Source: Tetradesmus obliquus (taxonomy: Eukaryota > Chlorophyta > Chlorophyceae > Sphaeropleales > Scenedesmaceae). Taken from it: 64,000 bases of DNA. Positions 1 to 64,000 of the stretch are shown here, in pieces. The stretch lies in contig CP126191.1 in assembly GCA_030272155.1 (NCBI GenBank), forward strand, positions 10,314,501 to 10,378,500, in the 5' to 3' direction. Within the stretch, counting starts at the first letter, position 1, and each line of letters starts with the position of its first letter. Made by a program: the position numbers and the translations under genes. A model generated the notes under the pieces. It was not told the DNA's origin. It did no database searches and was given only the letters and a program-made list of their open reading frames with translations.

Positions 1-3000
1 GGTGCGGTGGGATATGCAACCACACCTGCGCCACTGGTCTCAAATGCGGTCCACAGATCACTTGTTGCAGCCCAAGCTGCCCCGGCAACTACACCGTTGG
101 CATTGGTAATTACTGCGGTGAGGCCTGTTCCGCAGCTGCAGCTGCTGCACCTCATGTGCTCTTTTTTGTTGTGATCGGGAGTGTAGTCTGCATGTTGTGC
201 ATCACACCCACATGAAGTGGCTGTTGCACTGATTGGCACAGCAGACTGGCGTAACAGCTTGGGCTCAGCTGCAGAGCTGTGATGCAAACTCCGGGCAGCC
301 GACGGCTGGTGCTGTAGGACATGTCTGGTTGGTGTGTAGCTGTTCCTCCATGTGTATGCAAAAGGCAGCAGTTGATTGGGCACGCGCGAGCTGCAGCCGC
401 GCCCCAAGCCACCGGCCGGTGACCTGCAGTCATGTAGGCAGCATCAACCCAACTTGTTGCACTGTTTGATTGTTGACGTGCATGTCGTTTTTTTCCGGCA
501 TTGCCAATGCTCTTTACATCTTCGTGTGGCTGGTGGTGCTGCAGGTCCGAGGTATGACACCTGCGGGGGCTTCTGCACAGATGCGTACTATGTATGCAAC
601 AGTACTGAAGATTGTGATGGTGGCCGCTGCGTTGTCATTGGACCGTGTAACGTGAGTCCTTAGGATTGACCAAGGCAGCAGTGATCACAGTTGCAGAATA
701 GGCTGCCAGTGACATGCATGTTGGCTGCTTGCTGAGCAAAGCGCAAAACGGCAGCAGGGCAGCTTTGGCTGTCAAACATTTGGAAGATCCACATTCTTCC
801 ATGCATGTATTGCAGCCGCTGGACGCTGCACTTTGGGTTGAGGCCACTAGCTCTAAGTGCAAACCACCACAACAGATAGCATGTTGTCGCAAATCATGGG
901 GCAGATGGTGCAGGCAGCAGTTTCTAAGGCAAGGCATGGCCTGATCCCAGGGCTGCATGTTGTGCCACTCAATGACTGTAAGCAACCACAGAGCAAACAA
1001 AATGTGCATGGCTTGTACACCAAGCATCACCATTGTAATCGTGTGGCTGAAGATGCAAAAATATGCATCAACCTGTTTGCCCTGTGTCATGCAATGCATT
1101 ACATTACATTACATTACATGCTCCACTCAACGAGGAGTGGGAACCCCAGTCAGGAGCCAACGAGAGGCTCATAGGGGGAGGAAACATCGAAGAACAACTC
1201 ATCATCGTCAAAACCGCCAGACGAAAACGCAGAAAAAAAACTCATCAGCATCATCAATGCATGCTGCTGCAGGCCACCTGCAACAGTACAACAGACCTGG
1301 CACTCGGGAATTCTTGTGCTCCAGAGCCCAATGGGTGCGGCAGGCTATGCAACCACACCTGTGCCAGTGGTCTCTTGTGTGACTTGCTTGCTGAAACCTG
1401 CTGCAGCCCGAGCTGCCCCGGCGGCAACAGGACTGTCAGCAAAGGTTCATACTGCGGTGAGGCCTAACATAACGTGATGCTGCAGCTGCTGCAGCTCATG
1501 TCTCGTTGTTTGTGTGGTCCACACAGGTGTAGCGATTGTTGCAGGGACTAGCATGGCACTCTGTTCTGACAGCTTGCGCTCTGCTGTTGCGGCACTGGTG
1601 CAAGATCCAAGCAGCCAGCGGCAGGTGCTGCAGGGCGTGTCTTGAAAACGTTGTAGCTCTGCTTAAGTGTGCGTGCGAGAGGCAGGTGATCCGCCCAGAA
1701 GCCGCGCTGCAGCAGCGGCCTTTCATCTTGCTGGTCGGATACTACCACATACACAGCAGTCAATGGACTTGGCGCAGTGCCATGTGATTGCCGCCGCCTC
1801 ACGTGCACGCCTGTGATCTTTTAAATTGATTGCAATCTTTGCGCTTCTGCTAATGACACAACCTCACGCCACTCTCGTTGCTGCAGGCCCAGCGAATAAA
1901 TACTGCGGAGGCCCCTGCACAGATGTATTTGATGTGTGCAGCGCCCCCAACGTGTGTGAATACGAACTGTGCGTATGCAAGGCAAGTTGAACAAGTGATC
2001 ATTTCGGCTGTTGACCAGCCGCTATGACAGCCCTGCATTCATTGCATGTTGGTTTTTCAAATAGTGCATCCTCTCAAGACAGCTAGCATGCAGTTGCGGG
2101 TACTCTGGCTGGACTGAGGCATTTTATCTCAGCTCACTAGGCACAGGCTGGGGGTTATGCTCTGCCACTCAGCACATGACAACTGCCAGACAGCCACACA
2201 CAGCTGGGCAAGCTACTGCAATGCAGAAGGAAAGAAAATAACACACTGCTGTACTGCACCGCACGCTGCTGCAGGCGTCTTGCACCAGCACCACTGGTGT
2301 GGCAGGCGGCAACTCTTGTGTAGAAGAAGTCAACGTGTGCGGCGGGAACTGCACCCACGCCTGCAGCGGTGAACTCACCTGCAGCACACTCACTGGCCTA
2401 TGCTGCAGCCTAGACTGCACCGGCAACTCCACCACTGCCGCCACTGGCGAACCCTGCGGTGAGGGGACAGCACATGGTGCAGACTATGCTGTGATACGGT
2501 AGACACCTGGTCATAATACCTTATAATATCAATCCGTGTGCTTGTTGGTTATAGACTTGTCACTCAGCTACTCTATCGCTCCCCAAAGTGATAGACAAGT
2601 GACTGCCCACAGCTCTGCTCTGACCGCACAGTGGCTTACGCCAAAAGGGAGGCGTGTTTGCAATCACAACACTTTAATCACAACAGTTTAATCGTGCATA
2701 CAAGAGGCACTGTTACACCAACTTAGATAGCTGTTGGCAATATCTGTTGTCTGCATGAGTATTGAAGGCAGCTGCTGGTCGGGCATATGCCATGTGTGTT
2801 TGACAACGTCAAATTGACATATCGTGTGCATGCTTGTTAAGCTCGCAATACCCTCACGAGTGCCTCATTGCTGCAGGTGCAAAGGATGACAGCTGCGGCG
2901 GCAAATGCGCTGATTCTTTCATCAACTGCAGCGGCGACAATGACGAGTGTATCAACAACGTGTGCAAGTGCCAGGCAAGCTGCTTGGGTTGCCTGGCAGC

Positions 3001-3858
3001 ACTGAGCAGTCCTGCCAGTTTTCATCATACATGATGCATGTTGATGTCTTGCGCACATGCGTGTTATCTGATGGCCTCTATCATTGTGTCAACACTGTCT
3101 GCACATGCCCAACATAATTGATGAATCATTGGCAGCCAGTGATTTCAGGATTCATGCCGTTTGAGCAGTTCTCCGAGAGGATGCTGCCAGGGTCTCACTC
3201 AGTAACTGACTGGGGTATCTCACGTATTGCAACTATGATGTTCACTATTTTATGCTTGATCCTCGACGCGCCTTGTTCAATCACCCACTAAGTAACACGC
3301 GTGACGCATATGCTGTGTTAGCACTTCACTAGGGAACCAGGGAACTGTTGATGCTTGGGCCTGAAATCGCCATACAGTATCATCAATCATTACAGTATTG
3401 GTAGGCCTGTTGATCTGAGTTGCTGTCGTATGTCTTAGATGCTGCATGGTGTGGATGCTGCTGCAGGCCTGTACAGACGATCCAAATATACAATCAGGTG
3501 GTACCTGTGGTGTGATGATTGCGTGCGGAGTTACTTGCACCAAGAGTTGCGCATCTGGAAGTGGACTACTCTGCAGCATCAATGGTGTATGTGAAGTTGT
3601 AAGTATGACTGGCAGTGTCCACACTCAGATTGGAAGAAACAATAAAGTGATGCAGCATCCACGCAACAGCGCCAGCTCATGCTGCCGTAGCCACTGCAGA
3701 GCATGGCTTGTCCTGCTTCTGACTATAAACTTGATGTGTCTGCTCTGCTCAGCACACTGCAAGCAACCGCCATCGCCTGAACACCATTGTCATTGCGCCC
3801 ACATGGCCCAGTTTCATACCTTGACACCCTGTTGTGTCTGCGTCTACAGGTGCAATGA
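1..3858 (+). CDS. Cysteine-rich modular secreted protein, 3' part (left palindrome paralogue)
   Basis: Not a family I can name. Exons read from splice sites and frame are <1-117, 545-651, 1273-1456, 1887-1981, 2275-2458, 2877-2974 and 3467-3598, with a weak terminal exon at 3850-3858 that gives only two residues and a TGA. Two exon types alternate. Type I (184 bp, phase 0 to 1) carries CG-x2-C-x-H-x-C, a CCS-x2-C motif and N-glycosylation sequons. Type II (95-107 bp, phase 1 to 0) carries CGG-x-C and six or so cysteines. Every junction keeps frame, which strongly supports the model. The last full exon (44 codons, phase 0-0) ends in a good GTAAGT donor. An alternative acceptor near 3753, or reading through to the stop at 4055-4057, would change only the tail. 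The 5' end, and so any signal peptide, lies outside the window. The cysteine density and sequons suggest an extracellular or wall protein; this is inferred, not shown. Confidence 0.72.
1097..1119. repeat. CATTA microsatellite
   Basis: A run of about four and a half CATTA units inside an intron of the left cysteine-rich gene. The same 5-bp repeat occurs near 44.52 kb in an intron of the right-hand gene. Confidence 0.9.
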
Positions 3859-4135
3859 AGTCCAGCAGGAGCCGTGCACAGCAGCTGCTTGTCAATGGCC
3901 ACAACAGTCAGTTTGTGACTTGACCCTACACAGACGGTGTTGCAGCGATGGCCAGACAAGATGCTGTCATGGTGTACCAGGCGTCAAGGCATCGGACGGC
4001 ATGAATCGATTGATCAGGAGCTGCTGCTTTGAGTACTGTCAGATTACACACTGGTAGAATGGTGCATGTGCCACCTAGGAATGTTTGGTGTTCTGTTACA
4101 TGTTCATTCTTGTGCATGCAGCATGCAGCATGCAG

Positions 4136-4183
<48 letters not shown>

Positions 4184-7100
4184 CTGGTGTTCAGCATGCA
4201 GGCTCAGCGCTGAGCGTACCCTGGCTTGTGGCTTCGTGCCCACTACGGGCTCTGTGCACAGCTGCTGAGGCATTGCGACGTTAAGCAGACGGCACGCTGG
4301 CACTGCCAGCACTGTGGAAACGCATGCCCAGCGTTATGTTGATGCGAACGGATGTTGGTTTGCGGTCACATCGTCGAAGATGTTGTGCTGAGTTGAATTG
4401 CACTGGCGCAGCTTGGGAAGCTCTACAGCCCGCATGTGACAGATTGTTTTTCGTCGCATGGCAACTGCACAACATTCACTTGCTTTGGAGTGCTGTGCTG
4501 TTGTGCTTTGATTTGATGATCTGCGTGGCACTTCATGAGCTGTGCCTTTGCATGAGATGGATACATTGCCCTGCAGAACCTGTCGTGTCGGTGGTCCCTT
4601 GTTGCGCACGTTTTGAGGTTGCCAACCAGTGGTTGAGAGTGAGTTCTCCCGTGTCAGCTGCATGCTGGCAGAGTCTGTCGTACTCCGACTGTTTTTGTTG
4701 CATTTTGCATGAAGAGGCTCCCAGAATCACCGTTATCCAGACTGAACCACTTGATGTACAGCCCAATGCAAGTTACGAGGATTAAGACAACTGCTGGCGC
4801 ACTCTTTGTGATGCATGGGATCCTGTGTGCGGCTTGAGCATGCCGTGAATGTATGTCGTTTTCAGCCTTGCAGGCTCGCTGCTCTTTGCATGGTTCTCAG
4901 ACCACAGAACACAACATCAGCTGCCGGATGAATGGGGAAGTGTGCCTGTAAGCTGCCTGGTGCGCAGAACGACTTGTTTAAATGGATTGGGCGCAGTGGG
5001 CAGATGTCTGTGGCTGCTCTGTCTTGTGACTGACAGCCACGAGTCCATTTTCAACACAATCCCTCAGAGTAGTATCATCTTTGTGATCCAGGCCGGGGGG
5101 AGGGGGGGGCTTTGAGCTACAGGTGCATGCGTCTGCGAGTCAGACCGTACCATATTTTGCTAGCGTGGTGTCTGTTTGGTGAACCCCATCACCTGTCTGC
5201 TCAGCCTGGCTTGACCAGGTGTGGCTCTTGTCTGTGAATGTTGTTGTGCTGCATTGCATCTGAAGCTGGTTGCCTGGCGACCCTAAAGACCGGCCGTGCC
5301 AGGTGAACGTAATCTATCAGAGTTTGATTGTGGTGTTTGAATCACTGCTCACAGACCTCTTGTGGCTGCAGCACTGCCTGTGCACACCAAATCCTTACAT
5401 GCTCTTCTGCATCACAGCATCCTTCCATCCTTGTGTCTGTGTGCATTACACCTTTCAATCAGTGGCACTCATCCCCGAATCATCCAGAGGTCCATCACAA
5501 CATGCACCTTGCACAGTGTATAGACTGCAAGCAGATTCTGCAGCTGTTGTTTGTATCTGAATCCTTCACAGAGTGCTGCTTTTCATGCCTCTGCAGGCCC
5601 TGCCGAGGCCTTTTGTCACACCTTGCATGTACATTTGCATACTGTGCACGCTGCTGCATACATGCTGTTGCATACATGCTGCTTTTCAAATTCACGGCCG
5701 TGCTGGTGTTGCCGCACATGTTTAGTACGCTGCAGATACATGAGCTGCAGCTATCTTCTGCTGTCAAGTTGCTGTGGGCGTATCTGTGCTTTGATGTGCC
5801 TGCTACTGCATACTGCCGTTCACTTGAGATCGTGATATGTGCTGGCCTGCCGCTGTGGCCGACGGCAGTTTGCTTTTGTCATGCGTGGCTACGAATGTCT
5901 ATGATGTACAGGCTGAAGCGCCAGGTTGCCTATGCAGAGGGCATGGGCTACCTGTATGTGATGCCAGGGCTTCCACCAAGCACAGCAACACACAGCATCT
6001 TTGTACAGTTGCCTGCCACCTGCACCTCACAGCTAAAGCATAGCATACCGAACAGGCTGTGCTTGCTGCACGCGTGGACATTCAGCAGCTGATTGGCTGG
6101 CCCAGTAACCCAGCCCTGGGTCGGGCAGCTGTGCCAGCCATTTGGCGGCCCTGCCACTTGCAACAAGGAGGTGGAGGCAGACGTTGTGACTGTTCTGTCA
6201 GTCTGATTTTGCACGTTGTCGGGCCTTGTCAAAAGTTGGGCTGCCAGCATCAAGTGGCACCAACTTGAGCTGGGGGGTGACACTGCCTAGCAGTGTACAC
6301 TCGCCTTACGGTTTGCGGTTACACTGCGTTGTTTGTATGGCTGGTACTCGATGACTACTTGCAGCATCCCTGAAGTGCTTGCCCTTTATAGCAGGTGGCA
6401 GTGCTGACGCTGCCCTTGCTGCTTTCATTGGCTTTTTTTTGTCACGCCCCGGCGTGAGCCGGACTTCCATGTGCAGCATTCTGGCTGCACACTTTGCATT
6501 TCAGAGCTGGGCAGCAACGAGCTGCCACTGACCTTCCATGCGCCTTGTCCATGCACAGGCGCAGACAGTGCTTGCAAGTTGCCGTCACACCAGTGACATG
6601 GCCCCCCATATCTGTTTTCTTGTCCTGTTGACTGTTGACTTGCACATGCACTTTTCTGTCTTCAAGACCAGCGGCTGCAACGATGGACCACCCTGTGCTA
6701 CCACCCAGCGCTACTGCAGCCATCACATTGGCTGCTGCTTGCTTGTGCTGCACGCTCCACTCCAAAATGCATTGGGACCCTTTTACGAGCCGAGAAGCGG
6801 CTCATTTGGTGCGTGCGCGGACTCAACATGTCCGCATTTGATTGCAGGCGCCTTTTTACAGCCTGCCAGCCACTGACCTGCTGAGTATTTTCAACTGCAG
6901 TGCTGTCACTGCACCTCGGCCACCTTTGCATTTGCTCTATGCATGTGTTCTGCCTAGACTGTCACCTGGTTTCATTGCCCCCACATGGGCACCAGCAACA
7001 CTGTTGCAATTAGCTGGTCGTCATGTTTTGCTTGCAAACACGCTCGGCCTCCATACCTGGCTGCGGTCACCTGATTCTGCAAGTTTGGCAGTCATTGATT

Positions 7101-7690
7101 GTTGCCTGCTGCAGCACACCATGTTGCATGCGCGGTGTTCTGTTGTCTGAACCCACAGGTTTACTTTACTCAGCAACAGAGTTGTCTGTTTAGCAGGCGC
7201 TGGTCCCGGGGAGAAATATTCAAGCCCCCTTTCTGACTGGTGATCATCACTGTTGTTGGTGCTGCGTACGTTGTTTGCACCCCGGACTACACCAGGACGC
7301 CGGTTCAGCAGAAACTTGCACCCCCTACATCAAAAGCTGCCATGCATGACATGTGATGGTGGCACAAAAAATGGTGTAGTTCCAGCAATACGACGATATG
7401 ACAAAGAGCAACATGAGCATTTTGTGGTGCAAGGCATGGAGCGTGTGGGGTGATGACTGCATCCCACTTGGTCATGCAACCAATCGTACATGCCTCTGCT
7501 GTGAGATTGTACGCAGATAGTAGCAGCAACTATCTGCATCTTGATGCTACCTACTTGCCTTTGGTCAGCAGCAATGAGGCGCGTCTGAAGCTCAGGTGGC
7601 GGTTTGGATTTGTGGCAGTTGACACGCGGCTCCAGAGACTGTGGATGTCTCAGCCATCCTGCGTGCACGCAGATGTTAACATGCATGCAG
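3467..7690 (+). repeat. Left arm of a diverged palindrome
   Basis: Several blocks in this arm match the reverse complement of 8105-12180 at symmetric distances. Examples are the exon 3467-3598 with 12058-12180, 5708-5736 with 9994-10027, 6480-6620 with 9170-9310, 6970-7095 with 8700-8835, 7330-7385 with 8388-8442, and 7641-7664 with 8105-8128. Every pair after the first centres on 7866-7904. By eye the best blocks agree at about three quarters of positions, with many indels, so the duplication is old. The arm covers the last full exon and the downstream, probably 3' UTR, sequence of the left gene. Confidence 0.75.
4116..4182. repeat. GCATGCA repeat followed by a (TG)22 microsatellite
   Basis: Three GCATGCA-type units (4116-4138) run into an uninterrupted TG dinucleotide tract of about 22 units (4138-4182). 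There is no counterpart in the right palindrome arm, so it arose after the duplication. Confidence 0.95.
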
Positions 7691-7979
7691 CTGTGTTTGA
7701 ACTACGGGACCAGGATGAGCTTGGGGATGTTTCGACTGAACTTTGAGAGAGGGGCAGTCACTAATTGAGTTTGTGTTTTGAGCGTTGAGTTGAGTTTGCT
7801 TGCTGTCACCGGCTCTGAATGTAGGAGGTACCCGTGCAACTTCTGCTCTGAGGTGCATCGCCTGGCTGCTGGTTATGCTGGCAGCTGCAACCTGCCGCTT
7901 GGGTTGACCACCTGACTCCTGCACACCTAGTGCTACTGTCCAGCCCCATATTGTGGTGCAGCCATGGCCGGACATGTTT

Positions 7980-7984
7980 TGTAA
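7980..7984 (+). terminator. Candidate TGTAA polyadenylation signal, left gene
   Basis: TGTAA followed by a T-rich stretch, just past the palindrome axis. UGUAA is the usual polyadenylation signal in chlorophycean algae. If used, the left gene would have a 3' UTR of about 4.1 kb, which is long, so an earlier site is possible. Confidence 0.25.
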
Positions 7985-8067
7985 TTTTTCATATATGACT
8001 TCATCTTTCCAACTTTATCTGAGCAGGTGTCGTGGGTCATCGTCAGAGTTCAAGATGATCATATGGA

Positions 8068-8072
8068 TTACA
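8068..8072 (-). terminator. Candidate TGTAA polyadenylation signal, right gene
   Basis: TGTAA on the minus strand, 84 bases from the plus-strand motif at 7980 and on the opposite side of the axis region. The close pair of convergent motifs is suggestive, but five-base motifs are common by chance. Confidence 0.22.
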
Positions 8073-8104
8073 TTCTTCACAAACTTTGCACCGCAGTGTG
8101 TCGG

Positions 8105-11100
8105 ACATACAAGATGGCTGAGACCTCCAGCGTTCCCTGGGGTCGGGTTCACACTCGTTCCACATGTAGCACGTGTAGCACCAGTGCTTCGAAGCACCGC
8201 AGCGTTGCGGAACATGAACAGGCAAGGAGCATGCAGAGGGAAGCATGTGATGGCTGCTGCACCAAACCAAACAGCAGTGGCATGTATGATCCTAACCTTG
8301 AGAACATAAGTGTCAGTCACCGTCTGAATTGTTACCAGCCGCCAAACATGCAAACGCGGCCGCCTTGTGTGAACAGCACATCATGCTCACGTACACATTT
8401 TTTTGTGCCGCCGCAACACGTCGTGTACGGCAGCTGTTGATAGGATCATGCCAAAGCGGCTGAGCCAGCAGAAAGGTGTTGAACAAGTCCCTGACGCAAC
8501 CAAGGTGCGCCGCTCCAACAGCAGTGTTGGTGAACATGCGTGGTGAGTCCTGGAACAGAGCCACTCCAGGTCAAGGTTCACTCGACCGGCTGCTCTGCTG
8601 CTGGATGAAAGGACATCACTGGCACATACAAAGTGCCAATCTCTAAGTGTGATACAGCGCAACACAGTGACCACAAGTTCTGGTGCTGCAGCAATGCAGC
8701 GTAGGCTCGAAACTTTGCAAAGACAGTGGCTCTGATGGCAACCAGGTGCTGATGCCTGTTTCAACAGCAAGCAAAGCCGGACGTCCGCGTAACGTGCAAG
8801 TATGTTGCTCATGCAAGCCCACATGGGGGCGAAATAGTTACGTGCTTGGCAGAAAAAGCAAACAAAAATTGCGTAGAGCACATGTAGATGTGGCTGGAAG
8901 GTGACAGCATTGCAATCAAAACCTCAGCAGATCAGTGCTGACAGACCGCAAAAGGGGTCTGCATTGGATGCAGATGTGTCTGCGAGTGATACCAAAACGA
9001 GCCTCTTGGTGGCTCGTCCAGGGGTGCCGTAATCGTCTGTGGGGCGTAGCATACCAAACAACCAACCAGCCACTGTGTGGTGGCGTCAGTATTGCTAATT
9101 GGTGGCACAGGGCGGGCCACCATTCCACAGAGCAACGACTAAAATGTCAGCAGACATGCAGACAGATACAGGAAGACATGTCACTGGTGTGACGGCAGAT
9201 CACAAGTGTTGTGAGCGCATTGCCATGGCAAGGCGCTTGGACGCTGAGAGGCAGCACAGTGCTGCTCAGCTGCATACTGCAAAATGTGCAGCCAAAAGGC
9301 TGCCAGTGAAATCCCAGTTCAAGCTGGGCATCAGGTATTAATCGAAGTAGCAAGGCCAGCGTCTTCGCTGCCACCTGCTTTTGGGGGCCAGCAGTTGAGT
9401 TGCTGCAGAGTTGCAGCGAGCACCAGACATCACATACATATGAAACATGAAACGCAAAACCACGGGCGAGAGTCCTCTGCTACGCCAGTGATGCTGGCGT
9501 TTTACGCCAGCATGGAAAAAGGGCCTGACTGCATGCAGGCACATACCGATTGCCGAACCAGGCCCACAGGCCACATCGCTCCCACGTCATCAGTCTCAGA
9601 TCATCTGGTGTGCAGATAGCCGCTGAAAGGGCGGCTCAACAGCTGCTCCCTGATGTCGTCCACATACAAACATGCGCAGCAAGCATGGCATGCTCAGAAT
9701 GCTATGCTTGGTATAGACTGCAAGACATAGGGAATGTACAATGACGCTGTGTTGCTGGGCCCTGTGAGAACCCAAAACACACATGCTGCTAACACATCAA
9801 CTGCGTGGGCAACCGCAGGCTGCAACCTGTACAACATATGCATGTGTAGTTACGTGGAAAAAACCCGGGCCTGTAGGCCACAACCACAAGATAGCACAAA
9901 TCAAGTACACAGCAAATATGCAGCGGCAGGCAACCTGAAACAACAAAGGCAGCAAAGCAACATGAACGTAGCGATCAGGTGTGGGGCAGCACTCAACTGC
10001 TGTGCACTAAACATGTGTGGCAAAACCAACAAGGCCACGTGATGAAATCAGGTGTGCAAAAATGTGCACGTGATGCAAGGTCTAGCAAAGAGCCCTGGGC
10101 AGGGCCAGCAGATACAAGCAATGCATGCTCCAGTGACTCTTGATGCGGTCACACACTCCACAACCTGTACACAGGCTGTACACTGTGCGATGTGCATGAT
10201 GTGGTGGACCCTTGGATGATCAAGTGTTGGTGGTTATATGTGAATCATGAGCACATGCACGATACGGGATGATTTGGTGCAGATTCGCCAAAGCGTGCAT
10301 GGATCTGATGTGATGTGCAGATGCACTGATGCAGTCTAAGTATGTAAGGGAGCTGTGATCTAGCACCACAATCACTCTTCTTTTGGATGACATTCACCTG
10401 GCGTACACGTTTTGGGGGGGCTGCCAGGCAACCAAATTCATATGCAGAGCATCAGATCCACAGGCAAAAATCATGCTCTGGCTCCGAAACATCGCCGCAA
10501 AATATGAAAATCACTGCTGGCAGTGGCATGACACAGCAGCCACATGCCGTCGGCCTCGTACACGCAATCGGTTTCAACCAAATCCATTGGCATCTCAGGC
10601 AGCTACAAACCACACTTGTGCCATTACTACAGCAGCTGTGTGTTTGCGGTGTCAAAGAGCCACATGCAAACATCAGCAAGCATACCAGGTTGAAACTCAA
10701 ACATTCCCAGCGCGCTCAAGCCGCAGCAGAAGACATTCGCATGCACATGCTCAGACCACAGCAGCACTGCGTATCTGCTCGTTACTCACATCTTGCATTG
10801 AGCTGTACAGAAAGTGGTGTTGACTGAGTCGAGGGCGACGTTGTGGACCCGCCTGCGCAGGATGCATTCTGACGACAGTGCAACAGCTGCCGGTGTGCAG
10901 CCATTCTGTGAGTGCCGAACCTTTGCCTTTGAGGTGTGCGAAAGGCTTTGAATTCACAATTGCAGCAGGATATGTGTAGTCATCACTATGTGACATGCAG
11001 GAGCACCAAGCCAAAACAAACTGCTAAACAAATGCCAAAGCTTCAACGCGTGGCGCTGAAGGAAAGTACAGCAGCGAGCAAAGTGAAAAGGCAGAGCATA

Positions 11101-12180
11101 ACAGGGGTGCGCGTTGCCATGCAGTCCTGTCCAAGTGTTAGATGTGTGTTGTGGAGCCTGCTATAACGTCTGCGCAATCTTGCAATCAAAGTCCAACTTC
11201 ATCAACGATGTCAGTGCACGTCCTAACATCCATCCCCAAATCACCACACTAGCAGCATGCCTCAAGGTGGATGGCGGTGCCAGCGTGCACCTACATAGTG
11301 ATGGGCGCATCAGCAGCTGTGCACAGAGCCTGTAGTGAGCACGAAGCCACTGCCCAGGGTGCACTCAGCGCTGAGGCTGCATGCTCAAGACCAGAACACA
11401 CCCATGCATGAAGCGGCATGAACAAGGCTGAAACTTCTCCAGGCGGCAAATGTATCTTTCCAGCATGCAAACCTGACTGCGCCCACAGCAGCAGCCCTCA
11501 ATGCCGTATAAAATGCTGTTGTTTGACGCAAACCTAGGCAAACGTGGCAGTAGGTACGCGGCTGTTGCCCCACGTCATCTGTGTGGTGGCATCAGGTTTC
11601 AAACTTGCTGCTGGCGCAGTGGACAGCAGCTGCTTGGAGGGGCCCCTGCTGACCTCCTCCGCTGTATCGTTAAAAGAAGAACATCCGACGACGGCCCTGC
11701 CCCTGCAAACATAGCAGTACATCACACTGTAAGCTCGACGGCACTGGGCACGGTGAACATGGCCGTAAGGCCGTGGCTGATTTGAGCAGAGCCTTTATAC
11801 AGAGCACACCTGTCAGGTTTACAGTGCAGATGCTGTACAACACAGCCATGCGCTGCATTAGCAACAACATTTGACACAATGACAACATCCCAAGCAGAGT
11901 TTCGAGCACGCATCAAGATTGTTGTGTTCAAGAGCACTTGATGTGCTGTCAAGCTGGTGCAGGTTCTTCAAGATGATGGCAAAACCTCATGTAAACATCC
12001 TGTTCTGGACGTAGAATCCTTGTGAGCATGTCAGTTGGCAGAGCCACACGTACTCACTTGAGGGCAGACTCCATTGGTGCACTGTCCAGTTGCACAGGTT
12101 CTTGTGCACGTATTACCGCAATCGTCCACGATGTCTGTGCAATCTTCATTGGGTAGTAAATCCACTTGATTTTGACAGGC
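8105..12180 (-). repeat. Right arm of the diverged palindrome
   Basis: Reverse-complement partner of 3467-7690. The clearest block is 9170-9310, whose minus strand shares a near-perfect stretch around CCGTCACACCAGTGACATG with 6572-6601. The 12058-12180 exon of the giant gene pairs with the left gene's 3467-3598 exon. Outward of this exon the arms differ, because the right gene has the exon array and the left does not. Confidence 0.75.
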
Positions 12181-12859
12181 CTGCAGCAGGTCACACATAA
12201 CAAAACAAAACCAGCTGAGACAACGCAAGTGCCAAGTAACCCAACAGTCCCGCGTGTGCCTGCACGTATACCTGCACTGAGCGGCAGGTTTGTGCAGTGA
12301 TGCCAGGCCCTGCATGATGCACTGGTGATAAGTACAGGTTACAGCTTCTGTACCGCAGTCCAGTAAGAGCACTGCAGGTGACCTGCCGCTGTTTGCCATC
12401 CCTGTATTAGCAGCAGCTTATAACCAGGCAAGCCACAACACAATGTTGCAAACCCTGCACCCTACTGGTGTCGTAAAGAGTGGGAGTGCTGCTGGATGGT
12501 GTGTGCAACCGTTGCAAACATTTCGCGATTCGTCAAGAGAAGAAGAAAAGTATACCAAGCATTACAATGCTGCATGCTATGTAAGGTTGCACAAGGTCAG
12601 CCAAAAACCTGGGTTTGACAACCTGCAACGTCGGCCATATAACAAACAGAAACGAACAGCAATTGCTGCAGAGTATGGCCCAAAAAACATGCATGGCTAC
12701 CAAACTGGCAGATATGGTTTGTAGATGCTGACTACCATCGCCCTCAGCCACTCACTTGGAAGGGACATGTGCACACATCATTTGTGCACTCGCCAACACC
12801 GCCGCACACATTGAAGAAGCTGGCGCAGGTGCCTCCGCAGCCATCATTCTTCGCCCCAC
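12031..12859 (-). other. Post-array exons: last type II module and C-terminal exon
   Basis: Exon 12859-12756 (104 bp, phase 1-0) starts exactly like an array exon (GGAKNDGCGGTC) but ends as a type II module with CTC-PFQ and donor GTGAGT. Exon 12180-12058 (41 codons, phase 0-0) holds DDCGNTCTRTCATGQC and matches the left gene's 3467-3598 exon. The donor after VCPQ is GTGAGT. Without splicing the frame stops at 12033-12031 after eight more residues. With splicing, an acceptor near 11825 would add a few residues and a TAA. Confidence 0.7.
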
Positions 12860-15800
12860 CTGCAAGCATGTTGGCGTCATGGGGCATGGCGGGCAGCACA
12901 TGCGTCGGCAGCAGACATGCGTACATGAGACACAGGAGACATGCAGTGCTGGTGATTTTTGCACATGCCGTACAGGCTGTTGGCTGCTGAACGCACAAAC
13001 AAACAGCAGCCATGCATCCTGTTGCAGCACAACAGCAAGTGCAGCTGCACCCCTGCTGTCCGCTCACCGCAAGATGCTCCAGTGGCAACAGTGTTGTTGC
13101 TTGAGCAACTTGGCGTGCATGTTACGGCTGTGCAAGTTCCAGCTTGGCACTCGTCGGTACCGCCGCACACATTGAAGAAGCTGGCGCAGGTGCTTCCGCA
13201 ACCATCATTCTTCGCCCCACCTGCAAGCATGTTGGCGTCATGGGGCATGGCGGGCAGTACATGCGTCGGCAGCAGACATGCGTACATGAGACACAGGAGA
13301 CATGCACTGATGGTGACTTTTTCACACGCCGTACAGGCTGTTGGCTGCTGAACACACAAGCAAGCAGCTGCCATGCATCCTGTTGCAGCACAACAGCAAG
13401 TGCAGCTGCACCCCTGCTGTCTGCTCACCGCAGGATGCTCCAGTGGCAACAGTGTTGTTGCTTGAGCAGCTTGGCGTGCATGTTACGGCTGTGCAAGTTC
13501 CAGCTTGGCACTCGTCGGTACCGCCGCACACATTGAAGAAGCTGGCGCAGGTGCTTCCGCAGCCATCATTCTTCGCCCCACCTGCAAGCATGTTGGCGTC
13601 ATGGGGCATGGCGGGCAGTACATGCGTCGGCAGCAGACATGCGTACATGAGACACAGGAGACATGCACTGCTGGTGATTTTTGCACATGCCGTACAGGCT
13701 GTTGGCTGCTGAACACACAAACAGACAGCAGCCATGCATCCTGTTGCAGCGCAACAGCAAGTGCAGCTGCACCCCTGCTGTCCGCTCACCGCAAGATGCT
13801 CCAGTGGCAACTGTGTTGTTGCTTAAGCAACTTGGCGTGCATGTTACGGCTGTGCAAGTTCCAGCTTGGCACTCGTCGGTACCGCCGCACACATTGTAGA
13901 AGCTGGCGCAGGTGCTTCCGCAACCATCATTCTTCGCCCCACCTGCAAGCATGTTGGCGTCATGGGGCATGGCGGGCAGTACATGCGTCGGCAGCAGACA
14001 TGCGTAAATGAGACACAGGAGACATGCACTGATGGTGACTTTTTCACACGCCGTACAGGCTGTTGGCTGCTGAACACACAAGCAAGCAGCAGCCATGCAT
14101 CCTGTTGCAGCACAACAGCAAGTGCAGCTGCACCCCTGCTGTCTGCTCACCGCAGGATGCTCCAGTGGCAACAGTGTTGTTGCTTGAGCAGCTTGGCGTG
14201 CATGTTACGGCTGTGCAAGTTCCAGCTTGGCACTCGTCGGTACCGCCGCACACATCGAAGAAGCTGGCGCAGGTGCTTCCGCAGCCATCATTCTTTGCCC
14301 CACCTGCAAGCATGTTGGCGTCATGGGGCATGGCGGGCAGCACATGCGTCGGCAGCAGACATGCGTACATGAGACACATGAGACATGCACTGCTGGTGAT
14401 TTTTGCATATGCCGTACAGGCTGTTGGCTGCTGAACACACAAACAAACAGCAGCCATGCATCCTGTTGCAGCACAACAGCAAGTGCAGCTGCACCCCTGC
14501 TGTCCGCTCACCGCAAGATGCTCCAGTGGCAACTGTGTTGTTGCTTGAGCAACTTGGCGTGCATGTTACGGCTGTGCAAGTTCCAGCTTGGCACTCGTCG
14601 GTACCGCCGCACACATTGAAGAAGCTGGCGCAGGTGCTTCCGCAGCCATCATTCTTTGCCCCACCTGCAAGCACGTTGGCGTCATGGGGCATGGCGGGCA
14701 GAACATGCGTTAGCAGCAGACATGCGTTCACGAGACACAGGAGACATGCACTGCTAGTGATTTTTGCACACGCCGTACATGCTGTTGGCCGCTGAACACA
14801 CAAACAAGCAGCAGCCATGCATCCTGTTGCAGCGCAACAGCAAGTGCAGCTGCATCCCTGCTGTCCGCTCACCGCAGGATGCTCCAGTGGCAACTGTGTT
14901 GTTGCTAGTGCAATCTGGGGTGCAGGCTGTGCAAGTTCCAGCTTGGCACTCGTCGGTACCGCCGCACACATTGAAGAAGCTGGCGCAGGTGCTTCCGCAG
15001 CCATCATTCTTCGCCCCACCTGCAAGCACGTTGGCGTCATGGGGCATGGCGGGCAGAACATGCGTTAGCAGCAGACATGCGTTCACGAGACACAGGAGAC
15101 ATGCACTGCTAGTGATTTTTGCACACGCCGTACATGCTGTTGGCCGCTGAACACACAAACAAGCAGCAGCCATGCATCCTGTTGCAGCGCAACAGCAAGT
15201 GCAGCTGCATCCCTGCTGTCCGCTCACCGCAGGATGCTCCAGTGGCAACTGTGTTGTTGCTAGTGCAATCTGGGGTGCAGGCTGTGCAAGTTCCAGCTTG
15301 GCACTCGTCGGTACCGCCGCACACATTGAAGAAGCTGGCGCAGGTGCTTCCGCAGCCATCATTCTTCGCCCCACCTGCAAGCATGTTGGCGTCATGGGGC
15401 ATGGTGGGCAGTACATGCGTTAGCAGCAGACATGCGTTCACGAGACACAGGAGACATGCACTGCTAGTGATTTTTGCACACGCCGTACATGCTGTTGGCC
15501 GCTGAACACACAAACAAGCAGCAGCCATGCATCCTGTTGCAGCGCAACAGCAAGTGCAGCTGCATCCCTGCTGTCCGCTCACCGCAGGATGCTCCAGTGG
15601 CAACTGTGTTGTTGCTTGAGCAACTTGGCGTGCATGTTACGGCTGTGCAAGTTCCAGCTTGGCACTCGTCGGTACCGCCGCACACATTGAAGAAGCTGGC
15701 GCAGGTGCTTCCGCAGCCATCATTCTTCGCCCCACCTGCAAGCATGTTGGCGTCATGGGGCATGGTGGGCAGTACATGCGTTAGCAGCAGACATGCGTTC

Positions 15801-18800
15801 ACGAGACACAGGAGACATGCACTGCTAGTGATTTTTGCACACGCCGTACATGCTGTTGGCTGCTGAACACACAAACAAGCAGCAGCCATGCATCCTGTTG
15901 CAGCGCAACAGCAAGTGCAGCTGCATCCCTGCTGTCCGCTCACCGCAGGATGCTCCAGTGGCAACTGTGTTGTTGCTTGAGCAACTTGGCGTGCATGTTA
16001 CGGCTGTGCAAGTTCCAGCTTGGCACTCGTCGGTACCGCCGCACACATTGAAGAAGCTGGCGCAGGTGCTTCCGCAGCCATCATTCTTCGCCCCACCTGC
16101 AAGCATGTTGGCGTCATGGGGCATGGCGGGCAGCACATGCGTACATGAGACACAGGAGACATGCACTGCTGGTGATTTTTGCACATGCCGTACAGGCTGT
16201 TGGCTGCTGAACACACAAACAAGCAACAGCCATGCATCCTGTTGCAGCACAACAGCAAGTGCAGCTGCACCCCTGCTGTCCGCTCACCGCAAGATGCTCC
16301 AGTGGCAACTGTGTTGTTGCTTGAGCAACTTGGCGTGCATGTTACGGCTGTGCAAGTTCCAGCTTGGCACTCGTCGGTACCGCCGCACACATTGAAGAAG
16401 CTGGCGCAGGTGCTTCCGCAGCCATCATTCTTTGCCCCACCTGCAAGCACGTTGGCGTCATGGGGCATGGCGGGCAGTACATGCGTTAGCAGCAGACATG
16501 CGTTCACGAGACACATGAGACATGCACTGCTGGTGATTTTTGCACACGCCGTACAGGCTGTTGGCTGCGGAACACACAAACAAGCAGCAGCCATGCATAC
16601 TGTTGCAGCACAACAGCAAGTGCAGCTGCACCCCTGCTGTCTGCTCACCGCAGGATGCTCCAGTGGCAACAGTGTTGTTGCTTGAGCAGCTTGGCGTGCA
16701 TGTTACGGCTGTGCAAGTTCCAGCTTGGCACTCGTCGGTACCGCCGCACACATTGAAGAAGCTGGCGCAGGTGCTTCCGCAGCCATCATTCTTCGCCCCA
16801 CCTGCAAGCATGTTGGCGTCATGGGGCATGGCGGGCAGTACATGCGTCGGCAGCAGACATGCGTACATGAGACACATGAGACATGCTCTGCTGGTGATTT
16901 TTGCACACGCCGTACATGCTGTTGGCCGCTGAACACACAAACAAACAGCAGCCATGCATCCTGTTGCAGGACAACAGCAAGTGCAGCTGCACCCCCGCTG
17001 TCCGCTCACCGCAGGATGCTCCAGTGGCAACTGTGTTGTTGCTGGAGCAGCTTGGCGTGCATGTTACGGCTGTGCAAGTTCCAGCCTGGCACTCGTCGGT
17101 ACCGCCGCACACATTGAAGAAGCTGGCGCAGGTGCTTCCGCAGCCATCATTCTTCGCCCCACCTGCAAGCACGTTGGCGTCATGGGGCATGGCGGGCAGT
17201 ACATGCGTCGGCAGCAGACATGCATTCACGAGACACAGGAGACATGCACTGCTAGTGATTTGCACACGCCGTACATGCTGTTGGCCGCTGAACACACAAA
17301 CAAGCAGCAGCCATGCATCCTGTTGCAGCACAACAGCAAGTGCAGCTGCACCCCCCTGTCCGCTCACCGCAGGATGCTCCAGTGGCAACTGTGTTGTTGC
17401 TAGTGCAATCTGGGGTGCAGGCTGTGCAAGTTCCAGCTTGGCACTCGTCGGTACCGCCGCACACATTGAAGAAGCTGGCGCAGGTGCTTCCGCAGCCATC
17501 ATTCTTCGCCCCACCTGCAAGCATGTTGGCGTCATGGGGCATGGTGGGCAGTACATGCGTTAGCAACAGACATGCGTTCACGAGACACAGGAGACATGCA
17601 CTGCTAGTGATTTTTGCACACGCCGTACAGGCTGTTGGCCGCTGAACACACAAACAAGCAGCAGCCATGCATCCTGTTGCAGCGCAACAGCAAGTGCAGC
17701 TGCATCCCTGCTGTCCGCTCACCGCAGGATGCTCCAGTGGCAACTGTGTTGTTGCTTGAGCAACTTGGCGTGCATGTTACGGCTGTGCAAGTTCCAGCTT
17801 GGCACTCGTCGGTACCGCCGCACACATTGAAGAAGCTGGCGCAGGTGCTTCCGCAGCCATCATTCTTCGCCCCACCTGCAAGCACGTTGGCGTCATGGGG
17901 CATGGCGGGCAGAACATGTGTTAGCAGCAGACATGCGTTCACGAGACACAGGAGACATGCACTGCTAGTGATTTTTGCACACGCCGTACATGCTGTTGGC
18001 CGCTGAACACACAAACAAGCAGCAGCCATGCATCCTGTTGCAGCGCAACAGCAAGTGCAGCTGCATCCCTGCTGTCCGCTCACCGCAAGATGCTCCAGTG
18101 GCAACTGTGTTGTTGCTAGTGCAATCTGGGGTGCAGGCTGTGCAAGTTCCAGCTTGGCACTCGTCGGTACCGCCACACACATTGAAGAAGCTGGCGCAGG
18201 TGCTTCCGCAGCCATCATTCTTCGCCCCACCTGCAAGCATGTTGGCGTCATGGGGCATGGCGGGCAGTACATGCGTTAGCAACAGACATGCATTCACGAG
18301 ACACAGGAGACATGCACTGCTAGTGATTTTTGCACACGCCGTACATGCTGTTGGCCGCTGAACACACAAACAAGCAGCAGCCATGCATCCTGTTGCAGCG
18401 CAACAGCAAGTGCAGCTGCATCCCTGCTGTCCGCTCACCGCAGGATGCTCCAGTGGCAACTGTGTTGTTGCTTGAGCAGCTTGGCGTGCATGTTACGGCT
18501 GTGCAAGTTCCAGCTTGGCACTCGTCGGTACCGCCGCACACATTGAAGAAGCTGGCGCAGGTGCTTCCGCAGCCATCATTCTTCGCCCCACCTGCAAGCA
18601 TGTTGGCGTCATGGGGCATGGCGGGCAGCACATGCGTACATGAGACACAGGAGACATGCACTGCTGGTGATTTTTGCACATGCCGTACAGGCTGTTGGCT
18701 GCTGAACACACAAACAAGCAACAGCCATGCATCCTGTTGCAGCACAACAGCAAGTGCAGCTGCACCCCTGCTGTCCGCTCACCGCAAGATGCTCCAGTGG

Positions 18801-21800
18801 CAACTGTGTTGTTGCTTGAGCAACTTGGCGTGCATGTTACGGCTGTGCAAGTTCCAGCTTGGCACTCGTCGGTACCGCCACACACATTGAAGAAGCTGGC
18901 GCAGGTGCTTCCGCAGCCATCATTCTTCGCCCCACCTGCAAGCACGTTGGCGTCATGGGGCATGGCGGGCAGTACATGCGTCGGCAGCAGACATGCGTTC
19001 ACGAGACACAGGAGACATGCACTGCTAGTGCTTTTTGCACACGCCGTACATGCTGTTGGCCGCTGAACACACAAACAAGCAGCAGCCATGCATCCTGTTG
19101 CAGCACAACAGCAAGTGCAGCTGCACCCCTGCTGTCCGCTCACCGCAAGATGCTCCAGTGGCAACTGTGTTGTTGCTTAAGCAACTTGGCGTGCATGTTA
19201 CGGCTGTGCAAGTTCCAGCTTGGCACTCGTCAGTACCGCCGCACACATTGAAGAAGCTGGCGCAGGTGCTTCCGCAGCCATCATTCTTCGCCCCACCTGC
19301 AAGCACGTTGGCGTCATGGGGCATGGCGGGCAGTACATGCGTCGGCAGCAGACATGCAATCACGAGACACAGAAGACATGCACTGCTATTGATTTTTGCA
19401 CACGCTGTACAGGCTGTTGGCTGCTGAACACACAAACAAGCAGTAGCCATGCATCCTGTTGCAGCACAACAGCAAGTGCAGCTGCACCCCTGCTGTCTGC
19501 TCACCGCAGGATGCTCCAGTGGCAACAGTGTTGTTGCTTGAGCAGCTTGGCGTGCATGTTACGGCTGTGCAAGTTCCAGCTTGGCACTCATCGGTACCGC
19601 CGCACACATTGAAGAAGCTGGCGCAGGTGCTTCCGCAGCCATCATTCTTCGCCCCACCTGCAAGCATGTTGGCGTCATGGGGCATGGCGGGCAGAACATG
19701 CGTCGGCAGCAGACATGCGTACATGAGACACATGAGACATGCACTGCTGGTGATTTTTGCACACGCCGTACAGGCTGTTGGCTGCGGAACACACAAGCAA
19801 GCAGCAGCCATGCATACTGTTGCAGCACAACAGCAAGTGCAGCTGCACCCCTGCTGTCTGCTCACCGCAGGATGCTCCAGTGGCAACAGTGTTGTTGCTT
19901 GAGCAGCTTGGCGTGCATGTTACGGCTGTGCAAGTTCCAGCTTGGCACTCGTCGGTACCGCCGCACACATTGAAGAAGCTGGCGCAGGTGCTTCCGCAGC
20001 CATCATTCTTCGCCCCACCTGCAAGCATGTTGGCGTCATGGGGCATGGCGGGCAGCACATGCGTCGGCAGCAGACATGCGTACATGAGACACATGAGACA
20101 TGCTCTGCTGGTGATTTTTGCACACGCCGTACATGCTGTTGGCCGCTGAACACACAAACAAACAGCAGCCATGCATCCTGTTGCAGGACAACAGCAAGTG
20201 CAGCTGCACCCCCGCTGTCCGCTCACCGCAGGATGCTCCAGTGGCAACTGTGTTGTTGCTGGAGCAGCTTGGCGTGCATGTTACGGCTGTGCAAGTTCCA
20301 GCCTGGCACTCGTCGGTACCGCCGCACACATTGAAGAAGCTGGCGCAGGTGCTTCCGCAGCCATCATTCTTCGCCCCACCTGCAAGCATGTTGGCGTCAT
20401 GGGGCATGGTGGGCAGTACATGCGTGAGCAGCAGACATGCATTCACGAGACACAGGAGACATGCACTGCTAGTGATTTGCACACGCCGTACATGCTGTTG
20501 GCCGCTGAACACACAAACAAGCAGCAGCCATGCATCCTGTTGCAGCACAACAGCAAGTGCAGCTGCACCCCCCCTGTCCGCTCACCGCAGGATGCTCCAG
20601 TGGCAACTGTATGGTTGATAGTGCAATCTGGGGTGCAGGCTGTGCAAGTTCCAGCTTGGCACTCGTCGGGACCGCCACACACATTGAAGAAGCTGGCGCA
20701 GGTGCTTCCGCAGCCATCATTCTTCGCCCCACCTGCAAGCATGTTGGCGTCATGGGGCATGGTGGGCAGTACATGCGTTAGCAACAGACATGCGTTCACG
20801 AGACACAGGAGACATGCACTGCTAGTGATTTTTGCACACGCCGTACATGCTGTTGGCCGCTGAACACACAAACAAGCAGCAGCCATGCATCCTGTTGCAG
20901 CGCAACAGCAAGTGCAGCTGCATCCCTGCTGTCCGCTCACCGCAGGATGCTCCAGTGGCAACTGTGTTGTTGCTTGAGCAGCTTGGCGTGCATGTTACGG
21001 CTGTGCAAGTTCCAGCTTGGCACTCGTCGGTACCGCCGCACACATTGAAGAAGCTGGCGCAGGTGCTTCCGCAGCCATCATTCTTCGCCCCACCTGCAAG
21101 CATGTTGGCGTCATGGGGCATGGCGGGCAGCACATGCGTACATGAGACACAGGAGACATGCACTGCTGGTGATTTTTGCACATGCCGTACAGGCTGTTGG
21201 CTGCTGAACACACAAACAAGCAACAGCCATGCATCCTGTTGCAGCACAACAGCAAGTGCAGCTGCACCCCTGCTGTCCGCTCACCGCAAGATGCTCCAGT
21301 GGCAACTGTGTTGTTGCTTGAGCAACTTGGCGTGCATGTTACGGCTGTGCAAGTTCCAGCTTGGCACTCGTCGGTACCGCCACACACATTGAAGAAGCTG
21401 GCGCAGGTGCTTCCGCAGCCATCATTCTTCGCCCCACCTGCAAGCACGTTGGCGTCATGGGGCATGGCGGGCAGTACATGCGTCGGCAGCAGACATGCGT
21501 TCACGAGACACAGGAGACATGCACTGCTAGTGATTTTTGCACACGCCGTACATGCTGTTGGCCGCTGAACACACAAACAAGCAGCAGCCATGCATCCTGT
21601 TGCAGCACAACAGCAAGTGCAGCTGCACCCCTGCTGTCCGCTCACCGCAAGATGCTCCAGTGGCAACTGTGTTGTTGCTTAAGCAACTTGGCGTGCATGT
21701 TACGGCTGTGCAAGTTCCAGCTTGGCACTCGTCAGTACCGCCGCACACATTGAAGAAGCTGGCGCAGGTGCTTCCGCAGCCATCATTCTTCGCCCCACCT

Positions 21801-24800
21801 GCAAGCACGTTGGCGTCATGGGGCATGGCGGGCAGTACATGCGTCGGCAGCAGACATGCAATCACGAGACACAGAAGACATGCACTGCTATTGATTTTTG
21901 CACACGCTGTACAGGCTGTTGGCTGCTGAACACACAAACAAGCAGCAGCCATGCATCCTGTTGCAGCACAACAGCAAGTGCAGCTGCACCCCTGCTGTCC
22001 GCTCACCGCAAGATGCTCCAGTGGCAACTGTGTTGTTGCTTGAGCAACTTGGCGTGCATGTTACGGCTGTGCAAGTTCCAGCTTGGCACTCATCGGTACC
22101 GCCGCACACATTGAAGAAGCTGGCGCAGGTGCTTCCGCAGCCATCATTCTTCGCCCCACCTGCAAGCACGTTGGCGTCATGGGGCATGGCGGGCAGTACA
22201 TGCGTCGGCAGCAGACATGCAATCACGAGACACAGAAGACATGCACTGCTATTGATTTTTGCACACGCTGTACAGGCTGTTGGCTGCTGAACACACAAAC
22301 AAGCAGCAGCCATGCATCCTGTTGCAGCACAACAGCAAGTGCAGCTGCACCCCTGCTGTCCGCTCACCGCAAGATGCTCCAGTGGCAACTGTGTTGTTGC
22401 TTGAGCAACTTGGCGTGCATGTTACGGCTGTGCAAGTTCCAGCTTGGCACTCATCGGTACCGCCGCACACATTGAAGAAGCTGGCGCAGGTGCTTCCGCA
22501 GCCATCATTCTTCGCCCCACCTGCAAGCATGTTGGCGTCATGGGGCATGGCGGGCAGAACATGCGTCGGCAGCAGACATGCGTACATGAGACACATGAGA
22601 CATGCACTGCTGGTGATTTTTGCACACGCCGTACAGGCTGTTGGCTGCGGAACACACAAGCAAGCAGCAGCCATGCATACTGTTGCAGCACAACAGCAAG
22701 TGCAGCTGCACCCCTGCTGTCTGCTCACCGCAGGATGCTCCAGTGGCAACAGTGTTGTTGCTTGAGCAACTTGGCGTGCATGTTACGGCTGTGCAAGTTC
22801 CAGCTTGGCACTCGTCGGTACCGCCGCACACATTGAAGAAGCTGGCGCAGGTGCTTCCGCAGCCATCATTCTTCGCCCCACCTGCAAGCATGTTGGCGTC
22901 ATGGGGCATGGCGGGCAGCACATGCGTCGGCAGCAGACATGCGTACATGAGACACATGAGACATGCTCTGCTGGTGATTTTTGCACACGCCGTACATGCT
23001 GTTGGCCGCTGAACACACAAACAAACAGCAGCCATGCATCCTGTTGCAGGACAACAGCAAGTGCAGCTGCACCCCCGCTGTCCGCTCACCGCAGGATGCT
23101 CCAGTGGCAACTGTGTTGTTGCTGGAGCAGCTTGGCGTGCATGTTACGGCTGTGCAAGTTCCAGCCTGGCACTCGTCGGTACCGCCGCACACATTGAAGA
23201 AGCTGGCGCAGGTGCTTCCGCAGCCATCATTCTTCGCCCCACCTGCAAGCATGTTGGCGTCATGGGGCATGGTGGGCAGTACATGCGTGAGCAGCAGACA
23301 TGCATTCACGAGACACAGGAGACATGCACTGCTAGTGATTTGCACACGCCGTACATGCTGTTGGCCGCTGAACACACAAACAAGCAGCAGCCATGCATCC
23401 TGTTGCAGCACAACAGCAAGTGCAGCTGCACCCCCCCTGTCCGCTCACCGCAGGATGCTCCAGTGGCAACTGTATGGTTGCTAGTGCAATCTGGGGTGCA
23501 GGCTGTGCAAGTTCCAGCTTGGCACTCGTCGGGACCGCCACACACATTGAAGAAGCTGGCGCAGGTGCTTCCGCAGCCATCATTCTTCGCCCCACCTGCA
23601 AGCATGTTGGCGTCATGGGGCATGGTGGGCAGTACATGCGTGAGCAGCAGACATGCGTTCACGAGACACAGGAGACATGCACTGCTAGTGATTTCTGCAC
23701 ACGCCGTACATGCTGTTGGCCGCTGAACACACAAACAAGCAGCAGCCATGCATCCTGTTGCAGCGCAACAGCAAGTGCAGCTGCATCCCTGCTGTCCGCT
23801 CACCGCAGGATGCCCCAGTGGCAACTGTGTTGTTGCTTGAGCAACTTGGCGTGCATGTTACGGCTGTGCAAGTTCCAGCTTGGCACTCGTCGGTACCGCC
23901 GCACACATTAAAGAAGCTGGCGCAGGTGCTTCCGCAGCCATCATTCTTCGCCCCACCTGCAAGCATGTTGGCGTCATGGGGCATGGCGGGCAGTACATGC
24001 GTTAGCAACAGACATGCGTTCACGAGACACAGGAGACATGCACTGCTAGTGATTTTTGCACACGCCGTACAGGCTGTTGGCCGCTGAACACACAAACAAG
24101 CAGCAGCCATGCATCCTGTTGCAGCGCAACAGCAAGTGCAGCTGCATCCCTGCTGTCCGCTCACCGCAGGATGCTCCAGTGGCAACTGTGTTGTTGCTTG
24201 AGCAACTTGGCGTGCATGTTACGGCTGTGCAAGTTCCAGCTTGGCACTCGTCGGTACCGCCGCACACATTGAAGAAGCTGGCGCAGGTGCTTCCGCAGCC
24301 ATCATTCTTCGCCCCACCTGCAAGCATGTTGGCGTCATGGGGCATGGCGGACAGTACATGCGTCGGCAGCAGACATGCATACATGAGACACAGGAGACAT
24401 GCACTGCTAGCGATTTTTACACACGCCGTACATGCTGTTGGCCGCTGAACACACAAACAAACAGCAGCCATGCATCCTGTTGCAGGACAACAGCAAGTGC
24501 AGCTGCACCCCCGCTGTCCGCTCACCGCAGGATGCTCCAGTGGCAACTGTGTTGTTGCTTGAGCAACTTGGCGTGCATGTTACGGCTGTGCAAGTTCCAG
24601 CCTGGCACTCGTCGGTACCGCCGCACACATTGAAGAAGCTGGCGCAGGTGCTTCCGCAGCCATCATTCTTCGCCCCACCTGCAAGCACGTTGGCGTCATG
24701 GGGCATGGCGGGCAGTACATGCGTCGGCAGCAGACATGCATTCACGAGACACAGGAGACATGCACTGCTAGTGATTTGCACACGCCGTACATGCTGTTGG

Positions 24801-27800
24801 CCGCTGAACACACAAACAAGCAGCAGCCATGCATCCTGTTGCAGCACAACAGCAAGTGCAGCTGCACCCCTGCTGTGCGCTCACCGCAAGATGCTCCAGT
24901 GGCAACTGTGTTGTTGCTTGAGCAACTTGGCGTGCATGTTACGGCTGTGCAAGTTCCAGCTTGGCACTCGTCGGTACCACCGCACACATTGAAGAAGCTG
25001 GCGCAGGTGCTTCCGCAGCCATCATTCTTCGCCCCACCTGCAAGCACGTTGGCGTCATGGGGCATGGCGGGCAGTACATGCGTCGGCAGCAGACATGCAT
25101 TCACGAGACACAGGAGACATGCACTGCTAGTGATTTGCACACGCCGTACATGCTGTTGGCCGCTGAACACACAAACAAGCAGCAGCCATGCATCCTGTTG
25201 CAGCGCAACAGCAAGTGCAGCTGCATCCCTGCTGTCCGCTCACCGCAGGATGCTCCAGTGGCAACTGTGTTGTTGCTTGAGCAGCTTGGCGTGCATGTTA
25301 CGGCTGTGCAAGTTCCAGCTTGGCACTCGTCGGTACCGCCGCACACATTGAAGAAGCTGGCGCAGGTGCTTCCGCAGCCATCATTCTTCGCCCCACCTGC
25401 AAGCATGTTGGCGTCATGGGGCATGGCGGGCAGCACATGCGTACATGAGACACAGGAGACATGCACTGCTGGTGATTTTTGCACATGCCGTACAGGCTGT
25501 TGGCTGCTGAACACACAAACAAGCAACAGCCATGCATCCTGTTGCAGCACAACAGCAAGTGCAGCTGCACCCCTGCTGTCCGCTCACCGCAAGATGCTCC
25601 AGTGGCAACTGTGTTGTTGCTTGAGCAACTTGGCGTGCATGTTACGGCTGTGCAAGTTCCAGCTTGGCACTCGTCGGTACCGCCACACACATTGAAGAAG
25701 CTGGCGCAGGTGCTTCCGCAGCCATCATTCTTCGCCCCACCTGCAAGCACGTTGGCGTCATGGGGCATGGCGGGCAGTACATGCGTCGGCAGCAGACATG
25801 CGTTCACGAGACACAGGAGACATGCACTGCTAGTGATTTTTGCACACGCCGTACATGCTGTTGGCCGCTGAACACACAAACAAGCAGCAGCCATGCATCC
25901 TGTTGCAGCACAACAGCAAGTGCAGCTGCACCCCTGCTGTCCGCTCACCGCAAGATGCTCCAGTGGCAACTGTGTTGTTGCTTAAGCAACTTGGCGTGCA
26001 TGTTACGGCTGTGCAAGTTCCAGCTTGGCACTCGTCAGTACCGCCGCACACATTGAAGAAGCTGGCGCAGGTGCTTCCGCAGCCATCATTCTTCGCCCCA
26101 CCTGCAAGCACGTTGGCGTCATGGGGCATGGCGGGCAGTACATGCGTCGGCAGCAGACATGCAATCACGAGACACAGAAGACATGCACTGCTATTGATTT
26201 TTGCACACGCTGTACAGGCTGTTGGCTGCTGAACACACAAACAAGCAGCAGCCATGCATCCTGTTGCAGCACAACAGCAAGTGCAGCTGCACCCCTGCTG
26301 TCCGCTCACCGCAAGATGCTCCAGTGGCAACTGTGTTGTTGCTTGAGCAACTTGGCGTGCATGTTACGGCTGTGCAAGTTCCAGCTTGGCACTCATCGGT
26401 ACCGCCGCACACATTGAAGAAGCTGGCGCAGGTGCTTCCGCAGCCATCATTCTTCGCCCCACCTGCAAGCACGTTGGCGTCATGGGGCATGGCGGGCAGT
26501 ACATGCGTCGGCAGCAGACATGCAATCACGAGACACAGAAGACATGCACTGCTATTGATTTTTGCACACGCTGTACAGGCTGTTGGCTGCTGAACACACA
26601 AACAAGCAGCAGCCATGCATCCTGTTGCAGCACAACAGCAAGTGCAGCTGCACCCCTGCTGTCCGCTCACCGCAAGATGCTCCAGTGGCAACTGTGTTGT
26701 TGCTTGAGCAACTTGGCGTGCATGTTACGGCTGTGCAAGTTCCAGCTTGGCACTCATCGGTACCGCCGCACACATTGAAGAAGCTGGCGCAGGTGCTTCC
26801 GCAGCCATCATTCTTCGCCCCACCTGCAAGCATGTTGGCGTCATGGGGCATGGCGGGCAGAACATGCGTCGGCAGCAGACATGCGTACATGAGACACATG
26901 AGACATGCACTGCTGGTGATTTTTGCACACGCCGTACAGGCTGTTGGCTGCGGAACACACAAGCAAGCAGCAGCCATGCATACTGTTGCAGCACAACAGC
27001 AAGTGCAGCTGCACCCCTGCTGTCTGCTCACCGCAGGATGCTCCAGTGGCAACAGTGTTGTTGCTTGAGCAACTTGGCGTGCATGTTACGGCTGTGCAAG
27101 TTCCAGCTTGGCACTCGTCGGTACCGCCGCACACATTGAAGAAGCTGGCGCAGGTGCTTCCGCAGCCATCATTCTTCGCCCCACCTGCAAGCATGTTGGC
27201 GTCATGGGGCATGGCGGGCAGCACATGCGTCGGCAGCAGACATGCGTACATGAGACACATGAGACATGCTCTGCTGGTGATTTTTGCACACGCCGTACAT
27301 GCTGTTGGCCGCTGAACACACAAACAAACAGCAGCCATGCATCCTGTTGCAGGACAACAGCAAGTGCAGCTGCACCCCCGCTGTCCGCTCACCGCAGGAT
27401 GCTCCAGTGGCAACTGTGTTGTTGCTGGAGCAGCTTGGCGTGCATGTTACGGCTGTGCAAGTTCCAGCCTGGCACTCGTCGGTACCGCCGCACACATTGA
27501 AGAAGCTGGCGCAGGTGCTTCCGCAGCCATCATTCTTCGCCCCACCTGCAAGCATGTTGGCGTCATGGGGCATGGTGGGCAGTACATGCGTGAGCAGCAG
27601 ACATGCATTCACGAGACACAGGAGACATGCACTGCTAGTGATTTGCACACGCCGTACATGCTGTTGGCCGCTGAACACACAAACAAGCAGCAGCCATGCA
27701 TCCTGTTGCAGCACAACAGCAAGTGCAGCTGCACCCCCCCTGTCCGCTCACCGCAGGATGCTCCAGTGGCAACTGTATGGTTGCTAGTGCAATCTGGGGT

Positions 27801-30800
27801 GCAGGCTGTGCAAGTTCCAGCTTGGCACTCGTCGGGACCGCCACACACATTGAAGAAGCTGGCGCAGGTGCTTCCGCAGCCATCATTCTTCGCCCCACCT
27901 GCAAGCATGTTGGCGTCATGGGGCATGGTGGGCAGTACATGCGTGAGCAGCAGACATGCGTTCACGAGACACAGGAGACATGCACTGCTAGTGATTTCTG
28001 CACACGCCGTACATGCTGTTGGCCGCTGAACACACAAACAAGCAGCAGCCATGCATCCTGTTGCAGCGCAACAGCAAGTGCAGCTGCATCCCTGCTGTCC
28101 GCTCACCGCAGGATGCCCCAGTGGCAACTGTGTTGTTGCTTGAGCAACTTGGCGTGCATGTTACGGCTGTGCAAGTTCCAGCTTGGCACTCGTCGGTACC
28201 GCCGCACACATTAAAGAAGCTGGCGCAGGTGCTTCCGCAGCCATCATTCTTCGCCCCACCTGCAAGCATGTTGGCGTCATGGGGCATGGCGGGCAGTACA
28301 TGCGTTAGCAACAGACATGCGTTCACGAGACACAGGAGACATGCACTGCTAGTGATTTTTGCACACGCCGTACAGGCTGTTGGCCGCTGAACACACAAAC
28401 AAGCAGCAGCCATGCATCCTGTTGCAGCGCAACAGCAAGTGCAGCTGCATCCCTGCTGCCCGCTCACCGCAGGATGCTCCAGTGGCAACTGTGTTGTTGC
28501 TTGAGCAACTTGGCGTGCATGTTACGGCTGTGCAAGTTCCAGCTTGGCACTCATCGGTACCGCCGCACACATTGAAGAAGCTGGCGCAGGTGCTTCCGCA
28601 GCCATCATTCTTCGCCCCACCTGCAAGCATGTTGGCGTCATGGGGCATGGCGGGCAGAACATGCGTCGGCAGCAGACATGCGTACATGAGACACATGAGA
28701 CATGCACTGCTGGTGATTTTTGCACACGCCGTACAGGCTGTTGGCTGCGGAACACACAAGCAAGCAGCAGCCATGCATACTGTTGCAGCACAACAGCAAG
28801 TGCAGCTGCACCCCTGCTGTCTGCTCACCGCAGGATGCTCCAGTGGCAACAGTGTTGTTGCTTGAGCAACTTGGCGTGCATGTTACGGCTGTGCAAGTTC
28901 CAGCTTGGCACTCGTCGGTACCGCCGCACACATTGAAGAAGCTGGCGCAGGTGCTTCCGCAGCCATCATTCTTCGCCCCACCTGCAAGCATGTTGGCGTC
29001 ATGGGGCATGGCGGGCAGCACATGCGTCGGCAGCAGACATGCGTACATGAGACACATGAGACATGCTCTGCTGGTGATTTTTGCACACGCCGTACATGCT
29101 GTTGGCCGCTGAACACACAAACAAACAGCAGCCATGCATCCTGTTGCAGGACAACAGCAAGTGCAGCTGCACCCCCGCTGTCCGCTCACCGCAGGATGCT
29201 CCAGTGGCAACTGTGTTGTTGCTGGAGCAGCTTGGCGTGCATGTTACGGCTGTGCAAGTTCCAGCCTGGCACTCGTCGGTACCGCCGCACACATTGAAGA
29301 AGCTGGCGCAGGTGCTTCCGCAGCCATCATTCTTCGCCCCACCTGCAAGCATGTTGGCGTCATGGGGCATGGTGGGCAGTACATGCGTGAGCAGCAGACA
29401 TGCATTCACGAGACACAGGAGACATGCACTGCTAGTGATTTGCACACGCCGTACATGCTGTTGGCCGCTGAACACACAAACAAGCAGCAGCCATGCATCC
29501 TGTTGCAGCACAACAGCAAGTGCAGCTGCACCCCCCCTGTCCGCTCACCGCAGGATGCTCCAGTGGCAACTGTATGGTTGCTAGTGCAATCTGGGGTGCA
29601 GGCTGTGCAAGTTCCAGCTTGGCACTCGTCGGGACCGCCACACACATTGAAGAAGCTGGCGCAGGTGCTTCCGCAGCCATCATTCTTCGCCCCACCTGCA
29701 AGCATGTTGGCGTCATGGGGCATGGTGGGCAGTACATGCGTGAGCAGCAGACATGCGTTCACGAGACACAGGAGACATGCACTGCTAGTGATTTCTGCAC
29801 ACGCCGTACATGCTGTTGGCCGCTGAACACACAAACAAGCAGCAGCCATGCATCCTGTTGCAGCGCAACAGCAAGTGCAGCTGCATCCCTGCTGTCCGCT
29901 CACCGCAGGATGCCCCAGTGGCAACTGTGTTGTTGCTTGAGCAACTTGGCGTGCATGTTACGGCTGTGCAAGTTCCAGCTTGGCACTCGTCGGTACCGCC
30001 GCACACATTAAAGAAGCTGGCGCAGGTGCTTCCGCAGCCATCATTCTTCGCCCCACCTGCAAGCATGTTGGCGTCATGGGGCATGGCGGGCAGTACATGC
30101 GTTAGCAACAGACATGCGTTCACGAGACACAGGAGACATGCACTGCTAGTGATTTTTGCACACGCCGTACAGGCTGTTGGCCGCTGAACACACAAACAAG
30201 CAGCAGCCATGCATCCTGTTGCAGCGCAACAGCAAGTGCAGCTGCATCCCTGCTGCCCGCTCACCGCAGGATGCTCCAGTGGCAACTGTGTTGTTGCTTG
30301 AGCAACTTGGCGTGCATGTTACGGCTGTGCAAGTTCCAGCTTGGCACTCGTCGGTACCGCCGCACACATTGAAGAAGCTGGCGCAGGTGCTTCCGCAGCC
30401 ATCATTCTTCGCCCCACCTGCAAGCATGTTGGCGTCATGGGGCATGGCGGACAGTACATGCGTCGGCAGCAGACATGCATACATGAGACACAGGAGACAT
30501 GCACTGCTAGCGATTTTTACACACGCCGTACATGCTGTTGGCCGCTGAACACACAAACAAACAGCAGCCATGCATCCTGTTGCAGGACAACAGCAAGTGC
30601 AGCTGCACCCCCGCTGTCCGCTCACCGCAGGATGCTCCAGTGGCAACTGTGTTGTTGCTTGAGCAACTTGGCGTGCATGTTACGGCTGTGCAAGTTCCAG
30701 CCTGGCACTCGTCGGTACCGCCGCACACATTGAAGAAGCTGGCGCAGGTGCTTCCGCAGCCATCATTCTTCGCCCCACCTGCAAGCACGTTGGCGTCATG

Positions 30801-33800
30801 GGGCATGGCGGGCAGTACATGCGTCGGCAGCAGACATGCATTCACGAGACACAGGAGACATGCACTGCTAGTGATTTGCACACGCCGTACATGCTGTTGG
30901 CCGCTGAACACACAAACAAGCAGCAGCCATGCATCCTGTTGCAGCACAACAGCAAGTGCAGCTGCACCCCTGCTGTGCGCTCACCGCAAGATGCTCCAGT
31001 GGCAACTGTGTTGTTGCTTGAGCAACTTGGCGTGCATGTTACGGCTGTGCAAGTTCCAGCTTGGCACTCGTCGGTACCGCCGCACACATTGAAGAAGCTG
31101 GCGCAGGTGCTTCCGCAGCCATCATTCTTCGCCCCACCTGCAAGCACGTTGGCGTCATGGGGCATGGCGGGCAGTACATGCGTCGGCAGCAGACATGCAT
31201 TCACGAGACACAGGAGACATGCACTGCTAGTGATTTGCACACGCCGTACATGCTGTTGGCCGCTGAACACACAAACAAGCAGCAGCCATGCATCCTGTTG
31301 CAGCACAACAGCAAGTGCAGCTGCATCCCTGCTGTCCGCTCACCGCAGGATGCTCCAGTGGCAACTGTGTTGTTGCTGGAGCAGCTTGGCGTGCATGTTA
31401 CGGCTGTGCAAGTTCCAGCTTGGCACTCGTCGGTACCGCCGCACACATTGAAGAAGCTGGCGCAGGTGCTTCCGCAGCCATCATTCTTCGCCCCACCTGC
31501 AAGCATGTTGGCGTCATGGGGCATGGTGGGCAGTACATGCGTTAGCAACAGACATGCGTTCACGAGACACAGGAGACATGCACTGCTAGTGATTTTTGCA
31601 CACGCCGTACAGGCTGTTGGCCGCTGAACACACAAACAAGCAGCAGCCATGCATCCTGTTGCAGCGCAACAGCAAGTGCAGCTGCATCCCTGCTGTCCGC
31701 TCACCGCAGGATGCTCCAGTGGCAACTGTGTTGTTGCTTGAGCAACTTGGCGTGCATGTTACGGCTGTGCAAGTTCCAGCTTGGCACTCGTCGGTACCGC
31801 CGCACACATTGAAGAAGCTGGCGCAGGTGCTTCCGCAGCCATCATTCTTCGCCCCACCTGCAAGCATGTTGGCGTCATGGGGCATGGCGGACAGTACATG
31901 CGTCGGCAGCAGACATGCATTCACGAGACACAGGAGACATGCACTGCTAGTGATTTGCACACGCCGTACATGCTGTTGGCTGCTGAACACACAAACAAGC
32001 AGCAGCCATGCATCCTGTTGCAGCACAACAGCAAGTGCAGCTGCACCCCCCCTGTCCGCTCACCGCAGGATGCTCCAGTGGCAACTGTGTTGTTGCTGGA
32101 GCAGCTTGGCGTGCATGTTACGGCTGTGCAAGTTCCAGCTTGGCACTCGTCGGTACCGCCGCACACATTGAAGAAGCTGGCGCAGGTGCTTCCGCAACCA
32201 TCATTCTTCGCCCCACCTGCAAGCACGTTGGCGTCATGGGGCATGGCGGGCAGTACATGCGTCGGCAGCAGACATGCATACATGAGACACAGGAGACATG
32301 CACTGCTAGCGATTTTTACACACGCCGTACATGCTGTTGGCCGCTGAACACACAAACAAACAGCAGCCATGCATCCTGTTGCAGGACAACAGCAAGTGCA
32401 GCTGCACCCCCGCTGTCCGCTCACCGCAGGATGCTCCAGTGGCAACTGTGTTGTTGCTGGAGCAGCTTGGCGTGCATGTTACGGCTGTGCAAGTTCCAGC
32501 CTGGCACTCGTCGGTACCGCCGCACACATTGAAGAAGCTGGCGCAGGTGCTTCCGCAGCCATCATTCTTCGCCCCACCTGCAAGCACGTTGGCGTCATGG
32601 GGCATGGCGGGCAGTACATGCGTCGGCAGCAGACATGCATTTACGAGACACAGGAGACATGCACTGCTAGTGATTTGCACACGCCGTACACGCTGTTGGC
32701 CGCTGAACACACAAACAAGCAGCAGCCATGCATCCTGTTGCAGCACAACAGCAAGTGCAGCTGCACCCCCCCTGTCCGCTCACCGCAGGATGCTCCAGTG
32801 GCAACTGTGTTGTTGCTAGTGCAATCTGGGGTGCAGGCTGTGCAAGTTCCAGCTTGGCACTCGTCGGTACCGCCGCACACATTGAAGAAGCTGGCGCAGG
32901 TGCTTCCGCAGCCATCATTCTTCGCCCCACCTGCAAGCATGTTGGCGTCATGGGGCATGGCGGGCAGAACATGCGTCGGCAGCAGACATGCGTACATGAG
33001 ACACAGGAGACATGCACTGCTGGTGATTTTTGCACATGCCGTACAGGCTGTTGGCTGCTGAACACACAAACAAGCAGCAGCCATGCATCCTGTTGCAGCG
33101 CAACAGCAAGTGCAGCTGCACCCCTGCTGTCCGCTCACCGCAAGATGCTCCAGTGGCAACTGTGTTGTTGCTTGAGCAGCTTGGCGTGCATGTTACGGCT
33201 GTGCAAGTTCCAGCTTGGCACTCGTCGGTACCGCCGCACACATTGAAGAAGCTGGCGCAGGTGCTTCCGCAACCATCATTCTTCGCCCCACCTGCAAGCA
33301 TGTTGGCGTCATGGGGCATGGCGGGCAGTACATGCGTCGGCAGCAGACATGCGTACATGAGACACAGGAGACATGCACTGATGGTGACTTTTTCACACGC
33401 CGTACAGGCTGTTGGCTGCTGAACACACAAGCAAGCAGCAGCCATGCATCCTGTTGCAGCGCAACAGCAAGTGCAGCTGCACCCCTGCTGTCTGCTCACC
33501 GCAGGATGCTCCAGTGGCAACAGTGTTGTTGCTTAAGCAACTTGGCGTGCATGTTATGGCTGTGCAAGTTCCAGCTTGGCACTCGTCGGTACCGCCGCAC
33601 ACATTGAAGAAGCTGGCGCAGGTGCTTCCGCAGCCATCATTCTTCGCCCCACCTGCAAGCATGTTGGCGTCATGGGGCATGGTGGGCAGTACATGCGTTA
33701 GCAGCAGACATGCGTTCACGAGACACAGGAGACATGCACTGCTAGTGATTTTTGCACACGCCGTACATGCTGTTGGCCGATGAACACACAAACAAGCAGC

Positions 33801-36800
33801 AGCCATGCATCCTGTTGCAGGACAACAGCAAGTGCAGCTGCATCCCTGCTGTCCGCTCACCGCAGGATGCTCCAGTGGCAACTGTGTTGTTGCTTGAGCA
33901 ACTTGGCGTGCATGTTATGGCTGTGCAAGTTCCAGCTTGGCACTCGTCGGTACCGCCGCACACATTGAAGAAGCTGGCGCAGGTGCTTCCGCAGCCATCA
34001 TTCTTCGCCCCACCTGCAAGCATGTTGGCGTCATGGGGCATGGTGGGCAGTACATGCGTACATGAGACACAGGAGACATGCACTGCTGGTGATTTTTGCA
34101 CATGCCGTACAGGCTGTTGGCTGCTGAACACACAAACAAGCAACAGCCATGCATCCTGTTGCAGCACAACAGCAAGTGCAGCTGCACCCCTGCTGTCCGC
34201 TCACCGCAAGATGCTCCAGTGGCAACTGTGTTGTTGCTTGAGCAACTTGGCGTGCATGTTACGGCTGTGCAAGTTCCAGCTTGGCACTCGTCGGTACCGC
34301 CGCACACATTGAAGAAGCTGGCGCAGGTGCTTCCGCAGCCATCATTCTTCGCCCCACCTGCAAGCATGTTGGCGTCATGGGGCATGGCGGGCAGTACATG
34401 CGTCGGCAGCAGACATGCGTACATGAGACACAGGAGACATGCACTGCTGGTGATATTTGCAGACGCCGTACAGGCTGTTGGCTGCTGAACACACAAACAA
34501 GCAGCAGCCATGCATCCTGTTGCAGCACCGCAGCAAGTGCAGCTGCACCCCTGCTGTCCGCTCACCGCAGGATGCTCCAGTGGCGACTGTGTTGTTGCTT
34601 GAGCAGCTTGGCGTGCATGTTACGGCTGTGCAAGTTCCAGCCTGGCACTCGTCGGTACCGCCGCACACATTGAAGAAGCTGGCGCAGGTGCTTCCGCAGC
34701 CATCATTCTTCGCCCCACCTGCAAGCATGTTGGCGTCATGGGGCATGGTGGGCAGTACATGCGTTAGCAGCAGACATGCGTTCACGAGACACAGGAGACA
34801 TGCACTGCTAGTGATTTTTGCACACGCCGTACATGCTGTTGGCCGATGAACACACAAACAAGCAGCAGCCATGCATCCTGTTGCAGGACAACAGCAAGTG
34901 CAGCTGCATCCCTGCTGTCCGCTCACCGCAGGATGCTCCAGTGGCAACTGTGTTGTTGCTTGAGCAACTTGGCGTGCATGTTATGGCTGTGCAAGTTCCA
35001 GCTTGGCACTCGTCGGTACCGCCGCACACATTGAAGAAGCTGGCGCAGGTGCTTCCGCAGCCATCATTCTTCGCCCCACCTGCAAGCATGTTGGCGTCAT
35101 GGGGCATGGTGGGCAGTACATGCGTACATGAGACACAGGAGACATGCACTGCTGGTGATTTTTGCACATGCCGTACAGGCTGTTGGCTGCTGAACACACA
35201 AACAAGCAACAGCCATGCATCCTGTTGCAGCACAACAGCAAGTGCAGCTGCACCCCTGCTGTCCGCTCACCGCAAGATGCTCCAGTGGCAACTGTGTTGT
35301 TGCTTGAGCAACTTGGCGTGCATGTTACGGCTGTGCAAGTTCCAGCTTGGCACTCGTCGGTACCGCCGCACACATTGAAGAAGCTGGCGCAGGTGCTTCC
35401 GCAGCCATCATTCTTCGCCCCACCTGCAAGCATGTTGGCGTCATGGGGCATGGCGGGCAGTACATGCGTCGGCAGCAGACATGCGTACATGAGACACAGG
35501 AGACATGCACTGCTGGTGATATTTGCAGACGCCGTACAGGCTGTTGGCTGCTGAACACACAAACAAGCAGCAGCCATGCATCCTGTTGCAGCACCGCAGC
35601 AAGTGCAGCTGCACCCCTGCTGTCCGCTCACCGCAGGATGCTCCAGTGGCGACTGTGTTGTTGCTTGAGCAGCTTGGCGTGCATGTTACGGCTGTGCAAG
35701 TTCCAGCCTGGCACTCGTCGGTACCGCCGCACACATTGAAGAAGCTGGCGCAGGTGCTTCCGCAACCATCATTCTTCGCCCCACCTGCAAGCATGTTGGC
35801 GTCATGGGGCATGGCGGGCAGTACATGGGTCGGCAGCAGACATGCGTACATGAGACACATGAGACATGCACTGCTGGTGATTTTTGCACACGCCGTACAT
35901 GCTGTTGGCCGCTGAACACACAAACAAGCAGCAGCCATGCATCCTGTTGCAGCACAACAGCAAGTGCAGCTGCACCCCTGCTGTCCGCTCACCGCAAGAT
36001 GCTCCAGTGGCAACAGTGTTGTTGCTTGAGCAGCTTGGCGTGCATGTTACGGCTGTGCAAGTTCCAGCTTGGCACTCGTCGGTACCGCCGCACACATTGA
36101 AGAAGCTGGCGCAGGTGCTTCCGCAGCCATCATTCTTCGCCCCACCTGCAAGCACGTTGGCGTCATGGGGCATGGCGGGCAGTACATGCGTCGGCAGCAG
36201 ACATGCGTACATGAGACACAGGAGACATGCACTGCTGGTGATATTTGCAGACGCCGTACAGGCTGTTGGCTGCTGAACACACAAACAAGCAGCAGCCATG
36301 CATCCTGTTGCAGCACCGCAGCAAGTGCAGCTGCACCCCTGCTGTCCGCTCACCGCAGGATGCTCCAGTGGCGACTGTGTTGTTGCTTGAGCAGCTTGGC
36401 GTGCATGTTACGGCTGTGCAAGTTCCAGCTTGGCACTCGTCGGTACCGCCGCACACATTGAAGAAGCTGGCGCAGGTGCTTCCGCAGCCATCATTCTTTG
36501 CCCCACCTGCAAGCATGTTGGCGTCATGGGGCATGGCGGGCAGTACATGCGTCGGCAGCAGACATGCATACATGAGACACATGAGACATGCACTGATGGT
36601 GACTTTTCACACGCCGTACAGGCTGTTGGCTGCTGAACACACAAGCAAGCAGCAGCCATGCATCCTGTTGCAGCACAACAGCAAGTGCAGCTGCACCCCT
36701 GCTGTCTGCTCACCGCAGGATGCTCCAGTGGCAACAGTGTTGTTGCTAGTGCAATCTGGGGTGCAGGCTGTGCAAGTTCCAGCTTGGCACTCGTCGGTAC

Positions 36801-39800
36801 CGCCGCACACATTGAAGAAGCTGGCGCAGGTGCTTCCGCAGCCATCATTCTTCGCCCCACCTGCAAGCATGTTGGCGTCATGGGGCATGGTGGGCAGTAC
36901 ATGCGTTAGCAGCAGACATGCGTTCACGAGACACAGGAGACATGCACTGCTAGTGATTTTTGCACACGCCGTACATGCTGTTGGCCGCTGAACACACAAA
37001 CAAGCAGCAGCCATGCATCCTGTTGCAGGACAACAGCAAGTGCAGCTGCACCCCCGCTGTCCGCTCACCGCAGGATGCTCCAGTGGCAACTGTGTTGTTG
37101 CTTGAGCAACTTGGCGTGCATGTTACGGCTGTGCAAGTTCCAGCTTGGCACTCGTCGGTACCGCCGCACACATTGAAGAAGCTGGCGCAGGTGCTTCCGC
37201 AGCCATCATTCTTCGCCCCACCTGCAAGCACGTTGGCGTCATGGGGCATGGCGGGCAGTACATGCGTCGGCAGCAGACATGCGTACATGAGACACATGAG
37301 ACATGCACTGATGGTGACTTTTTCACACGCCGTACAGGCTGTTGGCTGCTGAACACACAAACAAGCAGCAGCCATGCATCCTGTTGCAGCACAACAGCAA
37401 GTGCAGCTGCACCCCTGCTGTGCGCTCACCGCAAGATGCTCCAGTGGCAACTGTGTTGTTGCTTGAGCAACTTGGCGTGCATGTTACGGCTGTGCAAGTT
37501 CCAGCTTGGCACTCGTCGGTACCGCCGCACACATTGAAGAAGCTGGCGCAGGTGCTTCCGCAACCATCATTCTTCGCCCCACCTGCAAGCATGTTGGCGT
37601 CATGGGGCATGGCAGGCAGTACATGCGTCAGCAGCAGACATGCGTACATGAGACACAGGAGACATGCACTGCTGGTGACTTTTTCACACGCCGTACAGGC
37701 TGTTGGCTGCTGAACACACAAACAAGCAGCAGCCATGCATCCTGTTGCAGCACAACAGCAAGTGCAGCTGCACCCCCGCTGTCCGCTCACCGCAGGATGC
37801 TCCAGTGGCAACTGTGTTGTTGCTTGAGCAACTTGGCGTGCATGTTACGGCTGTGCAAGTTCCAGCTTGGCACTCGTCGGTACCGCCGCACACATTGAAG
37901 AAGCTGGCGCAGGTGCTTCCGCAGCCATCATTCTTCGCCCCACCTGCAAGCATGTTGGCGTCATGGGGCATGGCGAGCAGTACATGCGTCGGCAGCAGAC
38001 ATGCGTACATGAGACACAGGAGACATGCACTGCTGGTGACTTTTTCACACGCCGTACAGGCTGTTGGCTGCTGAACACACAAACAAGCAGCAGCCATGCA
38101 TCCTGTTGCAGCACAACAGCAAGTGCAGCTGCACCCCTGCTGTCCGCTCACCGCAGGATGCTCCAGTGGCAACTGTGTTGTTGCTAGTGCAGCTGGCCTG
38201 CAGCAGCATGCAGCGCAGAAGATTGGTGGTCTTGTTCGCTGTCTCAACAAACTCCCACATGGCACATACATCACATGACATACAACACATTACAGACACT
38301 CATTGCAATTGTTGAACTTTTGGTTTACATATTAGAGCACGAGACCAGAGCAGGGGTCGCCCGGCAGTGATGCGTCATGTGGTGATACTACCTAAGTGAC
38401 AAAAGCCTGATCGCGCTGACAGCATGTTGCAAATCATTGCCAGCCAACATGGCTGCATAATGTAGCATGTGTCAGCACTGTCAACATGCATATGTTTTTG
38501 AGTCAGGTTGGACCCAGAAACATGCACAAGATGTGTAATGCTTGCCAAACAAAGGTAGGATACATTTCAAGAAAAGGGCTGTTTCTTTTGGCGGCACGCC
38601 GTGTTATGCAGTGAACAATACAGCCTCAAGGCCATGGTGGTCTGCACCATCTCGTGGAGGTGGGTGTCAGATAAGCTTCATGCTGTCACGTTATATGGCC
38701 ACCAACGTTTGTTCTGGAGGAAGTGCAACAAACACGCGTGTTGTTCTAAAGGAAGTGCAACTATGAAGGAGGGCAACTATCACACTTCTGTTACAACTGC
38801 AACAACCCCATAACAAGGATGAAGAAATGTTAGGGAAAATGGTTCCGACAAACTCAATCAGAGCAGCAGGTTCTGCCGCATGTCCTGGCTGCACCAGACA
38901 TCGGTGTCGGTTGACGGCTTCTTTAGTTGTGCATCTGGTAGTAGCAATGGCCGCTCTGCTGTAGTCAACTGTGGTGCCATAGTGCTGTAGTCAACTGTGG
39001 CGCCATAGTGCTGTAGTCAACTGTGGCGCCATAGTGACTCACCGTGCAGTTGCTTGTAGAAATCGCAGTGCAAACGTTAGCGACGCATGAATCCACAGTG
39101 GAGTTGCACGCGCGCTGGCAGTTGCCTCCACAGCCATTAGCTTGAGTATTGCCTGCAGAGGAAAGGGAAGCCGCGATGCAAAAATATGGATAACAGCTGG
39201 CAACAACTTGGCCACCTTTTTCTTGCACATCGTTACCGCAACATAGCTAGGATGCTGCTCATTTCACACCCAAATAAAGTCAGCCAGTAGCAAAAACAGC
39301 TTCACGGCAGCCGCTCAACTACATGCCGTCTGGTGGGTTCTAATGGCTGAACCAGACTGACACGCTGTAATCAGAAATGAAGAGCGCTAGGTACAGCGGG
39401 CATCCTGCGCGCAAAGTAAACCCTGCACCAGGTGCTGTCCAACGCATGCTGACACAGCTGCCATTCTTACAGTTATGCAACTGTTAAGCAGGAGCTCAGG
39501 GCATGTGCAAAGCAGGTGTTCCCACATAGATGAAAATGCAGACGCATTGGCTGCGGTCTGTGAAAGTGGGCCTTGATGCCTTGTTGCAACATTGAATACG
39601 TACCATGGAGATCCGGTCATGCCTGGTGACTGTTTGACTGGTTGTTGACTAGTCAACTTTTCAGCACAAACACCAGAGCGAAACGTACATCGTGGGTACG
39701 TCTGCGGGCAGCTGCTGCTGTTGCTTTGCCGGAGAGCTTCACTCACCGCATGACTGGTTGCGGCCGACAATGACAACACCAGAGCAGGTTGGGCTGCAGC

Positions 39801-42800
39801 ATGTGCCAGCATTGCAGGTCACGCCAGCAGCGCATGTCCTGGTGCACGTTGATCCACAGCCGTTCTGCATACAGAGTGCACAGCAGCAGCAGGCTTAGGT
39901 TAGCCACAAGATCAAACTCCACGCTCAGTCCCCAACCTTGTTGCATTAGGCCTTCAGATGGTGTAAGGCTTGCAACCGGCGATTTCTTCTGTGATCGCAA
40001 GTGAGCGCAAGTGCAGTGCAGTGGCTCTGTGCAGTTGCCATGCTAAGCGAGCGTGCCTTGCAGATGGGCAGCCCAGCATGACATGTGCTGCTAACATTTT
40101 GAGCTCCAACATGGTGGCCACCAGCCAATGGCACTTCAACATTAGGCTTGCAAACACGCTGCTTTAGTTTTGGCTTTGCTTTCCAACATCTGCAGTGCGC
40201 TCCGTGCTATTCCATCTGGTAGCCAACTGAAGTGAACTGCAATATGATGACACGCTAGATGCTGTTGAACCTAGCTCATGACCGCGTCACGAGCAGTAGG
40301 TGGTTGTACTGTTCATTTGCTGCCAACTGCTGGACCTTGCCTTAGAAGCTGCTGCCCGAACCTTCTGGCTACTCATTTGCGACAACATGCTATCTGTTGG
40401 TGTGGTTTGCACTTAGAGAAAGCTGTCGGTGAGGTGGGGTGCCGCTGCGCACAGCAGTAAGAACGTCTCTGGATATAACATGAGAGATATGGTGTTCAAG
40501 GGTGTGCATTGTGTTCTACGGTGCTCACTCTCCTTTTCTGGTCTCAGACCTTGTGTTCAACCTGTTGTGGCTCATACCATCTAAGATGGTGCCCGGACCC
40601 ACATGACGCTACCCTCTCTCAAATATGTGGTGGCATTAACAACCTCATGCAACAGCAATGCTGGCGTGTCATAGATGTCTTGGACTGATGAGAGTGCCTT
40701 CCATGCCCATCAAGTTGCAATGATGAGCTCAACTGCATAAATTCGCAGCTATCTGATGTGGAGGCTTAATTAGGATACGGCTCACCGATATGTCTCCACA
40801 AGCAGCTCCAGCGGCAAGGGCTGAGGTACCTGCAAATTGAAAGAGAGGGCAGCACACCATGGAGTCATGTTGCAGACCATCATGTCACAACTTGGAAACA
40901 GCAGCATTGGCACTTGCAACCATAAAATATGCCAGGTGCCTCTGAAGCTGTATGTGTGCATGCTGCACCATGCATGCACATTGTGGTTTGGCTGCCACCC
41001 AAGAAACTATCCAGCAGGGAAGCCAGCCCAAAACTCAGCTACCCAAAGCTCTGAATGCAGAAAATACAAGGCGTAATACACATGCACAGCACTTCTGCGC
41101 ATGTGCTGTCAGCGATTGATGCCTGTGCACCGCCGTGAACGCTGAGTGGCAGCTCAGCCTGAGTTAGCACTTACTCTGGCATGTTGGGGAGCAGACGGCG
41201 CAGACGTTGTTCTGGCAGGTCAGCTGCTGGGTGGCAGATGAACAGGTCGTCGTGCATGTGCCGCTGCAACCTGCACACGGAGCAGCAGCCAAGTGATTGT
41301 CATGTAGCGCTTTGTCCTGAATGCCATGTTGGTGTTGAGCTCATCGATCATGAGCTGCCAGTCATTGCAGAGTAGACCTCGTCCACTGTAAGCGCATTCA
41401 CAGCATAGACTGCCTTTGAAGAGAAAACACATGTTTTTTTGAGTGAGCTATTGCATGCAAGGCTTGCACTGCAGATGGCTTGACACTCTGTGGATTTGTT
41501 ACTTGCTGTGCTGATTCCTGCTTCTCTTTGAGGACTGTGGCAGCAGCACAGCAGGCCCCTGCTTGCAGCTCACCGTTGCTTCTAGGTGCGCATGATGCAC
41601 CAACCACTGCAGTGGTAGTATCTGTGCATGTTGGCTGTGAGCGCGACAAATGGCAGCATTGAACACCACAGCCGCACAAGTGCCAGAGTCAGTTTCCAGG
41701 TGGTGGTGTTGGGTGTAGAGAGCATGAACCCATGCAGGCACACACACAGCTGTGCTGGTAGCGTGGACAGAACCACATGTAGCTTGCACAGTAGCTGAGT
41801 TTCGTGGGCTGCAAATGCACACCGTTCTCAAGAAAGATCATGATGCGTGCTGGATTTGGTGTTGGAGCAGCAGCGTCTGTGCGTGGTGCAACACGGCTGT
41901 CAAAAGCTTGAGCTATTCCCATGCATGTGGAGTGGCTGGGCCATGCAGCGCACACAGCAGCACAATGCAGCAGGCCTAAACCAAGCCCTCACTGCTCTGT
42001 AGAGCCTGGCTAGGCCACACTCACCACACAAGGCGCAGGGCTGGGTGGATCGCTGGGTGGTGGTTGCGGTGGAGGGCTGCAGCATGCGCACACACCACGC
42101 GTTCAGTCAGTGGCCTGCTGCTGTGCAATTGGGCAGCAAACTCTACATATCTACACTGGAAGACGCTTCTGTAGAACGCTGTGCGGTGTGCTGCGAGAGC
42201 GGCAACATTAGATTCCCATTCTAATGATACGCATGCAGTGCTGACAACGAGCTTCAATGCTTTGTCACTGGCATTACTTGGGGTCGGTTGGTGGGGGAGT
42301 GACGGGTGGGGGCGAAGGGGTCGTGGGTGGGGGGGAGGGGGTGGTGGGTGGGGGAGAGGGGTTGGCAGGTGGAGGGGACGGACTGGCAACCGTAGGTGGA
42401 GGGCTTGGCGAGCTCGTAGGCGGTGGGCTCGGCGAATTGGCGGGCGGGGGGCTTGGTGAACTGGTGGGTGGTGGGCTTGGCGAGCTAGCCTGCATGCGTA
42501 TGCAGCAGCATAATATATGCATTTGTACAAGTATGTTTGCTAGCAATGGCAGTTGAGCGGTGCTGCATGCTTTGCTGGAGCAGGTGAAGCAGGCAACCAC
42601 CCGTCCTTTTGTACAGAACATATGTTCTGCAGCAGCAGCCGCAAAGCACAGATACCGCCTCACCGCAGTGCAGCAGATGGCGCGTGCAGCAGCGCTATCC
42701 TTCACCATTCCGTTGATTGCGCCGCTCGGGTTGGGGGCAGTGCCGCTTGCACAGGCAGGCGTCCAGTCGCTGGCGCATGTTGCTGAAGCACCGTAGATGG

Positions 42801-45800
42801 CGCTGCAGCAGGTTGTCTTTGCTGCATCTGGAGTCTGACCTGCAATGCTGATGCTTGACGCACCATCCTTTTCCTTAAAGCCTGAACCGCACACAATTTT
42901 CTGGCCGGCACCGTTGCTGTTTGTGCATGTCGCGCCTGCAGGGTACGACGCGCTACAGCTGCCAGTGGTTGTGATGGCCCAGTTTGCGGTGTTTGTAGTG
43001 CCAACTCGGTTGCATGTGGCGCTGGTGGCTGTCCCCTCTCCAATGCACTTTGCTGTGCAGGTCGAGCCGATTGTGATTGCGCAGTTGGTTAGCCAGTTGG
43101 CGTTGGCAACGTTGGTCTGCGGAACACCAATGCAGCGGACTGCAAGGCGGGCAGCACAGTGGGATGGGTTGTGATGTAAGGGGCTTGGCAGGATGCTTAG
43201 TGCCTGCAACAGTAATGCACGGTTTGCGCTTGCGACCTCAAACTGCTGTTGTCGACTCACGCCACAGGTTGACAAGGCCCCCACTCTGTTGCAGTGCTAC
43301 AATGGTACAACAAGACACAGCGGCACTGTGCCATTAGGACAATCAACTCATGAATGATGCTTGAAACCAGTGCAACTTGGAGGTGAGCCTGCGATTGACT
43401 GGGGTGTTGCCACATTGCTGACACAGCAAAGGTGGCAGCCAAGGAGAGCCAATGACCACCGCAGAGAGCATGCGTGCATGTACTGATCCCCACAACCCTG
43501 GGGGCTGCAAACATGTGCTACAAACACGGACCAAGTGCCAGCCGACGGCACCCAAGTGGTTGTTGAGCAACATAATCCGTAACTTACTTGGTGCGCAGGT
43601 GCCTGATGGCTCCGACCATGCGCCCTTCAGGTTGTCACACACAGAGGAAACAGTACCAGAGGTAGCGCCTGTGCAGGTGGCAGTGCAGCTTGTCTGGTTG
43701 TTGCAGCCGCCAGCCGGCCATGATGCCCCCTCTGGTGTCGTGCCTGGAACGCCTGTGCATCCCTTTGTAGCTGCAGGTGGCAGCAGTTGCACAGCAGGGC
43801 GGAAGTTGCTTGGTGGCAGCACTGGCGGGTGGCGGCAGGTGAACAGCTCTTGCAGAAAGAGCATAGGCATCCGACAACACAGCACCATGACGGTCAAATG
43901 CAAGCATTCTTGTCTACAGCATGACATGGATGCAACACACAAAGGCCATAGGAATTGTCTTCTGGAAGCAGTCTTACGCAACCACTGTGCGGAACCCATT
44001 GCTAAACTTCAGTCAAGAGAACCAGCCAGCAGCAGAATATCACTCCAAAACTTTGCACTTACGCTGTTGTGTTGCAGGACAGGAAGCGCCAGCTGCAAGC
44101 GTCCAGGTGCCTTCCTTGGTGCAAGTGGCAGACACGGTGCCTCCGGTTGAGCAGGAGGCAACACAGACATAGCCTGGGTCTGCTGCTGGGCATTGCCACG
44201 TGGCACTGGTGACAGAAGGTGGCTGGCCGGGGCAGTTCTTGGCCTCAGAGCCGCCTGCAGGGACAACAAACACACACCAGCAGGGCGTGGTTTACAAACA
44301 GCTCCTCAACAACGTAACGGCTACATGTTAGCGGCTGCGTCTGCAAGTGCAAGGAACTTGTGTCGCACGGGCTTTGCCCGTTAAGCAGCCAGGACGCGAT
44401 ATGTACAGTAACGAATCTGCAAAAGGGTTGCTGCTACAGAGAACATGTGGCTCTGGCTCTACAGCAGCTGCCAAACCAGCTGGAGCAAGGGACTTCCTGC
44501 AAGCAATACATAACATCACATTACATTACATTACATTACATTACAAGCATGATGCAATGGTGGACAGCACCGCACTGAACCTCAGCGCTGCTGTTCCCTG
44601 CAATACTATGGCCTGGCAGAGAGCTATTTGACACCAAGCTATCCTTCTTCAAATTGAGAGAGGCTAGTTGCATGTGGTTACTTGACACCAACCTGTGATG
44701 GCACTCGTGTTGGTCACGGTGACGTCAAACACCGCGGAGAGGCCCTGCTGCGCGATGGCCTCCTGCACCTTCTGCACCAGCTGCTGCGCATCCCCACTGG
44801 ACAGGTCCTTGTTCATGATTGCTAGCACCGTGTCAAGGCTGGCACCAGCAGGCAAGGACTCGCTGGGGTTGCCTGTCACGGCCTGGTACACAGCACGGGT
44901 GGCTGCTTGGATCTGTTCGGTTGACTGGACAAGGGGCGAGACTGTGATGGACAGCGTGACGACGTTGGTTGCTAGCAGGTGGCGCCTTACGAAGGCGATG
45001 GTGTGTGCGAGCAGGTGACGCCTTGCTCTGCTGGACGGCTGCGTGTGGGTTGCAGGGGACAGCAGGCAGCAGCAGAGCCGTAAGACAGAGGCGACAGTAG
45101 CAGCAAACATTGAGAGAGGATAGTTACATGTGGGTCCTGGCACCATCTTGGATGGTATGAGCCACAACAGGTTGATCACATTGGTGGGTGGTTGACAGGG
45201 GCACCAGCAGCGGCAGCATGGCACCCACCATGCCCTGCGTGGCAGCAGAGAGGGATGAGCGTATCTCTGGTGCACACAGGGCACTACGTGCGAGCTCGCT
45301 GTATTGAACTTTCTTGCTATGCCAAAACAACGCTGGACAAAGCTCACAAATCAGGCTGAGCATGCAGATGGCCTGCAGCTGAACACAGAACAGCCTGAAT
45401 GAAGCAACGTTGTGCCGCTTGCAGCACACCGCACGTGCCTGAGCTCGGCATGAGTGCAAGCTTTTCTATTCCACTAGATTACACTCACTTTGCAGTCGGC
45501 CACCCCCACATACACCAGCGCGGCCTTGGCAGGGTCCATGCCGTTTGTGACCTGCGCCTTCAGCCCATCGGCCAGCGCCTGCACAGTGTTTTTGTTGCAT
45601 GACGAGGAGCCCACAGGCACGTTGACCACAGGGGCCTTGATGATAGGAGGGGTGGGAGGAGGGCTTGGGCTGGGAGAGGGGTTGGGTTTGGGGCTGGGAG
45701 AGGCGTTGGGTTTGGGGCTGGGTGACGGGCTGGGCTTGGGCTTGGGCACACATGGAGCAGCGTACTCCACCCACATGGTGCCACCAGGGAAGAACATGTT

Positions 45801-47110
45801 GGTGCGGGTGCCGTCTGCAAGTGTACGGCAGAGCCCAGCCACACAGCAGCGGAGGCAGTTGGGCGTTTGCGTGACCGTCAATAAGAAGGTGGTCGACACT
45901 TTCACTTGCATGCACCAGGGTCTTACAGTGCAGCACCAGCATGCAGCCCAAAATGCGCAGGACACCACGCAGCAGTTGTGCATTGTGCATCAGCAGCACT
46001 CACTGTTCTGCGACACCTTCAACTTGTGCTTGGCAAACAGGGCAGCAACGTTCTTGTACAGGCCCGTGTTGTAGCCGCCTGTGCAGAGCTTGGCGGCACC
46101 TGGGGAGCCAACAGCAGTCCACATGTCGTCCCTGACTTTGTTGTCAGTGGTGCTGTTGAAGCGCACACCCACTCTGAAGGAGGCGTAATTGATTTTCTTG
46201 TACTGTGGTGGGTGTTGCAAGCGATGCGTGCGGCAGCAGCAGGTGGCGCAGCAGTGGTTAGGCATGACACGTTTTGCTCCAGAGTGTATGAGTGAGTAAG
46301 TTAGGGGCTATCCAGGTCACTCTGCAGCTGCTGCGCATGTGAAAGGCTGCAGACAGTGTGTGTGGCTAGGGTCAGCGCCCATGGGCTCCATACCCGCTGC
46401 ATGCCCGCTCGCACCGTAGGGTGGTCCCAATGAGGCAGTCAAGCGCGTGACACAGCAGGCAGTGTGATGAAGATGCTGCTCACGCCACCCGATCAGCTGC
46501 AGCTAGCTGGCAAGCAGGTGGGGGTCAGTGACCAAGCGTGATGCTCTTCTGTACAGAAGCTGCAGCCTGTTGAAGCTTTCGTGCCTCAGGTAGCTCAGGC
46601 TGGCTTAGCCTGACCAGGCCAGGCCTTCCCTGGCAGCTAGATGCGCACTGCAGCGCTATCCGGTGAAAACAGAGCAGCGCTGTGATAACAAACACTAGCA
46701 GCAGCAGCAGCAGCAGCGGCAGCAAGCTGTGCACAGCACGAGCATCAACCCCAAGGGTGTGGCAGTAGCGCATGGGCCAGTCTCACCGTGATGTCCCTGC
46801 AGGGCTGGCGCACAGCCACAACAGTTTTGGCCGCTGCAGGCCAGCCCGCAGACGTCAGGGCATCCTTGAAGTCGTTTGTGACGGCTTTTGCCAGGGTGTT
46901 GTTGAAGTCCTTGTCCCTGGCAGTGGCATACACGCTGGTGCAGGTCACTCCCTGCAGCGCCCAGCTGGCCTGAACAAACTGCTGCCTGTTCAGGGCAATG
47001 GGGGCCAGGAGGTTCCGGGTGAAAGGTGGAATGGTGTCGCGCGTGCCAGCAGCCAGCTGGACTGCCATTAGGCAGGCCAGCAGTGACGGCAGCAGCAGGG
47101 GTCGCATCAT
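12031..47110 (-). CDS. Giant secreted cysteine-rich repeat glycoprotein, about 87 exons
   Basis: Exons from 5' to 3' are 47110-46787, 46202-46004, 45814-45489, 45038-44693, 44254-44063, 43770-43588, 43139-42664, 42489-42278, 42076-42025, 41634-41574, 41270-41175, 40829-40786, 39864-39747, 39152-39043 and 38197-38152, then 70 array exons (37943 down to 13068), 12859-12756 and 12180-12058. Phases match at every junction and the total is divisible by three, giving about 4,550 residues. Residues 1-22 look like a signal peptide. Then come an unrecognised N-terminal region, a KPSPSP rod, sushi-like modules, an SPSPPP rod, mixed cysteine modules, and 70 repeats with eight cysteines and one N-glycosylation sequon each. 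Transcription runs toward the left gene. The end is either a stop at 12033-12031 by reading through the last donor, or a further tiny exon near 11810. The first three exons could be a separate gene. The donor at 44692 (GTTGGT) is weak. I infer a wall or matrix glycoprotein; the function is unknown. Confidence 0.65.
20833..24155 (-). repeat. Higher-order block A inside the array (4,303-bp offset)
   Basis: Nine successive units here correspond one to one with 25136-28458 at an offset of exactly 4,303 bp. The order of unit variants is the same: 344-bp unit, four ordinary units, two units with AGGACAACAG-type introns and a 147-bp exon. The left boundary is set where the partner lacks TTT in the intron (gattttt versus gattt). 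Confidence 0.8.
25136..28458 (-). repeat. Higher-order block B inside the array (copy of block A)
   Basis: Partner of 20833-24155. Translations of the overlapping frames agree along the block. The copies part near 28459, where this copy carries a GCCCGCTCAC variant absent from block A. Confidence 0.8.
26700..30342 (-). repeat. Tandem duplication of five units (1,797-bp offset)
   Basis: Units with edges 27032, 27393, 27752, 28107 and 28468 reappear at 28829, 29190, 29549, 29904 and 30265. The GCCCGCTCAC variant occurs only in the 28468 and 30265 units, so this duplication is younger than the 4,303-bp one. Beyond it, units 24526-25244 match 30626-31344 at 6,100 bp, the sum of the two offsets. 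Confidence 0.78.
33600..35731 (-). repeat. Tandem duplication of three units (1,066-bp offset)
   Basis: Units 33861, 34205 and 34566 match 34927, 35271 and 35632. The pattern 361+344+361 is copied, including a rare intron change that replaces gccgctgaac with gccgatgaac in the first unit of each copy. Outer boundaries are approximate. Confidence 0.78.
38959..39036. repeat. 26-bp minisatellite, three copies, at a splice donor
   Basis: Three head-to-tail copies of a 26-bp unit containing the palindrome TGGCGCCA, the first with one substitution. It abuts the donor of the 39152-39043 exon. Confidence 0.92.
40556..40621 (+). repeat. Dispersed 65-bp repeat, copy 1
   Basis: A stretch including TGTGGCTCATACCATCTAAG and ACCCTCTCTCAA lies in an intron of the giant gene. 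Its reverse complement occurs at 45109-45173. Confidence 0.7.
42025..43139 (-). other. Exons 7-9: large cysteine-rich domain and SPSPPP rod
   Basis: Exon 7 (43139-42664, 476 bp, phase 1-0) encodes about 158 residues with two ANW-x-C/ANWAI elements and two CC pairs (TTCCSA, AICCTA). These two halves look like an internal duplication. Exon 8 (42489-42278, 212 bp) is almost pure SPSPPPT/SPSPPPAN repeats, an extensin-like rod likely to be hydroxylated and glycosylated. Exon 9 (42076-42025, 52 bp) continues the proline run and ends PSPAPCV. The donor after the rod is GTAATG in phase 2, and exon 9 restores phase 0. The rod probably separates the N-terminal modules from the repeat tail. Confidence 0.7.
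43588..45038 (-). other. Exons 4-6: alpha-helical segment and two sushi-like cysteine modules
   Basis: Exon 4 (45038-44693) begins after a pyrimidine-rich tract and ACGCAG. It encodes arginine-rich RRHLLA motifs and then a hydrophobic/polar region (VVTLSITVSPLVQ, a predicted helix around DAQQLVQKVQEAIAQQ). Exon 5 (44254-44063, phase 1-1) has the order C-P-x-P, W-x-C, Y-x-C-x2-SC, GG-x3-A-x-C, G-x-W, GASC, which resembles a sushi/CCP module. Exon 6 (43770-43588, phase 1-1) repeats the scheme with GC-x5-T, CNNQTSC, C-x-G and GAWSEPSGTC. The two phase 1-1 exons look like duplicated modules. Sushi modules usually bind proteins or carbohydrate; that role here is inference. An ATG at 45110 upstream of exon 4 offers an alternative gene start. 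Confidence 0.6.
44518..44545. repeat. ACATT microsatellite
   Basis: About five and a half pentamer units in an intron of the giant gene, the same repeat as at 1097-1119. Confidence 0.9.
45109..45173 (-). repeat. Dispersed 65-bp repeat, copy 2 (inverted)
   Basis: Inverted partner of 40556-40621, by eye about 85% identical. One end (TTGAGAGAGG-x-TAGTT-x-CATGTG) recurs at 44655-44678, so at least three partial copies lie in this gene. It may be a small mobile element relic; no terminal inverted repeats were seen. Confidence 0.6.
45489..47110 (-). other. Exons 1-3: signal peptide, novel N-terminal domain, KPSPSP rod
   Basis: The chosen start is the first of two adjacent ATGs (47110). It is followed by a hydrophobic leucine/alanine stretch ending VQLAAG, a clear signal peptide. 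Exon 1 (324 bp) has the paired cysteines VTC and QPC. Exon 2 (199 bp) includes YKKINYASFRVGVRF and an N-S-T sequon. Exon 3 (326 bp) reads FFPGGTMWVEYAAPC and then a serine/proline/lysine rod (KPSPSPSPKP type) typical of algal hydroxyproline-rich glycoproteins. It closes with a globular part around SSSCNKNTVQALADGLKAQ ending VADCK. Splice phases are 0-0, 0-1 and 1-0. The pattern rod plus flanking globular cysteine domains resembles pherophorin-type matrix proteins, but I cannot match the globular parts to the pherophorin domain. The following donor is a good GTGAGT. Confidence 0.75.
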
Positions 47111-50100
47111 GGCGCCGCTTGGTGTTGGCTGCCTTGCAGGTGGGTTGCAGTCCTTTCCTTTACGGAGAGGCAGCAGGCGCACAGTATGCATCATTTGTGG
47201 CAAGTGTTTGGTGCAGCATCCATGAGGTTGGGTGGGCCACATGGCTTAGTGCAGTGTTAGATCATCCGACAGTAGAGACTGATAAATACTGCAGGCTCTG
47301 CCAGACTGCTTGGAGCCCTAGGCAAGCAAGCCACTGTTCCTGCAAGTACGTTTTGCTCTGCATCAATTGGCAAATGAGCCTGCTTAGCATGTGCTGGATA
47401 ATGTGGCAAGCACACACTGTGTCAGGTGCTGGCAGTGACTGCTAGCAGCGGCAGCGCTGCCCGTGGGGCATGGCAGCTGCAAATCATACGGATACAGAGC
47501 AACCCGAGCACGCTTGAACACCCTAAATCACACATAGTGCACTCCCGGTGATGATTTTATGCTGCTCCGCGTATTGTAAACTAACCGGCAGGCAACACAC
47601 TCCGTGACGGTGACGCCAGCGCGCACCCAGTCTGAAGCCATTACGCTGGGTGTTCAGTGACTGATCACACCACTAGGAACCAACACATTCTGGTCCGTTT
47701 TGACATTCATACTTACATTCATACTTGTATATCAGCCAGCTGCAGCCTGCTGGTCGTCAGGTAACGCTGTGCCGAGACCGGTAACGCACTTGCTGGTGCC
47801 TGAGCCCACCTGCTGCTGCTGGCAAATCTGTATGATCACTATGAATCGAACCAGGCGACCGGCTGTATATGCGCTCACCAGTGAAAGTGTCAGGCTCCAA
47901 GCTCAGTTGGTTCCGTGCGGAACTGTGCATTTTTGGGCTGCAAGGGTATTTAAATAGCGCAAATTTAGCGTGTTTCTTGTTTCAGTATCATTTGCAGCTC
48001 ATCAGTAGAGCCATCTTGCTATAAACCGGAAGCCCACCTGTTCGCACAGCTTACACAATCTGCGTGTTAACCATGTATAATAGAATAGCGCTTGCCAGTA
48101 AACGTGGCATTTGCCTGTTTTTGCACGTGAAGCTGTATATGCGGTGGTCACTTGCCCGGGTGAGTTGTCAGGCGACTGTACTGTGACACTTTGTCACACA
48201 AACAAGAGAGGTTACTGCCCCTGATCATGAAATTCGTAGTTAAAAAGCACGATGATCATATGTCGGGCGCCGCGAGGCGAAAAAGGAGTGCTAATCTTCA
48301 GGCGAAGATAGCCATGCAGTGCGATTACCAGGCATTTCTGACGATTTAGCTTTTCAGCGCTGTGATAATAAGACAGATTGGTGATTGCTAAAACGTTTGA
48401 CCTTTATAAAGGGCGTTACGGGTATCAAATCGGATATATATAAAGGGCAGTCTTACCAGAGCAGGGCTGGTTGGCACTGGCATGCAGGTGCCAGTTCGTC
48501 AGCACTTCTTGGCAATAATGTTAAACTAAGAGGGGGCGTTTCTTGCAGATCGTGCCAGGTCTGAGAGCGATGCGCGCCTTCTTCGCAGTCTCGTTCATAG
48601 TGCATATGGTAATGACTGCTTCGCGACTGCCTCCATCCATAGGCCTACAAAAATGTGTCTATTACTGCAGCAGTTGAATTTTCAAGACATTGACCCCATC
48701 GCTGCGACACATCGTTTATATAGGCCTGGGTGACAGCAGCTGCACGTGCTCGGCGTGCACACCCCGTCATGTCGACCTACCCGTCTTGTCGATCTCCTAC
48801 GGAATTCAGACAGTTAGATGGCGCTGGATGCGCATGGCAAGCTCATTCGGTCTGCCGGCCATGTACCTCAAGCGTCCGCAGCTGCAATCTCATCAATTGG
48901 CAGCCTGCACTGAGTGCAGGCAGGCCTCAGGCCTCAGGGCTGCAGTGCAGGCCAATCATGCCATGATAGCAGGCCACTGGCAATTTGACATTACTGTGCG
49001 GCCGGCGCAAAACAAACCATGCCAATAAGATAATCCATATAATTGGAGTTGTTTGAGTAGGGTCAGGACTCATTGGGGCTCGAACAGTTACTGTGTTATT
49101 GTGTAAAACACAGGCTGCGACGCGGTTACTGCTGCTGATTTTTCTAATCAAGCACTTCTTGATTCCTGACAGGCTGCTCAAAGCACAGGGAACCCTCTGC
49201 TCAGGCGCTTCCCTCTTGTGTGCAGTTCATTGATCTGCGCAGACGTCACGGTCTTGACGCAATATTATATTTCAGGCATGAAGCCTGCATCAGGCACGAC
49301 CCCAGCAAGCCGCTCTTCAGCCCATGAGGGTGACAGTAGTTGCACCCAGTGCTTTCCTTGGCTGGTTTGAACGATCAAATTCAATTGGCTTGGACTGCTT
49401 GAGACTAGTCACCGCAGTTATAAACAGCTGTTGACTGGCCACAACCTGCAGCCTCATTTAGTCGTGGCAGGGCATGATGACCACGAGAGCGGTGCTCCGC
49501 CGCATAGTTACAGTCAAAGCACAAGAGCATTAAAGGAGTTACAACGTGCGTGCAGGTCAGACATTACAAGCATGTGCAGCCCATGGCGGCAGAGTACCTT
49601 CAACAGCCAAGACAGCAACACATGTTGGGTTACAAAGCATGTTGTTTTGGTTAGAAAGCAACATAGCCCGCTCAGCGCTGGATACATCAGGTCCAGCCAA
49701 ACATACTACGGCTTCCCTCAGCTGACATACCAGCAATCGTGCCATACTCGCCTTGGCAACTGCTGTACTTCAACAAAGTTGTCGACCGTCCAGCGACTGC
49801 TGTGAGCATCCTGCCTGTGTCACATCAGGGCAGCACAGCTGCTAGAACCAAACAGTGCAGACCACAATTCACAGCCGTAGACCGCTTACACACACACCAA
49901 TGCAGTCTCTGTGTGACTAGGCCAACGCCAGCTGTACGGCGGACTGCAAACCACTAAGGCACACAACCACTCTCCCTTTACAATCACTCTCATGATGCCA
50001 GCAAAACAATGACGCAGGTGCACCACATGCACATCCAGGCTATCCAGATCCGCAGCAACTGCCTGACGGCCGCATTCATTATCGGAATTACCAAGAGCTG

Positions 50101-50251
50101 ACACCTGCCAAACACGTCAACCACTCAATCACACATGTCAAGGCGACACTGCGCCTGCCGGCTACACAGGCCTCTACCACACGGCGCAACAAGGCGCTAC
50201 ACAACAGCCACAATAACCTGCACTGCGCAGAAGCAGTCCACGCGCAAGCCC
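47111..50251. other. Intergenic region upstream of the giant gene
   Basis: About 3.1 kb with lower GC and no supported gene. An AT palindrome TATTTAAATA at 47947-47956 and a TATA-like CCTATATAAACG on the minus strand (48711-48722) could belong to the giant gene's promoter. A plus-strand TATATATAAAG at 48435-48445 has no gene downstream. A 112-codon plus-strand frame at 48690-49028 shows no features of a protein. The last 270 bases are the remodeller's likely 3' UTR. Confidence 0.5.
49978..49982 (-). terminator. Candidate TGTAA polyadenylation signal of the remodeller gene
   Basis: TGTAA on the minus strand, about 270 bases after the stop codon at 50252-50254, a normal 3' UTR length for green algae. 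A second TGTAAG lies about 95 bases further on. Confidence 0.4.
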
Positions 50252-51386
50252 TCACTTGCGAGAGGTGGTCTTGCACGCCTTCTTTTTAGCCTTGAGGTTG
50301 CCCGCCTCATCTTCTTGAGCCTCCCTGAAGCGCAGCTGCGGGTCTGCGGTGTAGGTCTCAACGGTGGCAGTGATGGTGGGCGCTAGCCGCCGCTGCAGCT
50401 GCTGGCAGTCGGGGCCGCACATCACGAAGCACGCATTGCTGGGGTGGTCCTGGCCCAGCGCCTGGCAACAAGAAAGATGCAGCAGCAAGGCGCGCAGCGA
50501 CGGGTCAGCAGATGCGACAGGCGACAGCGGGCATGCGGCAAAGTGAGCAGCAACAGAAAGCTAAGGCAGGAGGCGTCAAGGGAGGACAAAGTAAAACCCA
50601 GCGGCAAACATCATCAGCTGCACAGCGCACACCTGGGTCCAAGTGCTAACTCCTGCAACAGCAGCAGCTGCGCACGCTCCTTGCATCCTTCAGGCGTGGG
50701 TGTGTGCAGCAGCTCAGCCGCCGTTGAACCCACCGGTTTCATGCATGTCTGTTGGTTTGCTGTGCTGTGCTTGCGGGTTCCTGCTGCTGCTGCTGCTGCT
50801 GCTGAGCATTGAAGTATCAGCAGATGTGCCAGCGCACCTGGTACATGGGCCACTCCCCCAGGATCTCGTGCTCAGCAGGCAGGTGGTCCTCACACCAGGC
50901 GCACTCGCACACGCCACACCTGCGGCAGCAGCCAGCAGCAGTGCATGCACAAGCAGTGAGGTGACATACGCTGCAGTAAACATGACACAGCAGCAAGCAT
51001 GGCTGCATCATGCATGCTGATGCGTGCAGAGGACCAGCACCTGCAGCCCGGCATTAACGCCTGGCATCGTCCAAATGTGTCCTTGCAGCTGCACAGCAAG
51101 CAAGCTGCACCAAAGCCATTCACCAGAGGGCATCAATCGCATTCTGCATGCTGTGGACAATCCAAGTCGTGTACGTGACATCTGCTGACTGCTGTGTCTT
51201 GCTGCCTCACCTGAACAGCAGCCCTCCAGCTGCCTGGGGCCCCCTGCCGCAGGTGGCGCAGCTGTGGTGTGGGCAGGCCCAGTGGTTGCGGCTGGTGAGG
51301 TGTGCAATGTCCTGGCCCAGGCACTCTGCGTGGTACGCGGCTGGGCACACGTCGCAGCAGATGAGGTCCCCGCCGTCCCAGCACAC
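50252..51386 (-). other. C-terminal double PHD-like zinc module of the remodeller
   Basis: Exon 51386-51211 gives a PHD finger: [21 protein letters not shown]-x-CPHHSC, then TC. Exon 50919-50838 adds [19 protein letters not shown] and exon 50461-50252 adds [10 protein letters not shown], so a second cysteine/histidine set completes an extended-PHD-like fold. PHD fingers typically read histone H3 tails. The protein ends in a lysine-rich tail ([10 protein letters not shown]), possibly a nuclear localisation signal. An extra exon near 50630-50700 was considered and dropped because its phase does not fit. Confidence 0.8.
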
Positions 51387-54300
51387 CTACGGCAGCACAC
51401 ATTACACATAAAGCTTCCTTGTAATTCAATGCTGTGGTAACGTCGTACACTGAGCAGAAAACACAGCATTGCATCGGCCTGACGGCAGTTGCAGGACGGC
51501 ATTGCACATGACTGGCCAATCAAGCAGCAAGCTGGAATGAGGCCCAGGCCGCTGGAGACACGCTCAATCCTTCACCATGCTGTGTGTGCATAATGTGCCT
51601 GACACAGGGTGCCGCACACATTGCAGAGCAGCTGCAAGGCTTAATACGCCAGGTGCAGTGCTGCGCTGCACGCACCTGGCACACGTCCTGGTGCAGTTTG
51701 CACCACAAACTGTGCCTGTGTGTAGTGTGCCTGATACAGGGTGCAGCACAAACTGCAGGGCGGCTGCAAGGCTGAAAACACAACCTCAGTGTTGCAAGCC
51801 ACGCACCTGGCACACGTCCTGGTGTGCGTAGTCCCTGCCGGCCTTCTGCAGCTTGCGCTTGGGCGCCTCCTGCGGCCGCGGCCCTGCACGTGGCAAAGAC
51901 ATTGCTCTTATGACACCACACGCCCAAACCCGCAACAGGAAGCAGTGCAGCAACTACAACAGCCTTACAGCGCCTCCTAAAGTAGCCTTGCGGTAGCCTT
52001 GCACGCGCCTTTGCTATCTGTACACCCTGCAACTCACGTCTCGCCCTCAGCAAATGGCGGCACAATGAGTATCTCCTGACGCTGCAGCCGCCTCTGCCAC
52101 ACCGATATTTACTAGTAGGGCAAGCGCCTCACCTCCTGTCTCCTCCCAGGCGCTGATGCCTCCCTTGTCAGCGTCGTAGTTGTTGACCTTGAGCACCTCA
52201 TAGCCGTCAACGATGGTGGTGCGCGTGGCACGCTCGCGCTCCGGCCTGCGGCAACAACAACATTTTCCGATTTTCTATACCTATTGGTAGCTGGTTTTTG
52301 GTTGTGTCCTGATTTGCTTTAGCGCCAGAGACAGACATCGGCAGTCAAGCAGCATCATGAGTTGACAATTCATGAGCACATGCGCTCGCGAACACAAAAC
52401 GTGCAGCACACTCTCGTGCATTACGTACACCCAGTTGGAGCGCACATGCACACGCATCCTCCCAACACACGCAGCAGCTAAGGACTCAAGGACTGACTTA
52501 CAGCGGCCGCCACCTGCCTCTCCCTCCTGCAACCGCTGCCGCTGCCGGGCCACTCCTCTGACAACAGCCAGCAGCGTGGGCAGAACCACAGCTGTGACAA
52601 AACCACGCACAAATACACTCCCTGGTGCCACATGGCACACTCCATGCCAGCTCAACCCCCTGTCATGCTGCGACTGCCCCTGCCCACTCACACAATTGTG
52701 CCGGCAGCAGTTGCCTTGGCCTCCTTCAGCTGCTGCCGGCCCGCCCAGGGACAACAGTCAGCAGTGCTGCTGCACCACATACACCCGTGACAACACCACG
52801 CAGACACGTACCCCCTGGCACAATGTGGCACGCTCTCTTGCAAGCACATACACAGACAACACTCAAGGGAAACATGCAGCACCCGTGCACCCACTTGTAG
52901 CGGCCGCCGCCGCCCTCCGCTTCCTCCAGCTGCCGCCGATGCCGGTCTGCCCAGTACTCGGACGCAATGTCCCTCAGCTGCGCCTTCACGCCTTCCTCTG
53001 GCGCCTGCTTGCTGCTGTAGGAAGCCAGCAGCTTGCGCTGCGCGAGCGGCATGCCGCGGCTACTGCCGGCTGCTGCTGCGTCTGCTGCTGCTTGTTGCCG
53101 CAGCTGCTCGAGTGCATCACGGGAGTAGTCAACGCCGTTGAGCGTGAAGGTGCTGGGGGGAGGGGCACCTGGCTGGAAGGTGGCGGCTGTGAGGTGGCAG
53201 TCCCTGCGATGTGGCAGAGCGCGATGCGCAGGGACAGGGCGAAGAAAGCAGTGATGAGATGCAATGCACAAAGCAGCGATGCGTTTGCTGCAACATGGGT
53301 TGATCATGCAAATAGGGCACACCTTGCACTGATGCGATAGTGCAAATTGTCATGCCATGACTCGGTCATGTGCGTAAGCGCATGGCAGGATGCTGCAACC
53401 ACCGCTGCTCAACATTATTTGGCCAGCGCTGTGACTCACACGAGGACTGTGCCGCCAGCTGCCTCTGCCACAGCACCATTAGGTAAGCTGTCGCCTGCTG
53501 CCGCAGCTGCTGCTGCTTCACCATCCTGAGCTTCCTGCTTGATGCTGGCTGCCTCCTGCTTCACTGCTGCTGCTTCAGCTGCCGCGCTGCTGCCTGCTGC
53601 TGCACCGCCGCCCGCCTCAGTATCCGCCGATTTGGCTGCTGCCTTGTCTGCGGCGGCTTTCTCAGCAGCCAGCGCTGCTGCTGCCTTCTGCGCTGCATCT
53701 TGTGAGCGGTCCAGGATGCGCTCTAGGTCTGCATCGCTGGGCGGCTCGCCTGCCTGGTTGGACAGGATGCGGTCCGCGCCGAAGCTCAGCATGGACAGCA
53801 GCTCAGAGGTGTTGAGGCTGTCCAGCTGCTGCGCCTGCAGCAGCAGGCAGGGGGAGGAGGCGGTGCGACACAAGCACAGCAACAAGCGGTCAGCAGCCGC
53901 AACATCCCAGGCGGAGCTTTCAGGCAGCACTTGCAAGACCTGGGAGGCTGGAATGCTTACACAACTCCGCAACAGCACACAGCCATTTTCATACCACACA
54001 ACCAGATGTGCATGCGCAGCCGTGATGCAAGTGAGGCAGATAGACTCCCGGTCCCCGTTCAACCCCTGCCCGCGCTCACCCGCGCCGTGCTGCCCCTGTT
54101 GACCATCTGGTCCAGGTACAGCTTGGCGTCCGCGCGCTGCAGCATGCGCTCCTCCACGCTGCTGCTGGTGATGAGGCGGTACACGTGCACGGGCTTGGTC
54201 TGGCCGATGCGGTGCACGCGCGCCATGGCCTGCGGTTTGAGGAGAGCAGAAGGCAGGGCCAGGGGCAGGGGCAGAGCAAGCGGAGGATCGCTGAGGTCTG

Positions 54301-57300
54301 GGACATGCCACACCGGCTTGCTGGTTGAAAAAGGCAGCAGGACCTGGGCGATGCCATTGTGTGTTAAGCTGAGTGGGGCTGAAGCGGCTGTGTGCATGCA
54401 CGTGCATGAACAACCATGACACATCACCCATGCGCGCACGCACATAAACCTGCCAGCTGCATACAGTGTTACATCAGCCGCTCACGCACGTGCTGACCAC
54501 ACTGATGTCAGCCACCTCAAGCCCTGATGCACATGGCAGTGTAGCCCCGACCACGCAGCTGCAAACACAACCAAGCTCACACCCCGGCTCGCCCACCTGC
54601 ATGTCCATCTGCGGGTTCCAGTCGCTGTCGTACAAAATAACCGTGTCCGCGCTTTGCAGGTTGAGCCCCAGGCCGCCGCTGCGCGTGCTGCTGAGGAACA
54701 CGGTGAGCTTGCTGTTGGGCTTCTGGAACTGGCTGATGTTGATCATGCGCTGCACGCGGTTGGTGCTGCCGTCCAGGCGCGTGTACCTGCGCACGTGCAG
54801 TCATTGTGTCAGCATGATACACGGTTGGAATAGAAGCGGTTGGTGCTGCCGTCCAGGCGCGTGTACCTGCGCAGCATTCGCAGTCATTGTGTCAGCACAA
54901 TCCAAAGCGGTCATACGATTACTTGACACGCAATTGTGCTGCGGTGTAAGCGCGTGTACCTGCGCTGCGTTTGCAGTCATTGTGTCAGCACAAACACACA
55001 GCACAACAGCACACAAAACAGCGCAAGGACGGAGGCACAGCATTTGCAACATGCACAGCCATTGCGTCGGCAGAACACCGCATCAAGTGCAGGCGTTGGC
55101 AGCGCAGTGCAAGCACGGCAGCAGAGCATGCTCTGTGCGCAGGACACAGGCAAGCCAGGAGTTGCCATGCATTGCATTGCATGTAGGTTGTGGTGTGCAC
55201 CACAGCACACCACAACCCACATGCAATGCAATGCATGGCAAGGCAAGGCAAGGCCAGGCAAGCGCAGACACACAAAATTCAGCCTCACTCGTATCCCGCC
55301 TGCTCCAGGTAGTCGCCCAGGATGTCCAGCATCATCGTGAACTGGCTGAACAGCACCACGCGGTGCCCGCGCGCCTTCAGCTTGCTCAGCAGCCGGTCCA
55401 GCACAGACAGCTTGCCTGCAGGTGCAGGCACGAGGGCAGGCAAAGTAGGTTGCTGCAAGAAAACAGGCTGGGCCTTGGCTTGCATGTGCATGGCTTGCAT
55501 TTGAGCGGCTTACAGGCAATTCCAACAGTCGGCAACAACTCCTCAGCTCTTGCGCACGCTCCGCTCTATCGGCCCTCACCAACTGTCTCTGAGCTTCTGC
55601 ACTCAGTGTTGCATTGCATCTGCTATTCAGCAGCCACACATCGCTGCTCTGCTGTACATCGCTGCTCTGCCGCACATTGCTGCTGCGCTGCAGCACGCAC
55701 CTGACGCCTCTAGCAGCTCCTTGAGGCTGCTGGTGCCCTCGCCTCGCGGCTCACTGTCCGGCAGCATGAAGGGGTGGTTCACCACCTTGCGCAACTGCAT
55801 GATCAGGTTGAGCAGCCGCCGCCACGCGTTGCCCTCGCCCACGATCTGCTTGGCGCCGGCCGAGCTGTTGGTTACGCTGGACTCTAGCGCCGATAGTGCC
55901 TCGTGGTTGCGCAGCAGCAGCCTGCAAGGGCGTGCGATGTTGGGGCATAAGGGTCAAGCACATGGTATGAAACTGTTACAGCAACATGAGCGCACAGGAT
56001 CGGCAGGAGGTCGCTGAGCAAGCCCATGTCCCAGGTGCACTGATGCTAAGCTGGGTGGTTGGGTGCCGGCTGGAAAAGCACCAGCCGATATCTTTTGAAA
56101 ACCATGCCCTTAAGCTTAAAGCTTTAGCAGTGCGCGTTCATACTTTGCCAATACTTGCGGGCCCCCGAACCCACCTGCGGTACCAGAAGGTCTGCTGGTC
56201 GCTGAGCGGCACCGCGATGCGCGTCTCCACCTTGGGCGGCAGCGCCACCTCCACCTCGTCCTTGATGCGGCGCAGGCAGAAGGGCCGCAGCAGGTAGTGC
56301 GCGTCAGACAGCGCGCCCGCGTCCACCTGCAGGATATGGCAGCGCCGGCAGCAGCAACACATCAAGCAGGGAGCGAAGGGCAGCGGCAGGCAGTGCATGT
56401 CACCCAGCACGCTGGCGTGCTTAGGCACCGGCACGGTAGAGCGCGAGCAAGCCCCACACCCACACACTTGCACGTAAGTGCACATACACGCACAGACGCG
56501 CACAGACGCGCACAAACATATACAATTGCCCACACATGTACAGCACCCTCACGCGCACATGCACACATGCACGGGCGCTGATAACGCACAAACACAAAGC
56601 CCACGCGGAGGCACGCGCACACACCTGCAAGATCGCACGCATGCGAACATCCAGCAGCACATGCGGGCGTGCCTCTAACAAGCCAACACGGATGCATACA
56701 CACACATTGCACGCACTTCCAGATACACGGGTGCATGTAAGCACACAAGCAGGCAAGCACACGTCACATGCTGCCATAAATGCACGTCAATAGATACGCG
56801 CGCATGCACACGCGTGCAAGCACACGCGTATCACACGCACGCCAACGCGCTCCACGTTCGCATGGAGTTGTGCAAGCACGCGTGCATGTGAAAATGCGCA
56901 CTCGCGTGCTATTGTATACGTGTTTGCGTGTGGCCGTACACAAATGTCAGCGTGCGCATGTGACTGCGCAAGCACATGCCCATGCCAAAGCTCAGGCAAA
57001 CACGGCAGCAGCAGACTCGCACGTGAAAACCTACACACAAAACTTGCATCAACATGCACACGCAATAACATCGAGGAACATGCGCATGCAGCCACGCCTC
57101 CTTGATACGCGTGCACGATCATCAATACATGTACACGCGCAAGCGCACACATGCACACACACGTGCAGAGCTGCACGCATGCACGCACCAACATTACGCA
57201 CGCATGCCAGCACACAGGCCAGCACACAGAGGTCCGTGCCAACCAGTCGCACGCGCGCAAACCCCCTCACATGAGCATACACACACGCACATCGACTGAT

Positions 57301-60300
57301 ACCAGCATGCACACCCATGCACGCACAGGAGCACACGCTAACACGGATGCATATGCACAGGCTGGCACGCACACTTGAACACAGAGCACGTGCAGGCACT
57401 CAAACTCAACCACATGCGCGCACACGTGCTAGTATGCACGCGCGTGTGACTGTCTGCACATGCATGCGTGCTGGGACGCACGCCGGCACGCACGCGCACG
57501 CAGGCACCACGAGTGCGCAGCGCCTGTTCATCCACGAGCAGCGCCCATGAACGCGCTCAAAAAGGCCAAGCACGCCCGCGCCCACACACTTACACATGTA
57601 TGCGCCCACATACACGAATACACACAAGCCCACCCTCAGGGCGGCAGGCTGCCGCACTACGTGCGCCAACCCCATGTGCGCACAAACACATACATACATA
57701 CACCACATACGTACACCACCGCGCGCACACACCCAGGCAATCATATATGTTCGCATGCACGCTCTCTCACACATGCACACAGCTGTGCACTTCCATGCGC
57801 ACACATATCCATGCACACCAGTGGACATATGCGCCCGCGCGGGCACACCTATCCGCGCGCATGCATGCGAACATCCATTCTGAAGCACACCTCACCAACA
57901 GGGCGCTGCTGACATTTCCAGGCTATAACGCTATCGTCAATTAATTGAGATGTCTGAAAAGGCCGCCTCACCTGCCCCTTGACCAGGTTGAAGGCTGCCT
58001 CAAATGGCCCCGGCGTGGTGAACACATCCGGGTACATGAAGGACAGCAGCCCGTACAGCTCCACCATGCTGTTCTGCAGCGGCGTGCCTGCAGCGCCATT
58101 GCAGCAGCAACAGCAGCCACGGATAGTGTTTGCAGTCAGGCTGATGTGCTGGTCAATATATGTGCGTGTTGCGCATGGTTGCAGCGTAACTGATCATATG
58201 CAAGGCTGCACTGCATTCTGCCACTGCTTGCTCGCTGCTGGATACACGGTTGAGTGCAAGCAGAGACTAGCTTAGACACGCTAATGCTTCTGCAGACTGC
58301 GGCCGCCAACAGCGCAAGCGCCGCGTCACCAGACCAAAGCAGCAGACCCTGCCCTGCTATGCGCACCTGTGAGGAGCAGCACGTTGCCGCGGCGCACCGC
58401 GCGCAGCGCCTTCACTGTCAGCGTGTCCTCGTTGCGCACGCGGTGGCCCTCATCAAGCACCAGGTAGCGCCACGTCTGCAGGGCAGCGTGGCAGAGTGCG
58501 CGTTTCGTTTGGTTTCCCATGTGCAGCGTGTGGGCTGCGAGACACATGTTATCCAGTTGGCTGGAATGCAAGCAGCTGCTGCAGCATGCAATCAACAATG
58601 CAGTTGTGCCTTGCACACTTATTACAGGCGCTCGGCATTTGGTGATAGTGGCATGACTTTCCGCGCAGCAGCAAGCGACGATGCACAGAACACACTACAG
58701 CGCCGCTCACGATGCTGGTCTGGATTGGCCTGCCAAAGTCTGCGCTGTTGACCATCTCGTAAGTTGTCACTGCCACGTCAAAGCTGTCGGGGTTGGACAG
58801 CACCTGCGGCACAAAGCAGCACGAAGCAGCAAGTCAGCAGAAAGCACATAACACCCAAGGCCTCAGCTACGGCAAGTACATGCCATGATGTATGAACTGC
58901 ATACAGCCTTCACTGTTGTGCTGGCCAACATGCTGTTGGCAGGGCATATTGCCGCAGCTCTCTCTGCATGCTGGCTCAGCTCCGCTCAGGCGGCCTCGCA
59001 AGATGCACTTCACCACCAAGAGCTGCAAATTGCAGTGATAAAGAAAGTGCAGTGCGCAGCGGTAGTGATGCATAGCCCCTGCTCAAACCGCCTCACATGC
59101 TTCTTGATGCGCTTGCGCTCCTCCGGGTCTGACGTGTGCAGCCGCACCGCACGCAGCTCAGGGCACCACCTACACAGCCAAACAGGCATGGAGCATTTGC
59201 AGGTCACGCCCAAGAGCTGTGCAGTGCAGTAGTAGCGGCAGACTGAAGTGCAGCTCACGCGGCAGGCTCTGCTGCTGCACGCAAAGGTCAGACACACAAC
59301 AGTCAAGCACAACAGCATCCCGGTGAGATCCTAACGACAATAGTCATGGAGGGGCGTTAGACGAAGCTATGAAACATAATGCGCCGCGCACCTGGCTAGC
59401 TCCACCATCCAGATGGACATCACCCTCAGCATGCATTCTTGCATTGGAGCTCATTGCAAAAAGGTGACCTCTGCACTGGTGCAATCTCGCCACACGCGCA
59501 CCTGGCCAGCTCTGCCATCCAGCTGGACATCACGCTCAGCGGCACCACCACCAGGTGCGGCCCAGGCACGCCCAGCCCCCACTTGAGCGTGGCCAGGAAC
59601 GCGATGGTCTGCAGCGTCTTGCCCAGGCCCATCTCATCTGCCAAGATGGAGTTGATCCCGCGCTGGTGCTGCGCCAGCAGCCACGCAACGCCCTCCACCT
59701 GCGACGGTGTGAGAGTGGACAACAGCAGCAACCGGCCGTGAGGCTTGCATACGCAGATGTGTGTCATGCATGTGCATGATGATGTGCGCGCACGAGCAGC
59801 ATATGCGTGTACATATTCTTATGGGTGAGCAGTGTGCTACAGGCGCATGAGTGCATTCAAGTACTTCTGTGCAGGTGTCGGCATGCATGCCAACAAGCCT
59901 GTATCCTCATTTTGTGTGCACAATCACGCACGTATGTCACAAATGTTACATGAGGCCCCCATCATGCATAAACAAACATGTATACCATGCCCAGGCATTG
60001 GTGCGCGGGCGTCACGCGTGCGACGTGAGCGCATTGTAGCATGCGTGCGCGCCTGACGCATGCGTTGCTAGATGCATACATGCGCGTGCGATGCGCGTGC
60101 TTGATGTGCGCATGTGCGTGTTGCGCGCGTGTGCGTGATGTGCGTGCGTTGTTGCATGCGTGCGAATGCGCAAGGTGTGAGTTTTGACGCGTGTAACGGG
60201 TGCACATGTGACGCGCGTGATATGAGTGATGCAATCGCGCACATGAGTGCATGCACGTTGGTGCATGGGTAGTTGCGCGCGTAAAGCGCGTTACAAATGT

Positions 60301-62246
60301 GTACTTCCAGCATTGCTAAATGCGTGCGCGCCTAACGCTCGTGATGCCTGCATGTGTGCGTACGCGCGCATGATGTGTCTGCATTAGAACGTTTGCCACA
60401 TGTTGTGTGTGCGATGCTGCATTTGTACATGCGCGCGCAACGCGCTTTGATTATGCATGACAAGTGCGTGATATGCATGTTGGCAAATGCGTTCGTGCGT
60501 GCGCGGCGATCGTGCTGCACACTGCTGCATGTGTACGCGCGTGACACATGGGACGTTTACGCGTTGCTGCATGCATGCTTGTGTGACGAGTGTTATGTGT
60601 GCACACATGTGCGCATGACACATGTGTGATGTTATGTTACTGAATGCGTTTGCGCGCGCAACGATGATGATGTGTGCGAGCGTACATGTCCACTTGACGC
60701 ATGGGATACATAACATAATAATCTGTGACAAGTCAGTTGAACACCACCCTAGCCTCATCAGCTGCTCCCTCACACGCCACACAGTGAACACAGCCAAAAC
60801 AGCTTCACCACAGCCGTACACCACCCTCTCCCTCGCTGCGGCTCACCTGGTAGTCCCTCAGCACTGCCTTGAGTTGCTCAGGAGGGCTGCTGGGCGGATC
60901 AGGCAGCTGCAGCGCGCCAGCTGGCGCGGCTGCAGCAGTGCGCTCGATGGCCTCTGCCACGCCTGGCGCGATGAAGGGCCGCAGCTTGGTGAGGTGGCTG
61001 GCCAGGTATGCGGCGCGCACGGCAGCCACAGCCTGACGGGGTCAGCAGCGGCAGCAAAGTGTTGCAAAGTGTTGTGGCAATGGTGCAGCAGCAACGGTCA
61101 ATTGCCATGAGGTGGCGCAGTTGCAGCTAACTGGTGCGTCCCTAGCGTGTGTGGTCATGCAAAGCAAGCACGGTGATCCTTGCTGGACTACCGCGGAAGA
61201 CAACACAACCTCAACATCAAGGCAACAGTGTCAGCTTGCGCTTGCTCAAGTGAACGCCCATACATGCTTGTATGCACATGCGTGCATACGCACACGCTCG
61301 CTGTATCCACACACCTGCGTGGTTGCGCGCACGCCCGCGTTGTGGTTGCGGCGCGACGCCAGGCCGTGGCCTGCTGCTGGGGGCCCCCGTGGCGGCTTGC
61401 TCCTCAAGCAGCGCGCCTCGCGCTCAGCTTGCTTCTGCTTGCGCGCCTGGCGCAGGTGCTCCAGCTGCTGGTGCCTGTGCGCTGCTCCAGGTGACAGCGG
61501 CATCGAGGTGGGGTAGCCTTGCTCTGTGTAGGGCTGCTCTGCAGGTGTGAACACACAGCGAAGAGCAGCATGGCAAGAGCAGAGCATTGCAGGAGGACGC
61601 AAGTAGCCTCTGAATGCGAAGCAGGTGCAAAGTGGATGTAGAGCCGTCGCCAACATGGCGCATTTTGCTCACGGCCCGTTGCACGCCCAGCGCGCTCGGC
61701 TAGCTAGCAAGCTTCACCTGGAGTTGTACCATCTACTGCAGCAAACGGCTGGTTGTGTGTTACTGTTGCTGCTGCTACTGTTGCGGCTGTTGCTGCTGCT
61801 GCTGTGTAGCTGAAGCATGCGAGCTGCGCCTTTCACTATAGCGTGGCTGCAAGCATCTTCAGCCAGAAAGCTGTCATGCACCTGCTAGCTCCTTGTCCCA
61901 CACGGAAGGCTCTCCCTCCTCGCCATACAGGTTGTCACGCAGCACAGGCATGCCATCCACATACACCACGCGCTTGCGCGCCTCGCGCCCGCTGCGCCGC
62001 GGCGGCGTGTGCGATGCTGCTGCCACCGCCGCAGCCGTCGCTGCTGCCTCTGCTGCTGCCTCGGCGGCTGCCGCCTGGCGGCCAGAGCGGCGGCTGGGCC
62101 CAGCATCCAGCTGGCTGCTGCTGGCACTGGCTGACCGGCTCAGCCGCCGCTGCTTGCGCGCACTGTTGCGCTGTTGCTGCTGCTCCGCATAGTCAAGCTC
62201 CTCCTCATCCTGCTCCTCCTGCATCTCCCAGTCCTGCTCCATAGCT

Positions 62247-62287
<41 letters not shown>

Positions 62288-64000
62288 TAGGTTGTGGTGG
62301 CCTGGCTGCTGAGCCTCAGCTGCTGCCGCCCCACTGTCCATATCCATGCCACCGCCCTGCAGCTGCAGTGGCGCAGGCCGCTGCCTGCTGATGTCTGCAG
62401 CAGTCGCTGCATCCTCAGCCGCGCTTGCTGTTTCGCTGCCTGTGCGCTTCAGCCCTCCCGGCTGCTTCACCAGGTGCTGATCTGCTGCTGCTGCTGCTGC
62501 CTGCCCCAGCTGATCCGAGCCGGTGGCAGTGGCAGCAGCATCCAAGGGAGAGCCAGCTTCGCTGCCCGAAGGTGCCCCTGCAACTGCTGCGCCTGCGCCG
62601 CTTGAGGATGCTGCCTTGGCCCTTGCCAGTGCAGCAGTGAGCTCACTGAACATTGGCTCGTGGGGTAGCTGGGCTGGCAGGCGCATGGAGGCCTGCAGAG
62701 GGCGGCAGAGTGCACAAACATGTGCATGTCAGTTGTGCCAGTGTTGCAGCAAGTGTATTGGGACAAGGCTTAGCGCTCAGGTGAACTTTAGAACGGCGCT
62801 TAGCACAGCATCTGCCCTGCAACACGAAACATCTGCTGCTTGCTGCGAGAGCAACTGCTGTCCTTGTTGCTGTTAGATCATCAGGTAGCCAACCACTGCA
62901 AAGGCATGGGCGGGCAGCTGTACCTTGAAAACACATACTCACGCAACAAAGACTGCAGACAAATATCAGACTGTTCCCTGCCCTGCTGCTCACCTCCTTC
63001 TCTGGCCGCGTCAGCTTCAGCTCCTTCAGCGTTGCAGCAGAAAGCGCGCGGGCCTGCCAGTGGCCCTGCGGCTGCTGCTGCTGCTCATCTTGCTGCTGTT
63101 GCTCTGCACTCTGCTGCTGCTGTTGCGTGCTGTCGATTGCCGCTGCTTCTGCTGGCACCCAGTCGTACGCAGGGCGCAGCTGCTTCAGCAGCTTCACAAA
63201 GACCGTGCTGTGGTCCACATCTGCAGGCAGCAGCATGAGTACGCTGGCACAGGCATCAGGCCACTGGTGGTCGGCTTGGCAGCAGTGCAACAGCTGTGTG
63301 CCGCACGCACATGATGATACATGCTGATGCAATACATAACTCAAGTCCCAAACAAAAGGATGTCGGCCAAGCTAGTACTACACTGCAGGAAAGGTGTGGC
63401 AGTGTTGACCAGCTGCTGCTGCTGCTGCTGCTGCTGTTGTGCCAGGTGCGCTCGCCCACCTGGCATGTACACGTGCATGCCTGCTGGCGTGGTGCGCAGC
63501 GCCAGGCCCTTCCACCACACGTCATCCTGGTGCATCTCCACAGCCATGCCCACCTGCAGAGCAGGTGACAGCCAAGCTGCAAACTTGAGGGCAGCACTAA
63601 TGGCATCTAGCAGGTGAAGCCCTGGCAGGCACAACGGGCAGCATGCTGCAGCTTGCTGCAGTGGCCCACTGTGCTGACCGTTCAAAGCTTTGCCAGATTT
63701 TGAGGTATGGAAGGAGAGCGGGAGGCATGTTGGGATGCACTGGACGCCGCATGCAAGCCCTGTGTAAGGAATGCATGCTTGCTTGCCGCCACTGGCTGCT
63801 GCTGAGAAGGGTACCGCATGCTCCAGCATGCTTTTGTGTTGTTTTCCCCATGCAACTGCCCACAGCACATCTGCTACTCCCCTGATAGGACCTGGCAGTC
63901 CAGCTAGGAAGATCAGGCACTAGTGACAGCCTGCAGCCCCACCTGCAGTTCCTCCCACTGTGCAAAGCGCACGGAAGGAGGCAGGGCCGGGCGCAACCTC
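50252..64000 (-). CDS. SNF2-family chromatin remodelling ATPase with C-terminal PHD module, 5' end missing
   Basis: ATP-driven DNA translocase expected to move or evict nucleosomes in the nucleus. Exons in transcript order are >64000-63943, 63553-63460, 63220-62994, 62692-61882, 61538-61315, 61032-60847, 59698-59502, 59169-59097, 58803-58711, 58475-58367, 58087-57972, 56326-56175, 55921-55701, 55415-55289, 54786-54597, 54229-54080, 53834-53440, 53203-52895, 52245-52133, 51883-51807, 51386-51211, 50919-50838 and 50461-50252. All phases agree, giving 1,462 residues and a TGA. The order is an agenet/Tudor-like segment, polyQ/polyA and acidic disorder, basic helix, ATPase lobe 1 ([12 protein letters not shown]), lobe 2 ([19 protein letters not shown]), Ala/Lys-rich linker, and a double PHD-like zinc module. 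The ATPase reads closest to ISWI/CHD/SNF2-type proteins. A subfamily name is not safe without a tree. The start codon lies beyond the right edge. Confidence 0.9.
51589..51806 (-). repeat. Tandem duplication of exon end plus intron (remodeller)
   Basis: About 150 bp is present twice. Each copy contains the CACGCACCTGGCACACGTCC segment that forms the 3' end and donor of the 51883-51807 exon, here at 51668-51687 as a non-coding relic. Confidence 0.7.
51807..53834 (-). other. Remodeller post-ATPase linker
   Basis: Exon 53834-53440 starts [18 protein letters not shown], then becomes Ala/Lys/Glu-rich with repeated [12 protein letters not shown], probably disordered or helical; the IKQEA/VKQEA matches could be sumoylation sites. 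Exon 53203-52895 contains [20 protein letters not shown] and an acidic/basic helix around [15 protein letters not shown]. Exon 52245-52133 has [15 protein letters not shown] and ISAWEE, echoing the N-terminal [13 protein letters not shown] ... SVWDKE motif. Exon 51883-51807 is a short basic linker to the PHD module. Confidence 0.7.
52246..52894 (-). repeat. Intron holding two decayed copies of the neighbouring exon end
   Basis: Both halves of this intron carry a piece resembling the 3' part of exon 53203-52895 (a GGCGGCCGCT-x-AAGT end survives at 52497-52510) followed by similar intron sequence. Neither copy can be spliced in while keeping phase, so they are relics. The real junction joins AA at 52895 to G at 52245. 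Confidence 0.6.
54787..54970 (-). repeat. Duplicated exon start and acceptor (remodeller motif V exon)
   Basis: The 5' end of exon 54786-54597 with its acceptor is copied around 54834-54873 (GGTGCTGCCGTCCAGGCGCG), and a shorter trace occurs near 54950-54965. Intron sequence CAGTCATTGTGTCAGCA follows each. The result is three candidate acceptors in a row. Confidence 0.75.
56327..57971 (-). repeat. Long intron of degenerate CACACGCG alternating purine-pyrimidine sequence
   Basis: About 1.1 kb of this 1.65-kb intron is built from CAC, CGC and GCA words on the plus strand, alternating purine and pyrimidine, a Z-DNA-prone composition. It interrupts the ATPase between the two lobes. No coding frame crosses it with sensible composition. 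Confidence 0.8.
59391..59425 (-). repeat. Copy of an exon 3' end inside the next intron (remodeller)
   Basis: Minus-strand GTGATGTCCATCTGGATGG and a following GAGCTAGCCAGGTGCGC repeat the end and donor of exon 59698-59502 about 110 bp downstream of the real donor. It creates a decoy splice donor. Confidence 0.75.
59699..60846 (-). repeat. Long intron of degenerate GTGCGC alternating purine-pyrimidine sequence
   Basis: About 800 bp (59760-60690) made of GTG, TGC and GCG words on the plus strand. Its composition is the reverse complement of the 56327-57971 intron, with five ATPase exons lying between the two. Confidence 0.8.
60847..64000 (-). other. Remodeller N-terminal region: agenet-like segment, disordered low-complexity, basic helix
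   Basis: Exon 63553-63460 reads [15 protein letters not shown] then HVYMPG, the pattern of agenet/Tudor-like chromatin readers (D-D-x-WW-x-G, V-Y-x-P). Exon 63220-62994 has QLRPAYDW and glutamine-rich runs. Exon 62692-61882 (811 bp) is Ala/Gln/Ser-rich with a polyQ tract, an acidic [10 protein letters not shown] stretch and basic [10 protein letters not shown], then [15 protein letters not shown]. Exon 61538-61315 holds a charged helix ([16 protein letters not shown]) like the HSA helices that bind actin-related proteins, but the match is loose. Exon 61032-60847 leads into the ATPase with AVLRDYQ. Confidence 0.6.
62249..62285 (-). repeat. Coding CAG tract (polyglutamine)
   Basis: An uninterrupted run of about 12 CAG codons, plus a CAA, encodes a polyQ stretch in the disordered N-terminal part of the remodeller. 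Pure trinucleotide runs like this are usually length-polymorphic. Confidence 0.95.

Follow-up and report, generated by a model that had tools for sequence, protein, structure and literature searches.

The minus strand of the window, by which we mean the whole 64,000-nucleotide stretch of DNA analysed, carries one giant gene whose bulk consists of 70 near-identical tandem exons. We consider it likely that the gene, which belongs to Tetradesmus (Scenedesmus) obliquus or a close relative of this green alga, is truly coding and that its product, about 4,550 residues long, is a secreted glycoprotein, most likely a disulphide-stiffened strand of the wall or matrix; its array would have been duplicated in register. 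The product would begin with a head domain, followed by proline-serine linkers of the hydroxyproline type, a few diverged cysteine modules and a rod of 70 eight-cysteine modules, each of which would bear one N-glycosylation motif. The best reading is a chimeric hydroxyproline-rich-type wall or matrix glycoprotein, and we infer the rod form and the wall location from composition and from the relatives of the gene.

Features of the gene and its surroundings (positions in the window; + and -, strand;., no strand)
Feature	Position	Strand	Basis or remark
Neighbour gene, last Cys units, start outside window	3..3601	+	
Degenerate inverted repeat between the two genes	4174..11404 (arms about 4174-7378 and 8392-11404)	.	
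Predicted last coding exon (PQR, stop), after acceptor	11365..11376	-	prediction only
Exon 87, last Cys unit, diverged; ends at donor	12058..12180	-	spliced frame, relatives
Exon 86, array-like first part, diverged second part	12756..12859	-	spliced frame, relatives
Array, exons 16-85, 70 near-identical exons	13068..37943	-	introns of 191-208 bp
Exon 15, almost identical to 3' end of array exon	38152..38197	-	
Exon 14, diverged Cys unit	39043..39152	-	with exon 15, probable source of array exon
Exon 13, diverged Cys unit	39747..39864	-	spliced frame, relatives
Exon 12, part of diverged Cys unit	40786..40829	-	spliced frame, relatives
Exon 11, diverged Cys unit	41175..41270	-	spliced frame, relatives
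Exon 10, diverged Cys unit, first half	41574..41634	-	spliced frame, relatives
Exon 9, Pro-rich	42025..42076	-	spliced frame
Exon 8, hydroxyproline-rich-type linker (SPSPPP repeats)	42278..42489	-	spliced frame
Exon 7, Cys module	42664..43139	-	spliced frame, relatives
Exon 6, Cys module	43588..43770	-	spliced frame, relatives
Exon 5, Cys module	44063..44254	-	spliced frame, relatives
Exon 4	44693..45038	-	spliced frame, relatives
Exon 3, Pro/Ser-rich linker inside (SPSPSPKP)	45489..45814	-	spliced frame
Exon 2, head domain	46004..46202	-	spliced frame, relatives
Exon 1, with ATG and signal-peptide-like N-terminus; conserved head begins here	46787..47110	-	77% and 63% identity in relatives A and B

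The array comprises 60 exons of 153 bp and 10 of 147 bp, all in a single orientation. Each of the 70 is preceded by CTTGCAG and followed by GTGAGC, lies in phase 1 at both ends, and encodes eight cysteines and one N-glycosylation sequon; stops occur in 0/70, and all lengths are divisible by three. The number of exons, their two lengths, the phase, the splice sites and the lack of stops had been given by an earlier sequence-only reading, which named no strand, and they stand. TRF likewise reports a single array (12798-38185, period 361, 70.8 copies). The exons encode 9 distinct peptides of 49 or 51 residues, with one lysine and no arginine per unit, and a single peptide is shared by 52 of the 70. 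Coding on the opposite strand was rejected: among the plus-strand frames listed over 36800-38300, the longest has 249 codons, and such frames break up because the period is mostly 361, which is not a multiple of three.

Joining exons 1-15, the 70 array exons and exons 86-87 in silico gives 13,662 bp, or 4,554 codons, with no stop and with all 87 exons in phase. The ordinary flanking exons thereby fit the array on both sides, as had been proposed, and the proposed size of about 4,550 residues with about 560 array cysteines is borne out (560 of 633 in the whole product). One giant gene is supported by this open frame, with the splicing itself being predicted. The whole product has a predicted pI of 4.2, and its most hydrophobic 19-residue stretch starts at residue 5. 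This hydrophobic start is a putative signal peptide, and a similar N-terminal start occurs in four genes.

The gene had been placed at 12031..47110. The start codon at 47110 fits, but the stop at 12031 is reached by reading through the donor at 12058, and that end is probably a read-through judging from the sequence. A GT stands at the exon 87 donor position, in phase 0, in all four genes compared (this gene and relatives A, B and C), with less typical following bases in two of them. Past this donor we predict a short last exon (see the table), which the neighbour gene mirrors at 4202-4213 (AQR, stop). Against this prediction, the exact motif of the exon was not found within 1.5 kb past the last unit of B; nor was it seen in C, where the 0.6 kb covered is too short to judge.

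Relatives without the array are present in the same genome. The neighbour gene, arranged tail to tail with the present one, has a matching exon order and 12 diverged units, and two further relatives have 4 units each. They resemble the present gene in their N-termini, proline-serine linkers and cysteine modules. A relative on contig 3 has a similar head, with a long SPSPSP region in place of the array. On the other hand, a second array was not found elsewhere in the genome by protein search or by a search with an exact 26-base pattern, all 67 matches of which fall in the present gene (66 in the array, one in exon 86). A weak unit match on contig 10 showed no unit in a motif scan of 3 kb of the plus strand.

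The product had been said to belong to no recognised family. This holds in that nothing exceeded the cut-off in the Pfam, NCBIfam and PDB libraries scanned, but the gene does have these relatives in its own genome. With Pfam, exons 1-7 (thus not the Pro-rich exons 8 and 9) and a stretch of several units joined together gave nothing above cut-off at E up to 10, a scan limited by HMMER filters that drop most matches above 0.1; below threshold came Trypan_PARP (0.011) and Tail_completion_gp17 (0.02). Fourteen units searched at E up to 1 returned only Cmyb_C (0.11) and EB (0.14), both below cut-off. The pherophorin, EGF, hevein and potato type II inhibitor models matched none of exons 1-7, the joined units or the 14 units. 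In NCBIfam, exons 1-4 and a piece of units gave internalin_K (3.3e-5; score 22.5 bits, cut-off 1100) and five matches that were weaker still. The sub-threshold domain matches lie far below cut-off or on the Pro-Ser stretch. PDB yielded no relative by sequence and one chance match by profile (E 1.4). In a collection of bacteria and archaea, 224 stretches matched a pattern of the unit, and none of them was confirmed. Within the window, no Rfam family at gathering scores and no tRNA was detected. Among the titles and starts of abstracts listed from the open literature there was no report of this gene, nor a paper on a chromosome-scale assembly of the species.

The composition of the units raises a different function. 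Potato type II proteinase inhibitors are built of tandem modules of about 50 residues with 8 cysteines, and the array shares this design; the product might be a polyprotein cut into identical small disulphide-rich peptides, acting as inhibitors or antimicrobials. The near identity of the eight-cysteine units, each 49-51 residues long, and the secreted type of the protein suit this idea, and a dosage array would need identical peptides. However, the 14 units lack a Pfam match above cut-off, to the inhibitor family included, and no processing sites were recognised; with one lysine and no arginine per unit, there is no dibasic site. Moreover, the units of the relatives are few, diverged and set beside proline-rich linkers. 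We regard cleavage of this kind as unlikely.

The variants among the copies indicate that the array peptide is under constraint. In the 153-bp exons (n=60), 14 variants are synonymous, on 35.7 sites, and 4 are non-synonymous, on 111 sites (binomial P = 2.8e-6), and pairwise pN/pS is 0.038; the 147-bp exons alone (n=10), with 4 synonymous and 3 non-synonymous variants, show no such contrast. Third codon positions are variable at 14/51, like introns at 52/208 (P 0.72), whereas first and second positions vary at only 4/102, unlike introns (P 1.3e-6). The array introns display no clear three-base periodicity (variable columns 15/70, 15/69 and 22/69). Meanwhile, the last 30 intron positions, acceptor included, contain one variable column against 51 in the other 178. 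Selection on the array is shown by the synonymous/non-synonymous contrast together with this constrained splice region. The claim that selection has kept the coding sense therefore stands, but its original argument, the absence of stops, does not: at the intron variation rate only 1.33 stop variants are expected and the chance of none is 0.26, so stop-free copies are uninformative.

The same numbers bear on the idea of a satellite-like array in a gene no longer or never spliced through, with the open exons a relic of recent copying. The array is young as judged from its sequence, since synonymous difference averages 0.074 among its units but 0.29 when they are compared with the neighbour gene, and the missing stops are expected by chance. 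Nevertheless, peptide and splice region are constrained among the copies themselves, which makes a relic improbable.

Returning to the strand reading, we propose that the array goes back to a single local unit, probably a fusion of exons 14 and 15, and that it would have grown through in-register duplications of a frame-neutral exon, as single units and as blocks. Since both exon ends are in phase 1, gain or loss of whole units preserves the frame. Selection would preserve both peptide and splice signals and leave synonymous sites, and most sites in the introns, free to drift. There are 50 distinct unit sequences among the 70, with exactly repeated blocks of 8 and of 4 units. Decay towards the array edges was considered and set aside, as mean intron differences from the consensus (8.4 in the first 10 units, 7.0 in the middle 50, 8.2 in the last 10) differ too little to say.

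Repeats inside the array are exact over at least 3.2 kb, though under 4 kb, and could have misled the assembler; the copy number of 70 comes from one assembly. Against an artefact with a very different real number, 50/70 units are distinct and in definite order, unique diverged exons lie at both bounds, and an exact 4-kb repeat is absent. Such an error, to which we assign about the same low probability as to a relic, would alter the number and not the nature of the array.

It is marginally less probable still that the cysteine- and acid-rich array serves extracellular metal or calcium binding, with capacity set by length. Its 70 modules with 560 cysteines and the acidic predicted pI agree with this, but the cysteine framework is largely common to relatives having just 4 to 12 units, and cysteines in secreted proteins are normally paired. 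Finally, a Dscam-like choice array with mutually exclusive splicing is scarcely credible: the tandem exons do share one phase, but the 70 exons offer just 9 peptides, with 52 exons encoding the same one, and exon choice is not needed because skipping or keeping all units holds the frame.

For the putative secreted strand, we speculate, tentatively and with more doubt than belief, that strain-variable copy number of the frame-neutral exon sets the length of the wall strand, the tail-to-tail sister gene having never been so expanded. If true, this length-tuning coding VNTR in a unicellular alga would offer natural, as yet unused material for studying selection on coding-array copies. With 70 replicate exon and intron copies at one locus, protein constraint, splicing constraint and zero constraint can be read side by side, and the adjoining sister gene without an array is a built-in control. 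The locus also adds, in a cultivated alga, a protein family with no above-cut-off match in the libraries searched. Ordinary proteomics would miss this possible wall component because tryptic peptides of its array would have 49/51 residues, eight cysteines and a glycosylation motif, and would be mostly identical (52/70). With eight alkylated cysteines, and leaving sugars and deamidation aside, their calculated masses are 5,271.04 Da for 51 residues and 5,112.93 Da for 49.

Among known systems, the chimeric extensins, which are hydroxyproline-rich glycoproteins, share with the product SP/SPPP-type linkers (exons 3, 8 and 9) joined to other modules, and its putative secreted-type N-terminus would fit them; a 2023 review states that green algae have long forms of them (PMC10762512). 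In contrast, the present product is dominated by its cysteine array, and its hydroxyproline and wall location are putative. In maternal cell walls of Scenedesmus obliquus, two hypothetical proteins of a Scenedesmus database with EGF-type signatures were matched, whose lengths appear to be 2,214 and 741 residues (PMC11839794). A link to the present gene is possible, although Pfam searched at E up to 1 matched none of the 14 units to an EGF family. The closest parallel in gene architecture that we consider is human LPA, of which one account (PMC11201333) describes up to 40 kringle IV-2 repeats; each unit has one exon of 160 bp and another of 182 bp, and the repeats can form as much as 70% of the coding sequence. 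Both genes repeat near-identical whole exons with their introns in tandem, keep the frame and devote most of the coding sequence to the array; on the algal side, 70/70 exons are splice-intact, divisible by three and in phase 1-1, and blocks of 8 and of 4 units recur exactly, with 50/70 distinct. The LPA unit spans 5.6 kb with two exons and a kringle domain, whereas the algal unit spans 0.36 kb with one exon and an unnamed 8-Cys module. LPA copy number varies among individuals, whereas the algal array is known from one assembly.

The array of near-identical exons in the giant gene comprises 60 exons of 153 bp and 10 of 147 bp, each encoding one unit, a module of eight cysteines. Applying the rule TTGCAG ... 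GTGAGC to the window returned 74 stretches, 70 of which form the array, and the other four, elsewhere in the window, lack the unit peptide. The intact splice signals claimed in the sequence-only reading are confirmed, since all 70 array exons lie after CTTGCAG and before GTGAGC, and none contains a stop. The repeat distance is mostly 361 bp and as short as 344 bp in places, because the array introns vary in length (208 bp in 52 of the 70, 206 in 10, 191 in six, 207 and 205 in one each). By splice signals and phase, 15 upstream and two downstream exons were positioned by hand; the frame spliced in silico has 4,554 codons, no stops and 633 cysteines. Within intron 14, adjoining the array, we notice a 26-bp tandem repeat of 3.1 copies.

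The absence of stops had been offered as proof of selection, an argument that turns out to be weak: 1.33 stop variants are expected, and the chance of seeing none is 0.26. The evidence for selection comes from the kinds of variants. Tallying each variant once, regardless of how many copies carry it, we found 18 in the 153-bp exons (n = 60), 14 synonymous over 35.7 sites and four non-synonymous over 111 sites (binomial P = 2.8e-6). Mean pairwise pS among array exons is 0.074 and pN is 0.0028. Variable sites make up 14 of 51 third codon positions, 52 of 208 intron positions and 4 of 102 first and second positions, and no clear three-base rhythm was found in the array introns. The 147-bp exons taken apart (n = 10) hold four synonymous and three non-synonymous variants, alone no evidence of selection. 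Several indels occur in the introns, whereas the exons show one 6-bp difference, in frame. The splice region seems to be held by selection too, since a single column varies in the last 30 of the intron, acceptor included, against 51 in the other 178 (P = 0.0023), with the 30-column boundary picked after the data were seen and a second invariant run, of 17 columns, lying near the intron 5' end.

Counting exon plus following intron, 50 of the 70 units are distinct. Units 28–35 recur exactly as units 40–47, the first four of each block equal units 23–26, and the longest exact repeat inside the array is at least 3.2 kb and below 4 kb. The exact repeated blocks fit growth of the array by unequal exchange or by in-register duplication of blocks, the presumed mechanism. 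Intron 15 differs from the array intron consensus at 8 sites and intron 85 at 10, the inner introns at 1 to 11. Joined together, exons 14 and 15 match an array unit at 28 of 48 aligned residues; with cysteines fixed, none of 1,000 shuffles reached this score, and one of 1,000 did so without the last 13 residues. Given this resemblance, the unit probably derives from the exon 14 and 15 pair by loss of the intervening intron; the reverse, an intron gained between the two, is also conceivable.

Plastocyanin encoded in the assembly comes closest to PDB entries 2plt, from Chlamydomonas, and 7zqe. A D1-protease exon matches 1fc6, the Scenedesmus obliquus enzyme, at 62 of 62 residues, and a 240-residue piece joined by hand departs from 1fc6 at a single residue away from the joins, which fits Tetradesmus obliquus or a very close species. 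Searching the species' own assembly (104.66 Mb, 17 contigs) with the unit protein at E up to 0.1 gave 74 matches, 71 of them in the giant gene (70 units and exon 86). The other three are weak (E 0.0014 to 0.05), one each in genes A and C, two relatives on the same chromosome, and one on contig 10. An exact 26-base pattern spanning acceptor and exon start matched 67 times, 66 in the array and once in exon 86. Relatives emerged with the head, the conserved N-terminal part, and with the cysteine modules preceding the array as queries. Four on the same chromosome (A to D) were read through exon-peptide matches (E under 0.02, coding strand, best among overlapping; exons 8 and 9 omitted). Gene A keeps the exon order of the giant gene, with exons 1–7 65–87% identical, and has 12 units by core-motif count and no array; pS between the two genes is 0.29 over exons 2, 4, 6 and 13, the four aligning without gaps. 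In gene D, no units were recognised after the shared exons in the 10 kb read. As B and C have 4 units each, A has 12 and the giant gene about 75, the old state may have been one of four units, with the higher numbers of A and the giant gene as later gains. On contig 3 lies a relative whose head is similar and which includes a frame of 658 codons containing an extended SPSPSP region; contigs 5, 6, 8, 10, 11 and 16 gave further head or module matches, as matches alone. In gene A, the donors of two unit exons seem to be GC (GCAAG), and their counterpart in the giant gene, exon 86, has GT. The family includes another internal array, in a relative located farther down the chromosome, where a Pro-Ser unit of about 22 residues (SPSPSPSPDAGSATGGSSSGDA) forms a long repeat that keeps the frame.

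Features in and around the window (window positions, or chromosome coordinates where prefixed C1)
Feature	Position	Strand	Remarks
Array exons	13068-37943	minus	
26-bp tandem repeat	38957-39036		
Gene A	C1:10305314 into first 3.6 kb of window		tail to tail with giant gene; exon-peptide matches
GC donors, gene A	~1982 and ~2975	plus	
Gene B	C1:10255907 down		4 units by core-motif count
Gene C	C1:10240367 down		4 units by core-motif count
Gene D	C1:10412164 down		exons 3-7 in common with giant gene; Pro-Ser repeat
Pro-Ser array	~C1:10406040-10408890		
Palindrome	4174-7378 and 8392-11404		centre near 7.8-7.9 kb
PHD finger	51207-51386	minus	
CTG run	62249-62284		in minus-strand frame

Directly after the last cysteine exon, a GT in phase 0 is present in all four of the giant gene, A, B and C (GTGAGT, GTAAGT, GTACGG and GTGCGC, respectively). 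The coding end had been placed at 12031, which is probably not the true end, as that stop is reached only by reading through this donor. A downstream block of 98 bases, 88% alike in the giant gene and A, contains an acceptor followed in phase 0 by PQR-stop and AQR-stop, respectively, and the predicted PQR-stop exon is taken as the end of coding. The same block is among the 11 inverted pairs, of 14 listed, that are arranged mirror-wise between the two genes and turn the intergenic space into a degenerate palindrome some 7 kb long.

The whole predicted product would have a mass of 436 kDa without sugars and a pI of 4.2. It has 80 N-glycosylation motifs, and every one of the 70 units contains one. 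No hydrophobic stretch as strong as the N-terminal start occurs elsewhere in it. Given the SPPP linkers and relatives of such kind, the product most likely serves as a strand of the wall or matrix. A wall proteome of S. obliquus includes two hypothetical proteins bearing EGF-type signatures (PMC11839794), and these might be members of this family or might not. For a self-flocculating strain, the genome paper points instead to GPI-anchored and fasciclin-type wall proteins (PMC7590803).

Upstream of the giant gene, an open frame with a PHD finger above Pfam's cut-off represents an ordinary gene. A run of 12 CTG triplets would read as polyglutamine in a 284-codon frame, for which Pfam gave no match at E up to 0.01.

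We make no claim of a record for the array. In MUC16, whole exons repeated in tandem form a coding array. Such an array is already known in LPA (PMC11201333), and the giant gene is of this kind. What is apparently new here is the single exon per unit, the 70 copies and the algal host, together with a module that matched nothing above cut-off and a sister gene that lacks the array.
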